The notes under the pieces were generated by a model. That model ran no database searches. It saw nothing but the letters and a program-made list of their open reading frames with translations, and had not been told where the DNA came from. The translations under genes were made by a program, and so were the position numbers. A DNA stretch of 64,000 nucleotides from Streptomyces sp. NBC_00433. GTDB lineage: Bacteria; Actinomycetota; Actinomycetes; Streptomycetales; Streptomycetaceae. The stretch spans positions 3,228,001 to 3,292,000 of the forward strand of contig CP107926.1 in NCBI GenBank assembly GCA_036015235.1, in the 5' to 3' direction. This document shows positions 1-64,000 of the stretch, piece after piece; position 1 is the first letter of the stretch, and each line of letters opens with the position of its first letter.

Positions 1-83
1 AGATGGCCCGCGAGACGGTCGGATCGAGCCCGTCGATCACCTACCACCACAGCCCGCCGCTGGCCCTGGCGGACGTCCGATGA
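1..83 (+). CDS. C-terminal fragment of an unidentified protein (5' end outside window)
   Basis: An open frame enters from the left edge and ends at TGA 81-83. The visible C-terminus reads ...ITYHHSPPLALADVR. The stop overlaps the ATG of the next gene (ATGA at 80-83), so the two are almost certainly translationally coupled and in one operon. Too little remains to name a family; a partner in lipid metabolism is only a guess from the coupling to an acyltransferase. Confidence 0.6.
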   Translation, partial: MARETVGSSPSITYHHSPPLALADVR

Positions 84-1015
84 GGCGCCGCGGGAAGGCG
101 GAGACGAGTGTCGTGGGGTCCCTGCGGCTGCTCGCGCAGGGCAGGGACCTGCGCGGCAGGGCCACCGTGCCGCGGTCGGCGCAGGAGTGGGAGGAGACGC
201 CGGAGCGTACGCGCTTCCCGACCGGGTGGGCCCGCACCCCGGTGGCCGGCGCGGTCCGCTACGGCTTGCAGCGCGGGCTGCTCAAGCCCACCGCCTGGTC
301 GGTGTGCGCCCCCGACGTGGAGGGCCTGGAGCGGCTCGAAGGGCTGCGCGGCCCGGTGGTCTTCGTCGCCAACCACGCCAGCCATCTGGACACCCCGCTG
401 ATCCTGGGCTCGCTGCCGCCCAGGTTCGCCCGCAGGATCGCGGTCGGCGCGGCGGCCGACTACTTCTTCGACACCCCCTGGCGTGCCGTGCTGACCGCGC
501 TGGCCATCAACGGCTTCCCCATCGAGCGCAAGGGCTCCCACCGGCTGAAGAGCCTGGCGCCGCAACTCGTGGCGGAGCGCTGGAATCTGCTGCTCTTCCC
601 GGAGGGCACCCGCTCGGAGGACGGCTGGATGAACCGGGTACGGGCCGGCAGCGCGCACCTGTGCTGCGGCTTCGGCATCCCCGCGGTCCCGATCGCGGTC
701 CGCGGCTCCTACGCCGCCATGCCGCGCGGCCGCGGCTGGCCGATCCCGGGCCGCCCGCGGGTGTCCGTACGCTACGGCGACCCGCTGCACCCGGAGGCCG
801 GCGAGAACGCCTGGGACTTCAACTCCCGGCTGTCCACTGCCGTGGCCCGGCTGTGGAACGAGGAGGACCTCGGCTGGTACGCCGCCCTGCGCGACCCGAA
901 GGACGCGGCCGTCGCGCGCCCGGCGGGCCCGCCCGCCGCCGGGTCGTGGCGGCGCAGCTGGGAGGCGGGCCGCCCGCTGCCGAAGTCCCGGCCGCTGGGC
1001 GGCGACGACGAGTAA
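80..1015 (+). CDS. PlsC-family 1-acyl-sn-glycerol-3-phosphate acyltransferase
   Basis: This 311-residue protein shows both hallmark motifs of the PlsC/LPLAT family: the HX4D acyl-transfer motif (NHASHLD, near residues 98-104) and the phosphate-binding FPEGTR motif (near residue 173), with VPIAVRGSY following. Such enzymes move an acyl group from acyl-CoA or acyl-ACP to lysophosphatidic acid or a related lysolipid at the inner membrane face. About 80 residues precede the motif block and the C-terminus is Pro/Ala/Arg-rich. The ATG at 80 is chosen because it overlaps the previous stop (ATGA), giving a coupled start. The family is clear; the exact acceptor is not, because Streptomyces has several paralogues. 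Confidence 0.85.
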   Translation: MRRRGKAETSVVGSLRLLAQGRDLRGRATVPRSAQEWEETPERTRFPTGWARTPVAGAVRYGLQRGLLKPTAWSVCAPDVEGLERLEGLRGPVVFVANHASHLDTPLILGSLPPRFARRIAVGAAADYFFDTPWRAVLTALAINGFPIERKGSHRLKSLAPQLVAERWNLLLFPEGTRSEDGWMNRVRAGSAHLCCGFGIPAVPIAVRGSYAAMPRGRGWPIPGRPRVSVRYGDPLHPEAGENAWDFNSRLSTAVARLWNEEDLGWYAALRDPKDAAVARPAGPPAAGSWRRSWEAGRPLPKSRPLGGDDE

Positions 1016-1029
1016 GCCCTGGCCGCGGG

Positions 1030-2301
1030 TTACGCCCGCCGCCGCCCCTTGGTCCGCGTCGGGTACGGGAAGAGCCGGGGGCGGCGCTTGGCGGCCGCGT
1101 CCTCCACCCAGCCGAACAGCAGCAGCGCGAGGGCGATCAGCGGCACCGCGACCAGCAGCGGCAGCCACTGGCTGGACAGCAGCCAGCGCAGGTGGGCGTA
1201 GCAGAACGGGTTGTCCCACAGCGGGTTGATCAGCGGCTCGGTCAGCACCAGGGCCACGCAGTGCCACAGGTAGACGGTGACCGCGCGGGAGTTGAGCAGG
1301 GTGATGATCCCGTTGAATCTCTCCAGCGGTTTGGGCCACCGCTCCCAGGACGGGCTCAGGTGCAGCAGCAGCATCACGCAGCCGAAGGACCAGATCGCCT
1401 GGGCCAGCGGCACCGCCTCCAGGTCGGGGCCGATCCTGGGGTCGTCGACCGGCGCCTGTTGCAGCCACCAGAAGCCGGCCGCGAGCACCAGCGGTGCCAG
1501 CGACGGGATGACGTACTGCGGGATGCGGCGCAGCAGGCCCTCCTGGTGGGCCATGCCGAGCAGCCAGCAGGAGCCGAAGGTGGTGAAGTCGGTGGCGGTC
1601 TCCATGATCCGGCCCGACTGGTCGAGGAGCCCGGAGTTGAGGATCGCGGACAGCACCAGCGGCACCAGCAGCGTCACCCAGGGCAGCCGGCGCATCGCCT
1701 TGAGCATCAGTGGCGACAGCAGCACGTACCAGAGGTAGGCGCGCAGATACCACAGCGGGACGACGATCTGCTCGGCCCAACTGGTCGGCAGGTGGCCGCC
1801 GAAGCCGTGGACGGTCTCCGCGAAGGGCGGGGTGCTCAGCGGCAGCACCCAGAAGGCGAGCTTGCCCCACCACCAGTTGGGGTGGCCCTCGGATTGCGGG
1901 CCCCATCCGTCGAGGACCATCGCGGTCACCACGACCGCGCCGAACATCCACATCGGCGGCAGCAGCCGGCGCAGCCGCGCACGGATGACGCTCCACGCGG
2001 GCCGGCTCAGCGACCGGGCCATCAGCGAGCCCGCCAGCGCGAACATCACGCCCATGGAGGGGAAGAGCAGCGGCAGCCAGGTCCAGCCGAAGTTGTGGTA
2101 GATCACCACCCGGACCAGCGCCAGGGCGCGCAGCAGGTCCAGGTAGCGGTCGCGCACGCCGCGGCGGGCGGCGGGCGCGGGCTCCGGTTCGGGCTCGGGT
2201 TCGTGGATGAAGGGCGCCGGGACGGTGATGGTCCGCAGCTTCAGTGTCGCTGTCGGGTCGGGGCCCGACGCGTAGGGCTCGTGCTCCGTCGTGCTGGTCA
2301 T
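1030..2301 (-). CDS. Acyltransferase-3 family membrane protein (polysaccharide O-acyl modification)
   Basis: A 423-residue polytopic membrane protein of the acyltransferase-3 (OafA/NodX-like) family. After a proline/glutamate-rich cytoplasmic N-terminus it reads YLDLLRALALVRVVIYH, the usual first helix with its conserved R and H, followed by about ten hydrophobic segments (for example FALAGSLMARSL and VTVYLWHCVALVL). Members transfer acyl groups to extracellular polysaccharides. Its ATG (2299-2301) overlaps the stop of the deacetylase/glycosyltransferase gene (ATGA at 2298-2301). It is therefore the last gene of an exopolysaccharide operon and probably decorates the polymer made by its neighbour. 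The acyl group and polymer are inferred. Confidence 0.8.
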   Translation of the reverse strand: MTSTTEHEPYASGPDPTATLKLRTITVPAPFIHEPEPEPEPAPAARRGVRDRYLDLLRALALVRVVIYHNFGWTWLPLLFPSMGVMFALAGSLMARSLSRPAWSVIRARLRRLLPPMWMFGAVVVTAMVLDGWGPQSEGHPNWWWGKLAFWVLPLSTPPFAETVHGFGGHLPTSWAEQIVVPLWYLRAYLWYVLLSPLMLKAMRRLPWVTLLVPLVLSAILNSGLLDQSGRIMETATDFTTFGSCWLLGMAHQEGLLRRIPQYVIPSLAPLVLAAGFWWLQQAPVDDPRIGPDLEAVPLAQAIWSFGCVMLLLHLSPSWERWPKPLERFNGIITLLNSRAVTVYLWHCVALVLTEPLINPLWDNPFCYAHLRWLLSSQWLPLLVAVPLIALALLLFGWVEDAAAKRRPRLFPYPTRTKGRRRA

Positions 2302-4469
2302 GGCCGCACCGCCTCCGTGGTGGTGACGTCGAGGCCGACCTCGCCGGTGCGGCGCAGCTTCTGCCAGCGCAGCCGGCCGCCGGTCAGCGCGGTGATCCAG
2401 GACTGGAGCAGCACCATGTACATGAGCACCCGGTAGACGACCTGCTGGACCGGCAGCGTGATCAGATACCAGGACTTCTCGCGGTCGAGGCGGAAGGACC
2501 ACCAGGCGCAGAAGCCCTGGAGCGCCAGCACCGCGAACCAGGCGACGAGGCTCTTGTACGGGTCGACGAAGAAGACGCCGTAGACCATGGCGATGTCGAT
2601 GGCCGGGGCGAGCAGCGGGGTGAAGACCATGAAGAGCGCCACGAAGGGCAGCCCGATCCGCCCGAAGCGGCCGCCGGGCCCGCGTTCCATGACCGCGTGC
2701 CGGTGCTTCCACATCGCCTGCATGGTGCCGTAGCTCCAGCGGTAGCGCTGCGACCACAGCTGGCTCATGCTGCCGGGCGCCTCGGTCCACGCGCGGGCGT
2801 TCTCGGCGTAGACGATCTTCCAGCCGGCGCGGTGCAGGGCCATCGTCACGTCGGTGTCCTCGGCGAGGGTGTCGTCGCTCATGCCGCCGACCTGGTGCAG
2901 CGCCTCGCGGCGGAAGGCGCCGACCGCGCCGGGGATGGTCGGCATGCAGTCCAGGACGTCGTACATCCGGCGGTCGAGGTTGAAGCCCATGACGTACTCG
3001 ATGTGCTGCCAGGCACCGATCAGGGTGTCCCGGTTGCCGACCTTGGCATTGCCGGCGACAGCGCCGATCCGGGCGTCGGCGAAGGGCTGCACCAGCTCGC
3101 GTACGGTGGCCGGTTCGAAGACGGTGTCGCCGTCCATCATCACGATCAGGTCGTAGGAGGCCGCCTCCACGCCGGTGTTGAGCGCGGCGGGCTTGCCGCT
3201 GTTCGACTGCCTGATCAGCCGGACCATCGGCAGCTTCATGCCCTCGACCAGGGCCGCGGTGTCGTCGCTCGACCCGTCGTCCACCACGATCACCTCGATC
3301 GGGTGGTCGCTGGCGGCCAGCGACAGCAGGGTGTTGGCGATGCACTCCTGCTCGTTGTAGGCGGGCACGATCACGCTGACCGGTTCGGTGACCGGCGGCC
3401 CCCAGGAGAAGCCGGGCTTGCGCGTACGGCGTACGTGGATCAGCGACAGCACCAGCATCAGCGCGAACCGGGTGAAGACCAGCACACCGACGACCGCCAG
3501 CAGCGCCACCAGCCACGGCATCAGGCCGACGGAGAAGGTGGTGGCCCACAGGAAGGCCTTGCCCGCCCACAGGGTCGAGCCGCTGACCTTGGTGTTCGCC
3601 GAACCGGCGCCGAGGGCCTGGCCGATGGTCTTGAAGGAGTAGCCCTCGGCCTTGAGCTTGTCGATGATGATCGGCAGCGCGGCGAGCGTCTGCGACCGGT
3701 TGCCGCCGGCGTCGTGCAGCAGGATCATCTCGCCCTGCCCGGCCAGGTCCGGCATCGCGGCCTGGACGATGGCGTTGACGCCCGGACGCTTCCAGTCGTC
3801 GGTGTCCTTGTCGATGAAGGCCACCAGGTAGCCGTTGGCGCCCACTTCCTTGGTGACCGGCCACGACCAGTCGTCCAGCGCGTCCGCGGTGGAGGAGTAC
3901 GGCGGCCGGAAGAGGCTGCTGTGGATGCCCGCGACGCCGGCCAGCGCCAGCTGCGTCTCGCCCAGCTCCCAGTCGAGCCGCATGTTGTTGTGCAGGGCCA
4001 GGTCGGGGTGGGTGTAGGTGTGGACGCCGATCTCGTGCCCTGCGGCGACGATCCGCCGGATCAGCGCCGGATTGCGGGTCGTCATGGAGCCGGTGACGAA
4101 GAAGTCGGCCTGTACGTGCTCCTTGGCGAGCACGTCGAGGATCTTCGGCGTCCACTCGGGCGACGGGCCGTCGTCGAAGGTCAGCACGATGGTCTTGTCG
4201 GGCACGGAGTAGCTCACCGGCTGGTCCTGCCGGTCGCCCCGGCTGTCCACGACCGGGCCGCCCTCCAGGACGCTCTTCGGCACGGTGCCCTTGTCGACCG
4301 ACACCGCGACCTTCTCGTCGTGGAAGACCTCGTTGTTGGCCATGCCCCGCAGCACCATCAGCGCCAGCAGGGTGACCAGCACGGTCAGCGGCAGGAAGAA
4401 GCGCAGCGGCGGTGCCGCGAGTCTGCGCGGGCGCAGCAGGGACTGCCGAGGGCGTTGGTGGCGGGACAT
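2298..4469 (-). CDS. Bifunctional NodB polysaccharide deacetylase / family 2 glycosyltransferase (MatB-like)
   Basis: A 723-residue fusion. An N-terminal transmembrane anchor (FFLPLTVLVTLLALMVL) precedes a NodB/CE4 deacetylase domain with TFDDG near residue 97, the metal site HTYTH, FRPPY and LLHD. Two membrane segments lead into a processive GT2 domain (about residues 365-600) with VIVPAYNE, VDDGSSDD, MDGDT, EDTD and SQRYRW, then further membrane helices. Known relatives that fuse these domains, such as Streptomyces MatB, make and deacetylate a poly-beta-1,6-N-acetylglucosamine-type surface glycan involved in hyphal adhesion and pelleting. I infer the same class of polymer. The gene is followed by a coupled acyltransferase and preceded by a small membrane protein on the same strand. 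Confidence 0.88.
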   Translation of the reverse strand: MSRHQRPRQSLLRPRRLAAPPLRFFLPLTVLVTLLALMVLRGMANNEVFHDEKVAVSVDKGTVPKSVLEGGPVVDSRGDRQDQPVSYSVPDKTIVLTFDDGPSPEWTPKILDVLAKEHVQADFFVTGSMTTRNPALIRRIVAAGHEIGVHTYTHPDLALHNNMRLDWELGETQLALAGVAGIHSSLFRPPYSSTADALDDWSWPVTKEVGANGYLVAFIDKDTDDWKRPGVNAIVQAAMPDLAGQGEMILLHDAGGNRSQTLAALPIIIDKLKAEGYSFKTIGQALGAGSANTKVSGSTLWAGKAFLWATTFSVGLMPWLVALLAVVGVLVFTRFALMLVLSLIHVRRTRKPGFSWGPPVTEPVSVIVPAYNEQECIANTLLSLAASDHPIEVIVVDDGSSDDTAALVEGMKLPMVRLIRQSNSGKPAALNTGVEAASYDLIVMMDGDTVFEPATVRELVQPFADARIGAVAGNAKVGNRDTLIGAWQHIEYVMGFNLDRRMYDVLDCMPTIPGAVGAFRREALHQVGGMSDDTLAEDTDVTMALHRAGWKIVYAENARAWTEAPGSMSQLWSQRYRWSYGTMQAMWKHRHAVMERGPGGRFGRIGLPFVALFMVFTPLLAPAIDIAMVYGVFFVDPYKSLVAWFAVLALQGFCAWWSFRLDREKSWYLITLPVQQVVYRVLMYMVLLQSWITALTGGRLRWQKLRRTGEVGLDVTTTEAVRP

Positions 4470-4540
4470 GTCTTCCTGGTCCTTGCGCGGCTGCGGAGCG
4501 GAGCGACGGGCGGCTTGGGCTTGCGGGGTGCGCTGTGCGG

Positions 4541-5116
4541 TTACGGCGCGGGGGCCGACGCGGGGGGAGAGCTGGTGCCGCTCGGCGGCGGCGGGGGCGT
4601 CGTGCTCGCCGGAGGGGCGGTGTGCGGCGGCGCGGAAGGCTTCCCTGCGCTGTTCTTGACGGGGGCGCTGGCCGGCGGGTCGTCGGTGGCGTGCGGCTTG
4701 ACGCTGTCCGACGCCTTGGGGGTGACCGTCGCGCTCGCGCTGTCCGCCGGGTCCGCGGTGTCCGAGGCGGTCGGCGTCACGCTGCCGGTCGGCGTCGCGG
4801 ACGCGGTGTGCGGTGCGCCCTTGCTGCGGTCGGCCTTGCCGGGCGGCGACGGCAGCGGGGCGTTGACGTACTGGCCGGGCGGCAGGGTGTTCGCGGTGCC
4901 CGGAACGTCGAATGAGGGGGCGTCGGACTGGGTGCCGAGCAGGCCTGAGATCATCGCCAGGGTGACGCCGACGAAGCCGACGCCGACGACCCAGCCGGCG
5001 CCGCGCATCCTGCGGCCGCGCCTGCCCGTCTCGTCCACGAAGACCGGTGAGGTCTCGACCTCCGTCAGAGTGCTGCTCACCGAGGGCCTCGGGCTTTCCT
5101 TGGATCGTGCCGCCAC
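4541..5116 (-). CDS. Single-pass membrane protein with Pro/Ser/Thr-rich extracellular region
   Basis: A 191-residue protein with a basic N-terminus, one transmembrane segment (GAGWVVGVGFVGVTLAMISGLLG, shown here as the hydrophobic block near residues 40-60) and a long disordered tail rich in Pro, Ser, Thr and Ala. The start is GTG 5114-5116; no better start lies nearby. It sits 71 bp upstream of the deacetylase/glycosyltransferase on the same strand, so a role as an accessory membrane partner of the glycan synthase (compare the MatA-MatB pairing) is plausible but unproven. No catalytic motif is visible. Confidence 0.65.
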   Translation of the reverse strand: MAARSKESPRPSVSSTLTEVETSPVFVDETGRRGRRMRGAGWVVGVGFVGVTLAMISGLLGTQSDAPSFDVPGTANTLPPGQYVNAPLPSPPGKADRSKGAPHTASATPTGSVTPTASDTADPADSASATVTPKASDSVKPHATDDPPASAPVKNSAGKPSAPPHTAPPASTTPPPPPSGTSSPPASAPAP

Positions 5117-5289
5117 TGCTCCGGGACTCGAAAATAGCGCCGTAAGCGGTACATGTCCGAACGGTTGACCTACTTATCCCGATTTACCTGCCCTACGTGA
5201 CCATATTGAGATGAAAATATGCCGGGCCGAGGTGTGACGCATAGGATCCTGGTCGCGAAGCTCGCCACCCGCCCGATCGGACCCGTCAC

Positions 5290-6315
5290 ATGGCCAGAAC
5301 CCGCCGCTCCGGCTACGCGGCTGCCGTCGTGCTCACCGTGGTCGTGCTGCTCACGGCCTACGCGTGTACGGGACACGGTTCCGGCAAGGAGTCGTCGGAG
5401 GCGGCGGCCCCCAGCGCCTCCCGTACGTCCGCCGGGCCCTACGACGTCTCGTCGATGCTGCACCCCGCCGGGCGGATGCTCGGCGTCGTGGACGACAAGT
5501 CGCCCTGGCAGTACGACATCGTCAAGACCTTCGGCCGGCAGGCCGGCCGCGCACCGGACATCCGCGAGTACTACAGCTCCTGGGGCGACGACTTCGACCC
5601 CGAGGGCAACACCTTCCTCTGGCAGCACGGGCAGTTGCCGATGCTCGCGCTCGTACCGTCCGAGACCTCGCTCGCCGACATCGGCGGCGGCTACGACGAC
5701 GCGTACGTCCACCGGCTCGCGCAGCAGATCGCCGGCTACCACGGCCCGCTGGTCCTGTCCTTCGCCGGCGAGATGAACGGCCCCTGGAATTCCTGGGGCC
5801 CCGGCCACAGCAAGCCCGCCGACTTCGTCGCCGCCTGGAAGCACGTGCACGACGTCTTCCACGAGGCCGGCGTCAAGAACGTCATCTGGACCTGGAGCCC
5901 GCACGTCGTCGACTCCGGCACCACGGCGAAGCTGCGCCCGTACTACCCGGGGGACGCGTACGTCGACTGGGTCGGCCTGATCGGCTACTACGGCCCGATC
6001 GACGGCACCGCCTTCTCCGGCCTCTTCACGCCGACTCTGAAGGAGATCGCCCCCTTCTCCGGCAAGCCGGTTCTCATCACCGAGACCGGGGTCGCCCAGA
6101 GCGACCGCAAGGAGGCCCAGGTCCGCGACCTCTTCCAGGGCGCGGCGGCGGCGGGCGTGATCGGCCTGGTCTGGTACGACCAGCGCAAGGACTGGCCGGG
6201 CAGCACCCAGATGATGGACTGGCGCATCGACACATCGCTCGGGGCCAGGGCCGCCTTCCGCGCCGAGTCCGCGCGCCACGGCTTCGGCCACCCCTTCGGC
6301 ACGGGTGGCGGCTGA
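5290..6315 (+). CDS. Secreted GH26-like glycoside hydrolase
   Basis: A 341-residue exported protein. The N-terminus has a strong hydrophobic signal ending ...LTAYACTG, a possible lipobox, so it may be a lipoprotein. The mature part matches clan A family 26 hydrolases (beta-mannanase-like): FAGEMNGPW carries the expected acid/base Glu (residue 161) and ITETG the nucleophile Glu (residue 265). VIWTWSPH and WVGLIGYYG fit the barrel. It is divergent from the exopolysaccharide genes across a 173-bp AT-richer spacer, so it may trim or release the polymer made there. The true substrate could also be plant mannan or a mixed beta-glucan; the sequence does not decide. Confidence 0.8.
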   Translation: MARTRRSGYAAAVVLTVVVLLTAYACTGHGSGKESSEAAAPSASRTSAGPYDVSSMLHPAGRMLGVVDDKSPWQYDIVKTFGRQAGRAPDIREYYSSWGDDFDPEGNTFLWQHGQLPMLALVPSETSLADIGGGYDDAYVHRLAQQIAGYHGPLVLSFAGEMNGPWNSWGPGHSKPADFVAAWKHVHDVFHEAGVKNVIWTWSPHVVDSGTTAKLRPYYPGDAYVDWVGLIGYYGPIDGTAFSGLFTPTLKEIAPFSGKPVLITETGVAQSDRKEAQVRDLFQGAAAAGVIGLVWYDQRKDWPGSTQMMDWRIDTSLGARAAFRAESARHGFGHPFGTGGG

Positions 6316-6379
6316 CGCCGCCGAAGGCAGCAGCAGAACAGACCATGGGCCGAGCACCAGTAGAGCGGAAGTGCGGGGG

Positions 6380-8398
6380 ATGACGACGGAACCGTCGCCG
6401 GAGCAAGCTGCGCCACAACAGCCTGACGCAGGCTGGGCGTTCGCCCCCCGCCGCCCCTTCAACCCGACCCCCGAGCACACGCCCGAGCGCGGGAGCGGGG
6501 GCGGGGGCGGGGGCGGCCGGCCGTCCCCGCGCACCTCGACCCCCGAGCGCGGTACCGGGCAGCGGCGCAAGCCCGAGCCTGAAACCGAGCGCGGCAGCGG
6601 GCAGGAGCCCTCGAACACCCCGGCCCCCGGACGCGGGAATGGGCAGGCGCCTTCGGGCCCCTCGACCTCCGAGCACGGCAGCGAACAGACACCCCCGCGC
6701 ACCTCGCCCCCCGAGCACACGCCCGAGCGCGGGAGCGGGCAGCGGCCCCCGGACGCCTGGTCCCCCGAGCGCGGCAGCGAACAGGGGCCCGCGCGCGCCC
6801 AGTCCCCCGAACGCGGCAGCGGACAGCCGTCCCCGCACGCCCCGTCCCCCGAGCGCCTGCCTGGGCGCGGCACCGGGCAGCGGCGCAAGCCCGAGCCGCC
6901 ACCCGAGTACGCGGCCGGGCACGCGCCCGAGCGAGTGTCCGCGCCCATGCCCGCGCCGGAGCGCGTGACCGGCCGCCCGGCCGGATACGCGCGCGCGGCC
7001 GCGCAGCCGCCCGCGGCGGCCTCCCCCGCACCTGTCGCGCCGCAGGCAACAGCGCCGCAGGCAACAGCGCCGCGCGCAACAGCAACGCCGGCCCCCCGGG
7101 CGCCAGCACCAGCGCCGCAGGCAACCGTGACGCCCGCCGCAGGCGCTCGCGTCGATCGGCGGGCCGGGCGCCAGGGCGGGCGCAGGCGCGGGCCCGTGCT
7201 GCTCGTGCTCGCGCTGCTCGCCGCGGGCGGCACCGCCGCGGGCGTGGTGCTGCACCGGGAGGAGGCGGCACCCTCGGCGTCGAAGCACCTGGCCCCGGTG
7301 TGGGAGGTGCGGGCGCCCGCCGCGGACGACGAGTTGATCGGGAGCTGGCTCACGCAGAAGCTGCTGATACGCGCCAGCACCCGCGGCGGCCTGACCGCGT
7401 ACGACCTGGCCGACGGCAGCACCCGGTGGACGGCCGCGCTGCCGCCGACCGCGGCCGGCAGCGGCACCCGGCCGTGCGCGATGTCCCCCACCCTCACCGC
7501 CGGCGGCCTCGGCACGGTCGCCTTCGGCAAGGACGGCAATTCCTGCACCGACCTGGCCGGTGTCGACACCGCGACGGGCACGGTCCTGTGGACGGTGCCG
7601 CTGGTCGACGCGGCCCACCCGACCGCGATGGGCGCGGCGACGTACCTCCAGGGCGGCGTCGCCACGATCGTCAGCGAGAACTTCCTCGGCGGCCTCGACA
7701 TCCGCACCGGCCGCCGGGTCTGGGGCTTCAAGCCCCGCGGCTACTACTGCAACGCCTACACCTGGGGCGGCGTCGGCACCGTACTCGTCGACGACTACTG
7801 CGCCGACAACAAGAAGCCGTTCACCCTCACCGCCTACGACGGCAGGACCGGCGGGACGCTCTGGACCCAGACCCAGGACGCCCACACCGACATCGCGCAC
7901 GTCTTCTCCGGCTCGCCGCTGATCGCGGGGGTGCACAAGGCGGGCGAGGACAGCGTGCGGGTCTTCGCCCCGTCCGGGAGCAGCCGCAAACTGGCCGTGG
8001 GCAATACCGAGTTGGTGCCGGGGAACGACAGCGACGCCGACCATTCCGCCCGGCTCGTCGGCTCCGTCCTGGTCACTCCGGCGACGACGGCCGCGGGCAG
8101 CGAGGTCGACGCGTTCGACACCGCCACCGGGGCCAGGCTCTGGGCTTACCCGGCCGTCGCACTGGCCGCGGCCGCCCCGGGCGACGACCACGTCTACGCC
8201 CTCGCGGGCCCGCCCGCGTCCCCCCAACTGGTGCGGCTCGACCCGCGCACCGGCCAGGCCACCCCGGTGGCCGAACTGCCCCCCGCCGCCACCGGCAAGC
8301 AGCGCTTCACCGCGGGCACGGTGTATGTGACGCCCGACGGCGGGGTGTTGGAGCTGGACGCGCAGGGCACGGGCGTCGGCGTCCGCTTCTCCCGCTGA
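6380..8398 (+). CDS. Membrane-anchored PQQ-like beta-propeller protein with long repetitive disordered N-terminus
   Basis: About 672 residues. The first roughly 260 are low-complexity, dominated by imperfect units of the type PERGSGQ/PERGTGQ with Pro, Ser and Arg. A transmembrane helix (VLLVLALLAAGGTAAGVVL) follows. The C-terminal 370 residues form a WD/PQQ-like propeller with repeated blades such as TAYDLADGSTRWTAAL, DTATGTVLWTV and DTATGARLWAY. The ATG at 6380 is preferred over an upstream GTG at 6305 because GGAAG lies 8 nt upstream and the longer form would overlap the GH26 gene. Such proteins are common in Streptomyces as sensor or scaffold proteins; the function here is unknown. Unusually for a propeller protein, more than a third of its length is the repetitive cytoplasmic tail. 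Confidence 0.75.
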   Translation: MTTEPSPEQAAPQQPDAGWAFAPRRPFNPTPEHTPERGSGGGGGGGRPSPRTSTPERGTGQRRKPEPETERGSGQEPSNTPAPGRGNGQAPSGPSTSEHGSEQTPPRTSPPEHTPERGSGQRPPDAWSPERGSEQGPARAQSPERGSGQPSPHAPSPERLPGRGTGQRRKPEPPPEYAAGHAPERVSAPMPAPERVTGRPAGYARAAAQPPAAASPAPVAPQATAPQATAPRATATPAPRAPAPAPQATVTPAAGARVDRRAGRQGGRRRGPVLLVLALLAAGGTAAGVVLHREEAAPSASKHLAPVWEVRAPAADDELIGSWLTQKLLIRASTRGGLTAYDLADGSTRWTAALPPTAAGSGTRPCAMSPTLTAGGLGTVAFGKDGNSCTDLAGVDTATGTVLWTVPLVDAAHPTAMGAATYLQGGVATIVSENFLGGLDIRTGRRVWGFKPRGYYCNAYTWGGVGTVLVDDYCADNKKPFTLTAYDGRTGGTLWTQTQDAHTDIAHVFSGSPLIAGVHKAGEDSVRVFAPSGSSRKLAVGNTELVPGNDSDADHSARLVGSVLVTPATTAAGSEVDAFDTATGARLWAYPAVALAAAAPGDDHVYALAGPPASPQLVRLDPRTGQATPVAELPPAATGKQRFTAGTVYVTPDGGVLELDAQGTGVGVRFSR

Positions 8399-8606
8399 GC
8401 TGCGTCCGCAAAGTCCCGTCGTCCGCTGTGCCGCCCATTCCTGCCGGGCAGCTCATGCCTGGGGCATGCGGTCCGCCGTCGTTTCTGAGCCGCCCGTGCG
8501 CATGAGGGTGGCGGAGCCGCTCTCCCTGACGCATCATCAGCCTCAGTGGGTACGCCGGACGCGTGCGCGGGGGCGTACGTGGCGGCGCGGCACGGAGAGG
8601 AACGCG

Positions 8607-9884
8607 ATGAGCGACGGCGGGCGGGGCGTCAGCAGGCGCGGGATATTGGCGGGGACGGTGCTCGGTGTCACGGCGCTGTCGGGGAGCCCGGCCCACGCCC
8701 TGACGGCGGTGGGGACGGGCGCGCCCCCCAAGAGGCGGCCGGCGGCGTCGGTCCGGTCGCGCGCGGCGGCCGGGCACACCGTCCTCGCCCGACCGCTGGC
8801 GAACCCCGACGGCTCGAACCCGCTGATCCAGATCAGGGACGTCAACCGCTACGGCCAAGTGCTGGGAATGATCGACGCCGGCGAGAGCGCCATGCCGCGG
8901 TGGCCCTCGGCGATCTGGTCGAACGGCCGTGTCACCGTGCTGCCTTCGCCGGTGGCGGGCGCCTCGGACTGCGGCGCGACCCGCCTCAACGACCGGGGTC
9001 AGGCCGCCGGCTACTACACCGTCAACGGCCGAAGCCACGCCACGGTGTGGACCGGCGGGGTGCCGCGCGTGCTGGACATCGGCACCGTCTACAGCCGAGC
9101 CACCGCCCTGAACAACCTCGGGCAGGTCACGGTGTTCGGCTATGACGTGCCGAGTGGGGAGACCGCCACGTGGAGCACCGTCTGCCTGGTCGGTGAGGGC
9201 ACGATGACCACGGTCGACCCGCCGCCGTCAAGGAGCGGCATGACCTTCACCGCGCGCGCGGTCAACGACCGGGGCGATGTCCTGATGCTCGGCAGCCTGC
9301 CGCAGAGTTCGTGGCACTCCGCCTTCCTGTGGCGGGACGGCTCCGTCGTCGCCGACTTCACCGACGTGGGCGGAGCATGGAGCTTGCAGGGCGTCGGCGG
9401 CCTCAACGCGCGCGGTGACGTCGCCGGCGACTACTACTCGCCCGACGCACGCGCGTTCAGGTGGTCCGGCGGCACGCTGACCACCTTCACCGGCCCGCGC
9501 GGCGGCGCCGCCTCGGTGTCGGACCCCTCCATATGGCGGGCGCTGAACGACGCCGGGGACGTCCTCGGCTACGGCAACAGCTCCGCCGGCCACCGTGCCT
9601 TCGTGTGGAGCGGCGGCGGCGCCACCGACCTCGGCACCCTCGGAGGCACGCGCACCGACCCGGTCGGCATCAACAACAGCCGTCAGATCGCCGGAGGTTC
9701 ACAGCTCGCGGACGGCTCCTACCGCGCCTTCCTCTGGCGCGCCGGCGAGATGATCGCGATCACCCCGCCGTCGGGATACGCCACCACGGCCGCCTCCGCG
9801 ATCACCGAACAGGGCGATGTCCTGGGCAGCGCCGCCACCGCCGACGGCTCCCGTGGCGCGTACTTCCGCTGGACGGTCCGCTAG
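8607..9884 (+). CDS. Tat-exported HAF-repeat extracellular protein
   Basis: A 425-residue protein with a twin-arginine signal (VSRRGILAGTVLGVTAL, ending in AHA). Repeated motifs of the HAF family follow: blocks such as LNDRGQAAGYY, LNNLGQVTVFG, VNDRGDVLMLG, LNARGDVAGDYY, LNDAGDVLGYG and INNSRQIAGGS, each followed by an AFLW/AFRWSGG strand. These repeats build a propeller-like secreted protein of unknown function, common in actinomycetes. The start ATG 8607 is supported by GAGAGG at 8595-8600 and puts the twin arginines correctly near the N-terminus; the upstream extension is unlikely. The intergenic stretch before it contains a short CATGCC-TGG-GGCATG dyad at 8454-8468 of unknown role. Confidence 0.8.
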   Translation: MSDGGRGVSRRGILAGTVLGVTALSGSPAHALTAVGTGAPPKRRPAASVRSRAAAGHTVLARPLANPDGSNPLIQIRDVNRYGQVLGMIDAGESAMPRWPSAIWSNGRVTVLPSPVAGASDCGATRLNDRGQAAGYYTVNGRSHATVWTGGVPRVLDIGTVYSRATALNNLGQVTVFGYDVPSGETATWSTVCLVGEGTMTTVDPPPSRSGMTFTARAVNDRGDVLMLGSLPQSSWHSAFLWRDGSVVADFTDVGGAWSLQGVGGLNARGDVAGDYYSPDARAFRWSGGTLTTFTGPRGGAASVSDPSIWRALNDAGDVLGYGNSSAGHRAFVWSGGGATDLGTLGGTRTDPVGINNSRQIAGGSQLADGSYRAFLWRAGEMIAITPPSGYATTAASAITEQGDVLGSAATADGSRGAYFRWTVR

Positions 9885-9999
9885 GGCCCGTCGCAGGCCG
9901 CGGAGGCGGAGGGGGAGGCCGGGCAGGCGTAGGGCCGGCGGTTCCGCCGGGGGTGAACTCCGGTCCGGACGGCCGCCGCGGTCGCTAGCGTCGGGTCCC

Positions 10000-10734
10000 A
10001 TGACAACGGTGACCACGCACACGGTCGAATACGCCGCCGATGGCCTCACGATGGTCGGGCACCTCGCGCTCCCGGCCGGGAGCGGCCGCCGGCCTGCGGT
10101 TCTGGTCGGGCCCGAGGGGCCGGGGCTGAACGACTTCCAGCGGCGGCGGGCCGACGCCCTCGCCGAACTCGGCTACGTGGCGATGGCCTTCGACATCAAC
10201 GGCGGCCGCTGGATGAGCGACCCGCAGGAGATGCTCGCGTACGTGACCCCGATCCTCGCCGACCCCGAGCGGATGCGCGGCATCGGGCACGCGGCGCTCG
10301 ACGTCCTGCGGGCGGAACCGCGCACCGACCCCGACCGCATCGGCGCTGTCGGATACGGCACCGGGGGCGCCATCGCGCTGGAGCTCGGGCGGGACGGCGT
10401 CGACCTGCGGGTGATCGCGACGGTCAACGCGCTGATGACGGGCCGCCCCGGCGAGTCGGCGCGCATCCGCTGCCCGGTCTGGGTCGGGGTCGGCTCCGAG
10501 GACCCGATCATGCCGCCCGCCCAACGCGACGCCTTCACCGCCGAGATGCAGGCCGCGGGCGTCGACTGGCGCCTCGTGGTCTACGGCGGCGCCGCCCACG
10601 CCTTCCACCACCCGTCCGTGGCCCACGCCGTCGTCCCCGGCGTCGCCTACCACGAACTGCACGCGCGGCGAGCCTGGGACGACGTGGTCAACCTGCTCGC
10701 CGAGTGCCTGCCGGTGGCGGCGCGAGCCGCGTAG
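10000..10734 (+). CDS. Dienelactone hydrolase family protein with glycine at the nucleophile position
   Basis: A 244-residue alpha/beta-hydrolase of the dienelactone hydrolase family. The nucleophile elbow, normally G-Y/F-C-x-G-G, reads GYGTGG (codons at about 10351-10368), so the catalytic Cys is Gly. The other triad members appear intact: Asp in GSEDPIMPP and His in AAHAFHHP. This predicts loss of classical hydrolase activity or a changed function such as a binding or regulatory role. It stands alone between a HAF-repeat protein and a WhiJ-type locus. The start ATG 10000 is chosen because the family's N-terminal strand (VEYAADG) begins soon after it. The substrate is unknown. Confidence 0.8.
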   Translation: MTTVTTHTVEYAADGLTMVGHLALPAGSGRRPAVLVGPEGPGLNDFQRRRADALAELGYVAMAFDINGGRWMSDPQEMLAYVTPILADPERMRGIGHAALDVLRAEPRTDPDRIGAVGYGTGGAIALELGRDGVDLRVIATVNALMTGRPGESARIRCPVWVGVGSEDPIMPPAQRDAFTAEMQAAGVDWRLVVYGGAAHAFHHPSVAHAVVPGVAYHELHARRAWDDVVNLLAECLPVAARAA

Positions 10735-10736
10735 TA

Positions 10737-10761
10737 CGCGTACGCTGCGGCAGCGTACGCG
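10737..10761. promoter_or_regulatory. Perfect 25-bp palindrome upstream of the WhiJ-type gene (candidate operator)
   Basis: The arms CGCGTACGCTGC and GCAGCGTACGCG flank a single central G, forming a perfect dyad. A second conserved block, GTGGACAGTACGCATCACCG, follows a few bases downstream. Both elements recur, slightly changed, upstream of the paralogous regulator at 53.4 kb, so this is very likely a binding site of the encoded XRE-type proteins and overlaps their promoter. Confidence 0.7.
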
Positions 10762-10847
10762 CACAGATTGTGGACAGTACGCATCACCGTCAGTGAGGCT
10801 TGCTTCCGGAGAGTGCCGATGCGCGGCACCCAGGGAGGAGGCCGGAG

Positions 10848-11720
10848 ATGGCCGATGGTACGGGCGGGACGGAAGACGAGGACGAGGGCGGCAAAGCCGG
10901 AGGCGAACCCGAGTCGTCCGACAGCCTGCGGACCTTCGGGGCGGTCGTGCAGGCGCTGCGCAACCACTCCGGGCTCAGCCGGGAGGAGTTGGGGCGCGAG
11001 GTCGGGTATTCGAAGCACACGGTCGCCTCCGTCGAGGTGGGCCGCCGCATGCCGGACGTGGACTTCATCGACCTCGGCGAGGCGGCGCTCGGCAACACCG
11101 GTGCCTTAAAGGCGGCCTACAAGCACCTCACCCGGGAGCAGGGGCTTGCCGCCTGGTTCCGGCGGTGGGCGCGTCTGGAGCTGACGGCGATCAGCTTGTA
11201 CACGTACGAATGCCGCGTGATCCCGGGCCTGTTGCAGACCGAGGCCTATGCGCGGGCGGTGTCACTGAGTGTGCCGCCGCTCGCCGGTGAGGCCGCGGTA
11301 GGACAGCGGGTGGCCAAGCGGCTCGACCGGCAGAAGCTGCTCTCGACGGACCGCGAACGGCCCTGCGCGTTCAGCTTCATCCTGGAACAGGCCGTCCTGG
11401 AGAGGTGGACGGGCGGACCGGACGTCACACGGGAGTTGTACGACCACCTGCTGGACGTCAGTGAACGGCACTGGAACGTCGAGTTGCAGATCATGCCGCT
11501 GCGACAGCCCGTACACGCGGGCCATGACGGGCCGATGCGCCTGCTGGAGACGCCCGAGAACCGCTGGTTCGCATACTCAGAAGGGCAGGAGAACGGGCGG
11601 CTGATCGCTGACCAGAAAGCAATCAGCATCCTTCAGCAACGGTATGCAAAACTGCGCTCACAGGCCCTCACCCCCGACGACTCCAGGGGCCTGCTGGAGC
11701 GAATGCGAGGAGCACTATGA
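10848..11720 (+). CDS. WhiJ-type XRE-family regulator (helix-turn-helix plus DUF5753)
   Basis: A 290-residue DNA-binding protein. A 25-residue acidic/Gly-rich leader precedes an XRE helix-turn-helix (QALRNHSGLSREELGREV, then GYSKHTVASVEVGRRMP). The DUF5753 ligand/protein-interaction domain follows (YTYECRVIPGLLQTEAYARA ... RYAKLRSQALTPDDSR). This family (WhiJ-like) partners with DUF397 proteins to control differentiation genes in Streptomyces. ATG 10848 has a GGAGG upstream. A TTA codon at 11106-11108 makes translation dependent on the bldA tRNA. The stop overlaps the DUF397 ATG (ATGA 11717-11720). It is a close paralogue of the gene at 53497-54348; the two C-termini are nearly identical. Confidence 0.88.
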   Translation: MADGTGGTEDEDEGGKAGGEPESSDSLRTFGAVVQALRNHSGLSREELGREVGYSKHTVASVEVGRRMPDVDFIDLGEAALGNTGALKAAYKHLTREQGLAAWFRRWARLELTAISLYTYECRVIPGLLQTEAYARAVSLSVPPLAGEAAVGQRVAKRLDRQKLLSTDRERPCAFSFILEQAVLERWTGGPDVTRELYDHLLDVSERHWNVELQIMPLRQPVHAGHDGPMRLLETPENRWFAYSEGQENGRLIADQKAISILQQRYAKLRSQALTPDDSRGLLERMRGAL

Positions 11721-12022
11721 CCAAGCCCGGCCTGGTCTGGTTCAAGAGCAGCTACAGCGGCTCGCAGGGTGACGACTGCATCGAGGTCGCCGTCGGCTGG
11801 CAGAAGTCCAGCTACAGCGGTTCCGAGGGCGACAACTGCCTGGAGGTCGCCCTCGGCTGGCACAAGTCCAGCCACAGCAGCGGCAGTGAAGGCGACTGCG
11901 TCGAGGTCGCCGAGTGCCCCGGCACCGTCCACGTACGGGACTCCAAGGACAAGGAGGGGCCGCAGCTCGCCTTCTCCCCCGCCGCCTGGGCCGACTTCAT
12001 CGCCTACGCCCGCGCCCTCTGA
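11717..12022 (+). CDS. DUF397 protein with a triplicated N-terminal motif
   Basis: A 101-residue partner of the upstream WhiJ-type regulator, translationally coupled by ATGA. Normal DUF397 proteins (about 60-80 residues) carry one W-x-KSSYSG-x-x-GD-x-C-x-EVA motif followed by VRDSKD and a PxxWxxF tail. Here the KSS..GD.CxEVA motif appears three times in tandem (near residues 8-25, 29-46 and 50-67) before the single VHVRDSKDKEGPQLAF-SPAAWADF end. The units are similar at DNA level too, pointing to recent duplication. DUF397 partners are thought to modulate their cognate XRE regulator; the effect of extra copies is unknown. Confidence 0.85.
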   Translation: MTKPGLVWFKSSYSGSQGDDCIEVAVGWQKSSYSGSEGDNCLEVALGWHKSSHSSGSEGDCVEVAECPGTVHVRDSKDKEGPQLAFSPAAWADFIAYARAL

Positions 12023-12035
12023 ACCGTTCCGCCAC

Positions 12036-12070
12036 GCGCCCCGCACCGGATCACCCCGGCTGCGGGGCGC
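12036..12070 (+). terminator. Candidate hairpin terminator after the WhiJ/DUF397 pair
   Basis: A 10-bp GC-rich stem (GCGCCCCGCA paired with TGCGGGGCGC) with a 15-nt loop begins 14 bases after the DUF397 stop. There is no U-tract, as is usual in Streptomyces terminators. Confidence 0.5.
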
Positions 12071-12139
12071 GGCCGTGCCGTCACGGCCCGAAGCGGCCTG
12101 CTTGACCCTCACGTCGCGTCATGCCGCATTGTCGGTGGC

Positions 12140-13255
12140 GTGGAAGAGCACCTGACCGTGGGACGCGTGGCCGAACTGGCCGGCGTGACCGTGCGCACCC
12201 TGCACCACTACGACGAGATCGGGCTCGTACGGCCGTCCGCGCGGACCGCGGGCGGCTACCGGGCCTACGCCGCGGGGGACGTGGTGCGGCTGCGGGAGGT
12301 GCTCGCCTACCGGCGGCTGGGCTTCGGACTGCGCGAGATCGCGGATCTGGTGGACGACCCGGCCACCGACGCGGTCGCGCACCTGCGCCGGCTGCGCGGC
12401 CTGCTGCTGGAGCAGCGGGACCGCGCCGCGGCCATGGTGTCGGCCATCGACAGGGAGTTGGAGGCACGCGCCATGGGGATCAGCACGCCACCGGAGGAGC
12501 AACTGAGGATATTCGGGGCGCAGTTGTACGAGGCCATCGGGTCGGCCTACCCGGCGACGCGGCGCACCGAGCCGCGGATCGCCGCGAAGGTCTGGGAGGC
12601 GCTCGGGGACGCGCGGACGGTGCTGAACGTCGGGGCCGGCACCGGCTCGTACGAGCCGCCGGACCGCGAGGTCACGGCGGTGGAGCCGTCCGCGGTGATG
12701 CGCGCGCAGCGTCCCGCGGGCGCGGCGCCGTGCGTGGCGGCCGCCGCGGAGAGCCTGCCCTTCGCGGACCAGTCCTTCGACGCCGCGATGGCCTTCAGCA
12801 CCGTTCACCACTGGCAGGACCCGATCGCCGGGCTGCGCGAATTGCGCCGGGTGGCCCGCCGCGTGGTGGTCTTCACCTATGACGCCGGCACGACCGGCTG
12901 GCTGGAGCGGTTCTGGCTCACCCGCGACTACCTGCCGGAATTCGCCGGACTGCTCACCGACTGGCCCTCGCTGGCCGACCTGACCCGCGCGATCGGGGGC
13001 CGCGCCGAGCCGGTGCTCGTCCCGTGGGACTGCGCCGACGGCTTCTTCGAGGCCTATTGGCGCCGGCCCGAGGCGTATCTGGACGAGGATGTGCGCCGCG
13101 CGGTGTCGGTGTGGACCAGGGTCGGGACGCGGGCCGAGAAGCGGGCCGTGGACGCGCTCCGCGCCGACCTCGCCTCCGGCAGGTGGGCCGAACGCAACCG
13201 GGACCTCGTCGCCCTCGACTCCGCCGAGTTGGGCCTTCGCCTGCTCGTGGCCTGA
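12140..13255 (+). CDS. MerR-family regulator fused to a class I SAM-dependent methyltransferase
   Basis: A 371-residue fusion. Residues 1-115 are a MerR DNA-binding region (LTVGRVAELAGVTVRTLHHYD, GLVRPSARTAGGYRAYAAGD, LREVLAYRRLGFGLREIADL) followed by the usual dimerisation helix. Residues 150-350 are a methyltransferase with the SAM-binding loop VLNVGAGTGSYE, an acidic position in AVEPSAVM and the post-motif FAMAFS-like segment FDAAMAFSTVHHW. MerR proteins normally carry small ligand pockets, so the effector domain here is an enzyme fold. It may sense SAM or a methyl acceptor, or methylate and thus sense a drug-like compound. The GTG at 12140 is the best start, with no strong ribosome site. 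The gene converges on the arabinofuranosidase. Confidence 0.82.
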   Translation: MEEHLTVGRVAELAGVTVRTLHHYDEIGLVRPSARTAGGYRAYAAGDVVRLREVLAYRRLGFGLREIADLVDDPATDAVAHLRRLRGLLLEQRDRAAAMVSAIDRELEARAMGISTPPEEQLRIFGAQLYEAIGSAYPATRRTEPRIAAKVWEALGDARTVLNVGAGTGSYEPPDREVTAVEPSAVMRAQRPAGAAPCVAAAAESLPFADQSFDAAMAFSTVHHWQDPIAGLRELRRVARRVVVFTYDAGTTGWLERFWLTRDYLPEFAGLLTDWPSLADLTRAIGGRAEPVLVPWDCADGFFEAYWRRPEAYLDEDVRRAVSVWTRVGTRAEKRAVDALRADLASGRWAERNRDLVALDSAELGLRLLVA

Positions 13256-13288
13256 ATCCGCCGCGCCGCGGTGCTCCGCTCGCGGCGG

Positions 13289-13321
13289 GGCCGCACCACC
13301 GGTGGCGCCGGTGGTACGGCC
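13289..13321. terminator. Bidirectional terminator hairpin between convergent genes
   Basis: Stem of 14 bp with one mismatch (GGCCGCACCACCGG against CCGGTGGTACGGCC) and a 5-nt loop, placed exactly between the convergent MerR-methyltransferase and arabinofuranosidase stops. It can serve both transcripts. Confidence 0.65.
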
Positions 13322-13335
13322 CCTCGCGTGGGGGT

Positions 13336-14907
13336 CTACGGCGTCCAGGGGGACGCGGTCGCCCAGCTCACGTCGTCGGCCCAGGACGTGGCGGAGTCCC
13401 AGGTGTTCGAGCCGCCGTTCGAGGCGATGTAGACGTTGTAGTTGAAGTGGCGCAGGTACTTGTCGGGGAAGTTGACGGACTGGAGCGAGAAGCCCTGCCC
13501 GTTCTGGCCGCTCTGCGGGCAGAAGGTCGCGTCCTGCTGGAAGATCGAGCTGCCGTCGCTCGCGGCCAGTTGGAGCTTGTAGTTGTAGTGGCGCAGGTAC
13601 TGGCCCGACTTGTTCGCGGACTCGAAGGACACGCAGGAGCTGTTGGCGAGGCCCGCGCGCACGATCCAGGTGGCGTCGGCCTTGGCGGTGGACGTACTGG
13701 ACGAGGTGACCGGGGAGATGACGACGTTGGTGTCGTTGTCGTCGTGCGTGATGTAGTCGCCGGTGCAGCACGAGGTCGTCGCCCGCAGGGACAACCTGCT
13801 GCCGGCGGCCGGGAAGCCCGAGCCGCCCCCGGAGGAGCCGTTGCCGTAGCCGACCGAGTTGATGTTGGCCTGGACGGAGTTCTCGGTGGCGTCGGACGGG
13901 TAGCCCGAGGTCATCACGCCCTCGTAGAAGGTGCCCTGGGCTCCCTTGCTGTTGTCGCCGCCGATGCCGAGGATGATCGCGCCCTGCTTCTTCATCGGGT
14001 TGTAGCCCGAGACGTTGGGCCGGACCCCGTCGTAGAAGGTGGACAGGCCGCCGGACTGGGCGTTGCCGCCGCGGATGGCCCAGTGGTTCGGGCCGCCCTT
14101 CACGATGGCGGTGGTGTAGCGGTAGTTGATCGTCGGGTCACCGGAGTTGAGGTGCTGGTTGACGCCGGAGAACAGGCCGTTCTCCAGGTCGGCCATGATC
14201 CACGGGCCGTTCCCGGAACCGTAGCCCCAGACCTTGATGTTGCCGAAGTAGATGGCTTCCATCGTGCCGTTGCCGTCGTCGTTGTTGTTCGTCTCGGCGT
14301 TGCCGTAGTCGAAGCAGCAGCCGCCGTTGTAGTGGGTGCCGTCGAAGATCGCGTACATGCCCTCCGGGTTGTCACCCGTCGCGATGCCGCTGGTGTGGTC
14401 GTTGCGGTAGCCGGTGCCGGGGGCGACGAAGACGCCGTAGGCCTTGTGGCCGCCGACCATGGTGGGGGCCGCGGTGGCGTTCGCGAGGTTGTCCGGGCCG
14501 CCGGCCGCGCCGCCGCCGGGGGCCTGGGTGAGGTTGTTGCCGCGGCCGGACTGGTCGTAGATCACGGTGATCACGCACGAGGTGCCGGAGCAGAAGGAGT
14601 CCTGCGCGGCGGCGTTGGCGTAGCCGCCGGCGCTCAGGACGCCGATGTTCTGCGTGGCGTTGTCCGAGGAGCGCCGGACCTGGTAGAGCGAGCCGTTGTA
14701 GGAGGAGTACAGCGCGCGGGTGGTGCTGTGCGCCGCGACGCAGGGCGTACCGCCGGACTGGTAGATGTCGCAGGGCAGCGAGCCGGCCGCCTGCGAGGCG
14801 GGGGACGTGCCGGCCAGGACGCCGGCGATCAGCGCGACGACGGCGGTGACCGCCAACGCCCACTTTCTGACGTGCCGCTGGAGATGTGCTGCCACGGGTA
14901 CGGACAC
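13336..14907 (-). CDS. Secreted GH54 alpha-L-arabinofuranosidase with CBM42 (AbfB) domain
   Basis: A 523-residue exported enzyme. After a signal peptide (WALAVTAVVALIAGVLAGTSPASQAAG) comes a GH54 catalytic domain beginning LPCDIYQSGGTPCVAAHSTT. It includes the vicinal cysteines and CCFDYGNAET, where the Glu matches the family nucleophile, and GIGGDNS, where the Asp matches the acid/base. The C-terminal 150 residues are the beta-trefoil AbfB arabinose-binding domain with SLRATT...YITHDD and two YLRH(Y/F)NY repeats. It releases L-arabinose from arabinoxylan or arabinan outside the cell. GTG 14905-14907 is chosen for the GGAGGAGG just upstream. It lies downstream of the sugar ABC transporter, and the nearby LacI-type operators and araBDA genes support an arabinose-utilisation role. 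Confidence 0.9.
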   Translation of the reverse strand: MSVPVAAHLQRHVRKWALAVTAVVALIAGVLAGTSPASQAAGSLPCDIYQSGGTPCVAAHSTTRALYSSYNGSLYQVRRSSDNATQNIGVLSAGGYANAAAQDSFCSGTSCVITVIYDQSGRGNNLTQAPGGGAAGGPDNLANATAAPTMVGGHKAYGVFVAPGTGYRNDHTSGIATGDNPEGMYAIFDGTHYNGGCCFDYGNAETNNNDDGNGTMEAIYFGNIKVWGYGSGNGPWIMADLENGLFSGVNQHLNSGDPTINYRYTTAIVKGGPNHWAIRGGNAQSGGLSTFYDGVRPNVSGYNPMKKQGAIILGIGGDNSKGAQGTFYEGVMTSGYPSDATENSVQANINSVGYGNGSSGGGSGFPAAGSRLSLRATTSCCTGDYITHDDNDTNVVISPVTSSSTSTAKADATWIVRAGLANSSCVSFESANKSGQYLRHYNYKLQLAASDGSSIFQQDATFCPQSGQNGQGFSLQSVNFPDKYLRHFNYNVYIASNGGSNTWDSATSWADDVSWATASPWTP

Positions 14908-15092
14908 GGAGTCCTCCTCCGGTGTGGGGGGTGGGGAGACGCACGGCATGGGGCGCGGGCTGTCCGCGGGCAGGCCGAAGGGCGGCCCGGCGCCCGTGGG
15001 AGGGGGCGCCGGGAACCGTGTGGGTGGAGCAGTGTGGGGGCTCCAGGTGGTGCGGCGGTTCAGGTGGGGCGGCGATTCCGGTGCGGCGGGGC

Positions 15093-16109
15093 TCAGGTGC
15101 GGCGGGCGACGCTTCTGGCGCGCAGCCGGTCGGCGGTGATGGCGACGCCGAGAACGCAACCGAGCACGATGTTGGTGTAGTTGGAGTTGATCTGGAGCGT
15201 GGTGAGCCCGTTGTTGATCAGTTCGAGCAGGATGGTGCCCGCCACGATGCCGACGATGCGGCCCTGGCCGCCGACCAGGCTCACCCCGCCGATGACGGCC
15301 GCGGCGATCGCCGACAGCTCCCAGCCGACGCCGACGCCGCTGGCCGAGCCGACGCCCATCCGGCCCAGCACCATGATCCCGGCGAAGGCGGACAGCAGCG
15401 AACTGGTCACGTACATCGAGATGACGCGGCGGTCGCCGCGGATGCCCGCGAGCCGGGCCGCCTCCGCATTGCCGCCGACCGCGTAGACCTGGCGGCCCGC
15501 GTAGGTGCGCTCCAGGAAGAACCAGGCGGCGATGGCGACGATCACGAACAGGATCAGCGGCAGCGGGACTTGGGCCACGTACGTCTGCCCGACATCGCCG
15601 AAGAAGCCGCCGATGCCGGTGATCGAGGTACCGGAGGTGATGGCGAGCGTGACGCCCTGGGCGACGGTGTAGGTGACCAGGGTGACGACGAAGGGCGGCA
15701 TCTTCAGCCGGGTGACGGCGAGTCCGTGGATGAGGCCGACCGTGCCGGCGATGACGAGGGTGACCAGAACCGCGAGGACGGGTGGCAGCCCGGCCCGCAC
15801 GTTGAACCAGGACATCAGGATGACGCTGGTGCCCAGCAGCGCCCCGACCGACAGGTCGATCCCGCCGGTGAGGATCACCAGCGACTCGCCGATCGCGATG
15901 AGGCCGTACTGCGCCAGGTCGAAGCCCATGCCCTGGAGGTTGACGGCGCTGGCGAAGGTGGACTTGTCGATCGCGAGCGCCGTGAAGACGATGACGCAGG
16001 CCGCGACGACGCCGACTTCCGGGGTCTCGGCCAGCCGCCGGACCAGGGATGTACGCGGCGACGAACCGTCGTCCAGGTCCGCCAGAGCCGGGGCGGTGCT
16101 GGTCTTCAT
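15093..16109 (-). CDS. Sugar ABC transporter permease (RbsC/AraH family)
   Basis: A 338-residue polytopic membrane protein of the ribose/arabinose/xylose permease family, with GMGFDLAQYGLIAIGESLVI, LTGGIDLSVGALLG and GGNAEAARLAGI, all family signatures. It forms the membrane channel for the ATPase and binding protein encoded just upstream. Its start overlaps the ATPase stop (ATGA at 16106-16109). The 185 bases between this gene and the arabinofuranosidase hold short AGGTGCGGCGG-like repeats and no operator, so the hydrolase may be read through from the transporter promoter. L-arabinose is the likely substrate from context. Confidence 0.88.
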   Translation of the reverse strand: MKTSTAPALADLDDGSSPRTSLVRRLAETPEVGVVAACVIVFTALAIDKSTFASAVNLQGMGFDLAQYGLIAIGESLVILTGGIDLSVGALLGTSVILMSWFNVRAGLPPVLAVLVTLVIAGTVGLIHGLAVTRLKMPPFVVTLVTYTVAQGVTLAITSGTSITGIGGFFGDVGQTYVAQVPLPLILFVIVAIAAWFFLERTYAGRQVYAVGGNAEAARLAGIRGDRRVISMYVTSSLLSAFAGIMVLGRMGVGSASGVGVGWELSAIAAAVIGGVSLVGGQGRIVGIVAGTILLELINNGLTTLQINSNYTNIVLGCVLGVAITADRLRARSVARRT

Positions 16110-17713
16110 GCGTGAGCCTTCCCTTCGCCGGACCTGCCGGCGTCCTCAGTGGGGCCGGGCGGCACACCCGTTCGCGAACCGGCCGCCGCCGTCATGATCA
16201 CTTCCTTGCCGAACCGCTCCCGCGGGATGTCCGCGACGATCCGGCCGCGGGCCATCACCACGATGCGGTGGCAGATCCAGAGCAGCTCCTCCAGTTCGGA
16301 GGAGGCGACCAGGACGGCGAGGCCGTCCTGCGCGGCCGTGTCGATGAGGCTGTAGATCTCCGCCTTGGCGCCGACGTCGACCCCGCGGGTCGGCTCGTCG
16401 AGCAGCAGCAGCTTGGGCTTCGCGGCGAGCCAGCGGCCGAAGACCGCCTTCTGCTGGTTCCCGCCGGACAGCGAGCTGATCGGCTGCTCCTGGCTGTGCA
16501 GCCGCACACCGAGGTCCTTGACGATGCCCGCCGCGTGCTCCTTGTCGTGCCGGGGGCGCAGCACACCGCGGCGGCTGATCTGGCGCAGCGTGGTGAGCGT
16601 GACATTCCAGCGCACCGAGTGCGCGGGGAGCAGCGACTGGACCTTGCGGTCCTCGGGCACCAGGCCGATGCCGGCCGCGACCGACTCGGCCGGGTGCCGC
16701 GGGTGGAAGTCGGCGCCGTCGAAGGCCACCGAGCCGCCGGTGCGGGGCTGGGCACCCATGACGGTGTGCAGCAGCCGGCTGCGCCCCGAGCCCATCAGGC
16801 CTGCCACGCCGACGATCTCGCCGGCCCGTACGTCCAGGTCGACCGGGCCGAGGCCGTCCGCGGTCAGGCCTCGTACGCTCAGCGTCGCCGTACGCTCCAC
16901 CGACGGCGGCGGCGCCAGGTCCGCGCGGGCCAGCTCGCTGCCGACCATCTCGCGGATCATCCGCTCCTCGGTCGCCTCCGCCGGCGTCAGGTCCGCGACC
17001 AGCCGGCCGGTGCGCAGCACCACCACCCGGTCGGCCACCGACCGCACTTCGTCCAGCCGGTGCCCGATGAAGAGCACCGCTCCCCCGGCGGCGGCATGCG
17101 CACGCGCCAGGTCCAGGACGCGTTCGGCCTCGACCGGGCCGAGGGAGGAGGTCGGCTCGTCCAGGATCAGCACGACGGGGCGGTGGCCCCAGGCCTTGGC
17201 GATCTCGATCATCTGCCGTACGGGGACCGGGAATCGGCCGACCGGGCGGTCGACGTCGACACCGGTCACCCCGACCTCGGCCAGCAGCGTCCTGGCCTCC
17301 GCCCTGGTGCCCGCCCGGTCGACCACCACCTTGCCGAGCGGGCGGCTGTCGGCCCGCTGCGGGCGGCGGCCGAGCAACAGGTTCTCCGCCACGCTGAGTT
17401 GGCCGACCAGCGGGAATTCCTGGGCCACCATGGCCACCCCCATGTCGCGGGAGTGGTCGGGGCGGCCCGGCTGCAACTGCCGCCCGGCGATGCTGATGGC
17501 GCCCGTGGTGGGCGTGACGGTGCCGGACAGCACGCCCATCAGGGTGGACTTGCCCGCCCCGTTCTCGCCGACCACCGCCACGATCTGACCGCGGGCCAGG
17601 TCGAGTCGGGGGATGTCGAGCACCTTCACCGGCCCGTAGACCTTGCTCACGTCGCGGAGCGAGACGGCGATGTCGGTGGGCGCGCTCGTCCGCTCGCCGA
17701 GCGGCGTGCCCAT
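16106..17713 (-). CDS. Sugar ABC transporter ATP-binding protein (RbsA/AraG type, two NBDs)
   Basis: A 535-residue tandem ATPase. The first domain has Walker A GENGAGKST and Walker B VLILDEPTSSL. The second has the degenerate loop GLMGSGRSRLL typical of this family, the signature LSGGNQQKAVFGRWLA and Walker B LLLLDEPTRGVD. This two-domain layout is that of RbsA, AraG and XylG. It energises uptake through the permease encoded downstream. Starts and stops overlap on both sides (TGATG at 17711-17715 with the binding protein, ATGA at 16106-16109 with the permease), so the three genes are one operon. Confidence 0.9.
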   Translation of the reverse strand: MGTPLGERTSAPTDIAVSLRDVSKVYGPVKVLDIPRLDLARGQIVAVVGENGAGKSTLMGVLSGTVTPTTGAISIAGRQLQPGRPDHSRDMGVAMVAQEFPLVGQLSVAENLLLGRRPQRADSRPLGKVVVDRAGTRAEARTLLAEVGVTGVDVDRPVGRFPVPVRQMIEIAKAWGHRPVVLILDEPTSSLGPVEAERVLDLARAHAAAGGAVLFIGHRLDEVRSVADRVVVLRTGRLVADLTPAEATEERMIREMVGSELARADLAPPPSVERTATLSVRGLTADGLGPVDLDVRAGEIVGVAGLMGSGRSRLLHTVMGAQPRTGGSVAFDGADFHPRHPAESVAAGIGLVPEDRKVQSLLPAHSVRWNVTLTTLRQISRRGVLRPRHDKEHAAGIVKDLGVRLHSQEQPISSLSGGNQQKAVFGRWLAAKPKLLLLDEPTRGVDVGAKAEIYSLIDTAAQDGLAVLVASSELEELLWICHRIVVMARGRIVADIPRERFGKEVIMTAAAGSRTGVPPGPTEDAGRSGEGKAHA

Positions 17714-18894
17714 CAGCCGATGCCCAGTTCGTTGAGCTTGGCCTGGTAGTCGCTGAGGTTGGCCTGCGTCACGAGGCCCACACCGGAGCTGATCGTGCTG
17801 CCGTCGGACTCCAGGTAGGGCTTGACCAGGTCCAGGGTGGCCTGCTTGCCCAGCACCTTGAGCGCCGCGAGCAGGTACGCGCCGGTGTAGCCCTGCTGGT
17901 AGGGCTCCTGGAGGACGGTGGCCTGGATGACGCCCGACTGCACGAACTTCAGGGTCTGCGGGTCGCTGTCGTCCGAGATGATCTTGACCCGGCCGGTCTT
18001 GCCCGCCGCCTGCACGGCCTGGCCCGCGGACGGGCCGTCGTAGGAGTACACCCCGTAGAGGCCGTTGATGTTCGGGTTGGTCTGGATCGCGGTCTGCGCG
18101 TTGGTGAGCGCCTTGGCCGCGTCCATGCCGTCGCTGAGCTTCTGCGCGACCTTGATGTCCGTGCCCTTGAGGGCGTCCTCGAAGCCCTGGATGCGCTCGA
18201 CCGCGTTGGACGTGGTCAGCGATCCGACCAGGACCACGACCTGGCCCTTACCGCCGAGCGCCTGCTTCATCGCCTCGCCGGCCTTCTGCCCCGCCTGGTA
18301 GTTCGGGGTGCCGAGGTAGAGGGCGGCACCGTCCTCCTTCGGCAGCGGCGAGTCGATCGCCAGCACCGGGATGCCGGCCTTGTTCGCCGACGCGATCGGG
18401 GCCTTGATGGCGGTCGGGTCGATCGCCGAGACGCTCAGGCCCGTGATGCCCTGGCCGCGCAGCGTCTGGATGATCGACAGCTGCTGGTCGAGCCGGCCGT
18501 TCGCCGGGGCCTGGTAGGTGCCCTTGACGCCGAGGTCCTTGAGGCCCTTGTTGAAGCCGATCTTGCCGGCGTTCCAGTAGTCGACGGCGACGTTCACGAC
18601 CATCGCCTCGTCCAGCTTCGACAGGTCCTTGCCGGCCAGCGCCGCCTTCAGGGCGTCGTCCAGCTTCGCGAGGTTGGCGTCATTGAAGGTGATGTCGCCC
18701 TTGATCGTCACGGCGGGCGCGCTCGCGCCACCGGCGGCGGAAGTCGAGTCCGAACCCGAGCCGGAGTCGCCCGCCCCGCTCTTGCTGCACGCCGCCGCGC
18801 CGGCCACCACCGCGAGCACGACGGCCGCGGCGCCGCACCTGCGTCCCATCCTCAGCCCGGCTCGTCCGACCCGCCCACTCCGCACTGCACCCAT
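17713..18894 (-). CDS. Sugar-binding lipoprotein of the ABC transporter
   Basis: A solute-binding protein of the ribose/arabinose (periplasmic-binding protein 4) type with a lipoprotein signal ending VVAGAAACSKS, so Cys-anchored to the membrane outer face. The body shows the paired-lobe pattern (VNVAVDYWNAGKIGFNKGL, GITGLSVSAIDPTAIKAPI, GIPVLAIDSPL, VKIISDDSD). Start choice: an in-frame ATG at 18930 lies only 2 nt from the LacI-type operator and has no ribosome site, so ATG 18894 is preferred; a leaderless start at 18930 cannot be excluded. It is the first gene of the transporter operon. Substrate L-arabinose is inferred from the shared operator and neighbouring arabinofuranosidase. Confidence 0.85.
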   Translation of the reverse strand: MGAVRSGRVGRAGLRMGRRCGAAAVVLAVVAGAAACSKSGAGDSGSGSDSTSAAGGASAPAVTIKGDITFNDANLAKLDDALKAALAGKDLSKLDEAMVVNVAVDYWNAGKIGFNKGLKDLGVKGTYQAPANGRLDQQLSIIQTLRGQGITGLSVSAIDPTAIKAPIASANKAGIPVLAIDSPLPKEDGAALYLGTPNYQAGQKAGEAMKQALGGKGQVVVLVGSLTTSNAVERIQGFEDALKGTDIKVAQKLSDGMDAAKALTNAQTAIQTNPNINGLYGVYSYDGPSAGQAVQAAGKTGRVKIISDDSDPQTLKFVQSGVIQATVLQEPYQQGYTGAYLLAALKVLGKQATLDLVKPYLESDGSTISSGVGLVTQANLSDYQAKLNELGIG

Positions 18895-18931
18895 GACCAA
18901 ACATCCCGTCCGGAAAGGCTTTCCAGCCATT

Positions 18932-18945
18932 TGTTAGCGCTCACA
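18932..18945. promoter_or_regulatory. LacI-type operator upstream of the sugar ABC transporter
   Basis: TGTTAGCGCTCACA, a near-palindrome centred on GCGC. The identical 14-mer precedes the LacI-family gene at 48.1 kb and its close match lies before araD. This links the transporter and the araBDA genes in one regulon. Confidence 0.85.
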
Positions 18946-19197
18946 TATCGCTCGCGCAGAAAATCCCGTTCACGTCCTCCCGCCGTACAGGTTCACGGGT
19001 CTGCGCTACCCGTATCCCGCCGACGAGCGGGCGCCCACGCTGACCACGACCGGAAGAACTCCCTGCCGCCAGGCGGCATACCCTTCTCCCGCGTCCCACT
19101 GACGCCCGTGCGTAACCAGAAGCGACACGGCACCGCTGCGGTGCCGCAGGAGCAGCGAGCGTGCGCACCGCTCCTGGACTCCGTCGCCTCCCGAGAA

Positions 19198-19211
19198 TGT
19201 TAGCGTTCACT
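19198..19211. promoter_or_regulatory. Second, variant LacI-type operator (TGTTAGCGTTCACT)
   Basis: Differs from the consensus site at two positions. It lies about 265 bp upstream of the site at 18932, with no gene between. It could be an auxiliary looping site for the transporter promoter, or a relic of a promoter displaced when the biosynthetic cluster was inserted. Confidence 0.6.
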
Positions 19212-19279
19212 GATTACCCGTCAAGACCTCGCGCACAAATGGGCTTCCCAGCCCGGGGTGAGGAACTTGGCGCGCCCAC

Positions 19280-19690
19280 CACCCTCCGACGCGGCTCCCC
19301 GCCGGTGGTCCGGGGCGGCCCGAACAGCCCCTTCGCAGGGTGGCGACGTGCAGCTTGTCGACGCCTGGCCGCGCCGTTTCCCGCGCCCCTTTCGGCTTGC
19401 CCTCTGCCGCGGAGGGCACCCACCCGGGGGTGCACCCTACGCGCAGAGCCGAGCCCTCCAGGGGCGCGGGGAACGGCGCGCGCAACCACCCACCCGCCGG
19501 TGGTCCGGGACGGGCCGAACAGCCCCTCGGGGTCGGTGACGACCCGCGCCCCCGGTGGGGGCTGGCCGCGCCGTTCCCTGCGCCCCCGAAGGGGCGCCGC
19601 CCGCCGCAGAGGGCAACCCCCCAGGGGCGCGGGGAACGGCGCGCTCAACCACCCACCCGCCGGTGGTCCGGGGCGGGCCGGGCGGCCCGC
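19280..19690. repeat. Tandem GC-rich REP-like elements in an 810-bp gene-free stretch
   Basis: The stretch 18895-19704 has no credible gene. Its second half holds at least two full and one partial copy of an element of about 150-190 bp. Each includes CCGCCGGTGGTCCGGG, CCGAACAGCCCCT, GACGACCCGCGCCCCCGG and CAGGGGCGCGGGGAACGG. Related copies occur at about 48.2-48.3 kb and inside the megasynthase gene near 34.9 kb. Such elements are dispersed in Streptomyces genomes and can fold into long hairpins; here they mark the downstream edge of the biosynthetic cluster and may act as a terminator. Confidence 0.75.
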
Positions 19691-19704
19691 CCCGGACGGT
19701 GGCG

Positions 19705-20490
19705 TCACGCCAGCAGCGTGAGGACTTCCGCGTGGAGCGCCGCGTCGCCCGTGGCGAGGAACTGGCCGGGGGTGGTGAGGCTGAGAGGGGCGCCTGACCA
19801 CTGGGTCATGTCGCCCCCGGCGCCGGCGAGGACGGCCGCGGGGGCGAAGACGTCATATGGCTTGAGGCCGGCGTCGACGGCCAGGTCGGTGCGGCCGGCG
19901 GCGAGGAGGCCGAAGGCGTAGGAGCTGGCGCCGTAGAGGGTGTACTGGGTCCGGGTGCGCACCCGGGCGAGGCGGGCCCGGTCGGGGGCGGCGAAGAAGT
20001 CGGGGTTGGAGCAGGTGACCAGCGCGGCGGACAGGTCCGCGCAACGCCTCGTGCGGACAAAAGTGCCGTTGCGGCGGGCGAAGGCGCCGGCCAGGCCGGT
20101 CCAGCGGTCGGAGGTGGCCGGGTAGTCCATGACGCCGATCCACGGACTTCCCCCGCGGGCAAGGCCGATGAGCGTGCCGTAGACGGGAATCCCGGCGACG
20201 AAGGGGGCGGTCCCGTCGAGCGGGTCGAGCACCCACACGTGCTCGGAGTCCAGCCCGTGGGCGCCGAATTCCTCGCCCAGCACCCCGTGTTCGGGATACG
20301 CGTCGGCGATGAGTTCGCGCAGCCGGGACTCGATGAGGCGGTCGGTGGCGGTGACGTAGCTGTTGTCGGCTTTCACGTCGGGGCGTATCGCCTCAAGCGC
20401 CGCCGCGGCCAGCAGCTTGCGGGCCTCGTCGGCGAGGCGTTCGGCGAAGGCCAGCAACTCGCCGGCGTACGCATCCTCCGCGCCGCTCAT
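19705..20490 (-). CDS. Inositol-monophosphatase-family phosphatase (HisN/SuhB-like), last gene of the cluster operon
   Basis: A 261-residue Mg2+-dependent phosphatase of the IMPase fold. The metal/phosphate motifs are GEEFG, DPLDGTAPF and the late KPYDVFAPAAVLAGAGG. Members dephosphorylate inositol phosphate, histidinol phosphate or similar small phosphates in the cytosol. The ATG 20488-20490 overlaps the stop of serC (ATGA), so the two products probably act one after the other. After an aminotransferase of the phosphoserine type, the natural inference is removal of the phosphate from an amino-phosphate intermediate, the role SerB plays in serine synthesis. The true substrate is unknown. Confidence 0.82.
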   Translation of the reverse strand: MSGAEDAYAGELLAFAERLADEARKLLAAAALEAIRPDVKADNSYVTATDRLIESRLRELIADAYPEHGVLGEEFGAHGLDSEHVWVLDPLDGTAPFVAGIPVYGTLIGLARGGSPWIGVMDYPATSDRWTGLAGAFARRNGTFVRTRRCADLSAALVTCSNPDFFAAPDRARLARVRTRTQYTLYGASSYAFGLLAAGRTDLAVDAGLKPYDVFAPAAVLAGAGGDMTQWSGAPLSLTTPGQFLATGDAALHAEVLTLLA

Positions 20491-21650
20491 ACGTATTCCT
20501 CCAGGGTCTCGGCGAAGGCCCAGTCGATCCAGGGCAGCAGCAGGGCGATGTCGTCGGTGTCGACGGTGGGGCCGCCCCAGATGCGGACTCCGGGCGGCGC
20601 CTCGCGGTGCCCGGCGATGTCGTATCCGGCGCCCTCGGCCTCGATCCGCTCGCAGAGCCGGGTGGTGAAGCGCATGCGCTCCTGCCGGGGCAGCTTGTCC
20701 AACTCCGGGTGGGTGAAGGTCAGGCAGATGCTGGTCGAGGAGACGGTCGCCGGGTCGGCGGCGAGGAAGCGTACGTAGGGGTGGTCGACCACCCACGCGG
20801 CGACCGCGTCCAGATTCCGCCGGGAGCGGGCCAGCATCTCCGGCAGCCCGCCGATGCGTTCGCACCAGTCCAGTGACGCCAGGACGTCCTCGACGGCGAG
20901 CATCGAGGGCGAGTTGATGAAGAAGCCGTCGAAGACGTCGTCCAGCAGCCGCCCTTCGCGGGCGATACGGAAGAGCTTCGGCATCGGGCGGTCGGGCCGG
21001 TAGACCGCGAGGCGTTCGACGGCCGCCGGGGACAGGGCGAGCATCCCGTGGGCGCCTTCGCCGCCGAGCGCCTTCTGCCAGGACCAGGTGACCGCGTCGA
21101 GCTTCGTGAAGTCGACGTCCATGCCGAAGACCGCCGAGGTCGCGTCGCACAGGGTCAGCCCGTCGCGGACCTGCGGGATCCACTGGGCGTCGGGCACGCG
21201 GACGCCCGACGTGGTGCCGTTCCAGGGGAAGACGACGTCGTGGCCGAAGTCGACCCGCCGCAGGTCGGGCAGGCGCCCGTAGTCGGCCAGGTGGACGGTC
21301 ACCTCCGGCAGGCCCAACTGCTCGGCCACGTCGGTCAGCCAGGTGTAGCCGAAGTTCTCCCAGCAGCACACGTCGACCGCTTTGTGGCCGAGCAGATTCC
21401 ACATCGCGGTCTCGATCGCGCCGGTGTCGGAGCCGGGCACGACCGCCAGCCGGTAGCCGGGCGGCAGCCCGAGCACCTGCGCGGAGCGCGCGATCACCTC
21501 CCGCAGCCGCGCCCGCCCTTCGGGGTGGCGGTGGGAGCGCCCGACGAAGGCGCCTTTGAGGTCGCCGGGGTCCCACCCGGGTCGTTTGGCGCACGGCCCG
21601 GACGAGAACCATGGCCGCTCGGGCTTGAGTTGGGGCTTCCGCGCACGCAA
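20487..21650 (-). CDS. serC: Phosphoserine aminotransferase homologue
   Basis: A 387-residue fold-type I (class V) PLP aminotransferase of the actinobacterial SerC type: KPERPWFSSGPCAKRPGW, VPGSDTGAIETAMWN, CDATSAVFGMDVDF and the PLP lysine in WSWQKALGGEGAHG. SerC converts 3-phosphohydroxypyruvate and glutamate to phosphoserine. The start is TTG 21648-21650, preceded by GGGAAGG, which fits the normal family N-terminus; longer frames run into the dioxygenase gene. Its place within a biosynthetic operon, next to a kinase homologue of glycerate and a phosphatase, suggests a dedicated copy acting on a phosphorylated keto intermediate of the pathway rather than housekeeping serine synthesis. Confidence 0.85.
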   Translation of the reverse strand: MRARKPQLKPERPWFSSGPCAKRPGWDPGDLKGAFVGRSHRHPEGRARLREVIARSAQVLGLPPGYRLAVVPGSDTGAIETAMWNLLGHKAVDVCCWENFGYTWLTDVAEQLGLPEVTVHLADYGRLPDLRRVDFGHDVVFPWNGTTSGVRVPDAQWIPQVRDGLTLCDATSAVFGMDVDFTKLDAVTWSWQKALGGEGAHGMLALSPAAVERLAVYRPDRPMPKLFRIAREGRLLDDVFDGFFINSPSMLAVEDVLASLDWCERIGGLPEMLARSRRNLDAVAAWVVDHPYVRFLAADPATVSSTSICLTFTHPELDKLPRQERMRFTTRLCERIEAEGAGYDIAGHREAPPGVRIWGGPTVDTDDIALLLPWIDWAFAETLEEYV

Positions 21651-21682
21651 TGGTGGCCCTTCCCTGGCTGTCGTGCCGCTGC

Positions 21683-22735
21683 TCAGCGGCTGAGGCTGAC
21701 GTAGTGGCGGCGCGTGCCCCGGTACGCCATCCGGCCGTGCTGCACGACCTGGTTGTCCAGCACCAGCAGGTCGCCGGGGATCATCCGTACCGCCTTGGTG
21801 GTACGCCACAGCGCCCCGCGCAGGAAGGAGACCTCGTCCTCCTCGAAGGGCATCCCGTCACCGTACGTGGTCGTCGCCGGGTAGTCCCGCGCGGGCAGGT
21901 CGGCGGCGAAGTCGGGGTGGGAGCGCCAGTAGGAGCAGTGCAGTTCGGTCACCTGGTTGAACCACAGCTCCTCGCCGGTCTCGGGGTGCGCGGCGAAGGC
22001 CTCGCGGCGGTAGTGGTAGCGCAGGACGTCGTCGACGCCCCACTCGAAGGCGTAGCCGGACTCCGCGAGGTGGTCCGCCAGTTCGGCGCGGTCGGTCGTG
22101 CCGAAGGTGTCGGCCCAACCCGTGGCGCCGGGGCCGGACTCCTTGGCGAGGGTGCGGTGGTAGCGCACTCCGCGTGCGCGGAAGGCCTCTTTGATGTCCG
22201 GCGGGATGGCCGCGGCGGTCTCGCGGATGTCGTTGACGGGGACCTCGCCGCCGCTGGGGGCGGCGGCCTCGCAGAAGAAGAAGATGCGGCGCGGGAAGTG
22301 GGGCAGGTAGGCCATCTCGTTGTGCGGCGACAGGGTGATCCGGGAGTCCTCCTCGCTCGCCTTGAGGGCCACGTCGGAGTCGTTCTTGCGTACGGCGATG
22401 CCGCCGCGGTAGCCCAGGCCCTCGTAGCCCAGGCCGGTGACGAGCCGCTCGAAGCCCGGCCGGTCGGTGAGCGGCAGGCCGCGTACCAATACGCCGCCGC
22501 TGAGCGGGAGTTCCGCGTCCACGACCTCGCGGACCGCGCCCGCGAGCAGGTCGTCGGCGACGTCGTCGGGGGCGTCGGCCTCCAGGACCGGGATCATCCC
22601 GCCGGCGTCGGCTATCCGCTCGGGGAAGCTGGGGTGGGCGGAGCCGGCCAGGAAGGGGCGGTTCCTGATCGGCAGGCTGAAGGGGGTGCAGGGGTCGGCG
22701 AGTCGGAAGCGCGGGGCGCCGGTGCGGGCGCTCAC
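21683..22735 (-). CDS. TauD/SyrP-like Fe(II)/2-oxoglutarate dioxygenase
   Basis: A 350-residue non-haem iron hydroxylase. The iron facial triad is H-x-E (SPHNEMAYLP) with the distal His in VVQHGRMAYRG and the 2-oxoglutarate Arg in GTRRHYVSL. An H-x-E variant is usual for the SyrP/clavaminate-synthase branch. GTG 22733-22735 overlaps the methyltransferase stop (GTGA). In the analogous cyclopropanol pathway a hydroxylase converts gonyol into its diol; this enzyme is the only hydroxylase in the cluster and the natural candidate for that step. The assignment is by context, since related enzymes also hydroxylate carrier-bound amino acids. Confidence 0.85.
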   Translation of the reverse strand: MSARTGAPRFRLADPCTPFSLPIRNRPFLAGSAHPSFPERIADAGGMIPVLEADAPDDVADDLLAGAVREVVDAELPLSGGVLVRGLPLTDRPGFERLVTGLGYEGLGYRGGIAVRKNDSDVALKASEEDSRITLSPHNEMAYLPHFPRRIFFFCEAAAPSGGEVPVNDIRETAAAIPPDIKEAFRARGVRYHRTLAKESGPGATGWADTFGTTDRAELADHLAESGYAFEWGVDDVLRYHYRREAFAAHPETGEELWFNQVTELHCSYWRSHPDFAADLPARDYPATTTYGDGMPFEEDEVSFLRGALWRTTKAVRMIPGDLLVLDNQVVQHGRMAYRGTRRHYVSLSR

Positions 22736-23661
22736 CGTACGTCCCCGGTCGCCTGGGGGTGGCCGCGCAGGACGCATATCTCGTGGTAGACCGGCGCGGA
22801 CGGGTCGGTGTCCAGCAGCGCCTTGGCCTGCCGGGCGGACAGCCGGCAGCGGCCCGCGGGGTCGGCGTAGAACTCGCAGCGGACGTCCTGCTCGTAGCCG
22901 GTGCCGCGCATCGCGGCCTCCAGGGCGACGAAGAAGGAGATATCGGTGCCCGCGTGCTGGCGCACGATGCGCGAGGCGAGTTCCTCGGTCCGGTAGCCGT
23001 AGGAGCGGAAGACCTGCACCAGGGTCGCCTTGCCGATCCGGCAGCCGAGGTTGAGCACCACCTCCGCGCGCGGCGCGACCGCCTTGAGCCGGGTGAGCAG
23101 CGCCTCGATCAGGCCCATGCCTACCGAGTTGAAGGGGTGGTCGTCGAAGGCGGCCCAGGGGTAGTAGTGGGCGACGTGGTCCTCGCCGCGGTCGCCGGCG
23201 TGGGCCGCCGTCTTCAACTGGGCGGTGCGGAATTGCGCGTACATCGGGTCGTAGGGGTCGGGCACCTGTGGCAGGCACGCCACCACCACGTCGGCCGCGG
23301 CGGCCTCGGTGACGGCCTCGTGGACGTCGAGCAGGCTCACCGGGCCGTGCACCGGCCGGAAGCGGTCGGCGAGTTCGGGCGCGGCGGCGGTGAGCAGCGC
23401 GTGCGCCACCACCGGCAGCCTGGGGTCCAGGTCGCTGCCCGCCACCAGTGCCGCGGCGCAGTCCCGCAGCATGAACAGCACGTTGGCGCCGCTGCCGACG
23501 CCCACTTCGTAGACCCGGCGGCCGCTGAGCCCGGCCCTTTCCAGCCCGGCCTGGAAGGCCAGCGTCCAGGGGTCGGTGGGGTCGAAGGCGTAGTCGGGCA
23601 CCGCCTCGGGGGCGTCGAGCTGCAAGGGCCCCGTGGCGGGGCGGTCGTTGACCAGATGCAT
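22732..23661 (-). CDS. Methionine S-methyltransferase (MMT/MmtN-like)
   Basis: A 309-residue SAM-dependent methyltransferase. The SAM loop is VYEVGVGSGAN with acidic D in GSDLDPR. Beyond the fold, several blocks line up with the methyltransferase domain of plant methionine S-methyltransferase as I remember it: DPWTLAFQAGL, VVACLPQVPDPYDPM (plant GCIPQI..NP), VGMGLIEALL and LNLGCRIGKATLVQVFRSYGY (plant FNMGGRPGQAVCKRLFERRGF). This would make S-methylmethionine, the first step to DMSP. GGAGGAAT precedes the ATG. It is unlike the SET-domain enzyme reported for the Burkholderia cluster, so the same chemistry would come from a different family here. No downstream aminotransferase domain is present, unlike the plant enzyme. 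Confidence 0.8.
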   Translation of the reverse strand: MHLVNDRPATGPLQLDAPEAVPDYAFDPTDPWTLAFQAGLERAGLSGRRVYEVGVGSGANVLFMLRDCAAALVAGSDLDPRLPVVAHALLTAAAPELADRFRPVHGPVSLLDVHEAVTEAAAADVVVACLPQVPDPYDPMYAQFRTAQLKTAAHAGDRGEDHVAHYYPWAAFDDHPFNSVGMGLIEALLTRLKAVAPRAEVVLNLGCRIGKATLVQVFRSYGYRTEELASRIVRQHAGTDISFFVALEAAMRGTGYEQDVRCEFYADPAGRCRLSARQAKALLDTDPSAPVYHEICVLRGHPQATGDVR

Positions 23662-23788
23662 GTCCGGGATTCCTCCGTGTGGGCGCGGTCGGCCGCGCGG
23701 TTGTGGCGTGAGTGAGATCGGCGGGGGTCCTGCGGGGGTTCGGGGGCCGTGAGCGGGCCGGGTCGGCGCGGCGGGTCAGGGCGGCGGA

Positions 23789-25246
23789 TCAGCGCGGCTG
23801 CTGCTCGTCGATGAGCAGCACCTCGCCCGCCGCCCCGCGCATGCAGTGGTCGGAGCGCATCGAGGACGCGTAGCCGCCGGAGTTGATGAGGGCGACGCGG
23901 TCGCCTTCACGCAGCCGGGTCATGCGGTGGTCCACCGCCCACTGGTCGAGGGCCTCGTTGATGTTGCCGACGACCGTGTAGGTCTCGGTGCCCTCCTCCC
24001 AGCGCGGGGCGACCGCGACGGGCTCGCAGGGCAGCCCGTAGAAGGCGGGCTCCACGGCGAGGTTGAAGCCCGCGTCGAGGCCGGCGAAGAGCACCTCGCG
24101 GCGCCGCTCGACATAGGTCGCGGTGGCGAGCAGCAGCCCGGCGTCCTTGACGAGGTAGTCGCCGGGTTCGACGGCCACGACCAGGCCGCGGCCCGCGAAG
24201 CGGCGGGCGACGGCGGCGGCCCAGCGGTCGAGGTCCAGGGACGTGTCGTGGGAGGTGTGCGGCACCCCGAGGCCGCCGCCGATGTTGATCTCGGCGAGGT
24301 CGGGCAGCTCCGCGGTGAAGCCGTCGGCCGAGTCGAAGGCCGCCTCCAGCTCGCTCAGTTCGCCGTCGAGGTAGCCGCATCCCGCGTGCAGGTGCAGGCG
24401 TACGATCCGCAGGCCCCACCGCTCGGCGACCGCCTTGGCGTCCGCGAGGTGCTCGCGGTAGATGCCGAACTTCGTGGTGGCGGCGCCGCTGTAGCTGAGC
24501 CGCTCGTCGCCCTGGTAGCCCACGCCGGCGGCCGGGTTGATCCGCAGGCCGACGTCGCGGCCGGGACAGACGCGGCCGAAGCGGTCGAGGGCGGAGACCG
24601 AGTCGAAGTTGATCCGCAGGTCGGTGAAGCGGGACAGCACCTCGATGTCGCGGCGGGAGAGGGAGGTGCCGGTGAAGGAGATGGCGTCGGGCGGGAAGCC
24701 GCAGCCCACGGCGTGCGTCAACTCGCCGGTGGAGCAGACGTCGACGCCGCACAGGCCGTGGGTGCGCAGGTAGGTCAGCAGTGCCGGAGACCGGTTGGCC
24801 TTGATGGCGAAGTAGATCCGGTGGTCCAGGCCCGCGCCCGCCATCGCGGCGGACAGCCGCTCGATGTTCTCCCGCACCCGTCCTGCCCGGCAGACGTAGG
24901 CGGGTGTGCCGATCTGGCGGGCCAGTTGGTCCATGTCGACTCCGCCGAGGTGCAGCCTGCCCTGGTCGTAGCGCAGGTCGCCGCGCTTCCACCAGGGGTC
25001 CTCCGGCGGGTGCTGCGGCCGCTCGGCGGTCTCGCCGGGCCCGGCGTCCGACTCGCCGACGTAACGTACGCGGGCGGCGGTCGCGCCGAGCGCGCGCGAG
25101 ACCTCCTCACGGCGGCACTGCGCTCCCAGCAGCACCTGCAGCGGGGCGTCGGCGGCCTTGCCGGCGCTCACGGCCTGCTTGACCCGTAACACCGTCAGCG
25201 CGGTCGTCAGTCCGCGACAGTCCAGGACGGTCCGGAGTGCTTCCAT
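23789..25246 (-). CDS. Fold-III PLP decarboxylase (DapDC-like) with a TusA-like N-terminal domain; candidate S-methylmethionine decarboxylase
   Basis: A 485-residue protein. Residues 1-70 (VLDCRGLTTALTVLRVKQAV...) resemble the small sulfur-carrier TusA/SirA fold, but the active CPxP is replaced by TALT. Residues 100-485 are a diaminopimelate/ornithine-type decarboxylase with the PLP lysine in FAIKANRSP, HLHAGCGYL, NIGGGLG and EPGDYLVKDAG. The catalytic CExxD segment reads NEALD, so the usual Cys is Asn, suggesting a non-standard substrate. Placed beside the methionine S-methyltransferase, decarboxylation of S-methylmethionine to DMSP-amine is the best hypothesis. A TTA codon (25187-25189) lies near the 5' end. 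Confidence 0.78.
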   Translation of the reverse strand: MEALRTVLDCRGLTTALTVLRVKQAVSAGKAADAPLQVLLGAQCRREEVSRALGATAARVRYVGESDAGPGETAERPQHPPEDPWWKRGDLRYDQGRLHLGGVDMDQLARQIGTPAYVCRAGRVRENIERLSAAMAGAGLDHRIYFAIKANRSPALLTYLRTHGLCGVDVCSTGELTHAVGCGFPPDAISFTGTSLSRRDIEVLSRFTDLRINFDSVSALDRFGRVCPGRDVGLRINPAAGVGYQGDERLSYSGAATTKFGIYREHLADAKAVAERWGLRIVRLHLHAGCGYLDGELSELEAAFDSADGFTAELPDLAEINIGGGLGVPHTSHDTSLDLDRWAAAVARRFAGRGLVVAVEPGDYLVKDAGLLLATATYVERRREVLFAGLDAGFNLAVEPAFYGLPCEPVAVAPRWEEGTETYTVVGNINEALDQWAVDHRMTRLREGDRVALINSGGYASSMRSDHCMRGAAGEVLLIDEQQPR

Positions 25247-25278
25247 AGGTCATCTCCACGTGGATTCGGTGCGCGGAA

Positions 25279-26730
25279 CTAGCCGGCGTCGACGGTCCCC
25301 GCCCGCAGGTCTTCTTCGGCTCGGGCGAGGGCGGCGGCCATGATGTCGACGATCCGGTCGATCTCGTCCTTGCCGACGACCAGCGGCGGCGACATGATGC
25401 AGAGGTTCTCGTAGGGCCGCACGAGCAGGCCGCCGGCCTCGCAGTACGTGTCGACCCGGTGGGCGAGCGCCATGTTGCGCGGGGTGGGCCCGGTCTCGCC
25501 GGGGACGTGGCATTCGACGCAGGCCATCAGGTGGTCGCCGCGCACCGCGTGCACGATCGGCGAACTGCGCAGCTCCCGGAGCCGGTTGACGAAGTAGGGG
25601 CCGACCTCGCGGACGTGGCCGCAGATGTCCTCGCGGCGCATCACCTCGATGTTGGCGAGCGCGGTGGCGCAGGCGACCGGGTGCCCGGAGTAGGTGAAGC
25701 CGTTGGAGAAGACCGGCTTCCCCGGGTCGGCGGTCTCGGTGAGCACGTCAGCGACGCGGTCGGAGATCAGGACGGCGCCCAGCGGCTGGTAGCCGGAGGT
25801 GAGGCCCTTGGCGGTGGTGATCATGTCCGGGACGATGCCGAACTTGTCCTGGGAGGCGAAGAAGTGGCCGAGCCGCCCGAAGCCGGTGACGACCTCGTCG
25901 CTGATGTAGAGGATGTCGTGCCTGCGGCACAACTCCCGGGTGGCCTGGTGGTATCCGGGCGGCGGGACGAGCACTCCGCCGGAGGCCAGCACGGGTTCGG
26001 CGATGAAGCACGCGAGATTCTCCGGGCCGATCCCGGTGATCGCCGCCTCCATCCCGGCGATCAGCCCGGCGAGGCGGTCGGCGGCGGACAGCGGGGAGTT
26101 GTCGGGGTCGTAGCCGGGGCTCTCCAGGTGGTGCACCCACCGGTCCTCGTAGTGGAAGCGGACCCGGTCGGCCTCCTTGCCGGACAGCGACGCTGCCAGG
26201 TAGGTGCTGCCGTGGTAGGCGTCGACCCGGGACAGCACATGGCGCTTGTCCGGCAGCCCCCTTGCCGCGTTGTAGAGGTGGGCGATGCGCACCGCTGACT
26301 CGACGGCGGTGGAGCCGCCGGTCGTGAAGTGCACCCGGTTCAGGTCGCCGGGCGCCAACGCGGCGAGCTGCGCGGCCAGTTCGATGGCGGGCTCGTTGGC
26401 GACATCGCCGAACGGCGTGAAGTACGGCATCCTGCGCGCCTGGGCGGCCATCGCCTCGACCAGCTCCTCGCGCCCGTAGCCGACGGTCACGCACCACATG
26501 CCGCCGATCGCGTCGAGGTAGCGCCGCCCCTGGCTGTCGACCACCTCGACGCCCTGGGCGCCGCTGATGACCAGCGAGTCCTCCTTGCCCAGGGTGCTCA
26601 GGTCCGCCCAGGGGTGCAGGACATGGCGGGCGTCCTTCGCCAGGAGCTGGCCGTGCGCCGATGCCGTGCGGTCGTGCCCGGCTGGTGCGCCGTCCTGCCC
26701 GGCGGGTGCGCTGTGCTGCTCTACGGTCAC
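25279..26730 (-). CDS. Class III (omega) aminotransferase; candidate DMSP-amine aminotransferase
   Basis: A 483-residue fold-type I PLP enzyme of the omega-aminotransferase group. Visible motifs are the glycine-rich FTTGGSTAVESAVRIA, the PLP aspartate in YISDEVVTGFGRLG, the lysine in TTAKGLTSGYQPLGA and FTYSGHPVACA. These enzymes move terminal amino groups to pyruvate or 2-oxoglutarate. Directly downstream lies the decarboxylase, so conversion of DMSP-amine to DMSP-aldehyde is the likely step. The GTG start (26728-26730) has AGGAG 5 nt upstream. The N-terminal 30 residues are His/Gly/Ala-rich and disordered. No aldehyde dehydrogenase for the next oxidation is present in the window, so a housekeeping enzyme may supply it. 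Confidence 0.85.
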   Translation of the reverse strand: MTVEQHSAPAGQDGAPAGHDRTASAHGQLLAKDARHVLHPWADLSTLGKEDSLVISGAQGVEVVDSQGRRYLDAIGGMWCVTVGYGREELVEAMAAQARRMPYFTPFGDVANEPAIELAAQLAALAPGDLNRVHFTTGGSTAVESAVRIAHLYNAARGLPDKRHVLSRVDAYHGSTYLAASLSGKEADRVRFHYEDRWVHHLESPGYDPDNSPLSAADRLAGLIAGMEAAITGIGPENLACFIAEPVLASGGVLVPPPGYHQATRELCRRHDILYISDEVVTGFGRLGHFFASQDKFGIVPDMITTAKGLTSGYQPLGAVLISDRVADVLTETADPGKPVFSNGFTYSGHPVACATALANIEVMRREDICGHVREVGPYFVNRLRELRSSPIVHAVRGDHLMACVECHVPGETGPTPRNMALAHRVDTYCEAGGLLVRPYENLCIMSPPLVVGKDEIDRIVDIMAAALARAEEDLRAGTVDAG

Positions 26731-26835
26731 TGCCGCTCCTTGTCGTCCGTGGTCTGTTGCGCCGCTGCCGCCGGTGGCCGGCCGTGGTCCGTTGCGCCGG
26801 TGGCCGGCCGGGGCGGACCCGGCCGGCCGGCGTGG

Positions 26836-27816
26836 TCACGGCTTGCCGAGGATGGCCCGGTAGCGGTCGTGGGCCCGGGTCATGGCGGCCGCCTTGTACG
26901 CCGCCTCGTAGTCGTCGAGGCTGGGGTATCCGGCCTGCGCCTCCCGGCTCAGCTCCGCGACGAAGCCGCCGTTCCTGATCTCGGCGAGTATCCGTATCCC
27001 CTTGGCCCGCACTTCGGGGCCCATCAGCGTGCCCAGGTACTTCTGGACGCCGAAGCGGCAGGTGGGCGAGCCCTGTTCCTCGATCACCTCGTAGATCCCG
27101 GTGGTGGCCGCCTCGACCATCATCTCGGCCATCTCCCCCGAGGCGTGCATGTCCAGCAGCGCGGGGACCGGGTCGCAACCCGCGTCGACCAGCACCTCGA
27201 AGGCCGTGCGGAAGGCGTCGAGCAGCAGCGGGGTGAGGAACTGCTCCTGGAAGAGGTCGAGTTCCGTCTCGGTCGCGAGCGGCACCGGCAGCACCCCGTA
27301 GCGCGTGAAGCCCACCGCCTTGGCGACGGCGAGGATGCGGGCCAGCGCCCGCCCGGTGCGGTCCTCGACCACGTCGAGGAAGGCCAGCACCCCGGAACCG
27401 TCCTTGTAGCGCTGCCTGATCGGCTTGCCGAACATCTTCGGCGCCAGCAGCGCCACGTCGGTGCCTGGGGGCGGTGTGATGCGCTCGTAGAGAAGCGAGA
27501 AGCCGTGCGCCAGCACGAACAGGTCGCCGTCCCGCAGGCCGGGGGCGATCTGCGTGTCGTAGACCTCCTGGTGGGCCTCGTCCGGGATGAGCAGCAGCAC
27601 GATCGAGGCGGCCTCGACCGCCTCGGCGATCGTCCGGGTGTCGAAGCCGTCGGCGACGGCGGCCTCGCGGTAGGAGTCGTCGATGTTGCCGACGACGACG
27701 GGCACACCGCTGTCGCGCAGGTTCGCGGCGAAGGCCTTGCCCTGGATTCCGTAGCCGACGACGGCCACGACCTCACCCTCGATGTCGTGCAGACTTGCGT
27801 CCTTCTCGAAGTACAC
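26836..27816 (-). CDS. Ketol-acid reductoisomerase homologue with altered metal site (BurG-like)
   Basis: A 326-residue class I KARI homologue. The NADPH-binding segment VVAVVGYGIQGKAFAANLRDSGV and the first metal-ligand block ETELDLFQEQ are conserved. In the second metal block, where true KARI has AYFExLHE, this protein has ALLDMHAS, so one Glu becomes Asp and the other is lost. The late S-x-TAExG motif reads SPTCRFG. Housekeeping IlvC rearranges and reduces acetolactate; these changes in a cluster copy point to new chemistry. In malleicyprol biosynthesis a KARI homologue builds the cyclopropanol ring from a sulfonium diol, and this protein is the candidate for that step. GTG start with GAGAGGGG upstream. 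Confidence 0.82.
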   Translation of the reverse strand: MYFEKDASLHDIEGEVVAVVGYGIQGKAFAANLRDSGVPVVVGNIDDSYREAAVADGFDTRTIAEAVEAASIVLLLIPDEAHQEVYDTQIAPGLRDGDLFVLAHGFSLLYERITPPPGTDVALLAPKMFGKPIRQRYKDGSGVLAFLDVVEDRTGRALARILAVAKAVGFTRYGVLPVPLATETELDLFQEQFLTPLLLDAFRTAFEVLVDAGCDPVPALLDMHASGEMAEMMVEAATTGIYEVIEEQGSPTCRFGVQKYLGTLMGPEVRAKGIRILAEIRNGGFVAELSREAQAGYPSLDDYEAAYKAAAMTRAHDRYRAILGKP

Positions 27817-27893
27817 GCCTGACCCCTCTCACCTGGGAGATGGTGCAAGTGCTCGCGGCGGCGGCCCTGTTCGGGCCGCGGGTGCCGCGGCTC

Positions 27894-29813
27894 TCACTCC
27901 GGACCGCCGGCGGCGGCTCCGGGCACGCTCAGCGGTCCGGCCGGCTGGTGGCCGCGGACCCTCTCGCCGAGGTCGGCCCACGCCATGTTCCGGCCGTAGA
28001 CCTCGGCGAAGCGCTCCCACTCGGCCCGGCGCCTGTCGGCGTCCCAGCCCAGCAGCGTCGTCATCTCGTCCAGCACCAGGTCGAGCACCGCCAGGTCGAG
28101 GTCGCAGCGCCCGTCGTCGTCGAAGACGACGGCCTCCCTGATGCCGCCGGAATTCAGCAGGTAGTCCTCGTAGCCGCCGGCCATCTGGTGCCGTACGTAG
28201 TGCTCGACCTTCTGCGACACGAACTCCCGCCCGCCGAACTGCCCTTCCGACCCGCCGGGAGTGAAGCGCTGCTCGCCGGGGACGCTCAGGAAGGGCAGCC
28301 GGCGGGTGCTGGAGCGGCCGAGCACCTTGGACGTCCTGCGCCGGACCTCCTTGGCGATCAGCTCGCCCACCTCGCGGCCCGCCCAGCGGAATTCGGTGAG
28401 CTTGACATTGACCATGTCGAAGACAGGGCCGCCGCCCTGCTCCCTGCGGGTGATCCGGAACATCCGGGAGATGTCCTGGACGGCGATCTTCCCGCCGTCG
28501 CCGGAGGCCAGCGGGCGGATGCCGCAGAAGACGTTGAAGATGTCCCGCCGGGTGATCTTCCAGCGGTCGTCCACCAGGGCGTTGTAGGAGTGCAGCAGCT
28601 CCTCGATCTCGTCCTTCTCCGGCACCACCAGGTCCGGGTCGGTGTGCGCCCGGTCGGTGGTGGTGCACTGCACGTACCACATGCCGTGCTGCCTGAACGG
28701 CCGCAGATAGTGCTGGCGTTCGGCGTTCAGCGGCACCAGGCCGACCTGCAGCCTCGGGTCGGCGGCCAGGCTCTCGTGGATGAAGCGGTTGGTGGCCTCC
28801 AGGTGGGTGCCGCGCGAGTAGACCACCGACTGCCTGCCGTCGGGCTGCTCGGTGCGGTTGCGCACCTGGTCCACCCACGGTCCAGCCGCGTTCGTCAGGG
28901 TGTGCGCCTTGACGGTGACCCGCTCGGGCAGCTCGTCGTGGTCGAAGCGGCGGGCCAGCGTGACCAGGAAGTGGCCGCCGCCGGGGGCGCCGGCCTGCTC
29001 GCGCCACTCGTAGTGCTCGACCTCGACATGGCTCAGCGCCCGGATGGGGTGGGCGGCGGTCCGCCGGTAGTAGGCGTCCCTGATCGCCTTGAGGACCAGG
29101 ATCTTGTCGTTGTTGGCCTTGCCGTCCCAGTAGAGGATGCCGCCGACCACGTCCGGGGCGTCCAGGTTGGGCAGTTCGCGGTGCAGGGCCTTGCCGTTGA
29201 AGAACAGCTTCACCCGGCTGAACCGCGGCACCAGGCCGCACCACGCCCACACGGTGGTGAAGAGGTCGTAGAGCGAGATCCCGAAGAAGACCGCCCACTT
29301 CTTCTCCGGGCTGTCGGGCAGCACGAAGACGATGTTGGGGATCTCCTCGACCGTCTGGTCGGCGGTCTCGATGAGGATCTTCCGCTCCCGCGTGCCGTAC
29401 CAGACCAGTTGGAGGTCGAGCCACGCTCCGCGCAGGTTCTGCGCCATGGTCTGCCTGATCTTCGGGTCCTTGCGCAGGTGGAAGGCGAGCAGCCCGCGGT
29501 GGAAGGCCATCCGCAGATAGCGGATGCCCGGGTGGATCGCCTTGCCGGTCTTGCTGGACGTCTGCCCGCCGAAGGGCCCGCGGTCGACCAGCAGCGCGCT
29601 GGCATTGCCGCGCGAGGCCAGGTCGCGCAGCACCCCGGCGCCGGCGGCCCCGCCGCCGATCACCAGCGTGTCGTGCACGAGACCGGGGTCGCTGTGCTGC
29701 TCGTCGACGAGTTCGCGGTACTGCCGGACGACGTCGGACATGGCGAACGCCCAGTCCGTGGGCCGGTGTTCCGCCGGCTGGGTGGGGGAAGACGATCCTC
29801 GCGCCTGACTCAC
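27894..29813 (-). CDS. GlpD-like FAD-dependent glycerol-3-phosphate dehydrogenase homologue
   Basis: A 639-residue flavoprotein. After a short disordered leader the FAD loop VIGGGAAGAGVLRDLASRG begins near residue 45. The GlpD-type marks follow (LLVDRGPFGGQTSSKTGKAIHPGIRYL, here spanning the substrate region; TNAAGPWVDQVRN; FNVFCGIRPLASGD). Family members oxidise sn-glycerol-3-phosphate to dihydroxyacetone phosphate. GTG 29811-29813 overlaps the kinase stop (GTGA), so kinase and dehydrogenase are coupled. A secondary-alcohol-to-ketone oxidation of a phosphorylated pathway intermediate is inferred. Its product would suit SerC, or the reductoisomerase if the substrate is a diol. A shorter start at ATG 29741 is possible. 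Confidence 0.8.
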   Translation of the reverse strand: MSQARGSSSPTQPAEHRPTDWAFAMSDVVRQYRELVDEQHSDPGLVHDTLVIGGGAAGAGVLRDLASRGNASALLVDRGPFGGQTSSKTGKAIHPGIRYLRMAFHRGLLAFHLRKDPKIRQTMAQNLRGAWLDLQLVWYGTRERKILIETADQTVEEIPNIVFVLPDSPEKKWAVFFGISLYDLFTTVWAWCGLVPRFSRVKLFFNGKALHRELPNLDAPDVVGGILYWDGKANNDKILVLKAIRDAYYRRTAAHPIRALSHVEVEHYEWREQAGAPGGGHFLVTLARRFDHDELPERVTVKAHTLTNAAGPWVDQVRNRTEQPDGRQSVVYSRGTHLEATNRFIHESLAADPRLQVGLVPLNAERQHYLRPFRQHGMWYVQCTTTDRAHTDPDLVVPEKDEIEELLHSYNALVDDRWKITRRDIFNVFCGIRPLASGDGGKIAVQDISRMFRITRREQGGGPVFDMVNVKLTEFRWAGREVGELIAKEVRRRTSKVLGRSSTRRLPFLSVPGEQRFTPGGSEGQFGGREFVSQKVEHYVRHQMAGGYEDYLLNSGGIREAVVFDDDGRCDLDLAVLDLVLDEMTTLLGWDADRRRAEWERFAEVYGRNMAWADLGERVRGHQPAGPLSVPGAAAGGPE

Positions 29814-31000
29814 GCTGCTCGGGCTCCTTTTCGTACGGCGATCACTCGGTGGCCGGCGTCCCGCCAAGCGCGGAAGGTGACCACCCGGTCCGGGGGGATC
29901 GGCGAGGTCGTACGCCAATCCCAGCTCTGCTCCGTCATGTACGCCATGAAGGCGCGGATGTGCTCGGGCGACATGCCGCGCCGCCCGTGCCGGGCCTCGA
30001 CCAGCCGCTCCTGGGCCTCGCGCTCCCGCGCCATCTGCTCGAACGACGGCCAGTCGTAGGCCCACAGGGCGTCCATCCGCTCGAACACCGGGCGCCACCG
30101 CGGCAGGTGCTCGGCGACCCTGCGCTGAAGCCCGTCGGGCAGCGCGAGCGGGTCCACGGCCGTCTCGGCGCCCGCGAACCACAGGTCGAACAGGAGGACG
30201 CCGACCTTGCCCCGCACGGTGAACGCCGCGTCGGGGCCGCTGGGCTGGTCGTCGGCCTTCTTGTCGAAATTGCCCAGCGCGAGGGTGCTGTCCGGTGTGC
30301 TGTGCTCCATCTCGCGCAGATTGCGCAGCAGCCAGTCCATGTCGTGGGTGCCGGGCAGCGACCGGTTGGACACCCCGGGCGGCCCCGGGTCCCAGCCGAG
30401 GGCGCGCAGCGGCTCGCGGTCGGCCTTGGGCAGATACCAGTCGTCACCGCTGCGGGCCAGCGCCCGCCCCTCGGTGCGCGGGTCGAGCAGCTGGTCGAGC
30501 ACGACGGCCACGGCACTGGTCAGCACCGTCTTCCCTGCGCCGGGGCTGCCGTTGAAGCCGGCCATGAACAACTCGCCGGGGCGGCGGGCCCGTTTCTCGC
30601 GGGTGATCCACTGGGCGAGCGGGAGGTAGAGCCGCCACAGGTCGGCGAGCGCGGCGCCGGCGGGGTCGCTGCCGGGGAAATACCCGCGCCACCAGGCGGC
30701 GAAGGGCTCCCACACCCGCGGCATCAGCGCGACGCGCTCCGCGAGGAGGGTTTCGGGGCTCTCGGCCCCGCTTTCGGCTCCGCGGGGCGCGAACGCGGGC
30801 TGTACGGCGTCGGCTCGGGCCGCCGCGGCCAGGTCGGCCAGCTGGGAGGGCCGGGGCCGGCGCCCGGCGGCGAGGTCGCGGAGGACGGGCGCGAGGCGGC
30901 GGTCGATGCCGTCACGGACGGACTCGGCGCTTGCCGCGACGGGGGCGGGCTGGTCGGCCGACGCGGCGGGGGCGGCCGGGGTTCCTTCGGTCACGGACAT
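29810..31000 (-). CDS. D-glycerate 3-kinase (GLYK) homologue
   Basis: A 396-residue P-loop kinase. The first 140 residues are Ala/Pro-rich with a helical segment. Near residue 152 is the Walker A loop FNGSPGAGKTVL, followed by SGDDWYLP (plant-type glycerate kinase SIDDFYL), SLPGTHDMDWLL (RGxPGTHD) and LGNFDKKADDQPS. These are the family's diagnostic blocks. Known members phosphorylate D-glycerate at O3. In this operon the substrate may be glycerate itself or a hydroxy acid released by the megasynthase; the coupling to a GlpD-like enzyme supports a phosphorylated intermediate. The start ATG 30998-31000 is 37 bp after the megasynthase stop. Confidence 0.78.
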   Translation of the reverse strand: MSVTEGTPAAPAASADQPAPVAASAESVRDGIDRRLAPVLRDLAAGRRPRPSQLADLAAAARADAVQPAFAPRGAESGAESPETLLAERVALMPRVWEPFAAWWRGYFPGSDPAGAALADLWRLYLPLAQWITREKRARRPGELFMAGFNGSPGAGKTVLTSAVAVVLDQLLDPRTEGRALARSGDDWYLPKADREPLRALGWDPGPPGVSNRSLPGTHDMDWLLRNLREMEHSTPDSTLALGNFDKKADDQPSGPDAAFTVRGKVGVLLFDLWFAGAETAVDPLALPDGLQRRVAEHLPRWRPVFERMDALWAYDWPSFEQMAREREAQERLVEARHGRRGMSPEHIRAFMAYMTEQSWDWRTTSPIPPDRVVTFRAWRDAGHRVIAVRKGARAA

Positions 31001-31037
31001 CGGCGGCCTCCCGCGGGATGAGGACGTTCGCTTGCGG

Positions 31038-34000
31038 TCAGCACTCGGACAGGAAGGCGTAGAGCTGGCCGAGCCGCTGATCGGGCTTGGCGATGGCGGA
31101 CAAGGGCACGTCCTTTCCGAAGAGCCGGGCGAAGTCACCGCGGATGCGGGCGAAGTCCAGTGAGTCCAGGCCGAGTTCGCCCAGCCCGCGCGACTCGTCC
31201 CAGCGGTGGACGTAGGCGCGGAGGAAAGCGCGGACGGCGTCGTCGTCTCCGTCGGCGGCGGCAGCGGCAGCGCTCCCGCCTGCGGCCTCGACGGGAACGG
31301 GTCGGCCGCCGCCGGGCAGCGCGGCCACCAGGGGGCTGCCGGCCCAGGGCGAGTCGGGCCAGTCGATGTCGCAGACGGCGAGACCGCGGGCGGGGGCACC
31401 GCCCGAGAGCAGGCCCGCGACGACCTTCCCGAGCAGCGCGAGTGCCGTCCCTGCGGGCAGCGGTGTCTCGCCGCCGCCGCGGGCCGCCTCGCCCGCCTTC
31501 GCGTGGCCCGCGGCCATCCCGGTGCCCTCCCAGGTCCCCCAGTTGACGATGGCCAGGTCCGGTCCCGGCTCGCCCCGCCCCCACACCGCGTGCGCGTCGG
31601 CCCAGCCGTTGGCGGCCGCGTAGTTGGCCTGCCCGGCGGCGCCGAGCAGGGAGCTGGTGGACGAGAAGGCGGCGACCCAGCCGGCCCCGCCCCGCCCGGC
31701 CAGCTCCATGACGCGCGGCAGCGCGAGCTTGGGCGCGAGCACGGCGCCGAGCCGGTCGGCGTCCAGGTTGCGCAGCACCCCGTCGTCCAGGGCCCCGGCC
31801 AGGTGGAAGACACCGGCGAGCGGTCCCGTCAGGGCGGCGACCGCGTCCGCCTCGAAGGGCTCCGAGAGGTCCAACTCCAGGAAGCGCACGCCCCTGCGCA
31901 GCTCTACGTGCCCGGTCCGTGCTACGGGCGCGGTCCGTCCGGTGACGATCACCCGCTCCGGGGCGACCCCTTGGGTGTGGATCAGCCAGTCGGTCACGAC
32001 CCGCCCGATCCCGCCCGTCCCACCGGTGACCAGGTACGCGCCCTCGGCCCCGCCCCCCAGGGCCCCCGGCGGCAGCGCGGGGAGGACGGCGGGCGCCAAC
32101 CGGCGGCCCAGCAGATGCCCGCCCCGTAGCAGCAGATCCGGCTCCGCCGGGTGCGCGGACGCCGCGTCCAGCAGCCGCCCGGCGGCCGTGCCGTCCAACC
32201 CGGCCGCGGGCCACCGGTCGACGAACACCCGCCGCACCCGCAGCCCCGGCTCCTCCAGTTCGAGCGAACGCGTCAGCCCCGCGACCAGGCCGCTGCTGCC
32301 GAGCGCGGGCAGCAGCAGGGTCAGCGCGCCACGGGCTTCCGCGGAGGCGACGGCTTTCAGGACGTCGAGGAACCCGGCGCAGTACGCCTGCGCGTCGACC
32401 CCGCCGGGCGGCGGGCAGACCAGAGCCGCATGACGGTCGGGCCCGGTGAGGACCCCCCGCAGGAACCGTGCGGACCCGGCGGGATGCGCGTCGTCATGAA
32501 CAGCCCACGGGACACCGCCTGTCGGCGGGGCGTGGCGGTCCGCACGGGCAGGAACGTCCGCCGGAGCGGTGCCGTCCGGCGCGGAGGCCGCGGGCCCGTC
32601 TGCCGGGCCGGCAGGCGCGTACTCCTGAACCGCGACGCGCGGCCGCGCGGGCCCCAGTGGCGCCCAGCGTACTTCGTGCAGGCGGCCGTCCCAGGCGCCC
32701 GCGCCCTCCCCCGGGTCGCGGGGGGCCAGCCGGGTGAGGAAGGAGGTGAGGCGGGTGAGGATCGCGTCCCGTTCGCGCAGCATGAAGTCGTGCTCGCCCG
32801 GGTGGATCTCGATGTCGACCAGGGGGCTTGACGTGGCCGCGGACCACAGCGGGGCCGCCTCCGGCGGGAAGGACGGGTCGAGGGTGCCGCAGTGGACCTG
32901 GAGGGGGGCGCGGAGCGGTACGTCGCGGGTGGCGACGCGGTGTTCGGTGCGGGCGTCCCACGCGAGGTCGGCGCGGAGCAGGGGGAGGACGGTCCGCTGC
33001 CAGTTCGGGTCGGCGCGCAGCTCGTCGGGGGCCATCAGGTAGGAGTCGACGGGGACTTCGGGTCCCGCCGTGACCGGGCCGAGCGGGGCGCGGCCCACCG
33101 CGCAGAAGGCGGTGAGGCGGCCTGCCGCCGACCAGTCGGCGAGCGGCCCGCCGAGCAGGTCGAGGGCGAGCGCGGCGCCGAAGCTCAGCCCGCAGAAGGC
33201 GACGGCGGCCTCCCCCGCGTCAGCACGCAACGCGTCGGCGAGGACTTCGAGCAGCGCGATGTCCTCGCTGTCGTCCGTGGGGACGGGAAGCGCCGACCGG
33301 CCTCCCCGGCCCGGCGGTTCGACCGCCACGATGTCGAGCCACGGGGGCGCCGCGTGCGCCCAGGATCGGATCGCGGTGCTGTCGCCGCCCGCGTAGGGGA
33401 AGCAGTAGAGCCGGGTGTGGGCGGCGGGCTTGTCCACATGCCGCACCAGCGGCCCGGCGGTCGGCGGCTTCGCGGCGCCGCGTCCGACGTAAGGCGAGGC
33501 TTCCGGCTTCGTCCAGTAGCGGGTGCGGTCGAAGGAGTACGTCGGCAGCAGCAGCCGTACAGCGGGGCTGCCGGCCGGCTCGCCCTCGTGCAGGGCGGCG
33601 AAGTCCAGGTCCACGCCGTGGCACCACAACTCGCCCAGCACGGACAGCAGCGCCTCCTCGTCGTCCTCGGCGGGGTCGGCGGCATGCGGCAGGGAAGCGA
33701 GTGCGAGAGGCGCCGAATCCGTGCCGGCGTCCAGACACTTGGCGGTGAGCGCGGTCAGGACGCCCCCGGGCCCGACCTCAAGGATGACGTCGGGTGACCA
33801 CTTGAGCAGCGTCGCCACGTCCTCGCGCCACCGCACGGTCGTCGTCACGTGCTCGCCCCAGTACGTCTCCGGGCGGTGGCGGGCGTCGATCCACTTGCCG
33901 GTGAGGTTGCTCGCGGTCGGGATGTCGGGCGCGCGGGCGGGCAGGTCCGCGGCGACGGCGTCGATTCGGGCGGCGACCGGCGCCATCAGGGCGCTGTGGA

Positions 34001-37000
34001 AAGGGTGGGACACCGGGACGGCCCGGCAGGTGAAGCCGAGCGGCGGCAGTTCGGCGGCTGCCGCGCGCAGGGCGTCCGGGGCGCCGGAAACCACGGTGCG
34101 GCCGGGGGCGTTGAGCGCGGCGGTCCACAGCCCAGGCCTGTCGGCGAGCCACTCCTCAAGCCGGTCCTCGTCGCCTACGACGCTGAGCATGCCGCCGAGG
34201 CGGCCCCCGTCCGCGCCCGCCAACTCCTCGGTCGCACGGGCCCGTACGGCGACGAGCAGCGCCGCCTCGTCGAGGGTGAGCAGCCCGGACAGCGCGGCGG
34301 CCGCGTATTCGCCGATGCTGTGCCCGGCGACGGCGACCGGTCGCACACCGAGGTCCACAAGGGTGCCGGCGAGCGCGTATTCGACGGCGAAGAGCCCGCA
34401 CTGCGTGACGATCGGACGCCGCACGGACGTGGCGTCCGCCCCGAGGACGAGCGGCGCGGGGTCCGTGCCGAGGTGCACGGCGAGGGCGGCGCAGGCGGCG
34501 TCGAAGTGCCGCCTGAAGCGGCCGCCGTCGGCCCGGCCCTGGTAGAGGTCGCGCGCCATGCCGGGGGTCTGCGAGCCCTGCCCGGAGAAGGTGAAGGCGA
34601 CGGTGGCGCCGCGGGCGCCGAGGGGGTTTGTCCTGGGCAGCCACTCCCGCGGCCCGCCTGCGGCGCTCAGCACGGCGGCCCGCCGCAGAGGGTGAGCCTC
34701 CCGGGTCAGGTGCCACGCGCGTACCGCGTCGGCGGTCTGCTCGGCGGGCAGGTCCGCGAAGAGGGCGGTCAGCGCGTCGGTTCCGCGGCGCAGCGCGGTT
34801 TCGCTCCGCGCGGAGGCCGTGACGAGGTGTAACGCCCGCGCACGTGACGGCGGCCCAGGACGCTCCGGGGTGCCCCCCTCTGCCGCCGCCGACCCGCGGC
34901 CCGGTGGGGGCTGGTCGCGCAGTTCCCCGCGCCCCTCAACAACGCCCTCCGGGCCCGGCCGGACGGGGCCACCGTCCTCCGCCGACGACAACCCGCGCCC
35001 CCCAAGCGCGGCCTCTTGGACTGGCGGGGCCTCCTCAAGCACCACGTGGGCGTTCGTGCCGCCGATACCGAAGCTGGAGACGCCGGCTCGGCGGGGGAGC
35101 TGCGTGGTCGGGTTCGTCACCGACCAGGGCTCGTGGCGGGTCTGGACGGTGAAGGGCGAGCCGTCGCGGTCGATCAGGTCGACCAGTTTCGGGTTCATCG
35201 TGCGGTAGTTCACCGTCGGGACGAGTTCGCCGTGGTGCAGGCACAGCACCGTCTTGACGAAGCCGGTGATGCCCGCCGCGCAGTTGGCGTGGCCGATGTT
35301 GCCCTTCACACTGCCGAGGGCGCAGCCGCCCGTCACCGCGTCGGAGGACCCGCGCCACCGCGCGAACGCGTCGGACAGGCCCTTGATCTCGATCGCGTCG
35401 CCGACGTGCGTCGCCGTCGCGTGGCATTCGACGTACGAGACCTGCTCGGAGCCGATGCCCGCCATCGCGATGGCGTCGGAGATGCACTGCTCCTGGGCCC
35501 GCGCGCTCGGGGCGGTGTAACCGGCCTTCATGCGGCCGTCGTTGGAGACGCCGTAGCCGGACAGGACGGCCCAGACGTGATCGCCGTCGGCGAGGGCGTC
35601 ATCTAAGCGCTTGAGTACCACCGCGGCGACCGCGTCGCCGAAGAGCGTGCCGCTCGCGGCCTCGTCGAAGGGGCGCACCCGGCCGTCCGTGCTGCCGACG
35701 AGGCCGTCCTCGTAGCGGTAGCCGAAGTTGGGGAAGTTGAGGGACGCGGCGCCCGCGAGGGCCATGTCGCACTGGCCGGTCGTGAGGGACTGGGCGGCCT
35801 GGGCGATGGCGACCAGGGCGCTGCTGCACGCCGAGGTGACGGTGGCGGCGGGGCCGCCGAGGTCGAGGAGGTAGGCGACGCGGGTGGCGATGTAGTCCTT
35901 CTCGTTGCCGATCTCGGTGAGGAAGACGGCGGCGGGGTCCAACGGCGCCCGCAGGCCGCCGCCTTCGAGGTGGTGGATGAGGTAGCCGTCGATGCCGCAG
36001 GCGGCGAAGACGCCGGTGCGGCGGCGGTAGGGGTTGTCGCGGCGGGCGTAGCCGGCCTGTTCCAGGGCGGTGGCGGCGACCTCGATGAAGAGCCGGTGCT
36101 GCGGGTCCATGAGCAGGGCCTCGCGCTGCCCGATGCCCCACATCTCGGCGTCGAAGGCGTCCGCGTCGTCGAGGAGTTGGGCGGCGGGCACCCACTGCGG
36201 GTGGAAGACGACCTCCTCGGGGACGCCCTTGGCCCGTAATTCCTCGGCGGTGAAGTTGGTCAGCGAGTCGGTGCCTGCGGTGAGGTTCGCCCAGAAGGCG
36301 TCGATGTCGGGGGCGCCGGGGAAGCGGCCTGCCATGCCGACGACGGCGATACGGGTGCCGCCGTCGCCGGTCGGGCGCGGGCGCGAGGCGGCGGGCTCCG
36401 CGTCAGCCGCGGCGCCGGAGCAGCGGGCCGCGAGGTCGCGCAGCGTGGCGTATTGGAAGACGTCGACCACCGGCAGTGCGATGCCGTACCGCTCGGCGAG
36501 GAGCCCGGACAGCCGGGCGGCGCTGAGGGAGTCGCCGCCGACGTCGAAGAAGTTGTCGTCGGGGGCGGCGGCGCGCAGGCCGAGGACTTCCTTCCACGCC
36601 TCGGCGACGCGCTCTTCCGCGGTGGTGAGCGGCCCGGCGGCGGAGGGCGCGGGCTCCTCGGGCGGTGCGGGCAGCGCGGACAGGTCGAGTTTGCGGGAGT
36701 CGCTGCGGGTGAAGGGCAGCGCGTCGAGGCCGATGACATGCCGGGGCCTGGCGTAGTCGGGCAGGTCGCGGGCGCTCTTGAGGCGGGTGCGGGCGAGCAG
36801 CGTCGAGGAGGGCATGCCGTCGTCGCCGAGCAAGTACGCCAGCAGGTGGGCGGGTTGGCCGGTGCGCGGGTCGGGCACCGGTCGGACGATCACCCGGGCC
36901 ACGCCCTCCTGGTCCTCAAGTGCCGCCTCGACGGCCCGCAGTGAGACCTTGAAGCCGCGCACCTTGACCACATCGCCCGTTCGGCCGAGGAGTTCGAGCG

Positions 37001-39065
37001 CGCCGCCGGGCAGGAACCTGGCCCGGTCGCCGGTGCGGTAGAAGACCTGGTCGGCGAAGCGCGAGCCGGCCAGCACGGGCGGGCAGGGCACGAAGCGCTC
37101 CGCGGTCTTGGCCGGGTCGTCCAGGTAGCCGGTGGCGACGCCGGGCCCGGCGACGTACAGCTCGCCCACTCCCCCGTAGGGCACCGCCGAGCCGTCGGCG
37201 TCGAGGAGGGCGGCGGCGGTGCCGTCGATGACCCGGCCGACCGGCGCGCAGGACGAGCCGCCCGCGGGGGGCGCTCCGGGCGGGCGCGGCAGCAGGTCGG
37301 CGAAGGAGACGTCGAGGCTCTCCCAGGTGCTGTAGGCGTTGACGACCCGCACGTGCGGCGGCAGCAGCGCGGCCGCCTTGTCGACCACCCGGGCGGGGAC
37401 GACCTCGCCCATGAGGAAGACGATCTCCATGTGGGCGAGGCTCTCCGCGAGCCCGGGTCCGGCGGCGGGGTGGTCGAGGACGCTCTCGAAGAGCGACGGC
37501 GGCACCACGATCCGGGTGATGCGCTCCTGTCGGAGGGTGCCGACCAGCCGTACGGGGTCGAAGACGTGGTCGTCGGGCACGACGGTGGCGGGGCGGCCCT
37601 GGAGCAGCGGGCGCAGGCACTCCCAGGCGAAGAAGACGTTGAGGCCGTCGCGCGAGGACTCCTCGTACGGGTAGAGCGCGTAGCGGGCGTCGAAGCAGTA
37701 GAGGCAGCCCAGATGGGTGTTGAGCACGGCCTTGGGTGTGCCGGAGGTGCCGGACGTCATCGAGATCAGGGCGATGTCGGACGGCTCGACGTCGGGCGGT
37801 TCGAAGGCGGACGGCTCGACGTCGGGCGGTTCGAAGGCGGCTGCGGTGCCGTCCCGGTCCGGGGACAGGACGAGCAGCCGCTCGGCGGTGGTGTGGCTGT
37901 CGGGGAGCAGCCCGACCAGCTCGGGGGTGGTCACGACGGTGGTCACACCCGCGTTGGCGAGGAAGCCGGCCAGCAGCGACGGCGGCCAGTTCTTCTCCAG
38001 CAGGCACGCGGGGGTGCCCGCGGCGAAGCAGGCCAGCAGGGCGACGCAGTATTCGGCGGAGTGCGGCAGGAGCAGGCCGACGACGTCGCCCTTCGCGGCG
38101 CCGCGCGCGGCCAGTTCGGCGGCGAGGCCGAGCGCGCTGTCCCGCAGTTCGCGGTAAGTCCAGGAGCGGGGGCCGTCGCTGAGGGCGGGGGCGTCGGGGT
38201 CGGCGTCGGCCTGCTCGCTGAACCGGGCCCATAAGCTGCGGTCCGGCGGCGGGTACGGGCTGCCCGGGGTGCTGACGGACGGGCCCGCTGTCGTACGCAA
38301 CCGGTCCAACTGCCGTGTGAGGTCGGCCAGGAGGGCGGTCCTGGAGTCGACGGTGTAGAAGTGGCCGCCGGGGAGGATCTCCACCGGGGCGCCGTCCTCG
38401 ACGTGGTCCCGCCAGGCCAGCAGGTCTTCCCGGGCCACCGTGCGGTCCTCGCTGCCGCCGTAGACCACGCAGGGGACGGGGATCCGGCCGCCGGCGGGCG
38501 GGGCATAGTCCTCGTCGAGCCGCAAGTCGGCCCGCAGCGGGGGGAGGACGAGGTCGAGCAGTTCGTCATCGACCAGGAGTTCCTCGGGGATCAGGCCCCA
38601 TGAGCGCACCCTTTCGAGGAAGTCCTCGTGGGGCAGCGCGTGCGCGGGTCGGTCCGGCGGGAGGTGGGGCGCCCGGTGCGCCGAGACCATCAGCAGGCCC
38701 GGACATCGGCGGCGCAGGTCGACAAGGCGGCGACAGACCTCGTAGGCGGCGAGGGCTCCGAAGCTGTGGCCGAAGAAGGCGAAGGGGGCGCCGTCGTCGT
38801 GGAGTTCGACCATCTCGACCAGGTCGTCCACGAGGTCGGCCAGCCGCTCGTGGGGGGCCTCCCCGTGGCGGCGGCCGCGGCCGGGCAGCGTGTAGCTGAC
38901 GATCTCCACGTCGTCCGGCAGTCCGGCCGGCCAGTCCTGGAAGGCCGTGTGGTTTCCGCCTGCATGCGGAAAGGCGAACAGGCGCAAGGCCACGTCCTCG
39001 CGGGGTGCGAGGACGACAGGCTCGACACGGCCCGCCGGACCCTTGGATTTCGTGGAACGCAGCAC
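31038..39065 (-). CDS. Hybrid NRPS-PKS megasynthase, TE-A-PCP-KS-AT-TE-KR-ACP
   Basis: A 2,675-residue assembly line. Approximate positions: type II-like thioesterase 20-260 (GHSFG near 100, GGHFY); adenylation 280-800 (TSGTSGTPK near 437, FYRTGD); PCP (DVGGDSLSA near 845); KS 915-1350 with intact Cys-His-His (TSACSSA, ECHATATHVG, KGNIGHANC); AT (GHSIGEY near 1583, HPFHS, malonyl-like); a second thioesterase (GLSFG near 1962, GEHDFM); B-type KR (GGTGGIGR near 2350, LDD, NYAAAN); ACP (GLDSLD near 2635). No condensation domain is present. One starter acid, one malonate and one ketoreduction give a 3-hydroxy acid, as for DMSP to gonyol. Four TTA codons lie at 34830, 35604, 36237 and 38232. The GTG at 39063-39065 is chosen for AGGGGA 7 nt upstream. 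Confidence 0.9.
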   Translation of the reverse strand: MLRSTKSKGPAGRVEPVVLAPREDVALRLFAFPHAGGNHTAFQDWPAGLPDDVEIVSYTLPGRGRRHGEAPHERLADLVDDLVEMVELHDDGAPFAFFGHSFGALAAYEVCRRLVDLRRRCPGLLMVSAHRAPHLPPDRPAHALPHEDFLERVRSWGLIPEELLVDDELLDLVLPPLRADLRLDEDYAPPAGGRIPVPCVVYGGSEDRTVAREDLLAWRDHVEDGAPVEILPGGHFYTVDSRTALLADLTRQLDRLRTTAGPSVSTPGSPYPPPDRSLWARFSEQADADPDAPALSDGPRSWTYRELRDSALGLAAELAARGAAKGDVVGLLLPHSAEYCVALLACFAAGTPACLLEKNWPPSLLAGFLANAGVTTVVTTPELVGLLPDSHTTAERLLVLSPDRDGTAAAFEPPDVEPSAFEPPDVEPSDIALISMTSGTSGTPKAVLNTHLGCLYCFDARYALYPYEESSRDGLNVFFAWECLRPLLQGRPATVVPDDHVFDPVRLVGTLRQERITRIVVPPSLFESVLDHPAAGPGLAESLAHMEIVFLMGEVVPARVVDKAAALLPPHVRVVNAYSTWESLDVSFADLLPRPPGAPPAGGSSCAPVGRVIDGTAAALLDADGSAVPYGGVGELYVAGPGVATGYLDDPAKTAERFVPCPPVLAGSRFADQVFYRTGDRARFLPGGALELLGRTGDVVKVRGFKVSLRAVEAALEDQEGVARVIVRPVPDPRTGQPAHLLAYLLGDDGMPSSTLLARTRLKSARDLPDYARPRHVIGLDALPFTRSDSRKLDLSALPAPPEEPAPSAAGPLTTAEERVAEAWKEVLGLRAAAPDDNFFDVGGDSLSAARLSGLLAERYGIALPVVDVFQYATLRDLAARCSGAAADAEPAASRPRPTGDGGTRIAVVGMAGRFPGAPDIDAFWANLTAGTDSLTNFTAEELRAKGVPEEVVFHPQWVPAAQLLDDADAFDAEMWGIGQREALLMDPQHRLFIEVAATALEQAGYARRDNPYRRRTGVFAACGIDGYLIHHLEGGGLRAPLDPAAVFLTEIGNEKDYIATRVAYLLDLGGPAATVTSACSSALVAIAQAAQSLTTGQCDMALAGAASLNFPNFGYRYEDGLVGSTDGRVRPFDEAASGTLFGDAVAAVVLKRLDDALADGDHVWAVLSGYGVSNDGRMKAGYTAPSARAQEQCISDAIAMAGIGSEQVSYVECHATATHVGDAIEIKGLSDAFARWRGSSDAVTGGCALGSVKGNIGHANCAAGITGFVKTVLCLHHGELVPTVNYRTMNPKLVDLIDRDGSPFTVQTRHEPWSVTNPTTQLPRRAGVSSFGIGGTNAHVVLEEAPPVQEAALGGRGLSSAEDGGPVRPGPEGVVEGRGELRDQPPPGRGSAAAEGGTPERPGPPSRARALHLVTASARSETALRRGTDALTALFADLPAEQTADAVRAWHLTREAHPLRRAAVLSAAGGPREWLPRTNPLGARGATVAFTFSGQGSQTPGMARDLYQGRADGGRFRRHFDAACAALAVHLGTDPAPLVLGADATSVRRPIVTQCGLFAVEYALAGTLVDLGVRPVAVAGHSIGEYAAAALSGLLTLDEAALLVAVRARATEELAGADGGRLGGMLSVVGDEDRLEEWLADRPGLWTAALNAPGRTVVSGAPDALRAAAAELPPLGFTCRAVPVSHPFHSALMAPVAARIDAVAADLPARAPDIPTASNLTGKWIDARHRPETYWGEHVTTTVRWREDVATLLKWSPDVILEVGPGGVLTALTAKCLDAGTDSAPLALASLPHAADPAEDDEEALLSVLGELWCHGVDLDFAALHEGEPAGSPAVRLLLPTYSFDRTRYWTKPEASPYVGRGAAKPPTAGPLVRHVDKPAAHTRLYCFPYAGGDSTAIRSWAHAAPPWLDIVAVEPPGRGGRSALPVPTDDSEDIALLEVLADALRADAGEAAVAFCGLSFGAALALDLLGGPLADWSAAGRLTAFCAVGRAPLGPVTAGPEVPVDSYLMAPDELRADPNWQRTVLPLLRADLAWDARTEHRVATRDVPLRAPLQVHCGTLDPSFPPEAAPLWSAATSSPLVDIEIHPGEHDFMLRERDAILTRLTSFLTRLAPRDPGEGAGAWDGRLHEVRWAPLGPARPRVAVQEYAPAGPADGPAASAPDGTAPADVPARADRHAPPTGGVPWAVHDDAHPAGSARFLRGVLTGPDRHAALVCPPPGGVDAQAYCAGFLDVLKAVASAEARGALTLLLPALGSSGLVAGLTRSLELEEPGLRVRRVFVDRWPAAGLDGTAAGRLLDAASAHPAEPDLLLRGGHLLGRRLAPAVLPALPPGALGGGAEGAYLVTGGTGGIGRVVTDWLIHTQGVAPERVIVTGRTAPVARTGHVELRRGVRFLELDLSEPFEADAVAALTGPLAGVFHLAGALDDGVLRNLDADRLGAVLAPKLALPRVMELAGRGGAGWVAAFSSTSSLLGAAGQANYAAANGWADAHAVWGRGEPGPDLAIVNWGTWEGTGMAAGHAKAGEAARGGGETPLPAGTALALLGKVVAGLLSGGAPARGLAVCDIDWPDSPWAGSPLVAALPGGGRPVPVEAAGGSAAAAAADGDDDAVRAFLRAYVHRWDESRGLGELGLDSLDFARIRGDFARLFGKDVPLSAIAKPDQRLGQLYAFLSEC
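34886..35010. repeat. REP-like GC-rich element inside the megasynthase KS-AT linker
   Basis: The bases from GACCCGCGGCCCGGTGGGG through CAGTTCCCCGCGCCCCT (34891-34936), with a further GACGACAACCCGCGCC block at 34983, match the dispersed intergenic element at about 19540-19590. It is read through in frame as a Gly/Pro/Arg/Glu-rich linker (about residues 1345-1405) between KS and AT, so the reading frame is preserved. Confidence 0.65.
37781..37840. repeat. Perfect 30-bp tandem duplication in the adenylation domain
   Basis: Two identical 30-nt units (beginning ACGGCTCGACGTCGGG and ending TTCGAAGGCGG) encode the ten residues AFEPPDVEPS twice, just before core motif A3. It keeps frame and lengthens a surface loop. 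Confidence 0.9.
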
Positions 39066-39259
39066 AGCGCTTTCCCCTGACCTATCAATACGGTGCAACC
39101 TTGCCAAGCCCTCGGCTATGCGTGTGCCATAAGCGACGGCGCCGGAAGTACAGGAGAGCAGAAACCGTCAGGACCCGGAGGGGGCTCCCGCGCTGCACGC
39201 TGAAAACTGGCGATATTTTTACAGCGGCCGGCACTCGTCGTCAAGACCGCAATTGAACA

Positions 39260-39520
39260 GATCATTTCGGGCCACAGCGATCATCCTCCCCGGCCGGGAA
39301 GATCGTCCATTCGGACCGGCGTGATCACCCTTTCGGGGCGCGAGTGATCGTCCTTTCCCGGCCGGATGATCGTCTATTCCGGCCCGGAAGATCGTCTATT
39401 TCGGCGTGGATGATCGTCCATTCCGGGCCGTGGATGATCGTTCATTCCAGCCGGGAAGATCGTCCCTTCGGACCGGTGATCGTCATTTCGAGCCCGGATG
39501 ATCGGCTTTCAGGCCTGGGT
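39260..39520. repeat. Array of about twelve imperfect 22-bp tandem repeats upstream of the megasynthase
   Basis: Units start with GATC at about 39260, 39279, 39301, 39323, 39346, 39368, 39390, 39412, 39436, 39458, 39478 and 39500. The consensus is GATCGTCYATTCC followed by GGNCCGGAW; unit length is 20-24 bp, mostly 22. The array fills the space between the stop of the YbaK gene (whose last codons it overlaps) and the megasynthase leader. The remaining bases 39066-39259 before it contain an AT-richer segment (GCGATATTTTTACAGC near 39210) that could hold the promoter. A 22-bp period is two helical turns, so the units would face the same side of the DNA. Confidence 0.85.
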
Positions 39521-39997
39521 GATCGGCTCGATCTGCGGGTTCGCGATGGCCAGGTAGTCCTTGGTGGACAGCGCGATGGTGCGGTCGAGGCGGCCCGCGT
39601 TGAAGAACACCTCGGGGAATTCCAGCAGTTCAGGGTCCATGAACAGGCCCATCCGCTCGTCGAAGGAGAAGGGCGGGATGGTCCCCACGGGGGTGCCCGC
39701 CAGCTCCTCGGCGACCTCCGGCGTGGCGAAGGAGGCGTATGTGCCATTGCACAGCGCCTTCATACGGTTGAAGTCGACCCGGCGGTCACCGGGAAGGACC
39801 GCCGCCGCATAGCGCTTCTCCTTCTTGCCGACCTTCACCATGATGACGATGCACTTCGCCGCCTGGCGCGGGTCGTGGCCGCGCAGCCGGCTCACCGCCT
39901 CGGTCACGCCTTCGGGCTCGTGCTCGATGACCCGATAGCTGGCGCCCCGCTCGTCGAGAAGGGTGATCAGCTTGCCGTACACGTCCTCGGAGGCCAT
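39509..39997 (-). CDS. YbaK/EbsC-type aminoacyl-tRNA deacylase
   Basis: A 162-residue protein of the YbaK/ProX editing family. Recognisable features are the conserved Lys block AAKCIVIMVKVGKKEKRYAA (shown as the central lysine region near residues 45-65), the basic VLPGDRRVDFNRMK and the late GGxGTIPPF-like GTPVGTIPPFSF. Such proteins hydrolyse wrong amino acids from tRNA(Pro) or other tRNAs in the cytosol. It lies between the exporter and the megasynthase on the same strand. In an operon predicted to make an unusual amino acid or its conjugate, a self-protection role (clearing mischarged tRNA) is a reasonable inference; it could also be an unrelated neighbour. Confidence 0.8.
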   Translation of the reverse strand: MASEDVYGKLITLLDERGASYRVIEHEPEGVTEAVSRLRGHDPRQAAKCIVIMVKVGKKEKRYAAAVLPGDRRVDFNRMKALCNGTYASFATPEVAEELAGTPVGTIPPFSFDERMGLFMDPELLEFPEVFFNAGRLDRTIALSTKDYLAIANPQIEPITQA

Positions 39998-40125
39998 CGG
40001 TGCCACTGCTTTCTGACGGGAGAATGTGTGCCCGCCGGGGGGATTTCCGGCGCACGGAATGCTGTGCGGGAAATCGCGGCGTGCCTGCTTGCGGAGTTGT
40101 TGAGCATACCCGATCCGACATGGCG

Positions 40126-41448
40126 TCAGGCGGGCAACGGGGCTGCTGTCCTGGTCCGTTCCGCCCAGTGCACCGCGCGCGGTGTCAGCGCGCCGAAGCC
40201 GAGCAGCAGCACTCCGAGCGTCATCCAGCCCGCGGCGCCGTGGTCGAGGCAGATCGCCGCCAGGACGGCCGGTGCCGCGGCGTTCGCGCCCCCGGCGCCG
40301 AGGCCGAAGACCCCGGCGTACTGACCCTGGAGGTCCGGTCTTGCCAGCCCGAAGGCGAGCTCGAACGAAGCGGCGGACTGCCACAGTTCGCCGAAGGTGT
40401 AGACGACGGTCGCGACCAGCAGCACCAGCAGCGCCGACCACCACGGCATCCCGGACATCGCGCCGATGAGCACCGTGGAGACCATCAGCGCGGCCCCGGC
40501 CCACCGCATCCGCAGGCCCGCGGTACGCGGATCGGTGACCCCGCGGCTGACCCGCACCTGGAGCGCGACCACCAGCACACCGTTGACGAGCATGATCCCG
40601 GTGATCGCCGCGCGGGGCGCCGAGGTGCTGTCCACGATCCACAGCGGCAGCGCGAAGGTCGGTATCGCCAGGTGCAGCGACATCCCGCCGTTGATCAACA
40701 TGACGGCCAGATAGGGGCGGTCGGTCATCGCCGCCCATTTGCTGCGCGCGCGGTCGGCGGGCAGCGGCGGCACGTGCGGCAGCCGGGTGAGGATCGCCGC
40801 CGCGGCCAGGAAGGTGCCCGCGGCGGCCAGGATCAGGCCGACGTAGACCGGGCCCGAGTCGAGTTGGATGCCCACGGTGCCGATGAGGACGCCCAGCATG
40901 ATCGCCGCGTTGGTGATGGCCCGCTGGTAGGCCAGATACGCCGTCGCGTTCACCCCGGCCAGCGCGCGGATCAGCGGCGCCCGGCTGGCCGTGGCGCCGG
41001 TGCCGACGGCGGTGACCAGCAGCGAGACCAGCGCGAGCAGCCAGAAGGAGCGGGCCACCACGAATCCCGCGGTGGCCACCACCCCGCACAGCATCGTCAC
41101 GACGTGCACCTCGCGCGGGCCGCGCCGGTCGGCCAGGTGCCCGATGTAGGGCCCGAAGACCAGCCCCAGCACGGCGCCGACGGTCAGGCCGAGCCCGACC
41201 CGGACCGCCGACATGCCGACGATCCGGGTCAGATACAGCGTGCTCGTCCCCGCCAGCATGCCGCCGCCCACCGTGACGGCGAACGAAGCCCCGGCGAGCA
41301 GGCGTTGCGGCCCGGGGTCGGGCAGGGTACGGCGGACCGCCGCCCGCAGCAGGCCCGGCGCGGGGCCGGCTAATCGGGGCTGCGGGCCTGACGGGTCTGC
41401 GGCGGCCCCGCCTCCGGTCGTACCACCGGAGGCGTCCGCACGCTTCAC
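40126..41448 (-). CDS. MFS transporter, candidate product exporter
   Basis: A 440-residue major facilitator with about twelve hydrophobic segments and the inter-helix signature GPYIGHLADRRGPREV near helices 2-3. The GTG start (41446-41448) overlaps the ATP-grasp ligase stop (GTGA), tying the exporter to the ligase. A TTA codon lies at 41371-41373. Export of the cluster product, probably a small zwitterion or dipeptide, is inferred from this coupling. The 128 bp between its stop and the YbaK start carry no gene. Confidence 0.85.
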   Translation of the reverse strand: MKRADASGGTTGGGAAADPSGPQPRLAGPAPGLLRAAVRRTLPDPGPQRLLAGASFAVTVGGGMLAGTSTLYLTRIVGMSAVRVGLGLTVGAVLGLVFGPYIGHLADRRGPREVHVVTMLCGVVATAGFVVARSFWLLALVSLLVTAVGTGATASRAPLIRALAGVNATAYLAYQRAITNAAIMLGVLIGTVGIQLDSGPVYVGLILAAAGTFLAAAAILTRLPHVPPLPADRARSKWAAMTDRPYLAVMLINGGMSLHLAIPTFALPLWIVDSTSAPRAAITGIMLVNGVLVVALQVRVSRGVTDPRTAGLRMRWAGAALMVSTVLIGAMSGMPWWSALLVLLVATVVYTFGELWQSAASFELAFGLARPDLQGQYAGVFGLGAGGANAAAPAVLAAICLDHGAAGWMTLGVLLLGFGALTPRAVHWAERTRTAAPLPA

Positions 41449-42767
41449 CGTCCCTCGTAGAGCCAGTCGCGGTATTCGCGGTCGGGCCAGTTGGCGCGCT
41501 GCCAGGCCCACCGCTGGCCGCTGTTGAGGTTCGGCTCCGCGACGACCAGCCGGTCGCCGATCCAACTGCGCAGCTCCACCACCCGCTTGTCGAAGTCCTC
41601 GACGGTCTCGGTGGCCAGCAGGATCGCGCCGAGCATGTCGGCGGAGGCGGAGAACTTCGTGGACAGCGTGGCGCCCGGCGGCACGTACGTCTGGGCGAAT
41701 TCCACGTTGGGCTCGGCGATCAGCTCGTCCGGGCTGGGGTAGCTGATCACCGTCCCCGCGCTGCCGTAGAAGCCGACGCAGCCGATGACGTCGGGAGTGA
41801 CGACGACCTTCAGCTCGGGGCGGCGGCCCAGCGCGCACAGCAGGGCGGCCTCGGCGAGGTCCACGTTGAACTTCGCGAGCACCTGCTCCTGGGTGAGCGC
41901 TCCACCGCGGCGGGCGGCGCACTCGCTGAAGACGATGCGGCCGGTGCCGGGCTCACGGAAGAGCTCCATGTGGAAGACGCTGTCGCGCAGGCCGAGCGCC
42001 TCGATGGCCGCGCGCACCACGGGCTCGGCGCTCGCGTAGGCCTCGGCCTCCTGCGTGGGGTCCAGGCGGCGCAGCGAGATCGGCACCTGCCCGGTGACGG
42101 CTTCGAGGCAGGGCTCGGTGTAGGCGCCGAGGCCGAAGAAGATGACCTCGCCGCCGAAGACGATGCCTTCGGCCATCCACTCGTCACCCTCGACGAACTC
42201 CTCCAGCAGGAAGGTCCGGTTGGTCTCCTTCTGCTCGCGGAAGGCGCGGCTGGCGTCTTCGAGGTCCTTGCGGGAGGAGACCACACTGGTGGAGGTGGTG
42301 CCGCCGCCGGCGATGGGCTTGAGGACGGCGCGCTCGAAGTCGAAGGCGACGTCGGAGACATCGAAGACGTCAGGAACGACGACGGCCCGCGTGACCGGGA
42401 CGCCGGCGTCTCGGAGGCGGGCCTTCTGGAGGGACTTGTCGCGGAAGTGCAGGGCGGTGACCGGGTCTATGGTCCGACAGCCGAGGGCGCGGGCCAGGAC
42501 GGCGGTGGTCACGGCGGCGTATTCCCAGGTGGTCTGCACCGCGTCGAACTTCAGGTCGCCCAGGCCCTCGCGGTACAGGGCGCCGAGTATGTCCTCGACG
42601 TTGGTCACGTCGTCGACCCGTATGAGCCGGCCGCCGGTGGGGAGCCGCACCCGACCCGAGTCGTACGAGCCGGAGTTGGCGATCACGACGGCATCGACCT
42701 GATGGCGCTCGCAGGCCCTCAGCACATACTGGTCGGCCCCGACTAACAGGACACTCGGCCTACTCAT
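41445..42767 (-). CDS. ATP-grasp ligase (L-amino acid ligase / carboxylate-amine ligase type)
   Basis: A 440-residue ATP-grasp enzyme. An N-terminal Rossmann-like region (VLLVGADQYVLRACERHQVDAVVI) is followed by the ATP-binding block (VLKPIAGGGTTSTSVV, FLLEEFVEGDEW) and the metal/substrate block FSECAARRGGALTQ. The layout is that of L-amino acid ligases such as BacD, which form a peptide bond through an acyl phosphate. It starts the cluster on its upstream side and is coupled to the exporter. A TTA codon sits at 42744-42746, within the first ten codons. Joining the pathway acid or amino acid to a proteinogenic amino acid is the likely role. A TACACT hexamer (minus strand, 42823-42828) could be its -10 box. 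Confidence 0.82.
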   Translation of the reverse strand: MSRPSVLLVGADQYVLRACERHQVDAVVIANSGSYDSGRVRLPTGGRLIRVDDVTNVEDILGALYREGLGDLKFDAVQTTWEYAAVTTAVLARALGCRTIDPVTALHFRDKSLQKARLRDAGVPVTRAVVVPDVFDVSDVAFDFERAVLKPIAGGGTTSTSVVSSRKDLEDASRAFREQKETNRTFLLEEFVEGDEWMAEGIVFGGEVIFFGLGAYTEPCLEAVTGQVPISLRRLDPTQEAEAYASAEPVVRAAIEALGLRDSVFHMELFREPGTGRIVFSECAARRGGALTQEQVLAKFNVDLAEAALLCALGRRPELKVVVTPDVIGCVGFYGSAGTVISYPSPDELIAEPNVEFAQTYVPPGATLSTKFSASADMLGAILLATETVEDFDKRVVELRSWIGDRLVVAEPNLNSGQRWAWQRANWPDREYRDWLYEGR

Positions 42768-42861
42768 GTCGCTCTCCAAGCTCTCTGGGTGATCGTGACG
42801 CTCCGTGTGACAGAGCCCGCGTAGTGTAACAGGGACCGTATCCCGTCCCACAGGCCGCAGG

Positions 42862-44367
42862 CTATAGGCCTCTGGCGAGGTGGTAGTAGGCCTGGTTCCA
42901 GCGGATTTCCTTGGTGAATTGGCGGAGGTCGGTGTCGGCGTCGATCATGAGGAGTTCGGTGCCGAGGAGGTCGGCGAGGTCGGTGAGTTCTTCGGTGCCG
43001 ATCGCGGTGGACAGCACGGTGTGGTGGGGGCCGCCGGCGGTCAGCCATGCCTCGGTGGAGGTGCGCAGGTCGGGTTCGGGGCGCCAGACCGCGCGGGCGA
43101 CCGGGAGTGCGGGCAGGGGTTCGAGGGGGGCGACGATCTCGATGCGGTTGGCGACCAGGCGGAAGCGGTCGCCCATGTCGGCCAGCCCGACCACGACCGC
43201 CGGGCCGGGGGCTGCGTCGAAGACCAGCCGGACGGGGTCCTCGCGTCCGCCGATGCCCAGCGGGTGGATCTCGCAACTGGGCCGCCCGCCCGCGATGGTG
43301 GGGCAGACCTCCAGCATGTGGGCGCCCAGGATCAACTCGTTCCCCGGCGCGAGGTGGTAGGTGTAGTCCTCCATGAACGACGTGCCGCCCGGCAGCCCCG
43401 CGCCCATCGCCTTGACCGTGTGGACCAGGGTCGCGGTCTTCCAGTCGCCCTCGCCGCCGAAGCCGTAGCCGTCGGCCATCAGCCGCTGCACCGCCAGGCC
43501 CGGCAGCTGCCGCAGCCCGCCGAGGTCCTCGAAGTTGGTGGTGAACGCCCCGAAGCCGCCGCCGCCGAGGAACGCCCGAAGGCCCAGCTCGATCCGGGCG
43601 GCATAGCGCAGCGAGCCGTGCCGGTCCCCGCCCGATGCCAGCTCCGGTGCCAGGCGGTAGGTGCCCGCGTACTCCTCGACCAGGGCGCCCACCTCCGCCT
43701 CGGAGGCCGCGTCGACCGCCTCGACGAGGTCGTTGACGCCGTAGGTGTTGACCGACACCCCGAAGCGGAGCTGCGCCTCGACCTTGTCGCCCTCGGTGAC
43801 CGCGACATCGCGCATGTTGTCCCCGAAACGCGCCAGCCGCAGCCCGCGCAACGCCGCCCGCCCCAGCGCCGCCCGCATCCACGCATGGATCCGCGCCCCG
43901 ACCTGCGGATCCGAGACATGCCCCGCAACGGTCTTGCGGACCACCCCGACCCGGGACTGGACATACCCGAACTCCCGGTCGCCGTGCGCGGCCTGGTTGA
44001 GGTTCATGAAGTCCATGTCGATCGTCGACCACGGCAACTCGACATTGGCCTGCGTATGCAGGTGCAGCAGCGGCTTGCGCAGCAGATCCAGCCCACCGAT
44101 CCACATCTTCGCCGGCGAGAAGGTGTGCATCCACGCGATCAGCCCCACACACCCCTCATCGGCATTCGCCGCCAGCACCGTACCGGTGATCGCCGAGGCA
44201 TCGGTCAGCACCGGCTTCCACACCACCCGCACCGGACCACCCGCCAACCCCGCAAGCCGCCCCGCTATCTCCCGCGACTGCTCAGCCACCTGCGCCAACG
44301 TCTCCGGCCCGTACAAACCCTGACTACCCGTCAGGAACCACACCTCGGCAGTGGGAACGGCATTCAT
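42862..44367 (-). CDS. araA: L-arabinose isomerase
   Basis: A 501-residue enzyme closely matching AraA, which converts L-arabinose to L-ribulose: [80 protein letters not shown] and [11 protein letters not shown]. The catalytic Glu pair and metal His residues fall in these blocks. Its ATG overlaps the araD stop (ATGA 44364-44367). It ends the catabolic operon; the ligase gene of the biosynthetic cluster begins 94 bp further on in the same direction. The 5' part uses G/T-ending codons like araD and araB, while the 3' half shows normal Streptomyces C-ending usage. Confidence 0.95.
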
Positions 44368-45194
44368 GCACTGGCTCCTCGATCGATACCGGAAGACACA
44401 TCAGAAGCAGGGACAGGCTCGCCGGCGATGGGCGCGGGCGCCGCCTCGGAAACAGGCACGGGCACGGGTGCGGGGGCGGCCTCGGAAACGGATACAGGTG
44501 CGGGTGCGGGTGCGGGCTGGCCGTAGACGTTCTGGTAGCGGTCGTAGAGCCGGTCGATATCGGCCCCCGCGATCGGCACCGGCTCACCCAACTGCCGGGA
44601 GATGTGCACCGTCCGCGCCACGTCCTCGCACATCACCGCCGCCTTCACCGCCGCCCGCGCGTCCCCGCCCACGGTGAAGACCCCGTGGTTGCGCATCAGC
44701 ACCGCCGGCGAGCGATGCCCCCGCAGCGTCTCCACGATGCCCCGCCCGATCGAGTCGTCCCCGATCAACGCGAACGGCCCCACCGGGATCTCCGCCCCGA
44801 ACTCGTCCGCCATCGCCGTCAGAACACACGGCACCGCCTCACCACGCGCCGCCCACGCACACGCATACGTCGAATGGGTGTGCACCACACCCCCCACCTC
44901 CGGCATATGCCGATACACATACGCATGCGCCGCCGTGTCCGACGACGGCGCCAACCCACCACCCTCCACCACCCCACCGTCCAGATCACACACGATCATG
45001 TTCGACGGCGACAACCGCTCATAATCCACACCACTCGGCTTGATCACGAACAGATCCGCACCCGGCACCCGAGCCGACACATTCCCAGCCGTCCACACCA
45101 CCAACTGATACCGAACCAACTCCTGATGCAAATCACTGACCTGCGCCCGCAGACGCGCGACAGCGCCCGGCGACGCGGGAGAACTGCTGCTCAT
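44364..45194 (-). CDS. araD: L-ribulose-5-phosphate 4-epimerase with Ala/Pro-rich C-terminal tail
   Basis: A 276-residue class II aldolase-fold enzyme that turns L-ribulose-5-phosphate into D-xylulose-5-phosphate. Visible marks: [22 protein letters not shown], the zinc ligands in [14 protein letters not shown] VVHTHSTYA, and [11 protein letters not shown]. The family is normally about 230 residues; here a tail of some 45 residues with repeated VSEAAPAP units follows VYGQ. The start ATG 45192-45194 has GAGG upstream and follows a LacI-type operator in the 100-bp araB-araD gap, so araDA has its own regulated promoter. Confidence 0.93.
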
Positions 45195-45222
45195 GGCGAA
45201 GAACCTCGGTCTCGTCTCTCAT

Positions 45223-45236
45223 AGTGAGCGCTAACA
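45223..45236. promoter_or_regulatory. LacI-type operator in the araB-araD gap
   Basis: AGTGAGCGCTAACA, the reverse complement of TGTTAGCGCTCACT, one base from the site at 18932. It lies about 30 bp upstream of the araD start, a position suited to repression. Confidence 0.85.
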
Positions 45237-45294
45237 ACAAGAGCGGCCGCCCGGAAGGAGCGATCACCGGCAACCACCCCCCGACGACCCCGCC

Positions 45295-46956
45295 TCACGC
45301 CGCCCGCGCAGTACGCAAGGCGCGGAGCCGGTGCATGACGTCATTGCCGCCACGGCCGAAATAGTCGTGCAGAGTCCGGTACTCGGCATAGAGCCCGTCG
45401 TAGGCGGCCGCCCGCTCCGGATCCGGGACATAAACGGCCCGCTCGATCCGCCCCATCGCCGCCGAAGCCGTACGAATGTCCGGATACACCCCCGCCGCGA
45501 CCGCCGCATGGATCGCAGCCCCCAACGCCGGCCCCTGCTCCGAGGCCAGCACATTCACCGGGCGGTTCAGCACATCACTGTAGGTCTGCATCAAAAAGGT
45601 GTTCTTCAGCAGCCCCCCGGCCGCGGTGAACTCCCCCACCGCCACCCCCGACCCCTCGAACGCCTCGATGATCGTACGCGTCCCGAACGCCGTCGCCTCG
45701 ACCAGCGCCCGATAGATGTCCTCCGGCCGGGTGTCCAACGTCAACCCCACGATCAAACCCGACAGATGGTGGTCGACCAGCACCGAACGATTCCCGCTGT
45801 GCCAGTCCAACGCCACCAGCCCATGCCCCCCCACCGGCTGCGACGCCGCCCTGCGCGTCAACAGCTCATGCACCGACACACCCTCACGCCGCGCCTCGGC
45901 CACATACCCGTGCGGCGCCGCCGTACGCACCGCCCACGCCAGGATGTCCCCCACCCCGCTCTGCCCCGCCTCATAACCCCACAACCCCGGCACCACACCG
46001 TCCCGCACCACCCCGCACATACCCGGCACCTCGGCCAGCACATCGGAATTCATGATGTGACACGTCGACGTCCCCATGATCGCCAACATGTGACCCGGCT
46101 CCAACGCCCGCGCCGCCGCACTCGTGACATGAGCATCCACATTGCCCACCGCCACGACCGTCCCCTCACGCAACCCCGTCAACGCCGCCGCCCGCGCACT
46201 CAACACCCCCGCGGGCGAACCCAACTGCGACAACGGAAAATCCAGCTTCTTCGTGAAATCCGCGAAATCCGGATGCAACGACGCAAGGAACTCCGCATCC
46301 GGATAAACACCGTCCTGATGAATCCCCTTGTAACCCGCCGTACACAGATTACGATTCTCCGCGCCCGTCAACTCCCACACGATCCAGTCGGCCGCCTCGA
46401 TCCACCGCTCAGCCGCCGCATAAACCCCCGGATCCTCCCGCAGCACCTGCAACGCCTTCGCGAACTGCCACTCACTGGAAATCTTCCCCCCATAACGAGC
46501 CAGCCACCCCTGCCCCGACCCCACAGCCGCCGCCACGATATCGTCCGCCTCCGGCTGCGCCGCATGATGCCGCCACAACTTCGCAAACGCATGCGCACGC
46601 CCCGCGAACTCCGCCACCTCACTCAACGGCGTACCATCCGCCAACACCGGCAACACCGTACAAGCAGTGAAATCCGTCGCGATCCCCACCACCTGCTCCG
46701 CCCGCACCCCCGCCGCCGCCAACGCCCGCGGCACCGCGAAACGCAACACATCACGCCAGTCCTGCGGCACCTGCAAAGCCCAATCCGGCGGCAACACCCC
46801 CCCACCACCAGGCAGCACACCCTCCACCACACCATGGGTGTACTCATGCACCGCACTACCCAACTCAGCCCCGTCCTCGACCGCGACAACCAACGCACGC
46901 CCGGACAAGGTCCCGAAATCCACACCCACGGTCACCGCGGGCGAATGGGTGGTCAT
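45295..46956 (-). CDS. araB: Ribulokinase
   Basis: A 553-residue FGGY-family kinase of the AraB subtype, phosphorylating L-ribulose. Marks: VGVDFGTLSGRALVV (ATP-binding phosphate 1, with the AraB-type TLSGR), ATDFTACTVLPV, ISSEWQFAKALQVL, AGYKGIHQDG, IMGTSTCHIM and GYEAGQSGVGDI. The ATG 46954-46956 has GGAG 9 nt upstream. It lies 87 bp downstream of the LacI-type regulator on the same strand, so the two may be cotranscribed. Its codon use is odd for the window: many GTG, TTG, GGT and CGT codons instead of GTC, CTG, GGC and CGC. Confidence 0.95.
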   Translation of the reverse strand: MTTHSPAVTVGVDFGTLSGRALVVAVEDGAELGSAVHEYTHGVVEGVLPGGGGVLPPDWALQVPQDWRDVLRFAVPRALAAAGVRAEQVVGIATDFTACTVLPVLADGTPLSEVAEFAGRAHAFAKLWRHHAAQPEADDIVAAAVGSGQGWLARYGGKISSEWQFAKALQVLREDPGVYAAAERWIEAADWIVWELTGAENRNLCTAGYKGIHQDGVYPDAEFLASLHPDFADFTKKLDFPLSQLGSPAGVLSARAAALTGLREGTVVAVGNVDAHVTSAAARALEPGHMLAIMGTSTCHIMNSDVLAEVPGMCGVVRDGVVPGLWGYEAGQSGVGDILAWAVRTAAPHGYVAEARREGVSVHELLTRRAASQPVGGHGLVALDWHSGNRSVLVDHHLSGLIVGLTLDTRPEDIYRALVEATAFGTRTIIEAFEGSGVAVGEFTAAGGLLKNTFLMQTYSDVLNRPVNVLASEQGPALGAAIHAAVAAGVYPDIRTASAAMGRIERAVYVPDPERAAAYDGLYAEYRTLHDYFGRGGNDVMHRLRALRTARAA

Positions 46957-47043
46957 ATGTGATCTCCAGATATGCAGGAGGTCCCGGCGACGCCCGTGGC
47001 GTGCCGGAACCTTCGTGCGGTCCGCCCCGCGGCGGACCGGGCT

Positions 47044-48099
47044 TCAGGACCCCGTGCTGCTGCGCCGGACGATCAGCCGGGGTTCGATCACCACGCGCTC
47101 ACCGTCACGGCTGGTCGAACCGGACTCCAACTGGGAGACGAGCAGGCGGATACTGGCTTGCCCGACCGCACCGAAGTCCTGCCGGACGGTCGTCAGCGGC
47201 GGGGCGAAGAACTCGGCCTCGGGGATGTCGTCGAACCCGGCGATCGCGACCTGCCCGGGTACCGACAGCCCGGCCTCGCGGAAGGCCCGCATCATCCCCA
47301 GCGCCATCTGGTCGTTGGCCACGAAGACCGCGGTGACCTCCGCGGACGTCCTGCGGGCCGAACCCGCCGCGACGCGCCCCGCCAGCTCCTGGCCGGCGCG
47401 GTAGCCCGACAGCGGCGTCCAGTCCCCCACCAGCGGCGGCGGCACCTCGGCGCCCGCCTCCGCCAGGGTGTCCCGCCATCCCTTGACCCGGGCCTCGGCC
47501 TCCAGCCAGTCCGGCGGTCCCGCGACATGCCACACCGTACGGTGCCCGGCTCCCAGCAGATGGCTGGTCGCCAGCCGCGCACCCAGCTCCTGGTCGACCG
47601 ACACACCCGCTATGGGCAGCGAGTGCCCGCCCTCGACGGTCACGACCGGGAAGGGCAGCCGCAGCTCGGCCAGCGCCACAACCGCCTCGCGGTGCGGCAC
47701 TATCACGACGATGCCCTCGACGCCCCAGTCGCTGAGGTGGTCGATGGCCTCCTCCAGCGCCTTCGCCGTGTACCGCCGCAAAGTGACCGCCGAGACCATG
47801 TAGCCCTCGTCGCGGGCGGCTTCCTCCAGCCCGAACAAGGTGCTGGCCGGGCCGAACAGCGTCGGATTGCACGCCACCACCCCCAGCGTCAGGGTGCGCC
47901 GGGTCACCAGCGCCCTGGCCGAGGAATTCCGCCGGTAGCCGAGCTGCTCGATGGCCCGCTGCACCTCGGCGCGCGTGGTGTCACGGACGTTGGGATGGTT
48001 GCTCAGGACACGCGAGACGGTCTGATGCGACACGCCTGCCAACTGGGCGACGTCCGCCATCGTGGGGGCCCGGCGGGGGTGGGCTCCTGTCTGCGACAT
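47044..48099 (-). CDS. LacI-family regulator, probable arabinose repressor (AraR-like)
   Basis: A 351-residue LacI/GalR repressor. The headpiece MADVAQLAGVSHQTVSRVLS with hinge GYRRNSSARALVTRR is followed by a sugar-binding core (LGVVACN, GIVVIVPH, VFVANDQMALGMMRAF, AGFDDIPEAEFFAPPLTTV). GGAG precedes the ATG. Operators of the LacI type lie upstream of itself, araD and the transporter, so it most likely represses them until L-arabinose or a derivative is present. A LacI-type AraR beside araBDA is also known in corynebacteria. Confidence 0.88.
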   Translation of the reverse strand: MSQTGAHPRRAPTMADVAQLAGVSHQTVSRVLSNHPNVRDTTRAEVQRAIEQLGYRRNSSARALVTRRTLTLGVVACNPTLFGPASTLFGLEEAARDEGYMVSAVTLRRYTAKALEEAIDHLSDWGVEGIVVIVPHREAVVALAELRLPFPVVTVEGGHSLPIAGVSVDQELGARLATSHLLGAGHRTVWHVAGPPDWLEAEARVKGWRDTLAEAGAEVPPPLVGDWTPLSGYRAGQELAGRVAAGSARRTSAEVTAVFVANDQMALGMMRAFREAGLSVPGQVAIAGFDDIPEAEFFAPPLTTVRQDFGAVGQASIRLLVSQLESGSTSRDGERVVIEPRLIVRRSSTGS

Positions 48100-48124
48100 G
48101 GGTCTCCGATCCGTGAACGACCAT

Positions 48125-48138
48125 TGTTAGCGCTCACA
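48125..48138. promoter_or_regulatory. LacI-type operator upstream of the regulator gene
   Basis: TGTTAGCGCTCACA, identical to the transporter operator at 18932. It lies 26 bp before the regulator start and implies autoregulation. Confidence 0.88.
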
Positions 48139-48214
48139 GCCCACTCAGTCAAGACCATCCACTCCGGGGGCACACCCTCCACCACCTGCCCGCGGGGCTC
48201 CGATCCCCTCCCCA

Positions 48215-48321
48215 CCACCCGCGCGCGGGCCGCCACAGACCGAGAGGGGCTGCCCGGTCCGCCCCGGACCACCGGCCGGTTGCGGGTTGCGCGCGCGGTC
48301 GTCCGCGCCAGGCGGTGCGCC
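48215..48321. repeat. REP-like GC-rich element
   Basis: The stretch contains GTCCGCCCCGGACCACCGGC and CGCGGGGAACGGGGCG, the same element as at 19.3-19.7 kb but in the opposite orientation. It occupies the 222-bp gap between the regulator operator and the DUF5954 gene. Confidence 0.6.
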
Positions 48322-49494
48322 TCACCGCGGGGAACGGGGCGACCGACCGTCCGTAGCCCCGCCGTCCCGCTTCCGGCGGGACTTCGCGGCGAGCCGCCTG
48401 GCCTCCTCATCCCGCCACAGCCGCGTCAACTCCATTGCGCGCGCGTCGGGTTCGCGCGGGTTCAACTCGTTGCCCTCCTCGTCGATGACGCCCTTCTCGC
48501 GCAACTGCCTGGTCTGGATCTCGACCGGCGGCTCGGGGTCGTAGTCCGAGGGGCGCGGCCGCTCGGGGCCGTCCGGGCCGATGCGGATCAGCCGCTCCAC
48601 CCGGGTCACCCGGAAGCGGTGGCCGTCGACGCTCACCGCGTTGCCGCGCCGCTCGTCCAGCCGGTCGGCGGCGGCCGCGTACTGCGCCCGCTTCTCCTCG
48701 CCGAGCCGCAGGTCGAACGGGCCCGACACCCGCAGCCAGCAGGCGAGCGCGTCGCGGGCGCCCTGTGGCGTGGAGAAGGTCGAACCGGGGTCGTGGAAGC
48801 CCCATTTCCCGTCCACCCGGTCGGAGACGAGGAAGGCCGCGGGCAGCAGCACACCGCCGGGATGGCGGCGGACGGCCCGCCGGGCGTCGTCGTTGATCCC
48901 GTCGGGCGCCCCCGCCATGACCGTCACCAGCGGCAGCAGGTCGAGCTTCAGGATGCCCTCGGACAGCCCGGTGCCGGTGTGCGGGTCCACCACGAAGCCC
49001 TTGGTGCGCGACCGCACCTGGTGGGCCTCGCCGGGCTCCGCCGGGTCGGGGTCGGAGGGGCGCGGCGGTTCGGGTCCGGCCCGGCCGGAGCGGATGAAGT
49101 GCGAGGCCCGCACGATCCTGAACCGCTCCCCCAGCACCCGGACTTCGTCCACGACCGCCCGGTCCATCCGCAGCGCCGCCGCCATCCACCTCCTCGTGCC
49201 CGCCGCGTCCCCCGCGTCCCCCGCGTCCTCGGCCTTCTCCGCCCGCCGCCGGAAGTGCGACCCGAGCGAATCGCGGGCGTGCTGCGGCCAGCAGGCCCCG
49301 GATCCCGACAGCTCCCAGCCCCCGGTCTCCAACTCCCGCGCCCAGAAGAACTCGGCGAGCCCGGCCCCGTGCAGCATCGGATACCGCTCCCTGGCCTGCC
49401 ACGCCTCCTGATCGGCGAAGGCCGCGATCGGCCCTTCCTGCTGCGTCATCCGTACCGTCAGATAGGCGGGGACGTCATCCTCGTAACCGCTCAT
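48322..49494 (-). CDS. DUF5954 family protein
   Basis: A 390-residue soluble protein of the Streptomyces family DUF5954; function unknown. The N-terminus reads MSGYEDDVPAYLTVRMTQQ-EGPIAAFADQEAW. It has an internal duplication: RFRIVRASHFIRSGRAGPEPPRPSD near the middle and RFRVTRVERLIRIGPDGPERPRPSD near the end share the same pattern, each following a hydrophobic block. No signal peptide or catalytic motif is seen. The ATG at 49492-49494 is preferred over upstream codons because the Arg/Pro-rich extension does not resemble the family. Confidence 0.72.
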   Translation of the reverse strand: MSGYEDDVPAYLTVRMTQQEGPIAAFADQEAWQARERYPMLHGAGLAEFFWARELETGGWELSGSGACWPQHARDSLGSHFRRRAEKAEDAGDAGDAAGTRRWMAAALRMDRAVVDEVRVLGERFRIVRASHFIRSGRAGPEPPRPSDPDPAEPGEAHQVRSRTKGFVVDPHTGTGLSEGILKLDLLPLVTVMAGAPDGINDDARRAVRRHPGGVLLPAAFLVSDRVDGKWGFHDPGSTFSTPQGARDALACWLRVSGPFDLRLGEEKRAQYAAAADRLDERRGNAVSVDGHRFRVTRVERLIRIGPDGPERPRPSDYDPEPPVEIQTRQLREKGVIDEEGNELNPREPDARAMELTRLWRDEEARRLAAKSRRKRDGGATDGRSPRSPR

Positions 49495-49703
49495 ACACAG
49501 ACTGTGCCCGACCGAGCGGTCTGGCGGGGCCATATTGCCCGACCCGGTCACACCGTCGACCGCGCCCCGAGGGCCACTTCCGCCCCGCGGCACCCGCCTC
49601 ACGGGGCCCCGCGCCACCCCTGCCAGGGTGTCTCAGCCCGCCGACTGCCCCTCGGTACGGGCCCGTACGCCGTCCCGCAGTTCCGCGATCGGCTCGTCGA
49701 TCC

Positions 49704-50333
49704 TCATGTGCGGTTGGCTCGCCGCCCGTTCGGCGGCGGGCCGCTGGAGGGGCGGGGTCGGGTGTCGAGCTCGGCGGCGCGCACCTGAAGGTCGCCCAGG
49801 GCTGCTTGGGCGAGGGGCGGGAAGGGTTCGTCGCCGTCCGCCTTCATCCAGCGCTCGGCGGCGATGGCGAAGGCGAGCATCGCCACTTCCGCGCCCAGTC
49901 GGGCGGTCAGCTCGTCCGTGCCGCGTTCGCGCAGGGCGGTACTGATCGACGCGGCGATGCGGGCGTGCTTGAGCAGTCCCCGCTCCTGCAGGTCGCTGTT
50001 GGCCGCGACCACCCGCCTGCGCTGGACGGCCTTGGCCCGCCGCTGCGGGGTCATGACCGGGTCGGTGGCCGCGAACGCCGCCCGCAGGCACTGCGCGAGC
50101 GTCGCGTCCGCGGCAGCGGCGCGGATGCCGTCGGCGAACAGGCCGGCCAGTACGTCCTCGCCGCCGAACAGGACCTCGCGCTTGTCGGTGAAGTGGCGGA
50201 AGAACGTGGCGCGGTTCAAGCCGGCGCGATCCGCGATCTGCGCGACGGTCGTCTCGTCGAACCCGTTCTCCACGAACAGGTCCAACGCCGCGCTCTCCAG
50301 GCGCTCACGTGCGTCCGGTGCCCATCTGCTCAC
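49704..50333 (-). CDS. TetR-family repressor
   Basis: A 209-residue TetR regulator. The helix-turn-helix block is LFVENGFDETTVAQIADRAG followed by LNRATFFRHFTDKREVLF. The C-terminal ligand domain is unassigned and ends in a Pro/Arg-rich tail. The GTG start (50331-50333) faces the divergent reductase gene. A perfect 21-bp palindrome lies between the two and almost certainly binds this protein, so it should repress itself and the reductase until an inducer appears. Confidence 0.85.
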   Translation of the reverse strand: MSRWAPDARERLESAALDLFVENGFDETTVAQIADRAGLNRATFFRHFTDKREVLFGGEDVLAGLFADGIRAAAADATLAQCLRAAFAATDPVMTPQRRAKAVQRRRVVAANSDLQERGLLKHARIAASISTALRERGTDELTARLGAEVAMLAFAIAAERWMKADGDEPFPPLAQAALGDLQVRAAELDTRPRPSSGPPPNGRRANRT

Positions 50334-50378
50334 CGTCGGAGTCTATGCGAAGCGACCAGGTCGCATCATCCCGCCGAA

Positions 50379-50399
50379 TCATGCGACTCAGTCGCATGA
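50379..50399. promoter_or_regulatory. Perfect 21-bp palindromic TetR operator
   Basis: The arms TCATGCGACT and AGTCGCATGA surround one central C. Two further half-sites (GGTCGCATCAT at about 50359 and GGGTCGCATCATT at about 50423) flank it. The site lies in the 162-bp divergent TetR/reductase promoter region. Confidence 0.8.
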
Positions 50400-50495
50400 C
50401 TGCGGTACCGTTGATGCAACAGGGTCGCATCATTCTCCCGCGAGCGAATCCGAGCTGCGCGTCCTCGGCCGCGCCGTCACCAAGGAGTCCGTTTC

Positions 50496-51377
50496 ATGCG
50501 TATCTTCGTCACCGGTGCTTCCGGCTGGATCGGCTCAGCCGTCGTCCCCGAACTCGTCAACACCGGGCACCAGGTCCTCGGCCTGGCCCGCTCGGACGCC
50601 TCCGCGCATACGGTCGCCGCGAGGGGAGCGGAGGTGCTGCGCGGCGACCTGAACGACACCGATGTGCTGCGCGCGGGCGCCCTGGGCAGCGACGGCGTCA
50701 TCCACCTGGCCTTCGTCACTCCCAGCATGAGCGAGGCCGCGACGCGGACGGACGCCAAGGCCGTCGAGACGTTCGCCGCCGCCCTCGCCGGCTCCGGCAA
50801 GCCCCTGGTGATCTCCGGCGCCACGCTCGTGACACCCGGCCGGCCCGCGACCGAGCACGACGAACTCGTCGCGGCAGGACCCGTCGCCGCCCGCGTCGCC
50901 ACCATGCGGGCAGCGCTCGCAGCTGCAGAAACGGGCGTGCGCACCTCCCTGGTCATGCTGCCCCGCTCGGTCCACGGCGAGGGGGAGCGTCACGGCTTCG
51001 TCCCCCAACTCATCGCCACGGCCCGGACCAAGGGCGTCTGCGGCTACATCGGCGACGGCACCAGCCGCTGGCCCGCCGTCCACGTCAAGGACGCCGCGAC
51101 CCTCTACCGACTGGCCGTCGAGCAGGCACCCGCCGGCTCCGTCCTCAACGCCGTCGGCGACGACGGCGTGCCGGTCCGCGAGATCGCCGAAGCCATCGGC
51201 CGACACCTTGACCTACCCGCGCACTCTCTGCCCGCCGAGGAGTTCAGCGGGATGCTCGTGCGCCTCCTCAGCACCGACATGCCCGCCTCCAGCACCATCA
51301 CCCAGCAACTCCTGGGATGGAAGCCCATCCACCCCGGCCTCATCGAGGACATCGAACAAGGCCACTACTTCCTCTGA
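50496..51377 (+). CDS. NAD(P)-dependent epimerase/reductase (extended SDR)
   Basis: A 293-residue Rossmann enzyme of the NAD-dependent epimerase/dehydratase superfamily. The dinucleotide loop is FVTGASGWIGSAV. A canonical YxxxK is not obvious, so it may be an atypical SDR (NmrA-like or YwnB-like) rather than a classical epimerase; the segment RSVHGEGERHGFVPQL and WPAVHVKDAATLYRLA are typical of this subgroup. It is controlled by the divergent TetR protein and likely reduces or detoxifies the compound that TetR senses. The substrate is unknown. Confidence 0.8.
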   Translation: MRIFVTGASGWIGSAVVPELVNTGHQVLGLARSDASAHTVAARGAEVLRGDLNDTDVLRAGALGSDGVIHLAFVTPSMSEAATRTDAKAVETFAAALAGSGKPLVISGATLVTPGRPATEHDELVAAGPVAARVATMRAALAAAETGVRTSLVMLPRSVHGEGERHGFVPQLIATARTKGVCGYIGDGTSRWPAVHVKDAATLYRLAVEQAPAGSVLNAVGDDGVPVREIAEAIGRHLDLPAHSLPAEEFSGMLVRLLSTDMPASSTITQQLLGWKPIHPGLIEDIEQGHYFL

Positions 51378-51635
51378 CCGACTACAGACAGCAGGCGCGA
51401 GAAGCCGTCGTCCGCAGCGATCCCTTTGGGCGCCAGTTCGAGTGCGGTGACTCGGTCGCGTGATCTCCGGCCCCGACGTCCATGGAGGATGGACCTCGTG
51501 TCCAACTCGGGCACGGAGGGCTCCTCCCGCGCGCGGGCCATGGCTGCCTCCCAGCGATCCTGATGCCACAGATTGTGCGTGGCCACGCTCCCCGGAGTGG
51601 CGGTACGGGAGCGGGGGCGGAATCGGCCGTTGCCG
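51378..51635 (-). other. Gap with a possible gene remnant
   Basis: A minus-strand frame ending near 51365 reads protein-like (HNLWHQDRWEAAMARAREEP..., ...RDRVTALELAPKGIAADDG) but overlaps the reductase 3' end, and I see no start or ribosome site of its own. It may be the decayed C-terminus of an unknown gene. I see no other signal in this gap. Confidence 0.25.
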
Positions 51636-52871
51636 TCAGCGGGTCCGGGCGAGGTGGTGCTCGATGCGGGCGCGGACCGCGTCGGCGCGGGGGTCGGTGA
51701 AGGGGGTGAGGCAGGCGAGGGACTGGGTCCAGTGGGTGCGGGCCGGTTCGGGGTCGCGGGAGTGGAGGGCATCAGCCAAGTGGGCGAGGTCGAGGGCGTG
51801 TTCCCAGGCGTCGCCCAGGTCGGCGTGCACGGCGGCGGCGCGGCGGTGGAAGGCGGCGGCCTCGGTGAGGCGGTCGAGGGCTTCGTACGTCAGGCCGGCG
51901 CCTCGCCAGGCGAGGGCCTCGCGGTGGCGGTCGCCCAAGCGGCGGTGGAGGTCGGCAGAACGCTGGTAGGCGATCAGGGCGTCGCCGTACGCGGCCGTGA
52001 CGCGCTGGACGTCGCCGAGGGTGATCAGCCAGTACGCCTCCAGGGTGCGGTCGCGGAGGTCCGCCGCGATCACCAGGGCGTCGCGCACGGCCTGTTCGGC
52101 TTCGTCGGGTTCGCCGCACTCGATGTGCATCGCGGCCGCGATCCGCAGGGCGTTGCCCTCGCTCTGCCTGTTGCCGAGCGCCCGGTGGGCGGTGAGTGCC
52201 TGCTCGACCGCTTCGCGCGCGTCGGCCGCCGGGCCCGCGTTCAGGCAGGTCGAGGCGATGTTGGACAGCACGACAGCCGTCCAGTGCTCCTCACCCAGCT
52301 CGCGGAAGGTGGCCAGTGCCGAGTCGAAGCACGAGGTGGCGCTGTCCAACCGGCGTGCGCGCAGGTGGAGCAGGCCGATGAGGTTGAGGGCATGGGCCTC
52401 GTCCAGGGCGTTGCCCGAGTCCCGGCAGAGTTCAAGCGCCCGTGCGAGGCTGCGCAGGCCGTCGTCCAGCCGGTTCGCGGCGCGATAGGCCGTGCCCAGG
52501 CTGATCAGCAGCCGTATCCGGCCGCCCGTGTCGCCCTCGCGCTCGGCCGCCGCCAAGCCGACCCGGCCGATGTTCACCCAGTCGGCGCGGGAGGTGGACC
52601 GCGGCCAGGCATGCCACACAGTCTCGGCCAACTGCCAGGCGAGCCGGTCGAGTCCACCGGACACGGCCTCACGGACGAGGGGGTCGAAGGTGTGCTGTTC
52701 GCGCTCCGACCAGTCGGCCGCGCTGTCGCAGTCGGCGAAGGCCCTCGGGGTCGAGTCGGACCCGTCGAGGGTCAGGCGCCGCTCGGCGGGAGAGAGCCAG
52801 ACCATGGCCGCGTCAGCGGTGCGCAGGAAGGTGTCGATACGGCGGCGCAGGGCCGAGTCGGGCTCGGGCAT
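51636..52871 (-). CDS. Tetratricopeptide-repeat protein (orphan TPR module of NB-ARC-type regulators)
   Basis: A 411-residue helical protein with roughly seven TPR units (for example GLRSLARALELCRDSGNALD, LNLIGLLHLRARRLDSATSC and LTYEALDRLTEAAAFHRRAA). The N-terminal part (WLSPAERRLTLDGSDSTPRAFAD ... AWQLAETVWHAW) resembles the segment that follows the NB-ARC ATPase in AfsR-like regulators, but the DNA-binding and ATPase parts are absent, so it may be a stand-alone adaptor. It is coupled to the ATPase gene by TGATG at 52869-52873. A protein-protein interaction role in the WhiJ-type locus is inferred. Confidence 0.75.
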   Translation of the reverse strand: MPEPDSALRRRIDTFLRTADAAMVWLSPAERRLTLDGSDSTPRAFADCDSAADWSEREQHTFDPLVREAVSGGLDRLAWQLAETVWHAWPRSTSRADWVNIGRVGLAAAEREGDTGGRIRLLISLGTAYRAANRLDDGLRSLARALELCRDSGNALDEAHALNLIGLLHLRARRLDSATSCFDSALATFRELGEEHWTAVVLSNIASTCLNAGPAADAREAVEQALTAHRALGNRQSEGNALRIAAAMHIECGEPDEAEQAVRDALVIAADLRDRTLEAYWLITLGDVQRVTAAYGDALIAYQRSADLHRRLGDRHREALAWRGAGLTYEALDRLTEAAAFHRRAAAVHADLGDAWEHALDLAHLADALHSRDPEPARTHWTQSLACLTPFTDPRADAVRARIEHHLARTR

Positions 52872-53338
52872 CAGGCGCGGCCTCCGTCCAGGCGCGCGGG
52901 CAGGTCGAGTTCGGCCCTGACGGTCTTGCCGACCGGGTCGCGGTCGAGCACCGCCCAGCGGTCCGCCACCGCCTCGACCAGCAGCAGTCCCCGCCCGGAC
53001 TCCGCGAGCGCCCCGGGCGGTGCCAGGTCGCCGGGGCCGGGGGGACGGCGTTCGGTCCGGGTGTCGGAGACCTCGATACGCAGCGTCGCCCGGCGGAGCA
53101 CGAGCCGCAGCTCGAAGTCCCGCCCGGACACGCAGCCATGGGTCACGGCGTTGGCCGCCAACTCGGCCACGACCGTCTCGGCGGCGTCGAAGGCGGAGGT
53201 CCCGTACGGGATTCCCCAGGTGCTCAACTGGTGCAGCGCCAGGTGCCGCGCGAGCCGGGCACCACGCCGAGTGGAACTGAACTGCTGGCGGAACTCACCC
53301 TCGGCACACGGCAGTTGCTGGGTGGCAGGAGTTGTCAT
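52871..53338 (-). CDS. Anti-sigma-factor-like ATP-binding protein (HATPase, RsbW-type)
   Basis: A 155-residue histidine-kinase-like ATPase domain without a kinase partner domain. The N box is VVAELAANAVTHG, the G1 region VSDTRTERRPPG and the G2 region SGRGLLLVEAVADRW. Such proteins act as anti-sigma factors or switch kinases in Streptomyces and are typical companions of WhiJ and DUF397 genes. The start ATG (53336-53338) is chosen to begin at the conserved fold; upstream codons would overlap the divergent promoter. It is transcribed away from the XRE gene, sharing the palindromic operator region. Confidence 0.82.
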   Translation of the reverse strand: MTTPATQQLPCAEGEFRQQFSSTRRGARLARHLALHQLSTWGIPYGTSAFDAAETVVAELAANAVTHGCVSGRDFELRLVLRRATLRIEVSDTRTERRPPGPGDLAPPGALAESGRGLLLVEAVADRWAVLDRDPVGKTVRAELDLPARLDGGRA

Positions 53339-53386
53339 GCTGCCCAATCTGACCTGCGCGAACACCCTCCTGCCAGCACCGCGCTT

Positions 53387-53407
53387 TGTACGCTGCGCGA
53401 GCGTACA
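53387..53407. promoter_or_regulatory. Inverted repeat in the divergent promoter of the second WhiJ-type locus
   Basis: The arms TGTACGCT and AGCGTACA enclose GCGCG. A GTGGACAGTACACATCACCG block follows downstream. Both match the elements before the first locus (10737-10761 and just downstream), so the sites probably bind the same regulators. Confidence 0.7.
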
Positions 53408-53496
53408 CACACCAAGGGTGGACAGTACACATCACCGAGGGTGAGCATGTACTACGGCGGTAGTAACACCCAGGGCGAGTGCGCGGGAGGTGGCCG

Positions 53497-54348
53497 ATGA
53501 CGGCCAACGGTACGGGCGGCGGCGGTACGGGCGCGGGCGGCGAGCCCGAGCCCTCCGACAGTTTGCGGACGTTCGGCGCGTTCGTCCAGGCCTTACGCGA
53601 GCACGCCGGCTTGAGCCGGGAGGAGTTCGGCGGCCTCGTCGGCCTGTCCAAACACACGGTGACCTCGATCGAGGTCGGCCGCCGCATGCCGGACCCGGAC
53701 TTCGTGGAGCGGGCCGAGCCGTTGCTCGGCAACACGGGGGCGTTGCGGAACGCGGTACGGCACATTGCCCGCAGCCCGGGGTTGGCCACCTGGTTCCGCC
53801 AGTGGGCGAAGAAGGAGAAGACGGCAATCACCTTGTGCACGTACGAGTGCCGCGTGATCCCGGGCCTCCTCCAGACGGAGGCGTACGCTCGCGCGTTGTT
53901 CGAGAGGCGTCTGCCGCCGCTGAGCGACGAGGAGATCGAGGATCAATGGGCGGCGCGTGCCAAGCGACAGCAACTGCTCCGGGAACGCCCGAACACGGCG
54001 TTCAGTTTCGTACTCGATGAGCACCTGTTTCTCCGCCGGACGGGCGGGCGCGAGATCACGCTAGAGCTGATCGAGCATGTGCTTGAGGTCGGCGAGCGGC
54101 GGAACGTCGAGATCCAGATCCTGCCCTTGACCAGCGGCGTACATCCTGGACTCGACGGACCTGTCGTGTTGCAGGAGACTCCCGAGAACCGGTGGTTCGC
54201 CTATGGCGAGGGCCAGGAGACCGGCCAGCTCATCTCCGATGCCAAAGTCGTCAGCGTGCTCCAACAGCGGTATGCAAAACTGCGCTCGCAGGCCCTCACC
54301 CCCGAGGAGTCCAGGAGCCTGCTGTTGCGACTGCGAGGAGAGCTATGA
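53497..54348 (+). CDS. WhiJ-type XRE-family regulator, paralogue 2
   Basis: A 283-residue protein with the same order as the gene at 10848: a Gly-rich leader, XRE helix-turn-helix (LREHAGLSREEFGGLVGLSK, HTVTSIEVGRRMP) and DUF5753 (YECRVIPGLLQTEAYARALF). The last 50 residues are almost identical to paralogue 1 (TPENRWFAYGEGQE, QQRYAKLRSQALTPEESR). GGGAGG lies 6 nt before ATG 53497. A TTA codon (53593-53595) in the HTH-coding part predicts bldA dependence. The stop overlaps the DUF397 ATG. With the divergent ATPase this is the standard WhiJ-type cluster. Confidence 0.88.
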   Translation: MTANGTGGGGTGAGGEPEPSDSLRTFGAFVQALREHAGLSREEFGGLVGLSKHTVTSIEVGRRMPDPDFVERAEPLLGNTGALRNAVRHIARSPGLATWFRQWAKKEKTAITLCTYECRVIPGLLQTEAYARALFERRLPPLSDEEIEDQWAARAKRQQLLRERPNTAFSFVLDEHLFLRRTGGREITLELIEHVLEVGERRNVEIQILPLTSGVHPGLDGPVVLQETPENRWFAYGEGQETGQLISDAKVVSVLQQRYAKLRSQALTPEESRSLLLRLRGEL

Positions 54349-54590
54349 GCACCCCCGAACTGGCCTGGTTCAAGAGCAGCTACAGCGGCAGCTCCGGTGA
54401 CAACTGCATCGAGGTCGCCCTCTCCTGGCACAAGTCCAGCCACAGCAGCGGCCAGGGCGACGACTGCGTCGAGGTCGCGACGTGCCCCGAGGTCGTCCAC
54501 GTCCGCGACTCCAAGGACAAGGAAGGCCCCCAGCTGGCCTTCTCCCCCACCGAGTGGTCGACCTTCATCGCCTACGCCAGCGCGCTCTGA
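54345..54590 (+). CDS. DUF397 protein with a duplicated N-terminal motif
   Basis: An 81-residue DUF397 partner, coupled to the regulator by ATGA. The KSSYSG..GDNCIEVA motif occurs twice (near residues 9-25 and 28-46), against three copies in the paralogue at 11717. The shared C-terminus VHVRDSKDKEGPQLAF-SPTEW is nearly identical. The difference in motif number between two otherwise near-identical proteins shows that the repeat is evolving by gain or loss of units. Confidence 0.85.
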   Translation: MSTPELAWFKSSYSGSSGDNCIEVALSWHKSSHSSGQGDDCVEVATCPEVVHVRDSKDKEGPQLAFSPTEWSTFIAYASAL

Positions 54591-54609
54591 TCCCGGCAGG
54601 GCACGGTGC

Positions 54610-54801
54610 TCAGCCGTGCCACTGCTGCGTAGCACCGGCGTAGCAGTCGTACCGCACCAGCGTGGTGCTGTTGCTGTGGCTCCACTGCGCGTCCAAGCAC
54701 TTGCCGCTGTCCAGGTTCGTGATCCCCCAGCCGCCACCGGCCACCCGGGGCACCTCCCGGGCCGGGGGCCGGGGGCACCCGTCCACGTGCGGCCACGACA
54801 C
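54610..54801 (-). pseudogene. Remnant of a ricin-type lectin domain
   Basis: About 40 sensible residues (GWGITNLDSGKCLDAQW, then DCYAGATQQWHG) match the last repeat of a ricin B / CBM13 beta-trefoil, including the Q-x-W motif, and end in a proper stop. Upstream of this the frame becomes Pro/Arg-rich nonsense. It looks like the 3' end of a lost secreted hydrolase or lectin, left beside the DUF397 gene. Confidence 0.6.
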
Positions 54802-54812
54802 CCGGGTCGCAC

Positions 54813-55403
54813 CTACAGCATGGCGCCGAGCTGCTGGTCATCAAGGGGGTGCATGGTCGCCGCGATGGCTTTGAAGTCCGGGTCGGTCCAGTCGTCGTAG
54901 GTCGTCAGGACCAGCATGACCCCGTCGCGGCGCTCGGCGTAGCCTGTCCAGGGGTCGCCCTCGTGCGGGTGGGAGACGAAGCGCCATGCCCCTGTGCCGG
55001 CCGGCGTGCAGGTGGCTGGTGCGAAATCGGTGCCGCCGTAGGTGCTGGGGTCCGGGTGGTATCCGCCGGTGTCCGATATCAGATAGGGCACTGCCGCGCA
55101 GGGGCTGGTTCCCGCCGGTACCACGAGCGCGATGGCACCCATGTCGGAGTCGTCACCGGGGAATTTCAGCACCGTACGGAATCCGTGCGCGTCCCCTTCG
55201 ACCCTGCTCACCTTGGTTCCCGGCCAGTTGACCGTCCGCAGGAGGGAGCGGTCGACGGCAACGTGGGAGCGCCGCCAATCGGCGGCTGAGGCACCCGGGT
55301 CGCTGCCGGCGCAGGCGTTGAGGACCAGCACGGCGAGACCCGTGGCAGCCAGCGCCGTGAACCGTGAACCGCGAGTCGCGAATGGGACGGTGGTCTTCCG
55401 CAT
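54813..55403 (-). CDS. Small lipoprotein, candidate immunity protein of the RHS toxin
   Basis: A 196-residue protein with a lipoprotein signal (TGLAVLVLNACAGS, Cys near 31). The mature part contains two Cys (SPCAAVPYLI and PATCTPAG) that may form a disulphide and a Trp-rich C-terminal half (WRFVSHPHEGDPWTGYAERRDG). I do not recognise a named family. It lies 174 bp downstream of the RHS-phospholipase gene on the same strand, the usual place for an immunity gene, and would sit on the outer membrane face where an exported phospholipase acts. That role is inference. Confidence 0.65.
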   Translation of the reverse strand: MRKTTVPFATRGSRFTALAATGLAVLVLNACAGSDPGASAADWRRSHVAVDRSLLRTVNWPGTKVSRVEGDAHGFRTVLKFPGDDSDMGAIALVVPAGTSPCAAVPYLISDTGGYHPDPSTYGGTDFAPATCTPAGTGAWRFVSHPHEGDPWTGYAERRDGVMLVLTTYDDWTDPDFKAIAATMHPLDDQQLGAML

Positions 55404-55577
55404 GTCCTGCGGCCCTCCGGTCGGCTGATCGTTGAGTTCTCATGGTGACCCGCACCCGTCGCACGCGCATGAGTACGGATACTCAATGGCTGCGGGAGTC
55501 CGGGCGGCAGGACCGATGTCCCGCCGCCCGGACTCCCTCATGGCTCGCTCCGCCGTGTGGCTACCGCCCCTCGGCGG

Positions 55578-58500
55578 TCAATGGCCGTAGCGCTTTACCG
55601 CCTGGTAGTAGATGTTGGCCCACATCTGGCACCACGGATGACCGCCGAGGAACGCCTTGCTGCAGATGTGGTTCATGTCCTTGTGGAAGTTGTTGTCGAT
55701 CCTTGCCTTGCCTGCCTTGGTGAACCGGCGCTGCTTCTTGTAGTTGCGGTAGCCGAAGTCGTGGCGCTGGCAGGCGTGCAGGAAGTGGTAGCCACCTGGG
55801 CTGTTCCGGCTGTAGATGTACGAGTACGGGTTCGAGCATCCGTCGCTGTCCCACACGATTCCTCGCGACTTGCCGAGTTTGTCGCTCCGCGCGGAGAGGA
55901 AGGTCTCCAGGGAGACGTGGAGCAGCCAGTAGTCGGTCTCCTGCGCCACTGTCATGCCTCCGCCCTCGGAAGGGCGGGACATCGGCTCGATGGTGAGGCC
56001 GGTCCCGGTGCAACCGGGGCAGGCTGTCAGTTGGGTGGATGTTCCCGCGACCTGGATGCCGACGGCGTCGATGGGATTGGTGGCGGTCTGGCTCAGGTCG
56101 CTGCCGGCGGTGTCGATCACGGTGACGGCCTGGCTGCTGACGTCGAACTGGACCGTGGCGCCGGAAGCTGTTCCGAGGTTCAGTGTCACAGCTGTGCCGT
56201 TGACGGTTGCGATGCCGTCGAGGTCACCCGCGTCAGCTTGGAGGGTCCTGATGACATCGCCGGACGCGTCGGCGCTCCACGCGACGGCGTCGTCACCGTC
56301 GGCGGAGTAGTGAAAGGTATTGGTGGCGGTGGTGGTCCAGGCGCCGGAGGCATGGGACTGCACCGTAGCCGTGAGGTTGCGTCCCTGCGGGTCCAGCGTC
56401 CACGTCTGCCGACCGGTTGCCAGGGTCTGTGAGGCCAGGGTCCCCTCGGCGAAGTAGGTCTGGCTCAGTCCGTCGGGGGTTGCGGTGAGCTGGTCGAGAT
56501 TGTCGTAGGCGTATCCGGCGTCGACGATCCGGCCGGCCGAGTCGTAGGTGTGTGTCCCCGTCTGGGTGATCGTGGTCGGGCAGGGTGCGCCGTCGGCTGA
56601 TGTCGCTGAACCTTCGGTCAGCCGACTGCCGTTGGCGTTGAGGGTGAAGTGGTAAGCGGTGCAGTCGCCGTCAGCGCCTCGCACGGTGGCGTCGGTCAGC
56701 AGCCCGGCCGGGTTGTAACTGCGGACGATGTCGGAGAGGGCGCTGTCCTCGGCGGTGTCGCCACGGACGGTGTTGCCCGTCTGATCGGACAGCAGTGTGG
56801 TGCCGTTCAGGTCGTAGCTGCGTGAGGACGCGGTTCCGTCGGTGTTCCAGGTCTGCGTCATGGTGATGCCGCCGGGCAGCGTCTGGCCGATGACCTGGCC
56901 GTCGTCGTCGTAGCTCACGCCGAAAGTGCCGGCGACGCTGTCAGTGACCTGGGTCGCCCTGCCGTGGCTGTCGTAGCCGTAGCTCAGGTAGCCGACGGGA
57001 GTGTCGCGCCGGGTGACCCGGTCGAGGATGTCGTAGCTGTTGGTGGTGACGGCGCCGGTGGCGTCGGCGAAGGTGAGGACTCGGCCCAGTTGGTCGTAGA
57101 CGGTGGAGGTGCTCTGCCCGTCGGCGGTGACGCTGGTCTGACGGCCTGTCGACGCGTCGTAACCGGTGGTCCGCGTCGCGACGGCACTGCCGAGATCGGC
57201 GGTCACGGAGGTGCTGGTGGCGCGTCCGGCGGAGTCGTAGTTGTCGGTGGTGGTGCGCGTGGAGCCGTTTGCCGTGACGGTCGTGACAGCCGGGTCGCCG
57301 TAGCGGTTGTAGGTGTAGGTGGTGGTCGGCAACTGCGTCGGGTTGCCGTTGCTGCCGGTGGCTGGGGCTGCCGGCACACTCTGGCACGTCCAGTCGGCCC
57401 ACTCGGGATGGCCGCCGCAGGTTCCGGTTCCGGTGGCCGTGTAGTACGTGGTCAGGTAGGTGGAGGCGTCGGAGCCGTTGGACGCGCTGCCGGAGTGCGA
57501 GATCGGCAGGTGGGTGTTGGCGCTGTACGCGGTGGTCGTCAGCAGCGTGCCGGTGGAGGACTTGAGGCCTTGGCCCGTGGCCAGGTCGTCGACCTCGACA
57601 GTGGTCTGGCTGTCGGCCGCCGCGGTGTATCCGGGAATGGCGGCACTGCTGGTCGACGTGGTCGTCACGGTGCCCGCGGCGGTGTCGGTGCTGACGCTGA
57701 CCACCGTGCGCGTGCGGGCGGCGACCGCGGATCCCGCCGGCAGCGCCGGCAGAGAGCCGTCGGCGGCGACAGGGTTGCCGAGGACGACGGTGTTGAGCGA
57801 GCCGAGGCTCTCCATCTCCTGTGAGCCGTCAGCACCGTAGGTGGTGGTGTCGCTCAGCGCCTGCGCACGGTCGGCGGTGCTCGCGTCGGACAGTCCGAGT
57901 TCGGACAGTCGGGCAGCGGCACCGGCCCCCTGGCCGAGTGCCAGGGCTCGGTTGGCGGCCGTCAGCGTGCGCGTGGTGTTGCCGAACCGGTCGTACGCGG
58001 TCGCGTCGATCGCGCCTCCGGGCAGCGCGGTGTTGACCAGGCGCCCGTTGCCGTCCAGATAGAAGACAGCGGCACCGTCGTAGTCGCCGGCGGCCAGGGC
58101 GGCTCCGTCGTTGGAACCGGGTGAGGTGCCGGCGGGGAAGAGGGCGGCGGCCTGGTCGGGGGCCGGTGCCTGTCCCCAGGTCGCCACCGTAGTGGTGTCC
58201 ATCGGGTACGGCGCGGCGGTGCCGCTCAGAGGTACGGAGTAGACCACCCGGGTGGTCGCCGTGCCGTTGACGGTGCTGGGAGTCCCCGCCTGCAAGGCGG
58301 AACGGGAGGCGGCAAGGAGCATCCCGCCGCTCGCGGTGGCCGCGCTGCCCGCTTTGCCGTAGGTGAAGGCCCACGGCAGTTCACCGGGAGGCGTCAGGGT
58401 GATGACCCGGCCGTCGCTGTCGTAGCCGTAGCTGGTCTTGAGCGCGGGGCTGATCCGTGGATCCCATACTTGCCGCAGTCGTCCGGCGTCGTCGTACGCG

Positions 58501-61500
58501 TACTGTGCCACGGCCGTCGCGGTGGCCGTGGTGGCGCCGGGATTCGTCGCCCATACGACGAGTTGGCTGACCTGCCCGGAGAAGTCACCGAATCCGGCGC
58601 CGGTCGCCGTGGTCGTGGCCGCGTAGTCGTACTGCAGAACGCGGCACCCCCGCGTCGCGGGCGTACTGGCACAGGCCGTGGCGCTGACAGCACTGGTGGC
58701 GGCGATGACGTACTTCGGTCGTGCCAGGATCTTCGTCCCGGAGGTGACGCTCTCCCACACCACGGTGGTGGTGGCGTTGCCGACCGGGTCGGTGCTGGAG
58801 GCGACCTGCCATGTGGTGCCGCCCGCAGCCACCTTGCTGAAGGTGGTGGTGACGCCGCCGCCGTCGGTGAGGGTGAACGAACCGGTGGGTGAGCCTGTCA
58901 GGGCGAGGTCCCCGGCGCCGGGCTCCGCCTGCCAGCCGCCGCCGACGACGGCGGTGAAGCCGGTTTCCGCACCGGCGCTGTCGACCACGGCGACAGAGGT
59001 GGTCGAGGTCCGCCGAAGGAAGGACCAGTTCGTGCTGTTGGTGGCCGCGCTGGCGTCGGCCAGCCACTGGGGACCGAAGATCGAGGCCTGGCCGTCCTGC
59101 GTACCGCCGGCGTCCGGGTGCGCCGAGGAGGCCGTGCGGGAGAAGGTCTGGGAGAAGGCGGCAGCGTCGCGGCCGACGAGGGCGTAGTCGCCGGTGACGA
59201 GGTTGACGGTGCCGGGTCCGACAGGCTCGCCCGCTGCCGTGTCGGCGTTGCGGTCGACGGTGACGCTGTTGGCGGGCGAGTTGTCGGTGGCGGTGCCGTC
59301 GGTGAAGACCGCTCGGACGTCGACCGGGCCGTCCTGGGCGAGGCTGTCGGTGATGTTCCACGTCAAAGCCGCCGGTAGGCCCCCGGGAGCGGCCAGCGGC
59401 CACGACGCGACGGGCGCGCCGGAGGAGCGGACGGCGGCGTCGGCGGTCGGCACGTTGTGCCAGGTGTCGGTCTCACCGATCCGGTACTGGTACGTCACCC
59501 CGGTGTCAGTGGACTTGCCCTGGCCGGTCAGGCCCACCCGCCGCGCGGGCCGGTCGCCCTGGGCAGGAGTCAGCAGGGCCGCTCCGGAGCCCGCGTAGAA
59601 GACGTAGGCCGTGTTGGCCGAGCTGTTTCCGGCGGCGTCCACCGTGTGGAGGTTGAGGGTGTGCTGGCCCGCCCGGAAGTTGAGGGTGGAGGTGACCGGT
59701 GCGCCGGTGGTGGCGAGGGTGGACCCGAAAGATCCATCGAGCTTGTACCAGACCCCTGTTACGTCCGTGGTCGGCGGGGTGAAGGTGAAGGCGCCGGAGA
59801 AGTTGCCGTTCGCGTCCGCCGTGCCGGACCAGGCACCGGCGGGGAAGGCCGAGGAAACCACCGACGTGGTCCCCGGGGCGTGGGTGTCGACGGTCAGCGG
59901 CTGTGCCGTGGTCCAGCCCGAGTAGGCCTTGCCGTCGTAGGCGCGGACCTTCCAGGTGTAGGCGCCGTCGGCCAGGGCTGTCGTCGGTTTCCACGATCCG
60001 CCGGCACCCGTGACGAGGCTGGAGTTGACGAACGGCGAACTGCCGGACGCCTTCACCGTGGTCCCGGCCAGCACCTGGAAGTCCAGGCGCACCGTGTCGG
60101 AGTCGGGGTCGTGGGAACTGGCAGCGAGAGTAGGGGTACCGCTGCTGGTCACCGTCGCCAGAGCGCCACCGAGATACGGGCTCGGCGAGACCGCCAGGCC
60201 GAACGGGGTGCCCGGCGGGGAGTCGTAGGTGATCGACAGCGACGCGGCGCTGGAGAACCGCTTGAGCTGGACGTCGTTGGTCTCGCTGCTGTTGACCATC
60301 ACGAAGGTGATATTCGCCCAGTGGTTGGCCGCAGCGTTGGTGACCTGGTTGAGGAAGTCGAAGTTCCCGCTGGGGGTGGAGGTGCAGGCCGGGCCGAAGT
60401 TCACCGAGTCCTGCTGCGTCACCTTCGCCGGCGCGTTGCTCCACGTCGTCGAGGCACCGATCCCGTTGGACGACCACGCCTGCACACCGTAGGCCGTGGT
60501 CCCGCAACTGGACGACTTGCTCTCGGTGAGCTTCATGGAGGCGCTCAGTACCTGCCCGCCCCAGATCGCCGACGGAATGCCCACCTGGTAGTAGGTGCGC
60601 TCGATGCCCGTCGGCGAGGAGAAGCCCTGGTAGCCGACCCCGTTGCCCCCCTCGGGCGTCGTGTCGTAATTCGACGTCGTCGGGTAGCCCTGCTGCACCT
60701 GGTCCCAGTGCATCGTGCTGCCACTGGCCGGATGCGGCACATAGGCCGGATCGATGTAGACCGGGAAGACCGTGGTCTTCGCCGACAGCAACGCCTGGTC
60801 CGCGGCCAGATGCAGCTTGTGGCCGGACAGCGTCATCTGCACCCGCGCCTGGTGGGCGTTCAAGCCCGGGCCCTTCGCCGTCGAGCGGGTGGCGGCGCCG
60901 GACTGGGCCTGGGCCTGCTTGACGTCATCGGTCGCGGTGGCGCTCGTCTCGCCGGACGCGGCTGGGGAACTGCTCGCGGAGCCGGTGGCGGAGTCCCACA
61001 TCACGGGCGCCGGGGAATTGACCAGCAAACGGCCGCTGCCGTCCTTCACTGTCAGGTTGCCGCCCGCGTCCGTCGCCGCGGTCGCCCCGTCGCTGGTGGC
61101 GAGGCCCTGCGCCAGGTCCGACAGCGCGGGGTCGACGGCCGCCGCGGCGGTCCTGACCACGAGCGTCTCCTCCACCCCGCCGGTGGACCCGGCGGTGACC
61201 TGGAGGTCCACCCCGTCCAGGACGTTCTCGTAGGTCGCCGTCGCCCCGGAAAGCGTCGGTACGGGAAGCCGCGACGGCCAGGTCAGCACCACCTTCCTGC
61301 CGTCGACCGTCATCGACGCCAGCGCCCCCGCGCCACCGCCCGACAGCACCAGGCCGCTCTCCGACGCCACCGGCGCCACACCGCCGTCGGCGCCCGAGCG
61401 CAGCGTGGCGTCCAGGTCGACCCACGACCCGCCGCGCAGCGTCCACTTCGGCTCCGCGTAGGCCGTGTACGTCAACGTCCCGTCGGCGTTCACGAACGTC

Positions 61501-61802
61501 TGCGACGCGTCCGTCCGCTCGCCCAGCACCTCGATCCGGCGGTGCTGGAGCCGCGCCATCAGCCGCGCCGACGGCAGGTCCTGCGCCTGCGCCGGACCGT
61601 ACGACGGCGCCGGCGCGTCGGTGCTCTCCGGCGCCGAACGGGGCGCGGCCAAAGCCACTCCCGTGTCCCCCGCCACGGACGCCGCCCCCACCGCCAGTGC
61701 CATCACGGCCAGCACCGACACCCGGCGCAGCCCCGGCGGCGAATACGACTTTCTCGGACTGCTCGACGCGGAACGCCGAGCACCCCCCCAATGTGTCCGC
61801 AC
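55578..61802 (-). CDS. RHS/YD-repeat polymorphic toxin with C-terminal prokaryotic phospholipase A2 domain
   Basis: A 2,074-residue secreted protein. A signal peptide (VSVLAVMALAVGAASVAG) is followed by a DNRLRE-type domain (TYYQVGIPSAIWGGQVLSAS), beta-sandwich segments, then a long run of YD/RHS repeats (YAYDDAGRLRQVWDP, YDRFGNTTRTL, YDQLGRVLTFAD, YDSHGRATQVTD). The last 110 residues match Streptomyces secreted phospholipase A2: WDSDGCSNPYS, the catalytic ACQRHDFGYRNY with its His-Asp, and RIDNNFHKDMNHIC. RHS shells carry such toxins at the C-terminus. GTG 61800-61802 is chosen because GAGGAG lies 6 nt upstream. Transcribed toward a lipoprotein gene that may give immunity. Confidence 0.9.
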   Translation of the reverse strand: MRTHWGGARRSASSSPRKSYSPPGLRRVSVLAVMALAVGAASVAGDTGVALAAPRSAPESTDAPAPSYGPAQAQDLPSARLMARLQHRRIEVLGERTDASQTFVNADGTLTYTAYAEPKWTLRGGSWVDLDATLRSGADGGVAPVASESGLVLSGGGAGALASMTVDGRKVVLTWPSRLPVPTLSGATATYENVLDGVDLQVTAGSTGGVEETLVVRTAAAAVDPALSDLAQGLATSDGATAATDAGGNLTVKDGSGRLLVNSPAPVMWDSATGSASSSPAASGETSATATDDVKQAQAQSGAATRSTAKGPGLNAHQARVQMTLSGHKLHLAADQALLSAKTTVFPVYIDPAYVPHPASGSTMHWDQVQQGYPTTSNYDTTPEGGNGVGYQGFSSPTGIERTYYQVGIPSAIWGGQVLSASMKLTESKSSSCGTTAYGVQAWSSNGIGASTTWSNAPAKVTQQDSVNFGPACTSTPSGNFDFLNQVTNAAANHWANITFVMVNSSETNDVQLKRFSSAASLSITYDSPPGTPFGLAVSPSPYLGGALATVTSSGTPTLAASSHDPDSDTVRLDFQVLAGTTVKASGSSPFVNSSLVTGAGGSWKPTTALADGAYTWKVRAYDGKAYSGWTTAQPLTVDTHAPGTTSVVSSAFPAGAWSGTADANGNFSGAFTFTPPTTDVTGVWYKLDGSFGSTLATTGAPVTSTLNFRAGQHTLNLHTVDAAGNSSANTAYVFYAGSGAALLTPAQGDRPARRVGLTGQGKSTDTGVTYQYRIGETDTWHNVPTADAAVRSSGAPVASWPLAAPGGLPAALTWNITDSLAQDGPVDVRAVFTDGTATDNSPANSVTVDRNADTAAGEPVGPGTVNLVTGDYALVGRDAAAFSQTFSRTASSAHPDAGGTQDGQASIFGPQWLADASAATNSTNWSFLRRTSTTSVAVVDSAGAETGFTAVVGGGWQAEPGAGDLALTGSPTGSFTLTDGGGVTTTFSKVAAGGTTWQVASSTDPVGNATTTVVWESVTSGTKILARPKYVIAATSAVSATACASTPATRGCRVLQYDYAATTTATGAGFGDFSGQVSQLVVWATNPGATTATATAVAQYAYDDAGRLRQVWDPRISPALKTSYGYDSDGRVITLTPPGELPWAFTYGKAGSAATASGGMLLAASRSALQAGTPSTVNGTATTRVVYSVPLSGTAAPYPMDTTTVATWGQAPAPDQAAALFPAGTSPGSNDGAALAAGDYDGAAVFYLDGNGRLVNTALPGGAIDATAYDRFGNTTRTLTAANRALALGQGAGAAARLSELGLSDASTADRAQALSDTTTYGADGSQEMESLGSLNTVVLGNPVAADGSLPALPAGSAVAARTRTVVSVSTDTAAGTVTTTSTSSAAIPGYTAAADSQTTVEVDDLATGQGLKSSTGTLLTTTAYSANTHLPISHSGSASNGSDASTYLTTYYTATGTGTCGGHPEWADWTCQSVPAAPATGSNGNPTQLPTTTYTYNRYGDPAVTTVTANGSTRTTTDNYDSAGRATSTSVTADLGSAVATRTTGYDASTGRQTSVTADGQSTSTVYDQLGRVLTFADATGAVTTNSYDILDRVTRRDTPVGYLSYGYDSHGRATQVTDSVAGTFGVSYDDDGQVIGQTLPGGITMTQTWNTDGTASSRSYDLNGTTLLSDQTGNTVRGDTAEDSALSDIVRSYNPAGLLTDATVRGADGDCTAYHFTLNANGSRLTEGSATSADGAPCPTTITQTGTHTYDSAGRIVDAGYAYDNLDQLTATPDGLSQTYFAEGTLASQTLATGRQTWTLDPQGRNLTATVQSHASGAWTTTATNTFHYSADGDDAVAWSADASGDVIRTLQADAGDLDGIATVNGTAVTLNLGTASGATVQFDVSSQAVTVIDTAGSDLSQTATNPIDAVGIQVAGTSTQLTACPGCTGTGLTIEPMSRPSEGGGMTVAQETDYWLLHVSLETFLSARSDKLGKSRGIVWDSDGCSNPYSYIYSRNSPGGYHFLHACQRHDFGYRNYKKQRRFTKAGKARIDNNFHKDMNHICSKAFLGGHPWCQMWANIYYQAVKRYGH

Positions 61803-62322
61803 TAGCCACTCCTCATGAGAACTGAGCCGCGGGCTTGTCCCTTGCGGCTCAGCAACCGAGGGATCGTCACACGGCCGCCACTCCAGGGGAACAGGACAAA
61901 AGGCCCCGTTCTCATAAGTAAAAAAAGAGCATGGGATGGGTAAATGAAGCACCGATTCCGCTAAGTTACGTAAGGCCCACATAAAGTGATTAGTCCATAC
62001 GCGCCGATGGCCGAGTCTCGTTTGCCGCGCCTCAAACATCGCGTGGGCGTGAGGAACGACACGGCCCCGGCTGCGGGACTGAGGCGGAGGTGCAGCGTCC
62101 GCATCAAGTGGACACCGCCGGCCCCGGCGGTGACAATGGGCGCGATTCACCAGCACCACCACCAACAGATCGAGAATTCTGCCCGGTGATGGAGTCGGTG
62201 CGGGGGCGTGCCCCCTCTCCGCGCCACCACTGGACGGTTCCAGGCGGCGATCCCGGGTCGGTTCATCAGGGCACCGACGGCCCACGGGATGCCGTCCCGC
62301 CGGGCAGCGGAATGGACTCGCC
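61803..62322. other. 520-bp AT-richer divergent intergenic region
   Basis: No gene is evident. The part 61910-61995 is much lower in GC than the surroundings (CTCATAAGTAAAAAAAGAGC, then ACATAAAGTGATTAG) and probably holds the promoter of the RHS gene on the minus strand. The rest before the MFS gene contains no clear hairpin or operator. Confidence 0.5.
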
Positions 62323-63561
62323 GTGCTCTCGGCGAACTACCGCGCCCTGCTGCGTACCCCTGGGGCCGCGGCTTTCTTCCTCCCCGCGTCGCTCGGACGC
62401 GTCGGCCTCGCGATGACCAGCCTCAGCATCGTCTGGCTCGTGCACAGCCACACCGGCTCCTTCGCCTCGGCGGGCCTGGTCAGCGGTGCGTTCGCGGTGA
62501 CCGACGCGCTCGCGGCGCCCCAAGTGGCCCGGCTCATGGACCGGTTCGGGCAGACACGAGTGCTGCCGCCCGCGCTGCTCGGGCACGGGGCGGCGGTGGG
62601 CGTCCTGGTGGCGCTGGTCGCCGCCGACGCGCCCGACCCGCTGCTGGCCCTCGGCGGTGCGCTGGTCGGGGCGAGCTTTCCGCAGCTCGCCGGGCTGTCC
62701 GCCGCACGCTGGGCGGCGCTGCTGCGTACCGACCGGGCGGCCGAACTGCCCACCGCCTTCGCCCTGGAGTCCATGGGCAATGCGGTGGGCTACCTCGTCG
62801 GCCCAACGGTCGTCAGCGCGCTGGCCGCCGCCGGACACCCCGTGCTCGGGACACTGCTGGCCGCCACCCTCACGGTCGGCGGCGGCCTGGTCTTCGCGGC
62901 CCAGCGCGGCACCGCGCCCCCGCCTGCCACGACGGCCGACAGCGGCCCGCACGCGCACCGGGAACGGTCGCTGCTGCGCGGCCCGGTCTTCGTGCTGATG
63001 GGCCTCAACCTCGCCATCGGCGTCTTCTTCGGCGCCATGCAGGTGTCGGTGACCGCCTTCGTGGTCGAGCACGGTGCGCCGGGTGCCGCCGTCCCGATCT
63101 TCGCCGTGACCAGTTGCAGCGGCCTGCTGGCCGGCTGGCTCTACGGGCTGCGCCGGTGGCGCGCCGCTCCCCCGGTCCAACTGCTCTTGGCGACAGGAGT
63201 GTTGACGTTCGGGACCGTGCTGCTGCTCATGGTCGGCTCACCGCTGGCGCTCGGCCTGGCCGTGGTCGTGACCGGGGCCACGGTCTCGCCCCTCCTCGTC
63301 CTCTTCCCCGTGCTCGCCGAGTCCGCCGTCCACCGGTCCGTCCTGACCCAGGCCTTCTCCTGGCTCGGTTCGGCGAGCCAGGCGGGCTCGGCCGCCGCCG
63401 CGGCGGTCGCCGGGTGGGCGATCGACGCCCTCGGGGCACGCGGCGGCTTCGCCATCGCCGCTACGGCCGCCGCCGCGATGACCCTCCAGGCCGTGGCCGG
63501 CCTACGCCTGCTGCGCACACCGCGGGTGACCGGTCCGGAGCCGGCGCCAACGACGACCTGA
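62323..63561 (+). CDS. MFS transporter
   Basis: A 412-residue membrane protein with about twelve hydrophobic segments and the short loop ARLMDRFGQTRVLP after helix 2, matching the G-x-x-x-D-R-x-G motif of the major facilitator superfamily. It resembles the EmrB-unrelated, YfkL/EntS-like class of small exporters. The start is GTG 62323; an out-of-frame ATG lies 11 nt upstream. It is followed by an unidentified gene 40 bp downstream on the same strand, so they may share a transcript. The substrate is unknown. Confidence 0.82.
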   Translation: MLSANYRALLRTPGAAAFFLPASLGRVGLAMTSLSIVWLVHSHTGSFASAGLVSGAFAVTDALAAPQVARLMDRFGQTRVLPPALLGHGAAVGVLVALVAADAPDPLLALGGALVGASFPQLAGLSAARWAALLRTDRAAELPTAFALESMGNAVGYLVGPTVVSALAAAGHPVLGTLLAATLTVGGGLVFAAQRGTAPPPATTADSGPHAHRERSLLRGPVFVLMGLNLAIGVFFGAMQVSVTAFVVEHGAPGAAVPIFAVTSCSGLLAGWLYGLRRWRAAPPVQLLLATGVLTFGTVLLLMVGSPLALGLAVVVTGATVSPLLVLFPVLAESAVHRSVLTQAFSWLGSASQAGSAAAAAVAGWAIDALGARGGFAIAATAAAAMTLQAVAGLRLLRTPRVTGPEPAPTTT

Positions 63562-63601
63562 GGCGTATCCGTATGCCAGACTCGCCCGCGAGGAGGTCGA
63601 C

Positions 63602-64000
63602 TTGCACCGCCTGACGGATCTCTCGGCCGCGTCCTGGCTCACCGCCGCGGACGCGGACCCGATGCGCCTCATCACCTTCGGCCCCGCCGGTTTCCCGGCC
63701 TACGCGCGGCTGCGCTTCATCCCGGACCCGGCCGGACCCGGGATGTCCGAGGCCGACGCCGTGCTGCCCGACGACCACCCGTCCGAGATCGAGCAGTCGC
63801 GGACCGTGCTGCTGGCACTGGGCGACGGCGCCGAGCCCTGCTTCTTCTGCGTGTGGGAGGGCTACGAAGGGTCCTTCCTCGCCCCGGACCTGCTGCGCGG
63901 CCCCCTGGTCGAGCTGCCGCACCGGCGCTACGTGCTCTTCGCCGGCGCCCTGGGCGAAATCGCCGCATGGGAAGGCCACTTCGGCGGCGGGCGCCCCTGC
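63602..64000 (+). CDS. Unidentified protein, 3' end outside the window
   Basis: An open frame of at least 133 residues that runs off the right edge. It starts at TTG 63602 behind a strong AGGAGG (63591-63596). The sequence (LHRLTDLSAASWLTAADADPMRLITFGPAGFPAYARLRFIPD region, then LLALGDGAEPCFFCVWEGYE) is rich in aromatic and acidic residues, with no signal peptide. I do not recognise its family. It follows the MFS gene by 40 bp. Confidence 0.65.
   Translation, partial: MHRLTDLSAASWLTAADADPMRLITFGPAGFPAYARLRFIPDPAGPGMSEADAVLPDDHPSEIEQSRTVLLALGDGAEPCFFCVWEGYEGSFLAPDLLRGPLVELPHRRYVLFAGALGEIAAWEGHFGGGRPC

Follow-up and report, generated by a model that had tools for sequence, protein, structure and literature searches.

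A 23-kb cluster of thirteen genes in Streptomyces sp. NBC_00433 probably makes cleonine, 2-amino-2-(1-hydroxycyclopropyl)acetic acid, or a dipeptide containing it, and would protect its host by tRNA editing. The predicted route converts methionine to (R)-trigonic acid by BurG-type chemistry and continues through what resembles a copy of the phosphorylated serine pathway. This reading is a prediction from gene content, family membership, conservation, diagnostic residues, the predicted fold of a kinase and a gene fusion in Agrobacterium vitis. Taken together, the kinase, FAD enzyme, phosphoserine transaminase, phosphatase, editing protein and ligase point to an amino acid, cleonine, rather than to gonyol or a malleicyprol-like acid. 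In cleomycins, cleonine stands in place of threonine. It is also the methylcyclopropanol residue of the actinobacterial peptide valgamicin C, according to the text available from PMC13194151 and PMC8037709. No biosynthetic route to cleonine was found in the open-access literature searched, and no genome of a known cleonine producer was identified in this analysis.

Gene content of the cluster

The window, which is the 64,000-nt stretch of DNA analysed here, carries the cluster at 19705-42767 (Table 1). All thirteen genes lie on the minus strand and have GC contents by codon position of the coding type, and every part named in a preliminary description of this DNA is where it had been placed. 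A left-end ORF (19705-21612) that had been read there as one gene is rejected; it is a composite of the phosphatase gene (19705-20490) and an out-of-frame stretch over the transaminase gene. The conserved part of the transaminase begins near residue 58, so its true start is probably downstream of the ORF limit. None of the thirteen genes encodes an aldehyde dehydrogenase. They include a single megasynthase and no second NRPS/PKS line, as judged by Pfam and not by BurF, BurH or BurJ sequences.

Table 1. Genes of the predicted cleonine cluster in window coordinates.
Position	Strand	Product or predicted role	Remark
41445..42767	-	ATP-grasp protein, L-amino acid ligase-like	best solved relatives 4wd3 and 3vot; predicted dipeptide maker
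40126..41448	-	MFS transporter, predicted exporter	4-bp overlap with ATP-grasp gene
39509..39997	-	YbaK/ProX-type aminoacyl-tRNA editing protein, predicted self-protection	Pfam tRNA_edit
31038..39107	-	megasynthase TE-A-PCP-KS-AT-TE-KR-ACP, predicted DMSP-loading gonyol synthase	last ACP by motif only
29810..31000	-	P-loop kinase, D-glycerate 3-kinase-like predicted fold	predicted target: ring hydroxyl of trigonic acid
27894..29741	-	FAD oxidoreductase, DAO family, distantly GlpD-like	predicted C2-OH to keto acid
26836..27816	-	BurG-type ketol-acid reductoisomerase (KARI) homologue, predicted cyclopropanol synthase	score, tree, residues
25279..26730	-	class-III aminotransferase	predicted dimethylsulfoniopropylamine to aldehyde
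23789..25246	-	PLP decarboxylase, LysA-like, Orn/DAP-type by Pfam	predicted S-methylmethionine decarboxylase
22732..23661	-	MmtN-type methionine S-methyltransferase (predicted)	match to 7vvv
21683..22735	-	TauD/TfdA dioxygenase, predicted gonyol 2-hydroxylase (BurC role)	Pfam family
20487..21809 (ORF limits)	-	phosphoserine transaminase, serC_2 type by NCBIfam	conserved part from about residue 58
19705..20490	-	inositol-monophosphatase-family HisN-like phosphatase	4-bp overlap with transaminase gene

Predicted route from methionine to a cyclopropanol acid

The predicted route would begin with MmtN-type methylation of methionine, followed by decarboxylation and transamination that, with an unlinked aldehyde dehydrogenase, would give DMSP. 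The methyltransferase has no Pfam family at E 0.001 and is identical to MmtN (7vvv) at 170 of 285 positions (59.6%). Members of MmtN Group I are more than 50% identical to one another in the account available from PMC9135737, and the window protein lies within that range. The MmtN SAM residues D69, S101, L102 and C121 are all present. Among the methionine-binding residues, E250 is kept and the E127 position, where Asp is allowed, is Asp. Arg132 is described as universal and methionine-binding in the same portion of PMC9135737; the window protein has Met140 there, and Arg occurs in only 3 of 8 cluster copies. Clustering with non-sulfur methylases was not seen, and the MmtN type given in the preliminary description stands, as do its PLP decarboxylase, TauD and KARI families (by Pfam) and its class-III aminotransferase.

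The megasynthase would load DMSP, add one malonyl unit and reduce the product to gonyol. An A-PCP-KS-AT-KR-ACP line had been proposed earlier; domains support it as far as KR, whereas two thioesterase domains (one N-terminal, another between AT and KR) had been missed. Pfam recovers only the first carrier domain, and the second is recognized by a C-terminal LGLDSL motif. Alignments of the adenylation domain indicate a shorter loop that lacks the canonical GrsA-type Asp235: in one, the loop is 2 residues shorter with a gap at Asp; in another, it is 4 shorter with Glu facing Asp. The DMSP-loading domain of BurA has an acidic residue, D606. With the canonical Asp absent, there is no sign that the domain loads an ordinary amino acid, which the preliminary description had named as grounds for abandoning its proposal.

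TauD would hydroxylate gonyol to gonydiol. From its sequence, the KARI is predicted to be a BurG-type cyclopropanol synthase that would expel dimethyl sulfide (DMS) from gonydiol and close the ring to yield (R)-trigonic acid (C5H8O4), an alpha-hydroxy acid of R configuration. Its best scores are to BurG structures (331 bits), with the next KARI at 192. In a quick tree with SH-aLRT support only, from which three fragments of 86 rows were dropped and in which several long branches are flagged, a 62-row clade with the window protein (SH-aLRT 99) adjoins a 12-row Burkholderia-type clade (99), and the joining fork has a value of 83. Portions of PMC9359912 assign NAD selection to BurG N48 and D51, catalysis to E232 and a cation-pi role to Y133. 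The first three correspond to N44, D47 and E228 in the window KARI; among window-clade rows with letters at these positions, N48 and D51 are each kept in 61/61 and E232 in 62/62, compared to 0/4 canonical KARIs. Y133 is not kept, with Phe in 62/62 window-clade rows and Tyr in 12/12 Burkholderia-type rows, so the position is still aromatic.

The DMSP-gonyol-gonydiol-cyclopropanol (trigonic acid) core put forward in the preliminary description thus holds well by homology, through the MmtN relative, the atypical adenylation domain and the BurG-like KARI clade with its N48/D51/E232 residues; parts of the DMSP-gonyol reading had already been forecast in print. The cluster shares with the Burkholderia bur/mal (malleicyprol) system (BurA, BurC, BurG), as presented in parts of PMC7496086 and PMC9359912, a predicted DMSP starter, an A-T-KS-AT-KR-T-type line, an oxygenase and a BurG-type KARI, so the acid half should match bur up to (R)-trigonic acid. 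In contrast to bur, its methyltransferase is MmtN-type rather than SET-domain BurB, its assembly line has thioesterase domains, and Pfam finds no second NRPS/PKS line of the BurF role, which takes trigonic acid. It carries instead a serine-like amination set, tRNA editing and a ligase. Extra enzymes and a differing product had been anticipated: the enzymes are there, but the kinase, FAD enzyme, phosphoserine transaminase, phosphatase, editing protein and ligase were left unnamed, so that account of the product was incomplete.

Proposed route from the acid to cleonine

(R)-Trigonic acid is an analogue of D-glycerate with the same C2 configuration (by CIP reasoning). Phosphorylation of its ring hydroxyl by the glycerate-kinase-like enzyme would also shield the reactive cyclopropanol. 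The phosphorylated acid would next be oxidized at C2 by the FAD enzyme and aminated by the phosphoserine transaminase, and removal of the phosphate by the phosphatase would yield cleonine. These four predicted reactions match, in type and in sequence, those of the phosphorylated serine pathway that uses D-glycerate 3-kinase, and the cluster SerC scores above equivalog cut-offs. In that pathway SerA is NAD-dependent and SerB is the phosphatase, whereas the cluster has an FAD enzyme and a HisN-like phosphatase, and in its predicted substrate the C3 methylene is replaced by a cyclopropane.

The kinase has no Pfam family at E 0.001 and matches 6ckg weakly by sequence (24.8 bits). Its fold model (pLDDT 86, pTM 0.87) retrieves D-glycerate 3-kinases in Foldseek as the top three chains from two entries (E 4e-13 to 4e-10, 16-17% identity), with pantothenate kinases close behind; its P-loop GSxGxGKT columns are invariant in 26/26 aligned sequences. 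SerC, also with no Pfam family at E 0.001, exceeds two phosphoserine transaminase equivalog cut-offs (NF002841, 563.7 vs 477; TIGR01365, 503.3 vs 448.2). Its SHR motif is SFR in Saccharothrix and Nocardiopsis, the misframed Nocardiopsis alignment row being ignored, and stops inside the Nocardiopsis and MAG matches lie upstream of the conserved start. The phosphatase falls below the HisN equivalog cut-off (237.8 vs 275.15) and above that of the inositol-monophosphatase family (144.7 vs 27). The FAD enzyme is the weakest assignment: it has 55.9 bits to 3da1, is below the GlpD equivalog cut-off (103.7 vs 360) and gave a fold model from 8 sequences too poor for use (pLDDT 55), so we propose only that it may work like GlpD.

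Predicted self-protection, ligation and export

In the producer, tRNA wrongly charged with cleonine would be deacylated by the tRNA-editing protein. It exceeds the Pfam tRNA_edit cut-off (84.7 vs 25.5) and is below that of the Cys-tRNA(Pro) deacylase equivalog (53.3 vs 153.25). It is found in 6/7 whole clusters; the exception, Nitrospirillum, has no close copy (best match 27%), and other YbaK-type matches in these genomes are only 25-31% identical to the cluster protein. In A. vitis CG78, a single 513-aa ORF fuses the KARI to a relative of the editing protein. The ATP-grasp and MFS proteins of this genome would couple cleonine into a dipeptide and then export it. Actinacidiphila also has the ligase gene within the cluster, a MAG contig has it next to SerC and phosphatase, and in Saccharothrix it lies at a distance of 86 kb; no ligase match at E 1e-6 came from the genomes of Nocardiopsis, Nitrospirillum or A. 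vitis. A LysE exporter and an Lrp/AsnC regulator lie at the edge of the Nocardiopsis cluster, and a partial AzlC match (51/303 residues) at that of Nitrospirillum.

Distribution

All 10 core genes, with the four serine-like genes among them, occur in 7/7 whole clusters from actinobacteria to alphaproteobacteria (the window, two Actinacidiphila, Nocardiopsis, Saccharothrix, Nitrospirillum and A. vitis). The window host and Actinacidiphila (formerly Streptomyces) belong to the same genus. Each of 8 genomes searched carries a further, more distant SerC and a further KARI elsewhere. The cluster is rare in genome samples: the FAD protein occurs in 1/394 genomes of the class (the window's own) and the kinase in 3/297 of the family, own included, with the same 3 in a sample of 35. 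Distribution was therefore taken from protein lists, which score only candidates that share most words with the query. Co-location was judged by a proxy, contigs of equal size, which in complete genomes means the same replicon rather than neighbourhood. By this measure the kinase shares a contig with 27/41 KARIs at least 60% identical to the window protein (contigs of at least 8 kb, window included), leaving 14/41 that share none with a kinase, and with 0/14 KARIs below 60%, 9 of which belong to the Burkholderia-type clade. Of the 64 KARI rows at or above 60%, one is the window's own, three are fragments and one is a fused piece. The comparison took in 61 kinases, the 62nd having no length, and the first 64 of 120 editing proteins listed from 614. 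The S. mobaraensis KARI, kinase and editing protein are 82%, 65% and 78% identical to those of the window.

The mmtN-NRPS operons of S. mobaraensis and A. vitis (PMC9135737) belong to the same family as the window cluster, and A. vitis CG78 has the whole core. The available portion of that paper foresees DMSP, perhaps gonyol, as an intermediate and leaves the metabolite open; the proposals in that portion do not include the amination half, the editing protein or a named product. One literature listing showed no link between the cluster and the grape-necrosis metabolite of A. vitis. A connection with bleomycin is no more than a hint, prompted by the cleonine of cleomycins and by the title of a reference in PMC7017467 that calls S. 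mobaraensis DSM 40847 a bleomycin producer.

Alternative products

An amino acid other than cleonine is an unlikely product. In that case the phosphorylation-transamination set would take as substrate gonydiol, the sulfonium diol with its chain still open, or an acid modified further, and would give a sulfonium or other cyclopropane amino acid; gene order does not fix step order, and the kinase model contains no ligand. Against this, BurG is reported in PMC9359912 to oxidize the 2-hydroxyl of its substrate, whose C1-C3 head it holds between two Mg ions, so C3 phosphorylation or C2 amination before ring closure should block it, and the window KARI keeps the catalytic residues. It is quite unlikely that the pathway ends at trigonic acid or a malleicyprol-like hydroxy acid, with the kinase, FAD enzyme, transaminase and phosphatase engaged in a side task, such as serine or glycerate metabolism, that supplies a different building block. 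The match to bur up to trigonic acid is compatible with such an end point, and SerC scores as an ordinary phosphoserine transaminase, so its score demands no new substrate. However, Pfam detects no second NRPS/PKS line among the thirteen genes, the four serine-like genes persist in every whole cluster despite a further SerC in each of the 8 genomes, the kinase shares no contig, by size, with the 14 distant KARIs (9 of them Burkholderia-type), and tRNA editing and amino-acid exporters do not fit a hydroxy acid as end product.

It is very improbable that the cluster serves to make an osmolyte or stress compound, DMSP or gonyol. Such a role would account for the MmtN-type enzyme and the gonyol-type assembly line, but would leave TauD, KARI, kinase, SerC, phosphatase, editing protein and ligase unexplained, and the rarity of the cluster also speaks against it.

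Implications

The chances are about even that these clusters constitute an antimetabolite system, present in at least two bacterial phyla, in which the duplicated serine pathway takes up the product of a cyclopropanol synthase and phosphate serves as a temporary protecting group for the reactive ring. In rivals, cleonine would act as a Trojan amino acid, loaded by mistake onto tRNA. The producer would proofread its own tRNA by means of an editing domain whose tie to the pathway is close enough to allow fusion with the ring-forming enzyme. If the cleonine reading is true, the cluster offers a route, testable gene by gene, to an amino acid whose biosynthesis we did not find described in print, and a possible answer to what the S. 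mobaraensis and A. vitis operons make. Central metabolism would have been copied twice, with a KARI recruited for ring closure and the serine pathway for amination, and a small tRNA-editing protein would have a likely part in protecting the producer from its own strained amino acid.

Organization of the cluster

The 13 genes lie on one strand (see table) and their GC content by codon position has the pattern of real high-GC genes. Neighbouring genes overlap slightly or are separated by gaps of at most 128 bp; the sole exception is the interval preceding the megasynthase gene, which measures about 400 bp. This longer gap contains a tract of imperfect repeats, whose GATC[GA]T core is present in 0 or 1 copies in the editing–megasynthase gap of three relatives. 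A TGTAAAAAT-like element in the same region is conserved in the equivalent gap of loci L053 and L054 and is perhaps the megasynthase promoter. Genes for sugar metabolism and sugar-type transport flank the cluster on opposite sides.

Location of the cluster and of associated features
Feature	Sequence	Position	Strand
Cluster, in order of transcription: ATP-grasp, MFS, tRNA-editing protein, megasynthase, kinase, FAD enzyme, ketol-acid reductoisomerase homologue (KARI), class-III aminotransferase, PLP decarboxylase, methyltransferase, TauD dioxygenase, SerC, phosphatase	window	42767-19705	-
About 10 imperfect 22-bp GATCGTC..CCGG repeats, between editing gene and megasynthase	window	39260-39500	
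TGTAAAAAT-like element upstream of megasynthase	window	39208-39230	
Flank: L-arabinose isomerase (Pfam), then araD-like and araB-like genes (judged by eye)	window	42862-46956	
Opposite flank: sugar-type ABC transporter	window	15093-18930	
Setting of the A. vitis cluster	L047; L048	1676-5222; 9959-11412	
Rhizobium lusitanum KARI–editing region, annotated as two pieces	L062 (NZ_CP050306.1)	13694-15234	
Saccharothrix ligase–MFS pair	L051	3866-7081	

Putative sulfonium and ring-forming enzymes

The sole solved sequence matched by the methyltransferase is the methionine S-methyltransferase MmtN (E 7.5e-110). With 170 identities in 285 positions, the enzyme exceeds the 50% identity given for Group I MmtN (PMC9135737); the SAM residues of MmtN are retained and, in the same residue comparison, Arg132 is not. 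The megasynthase domains contain catalytic motifs, and the protein terminates in a carrier motif; Pfam detects the first carrier domain only. The A domain of the megasynthase has no Asp at the amino-acid-domain position, where a gap or a Glu occurs depending on which of two kinds of alignment is used; the DMSP-loading A domain of BurA is reported to be without that same Asp (PMC7496086).

KARI scores 331 bits against BurG, the cyclopropanol synthase of the Burkholderia bur pathway, and 192 bits against the next KARI. A quick tree of 95 rows places it in a 62-row clade (SH-aLRT 99) that adjoins a 12-row Burkholderia-type clade (99) through a fork supported at 83. BurG residues N48, D51, and E232 are retained in 61/61, 61/61, and 62/62 rows of the KARI clade and in none of four canonical KARIs; Y133 is replaced by Phe in the clade. 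Acidobacterial relatives at 38–41% identity (L008–L012 and L017) branch off separately, below the BurG clades. BurG converts gonydiol to (R)-trigonic acid, an alpha-hydroxy acid of formula C5H8O4 (PMC9359912; PMC12304814). Among the 13 genes there is none for DMSP aldehyde oxidation.

The existence of this first half in other organisms is already published. Nine other organisms have been counted with burG and gonydiol genes (PMC9359912), and DMSP- or gonyol-derived metabolites have been predicted for S. mobaraensis and A. vitis in a study that left the metabolite open (PMC9135737).

Serine-like enzymes

SerC exceeds two phosphoserine-transaminase equivalog cut-offs, matches no Pfam model at E 0.001, and shares a lysine region and a C-terminal HR/YR-APPG-R motif with two alphaproteobacterial housekeeping enzymes. 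Its SHR motif is retained except in Saccharothrix and Nocardiopsis, which have SFR. The cluster copies of SerC and KARI are spare because all eight genomes searched have a further copy of each. By sequence comparison the kinase appears to belong to a family of its own: 62 related proteins were found, all at E 1.7e-98 or better and none with a Pfam name. In its predicted fold (pLDDT 86) the kinase most resembles D-glycerate 3-kinases from plants and fungi, followed by pantothenate kinases. The FAD enzyme has a distant likeness to GlpD and its fold prediction is too poor for use; the FAD oxidation step is the weakest assignment of the pathway. The phosphatase is HisN-like and scores under the cut-off of the HisN model.

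Proposed route to cleonine

By our reasoning, (R)-trigonic acid is D-glycerate bearing a cyclopropane at C3, with an identical configuration at C2, and a serine-like series acting on it would therefore yield cleonine. Four enzymes would work in succession as a glycerate kinase, an enzyme oxidising the 2-hydroxyl beside the 3-phosphate, a phosphoserine transaminase, and a phosphatase. The phosphate would additionally mask the ring hydroxyl; one-electron oxidation is known to open cyclopropanols (PMC9359912). Cleonine would be the simplest product of this enzyme set, and others are possible. A search limited to open-access literature found no study of cleonine biosynthesis.

Conservation and co-occurrence

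A scan of genome contigs for KARI gave 21 loci, of which seven are BurG-like at 59–89% identity. Around the other 14 (32–41% identity) no other cluster gene was found in the flanks examined, some of which are short. With wider flanks, the ten core genes (megasynthase through phosphatase) all occur in 7/7 whole clusters, which are those of the window, two Actinacidiphila, Nocardiopsis, Saccharothrix, Nitrospirillum, and A. vitis. Actinacidiphila (formerly Streptomyces) are the nearest relatives among the genomes examined; two Actinacidiphila records (L001 and L002) bear different species names, and both titles give DSM 42138. An eighth cluster, in a MAG, is split across contigs. Loci L004 and L056 come from a MAG labelled Candidatus Melainabacteria with an actinobacterial-type cluster, perhaps through a binning error. 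Every core gene is matched on the Rhizobium lusitanum plasmid, several in more than one piece; this copy may be damaged or misread because its KARI–editing region and other core genes are annotated or matched in pieces. The A. vitis cluster is bounded by BREX BrxC/D-like and helicase genes and by transposase genes, and its setting is a putative mobile island.

The kinase shares a contig with 27 of 41 KARIs at least 60% identical, on contigs of at least 8 kb and with the window included, and with none of 14 more distant KARIs, nine of which belong to the Burkholderia-type clade; sharing was judged by equal size of contigs. KARI, kinase, and editing protein are all present in S. mobaraensis.

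Signs of an amino-acid product

The YbaK/ProX-type editing protein occurs in six of the seven clusters, and other YbaK-type matches in those genomes are only 25–31% identical to it. KARI and editing domain are fused in a single 513-aa frame in A. vitis CG78, and R. lusitanum protein P0080 has both domains. The edge of the window cluster has an MFS protein and an ATP-grasp protein that, among solved structures, is best matched by L-amino acid ligases. In Nocardiopsis the cluster edge carries a regulator of Lrp/AsnC type together with a LysE exporter, and in Nitrospirillum it carries an NRPS-PKS line together with a partial match to AzlC; in R. lusitanum an Lrp/AsnC gene lies about 6.5 kb from the decarboxylase. 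The core is the same throughout and its product seems to be put to different uses, a pattern to be expected of an amino acid that serves as a free building block.

The Saccharothrix ligase–MFS pair is 86 kb from the core, near a fused alpha-beta glycyl-tRNA synthetase. Such fused synthetases are unusual in actinobacteria; this one is possibly a resistance gene or there by chance. Many of the listed homologues P0205–P0268 are Streptomyces editing proteins 61–70% identical to that of the cluster. If their genomes lack the cluster, these organisms may be protected non-producers.
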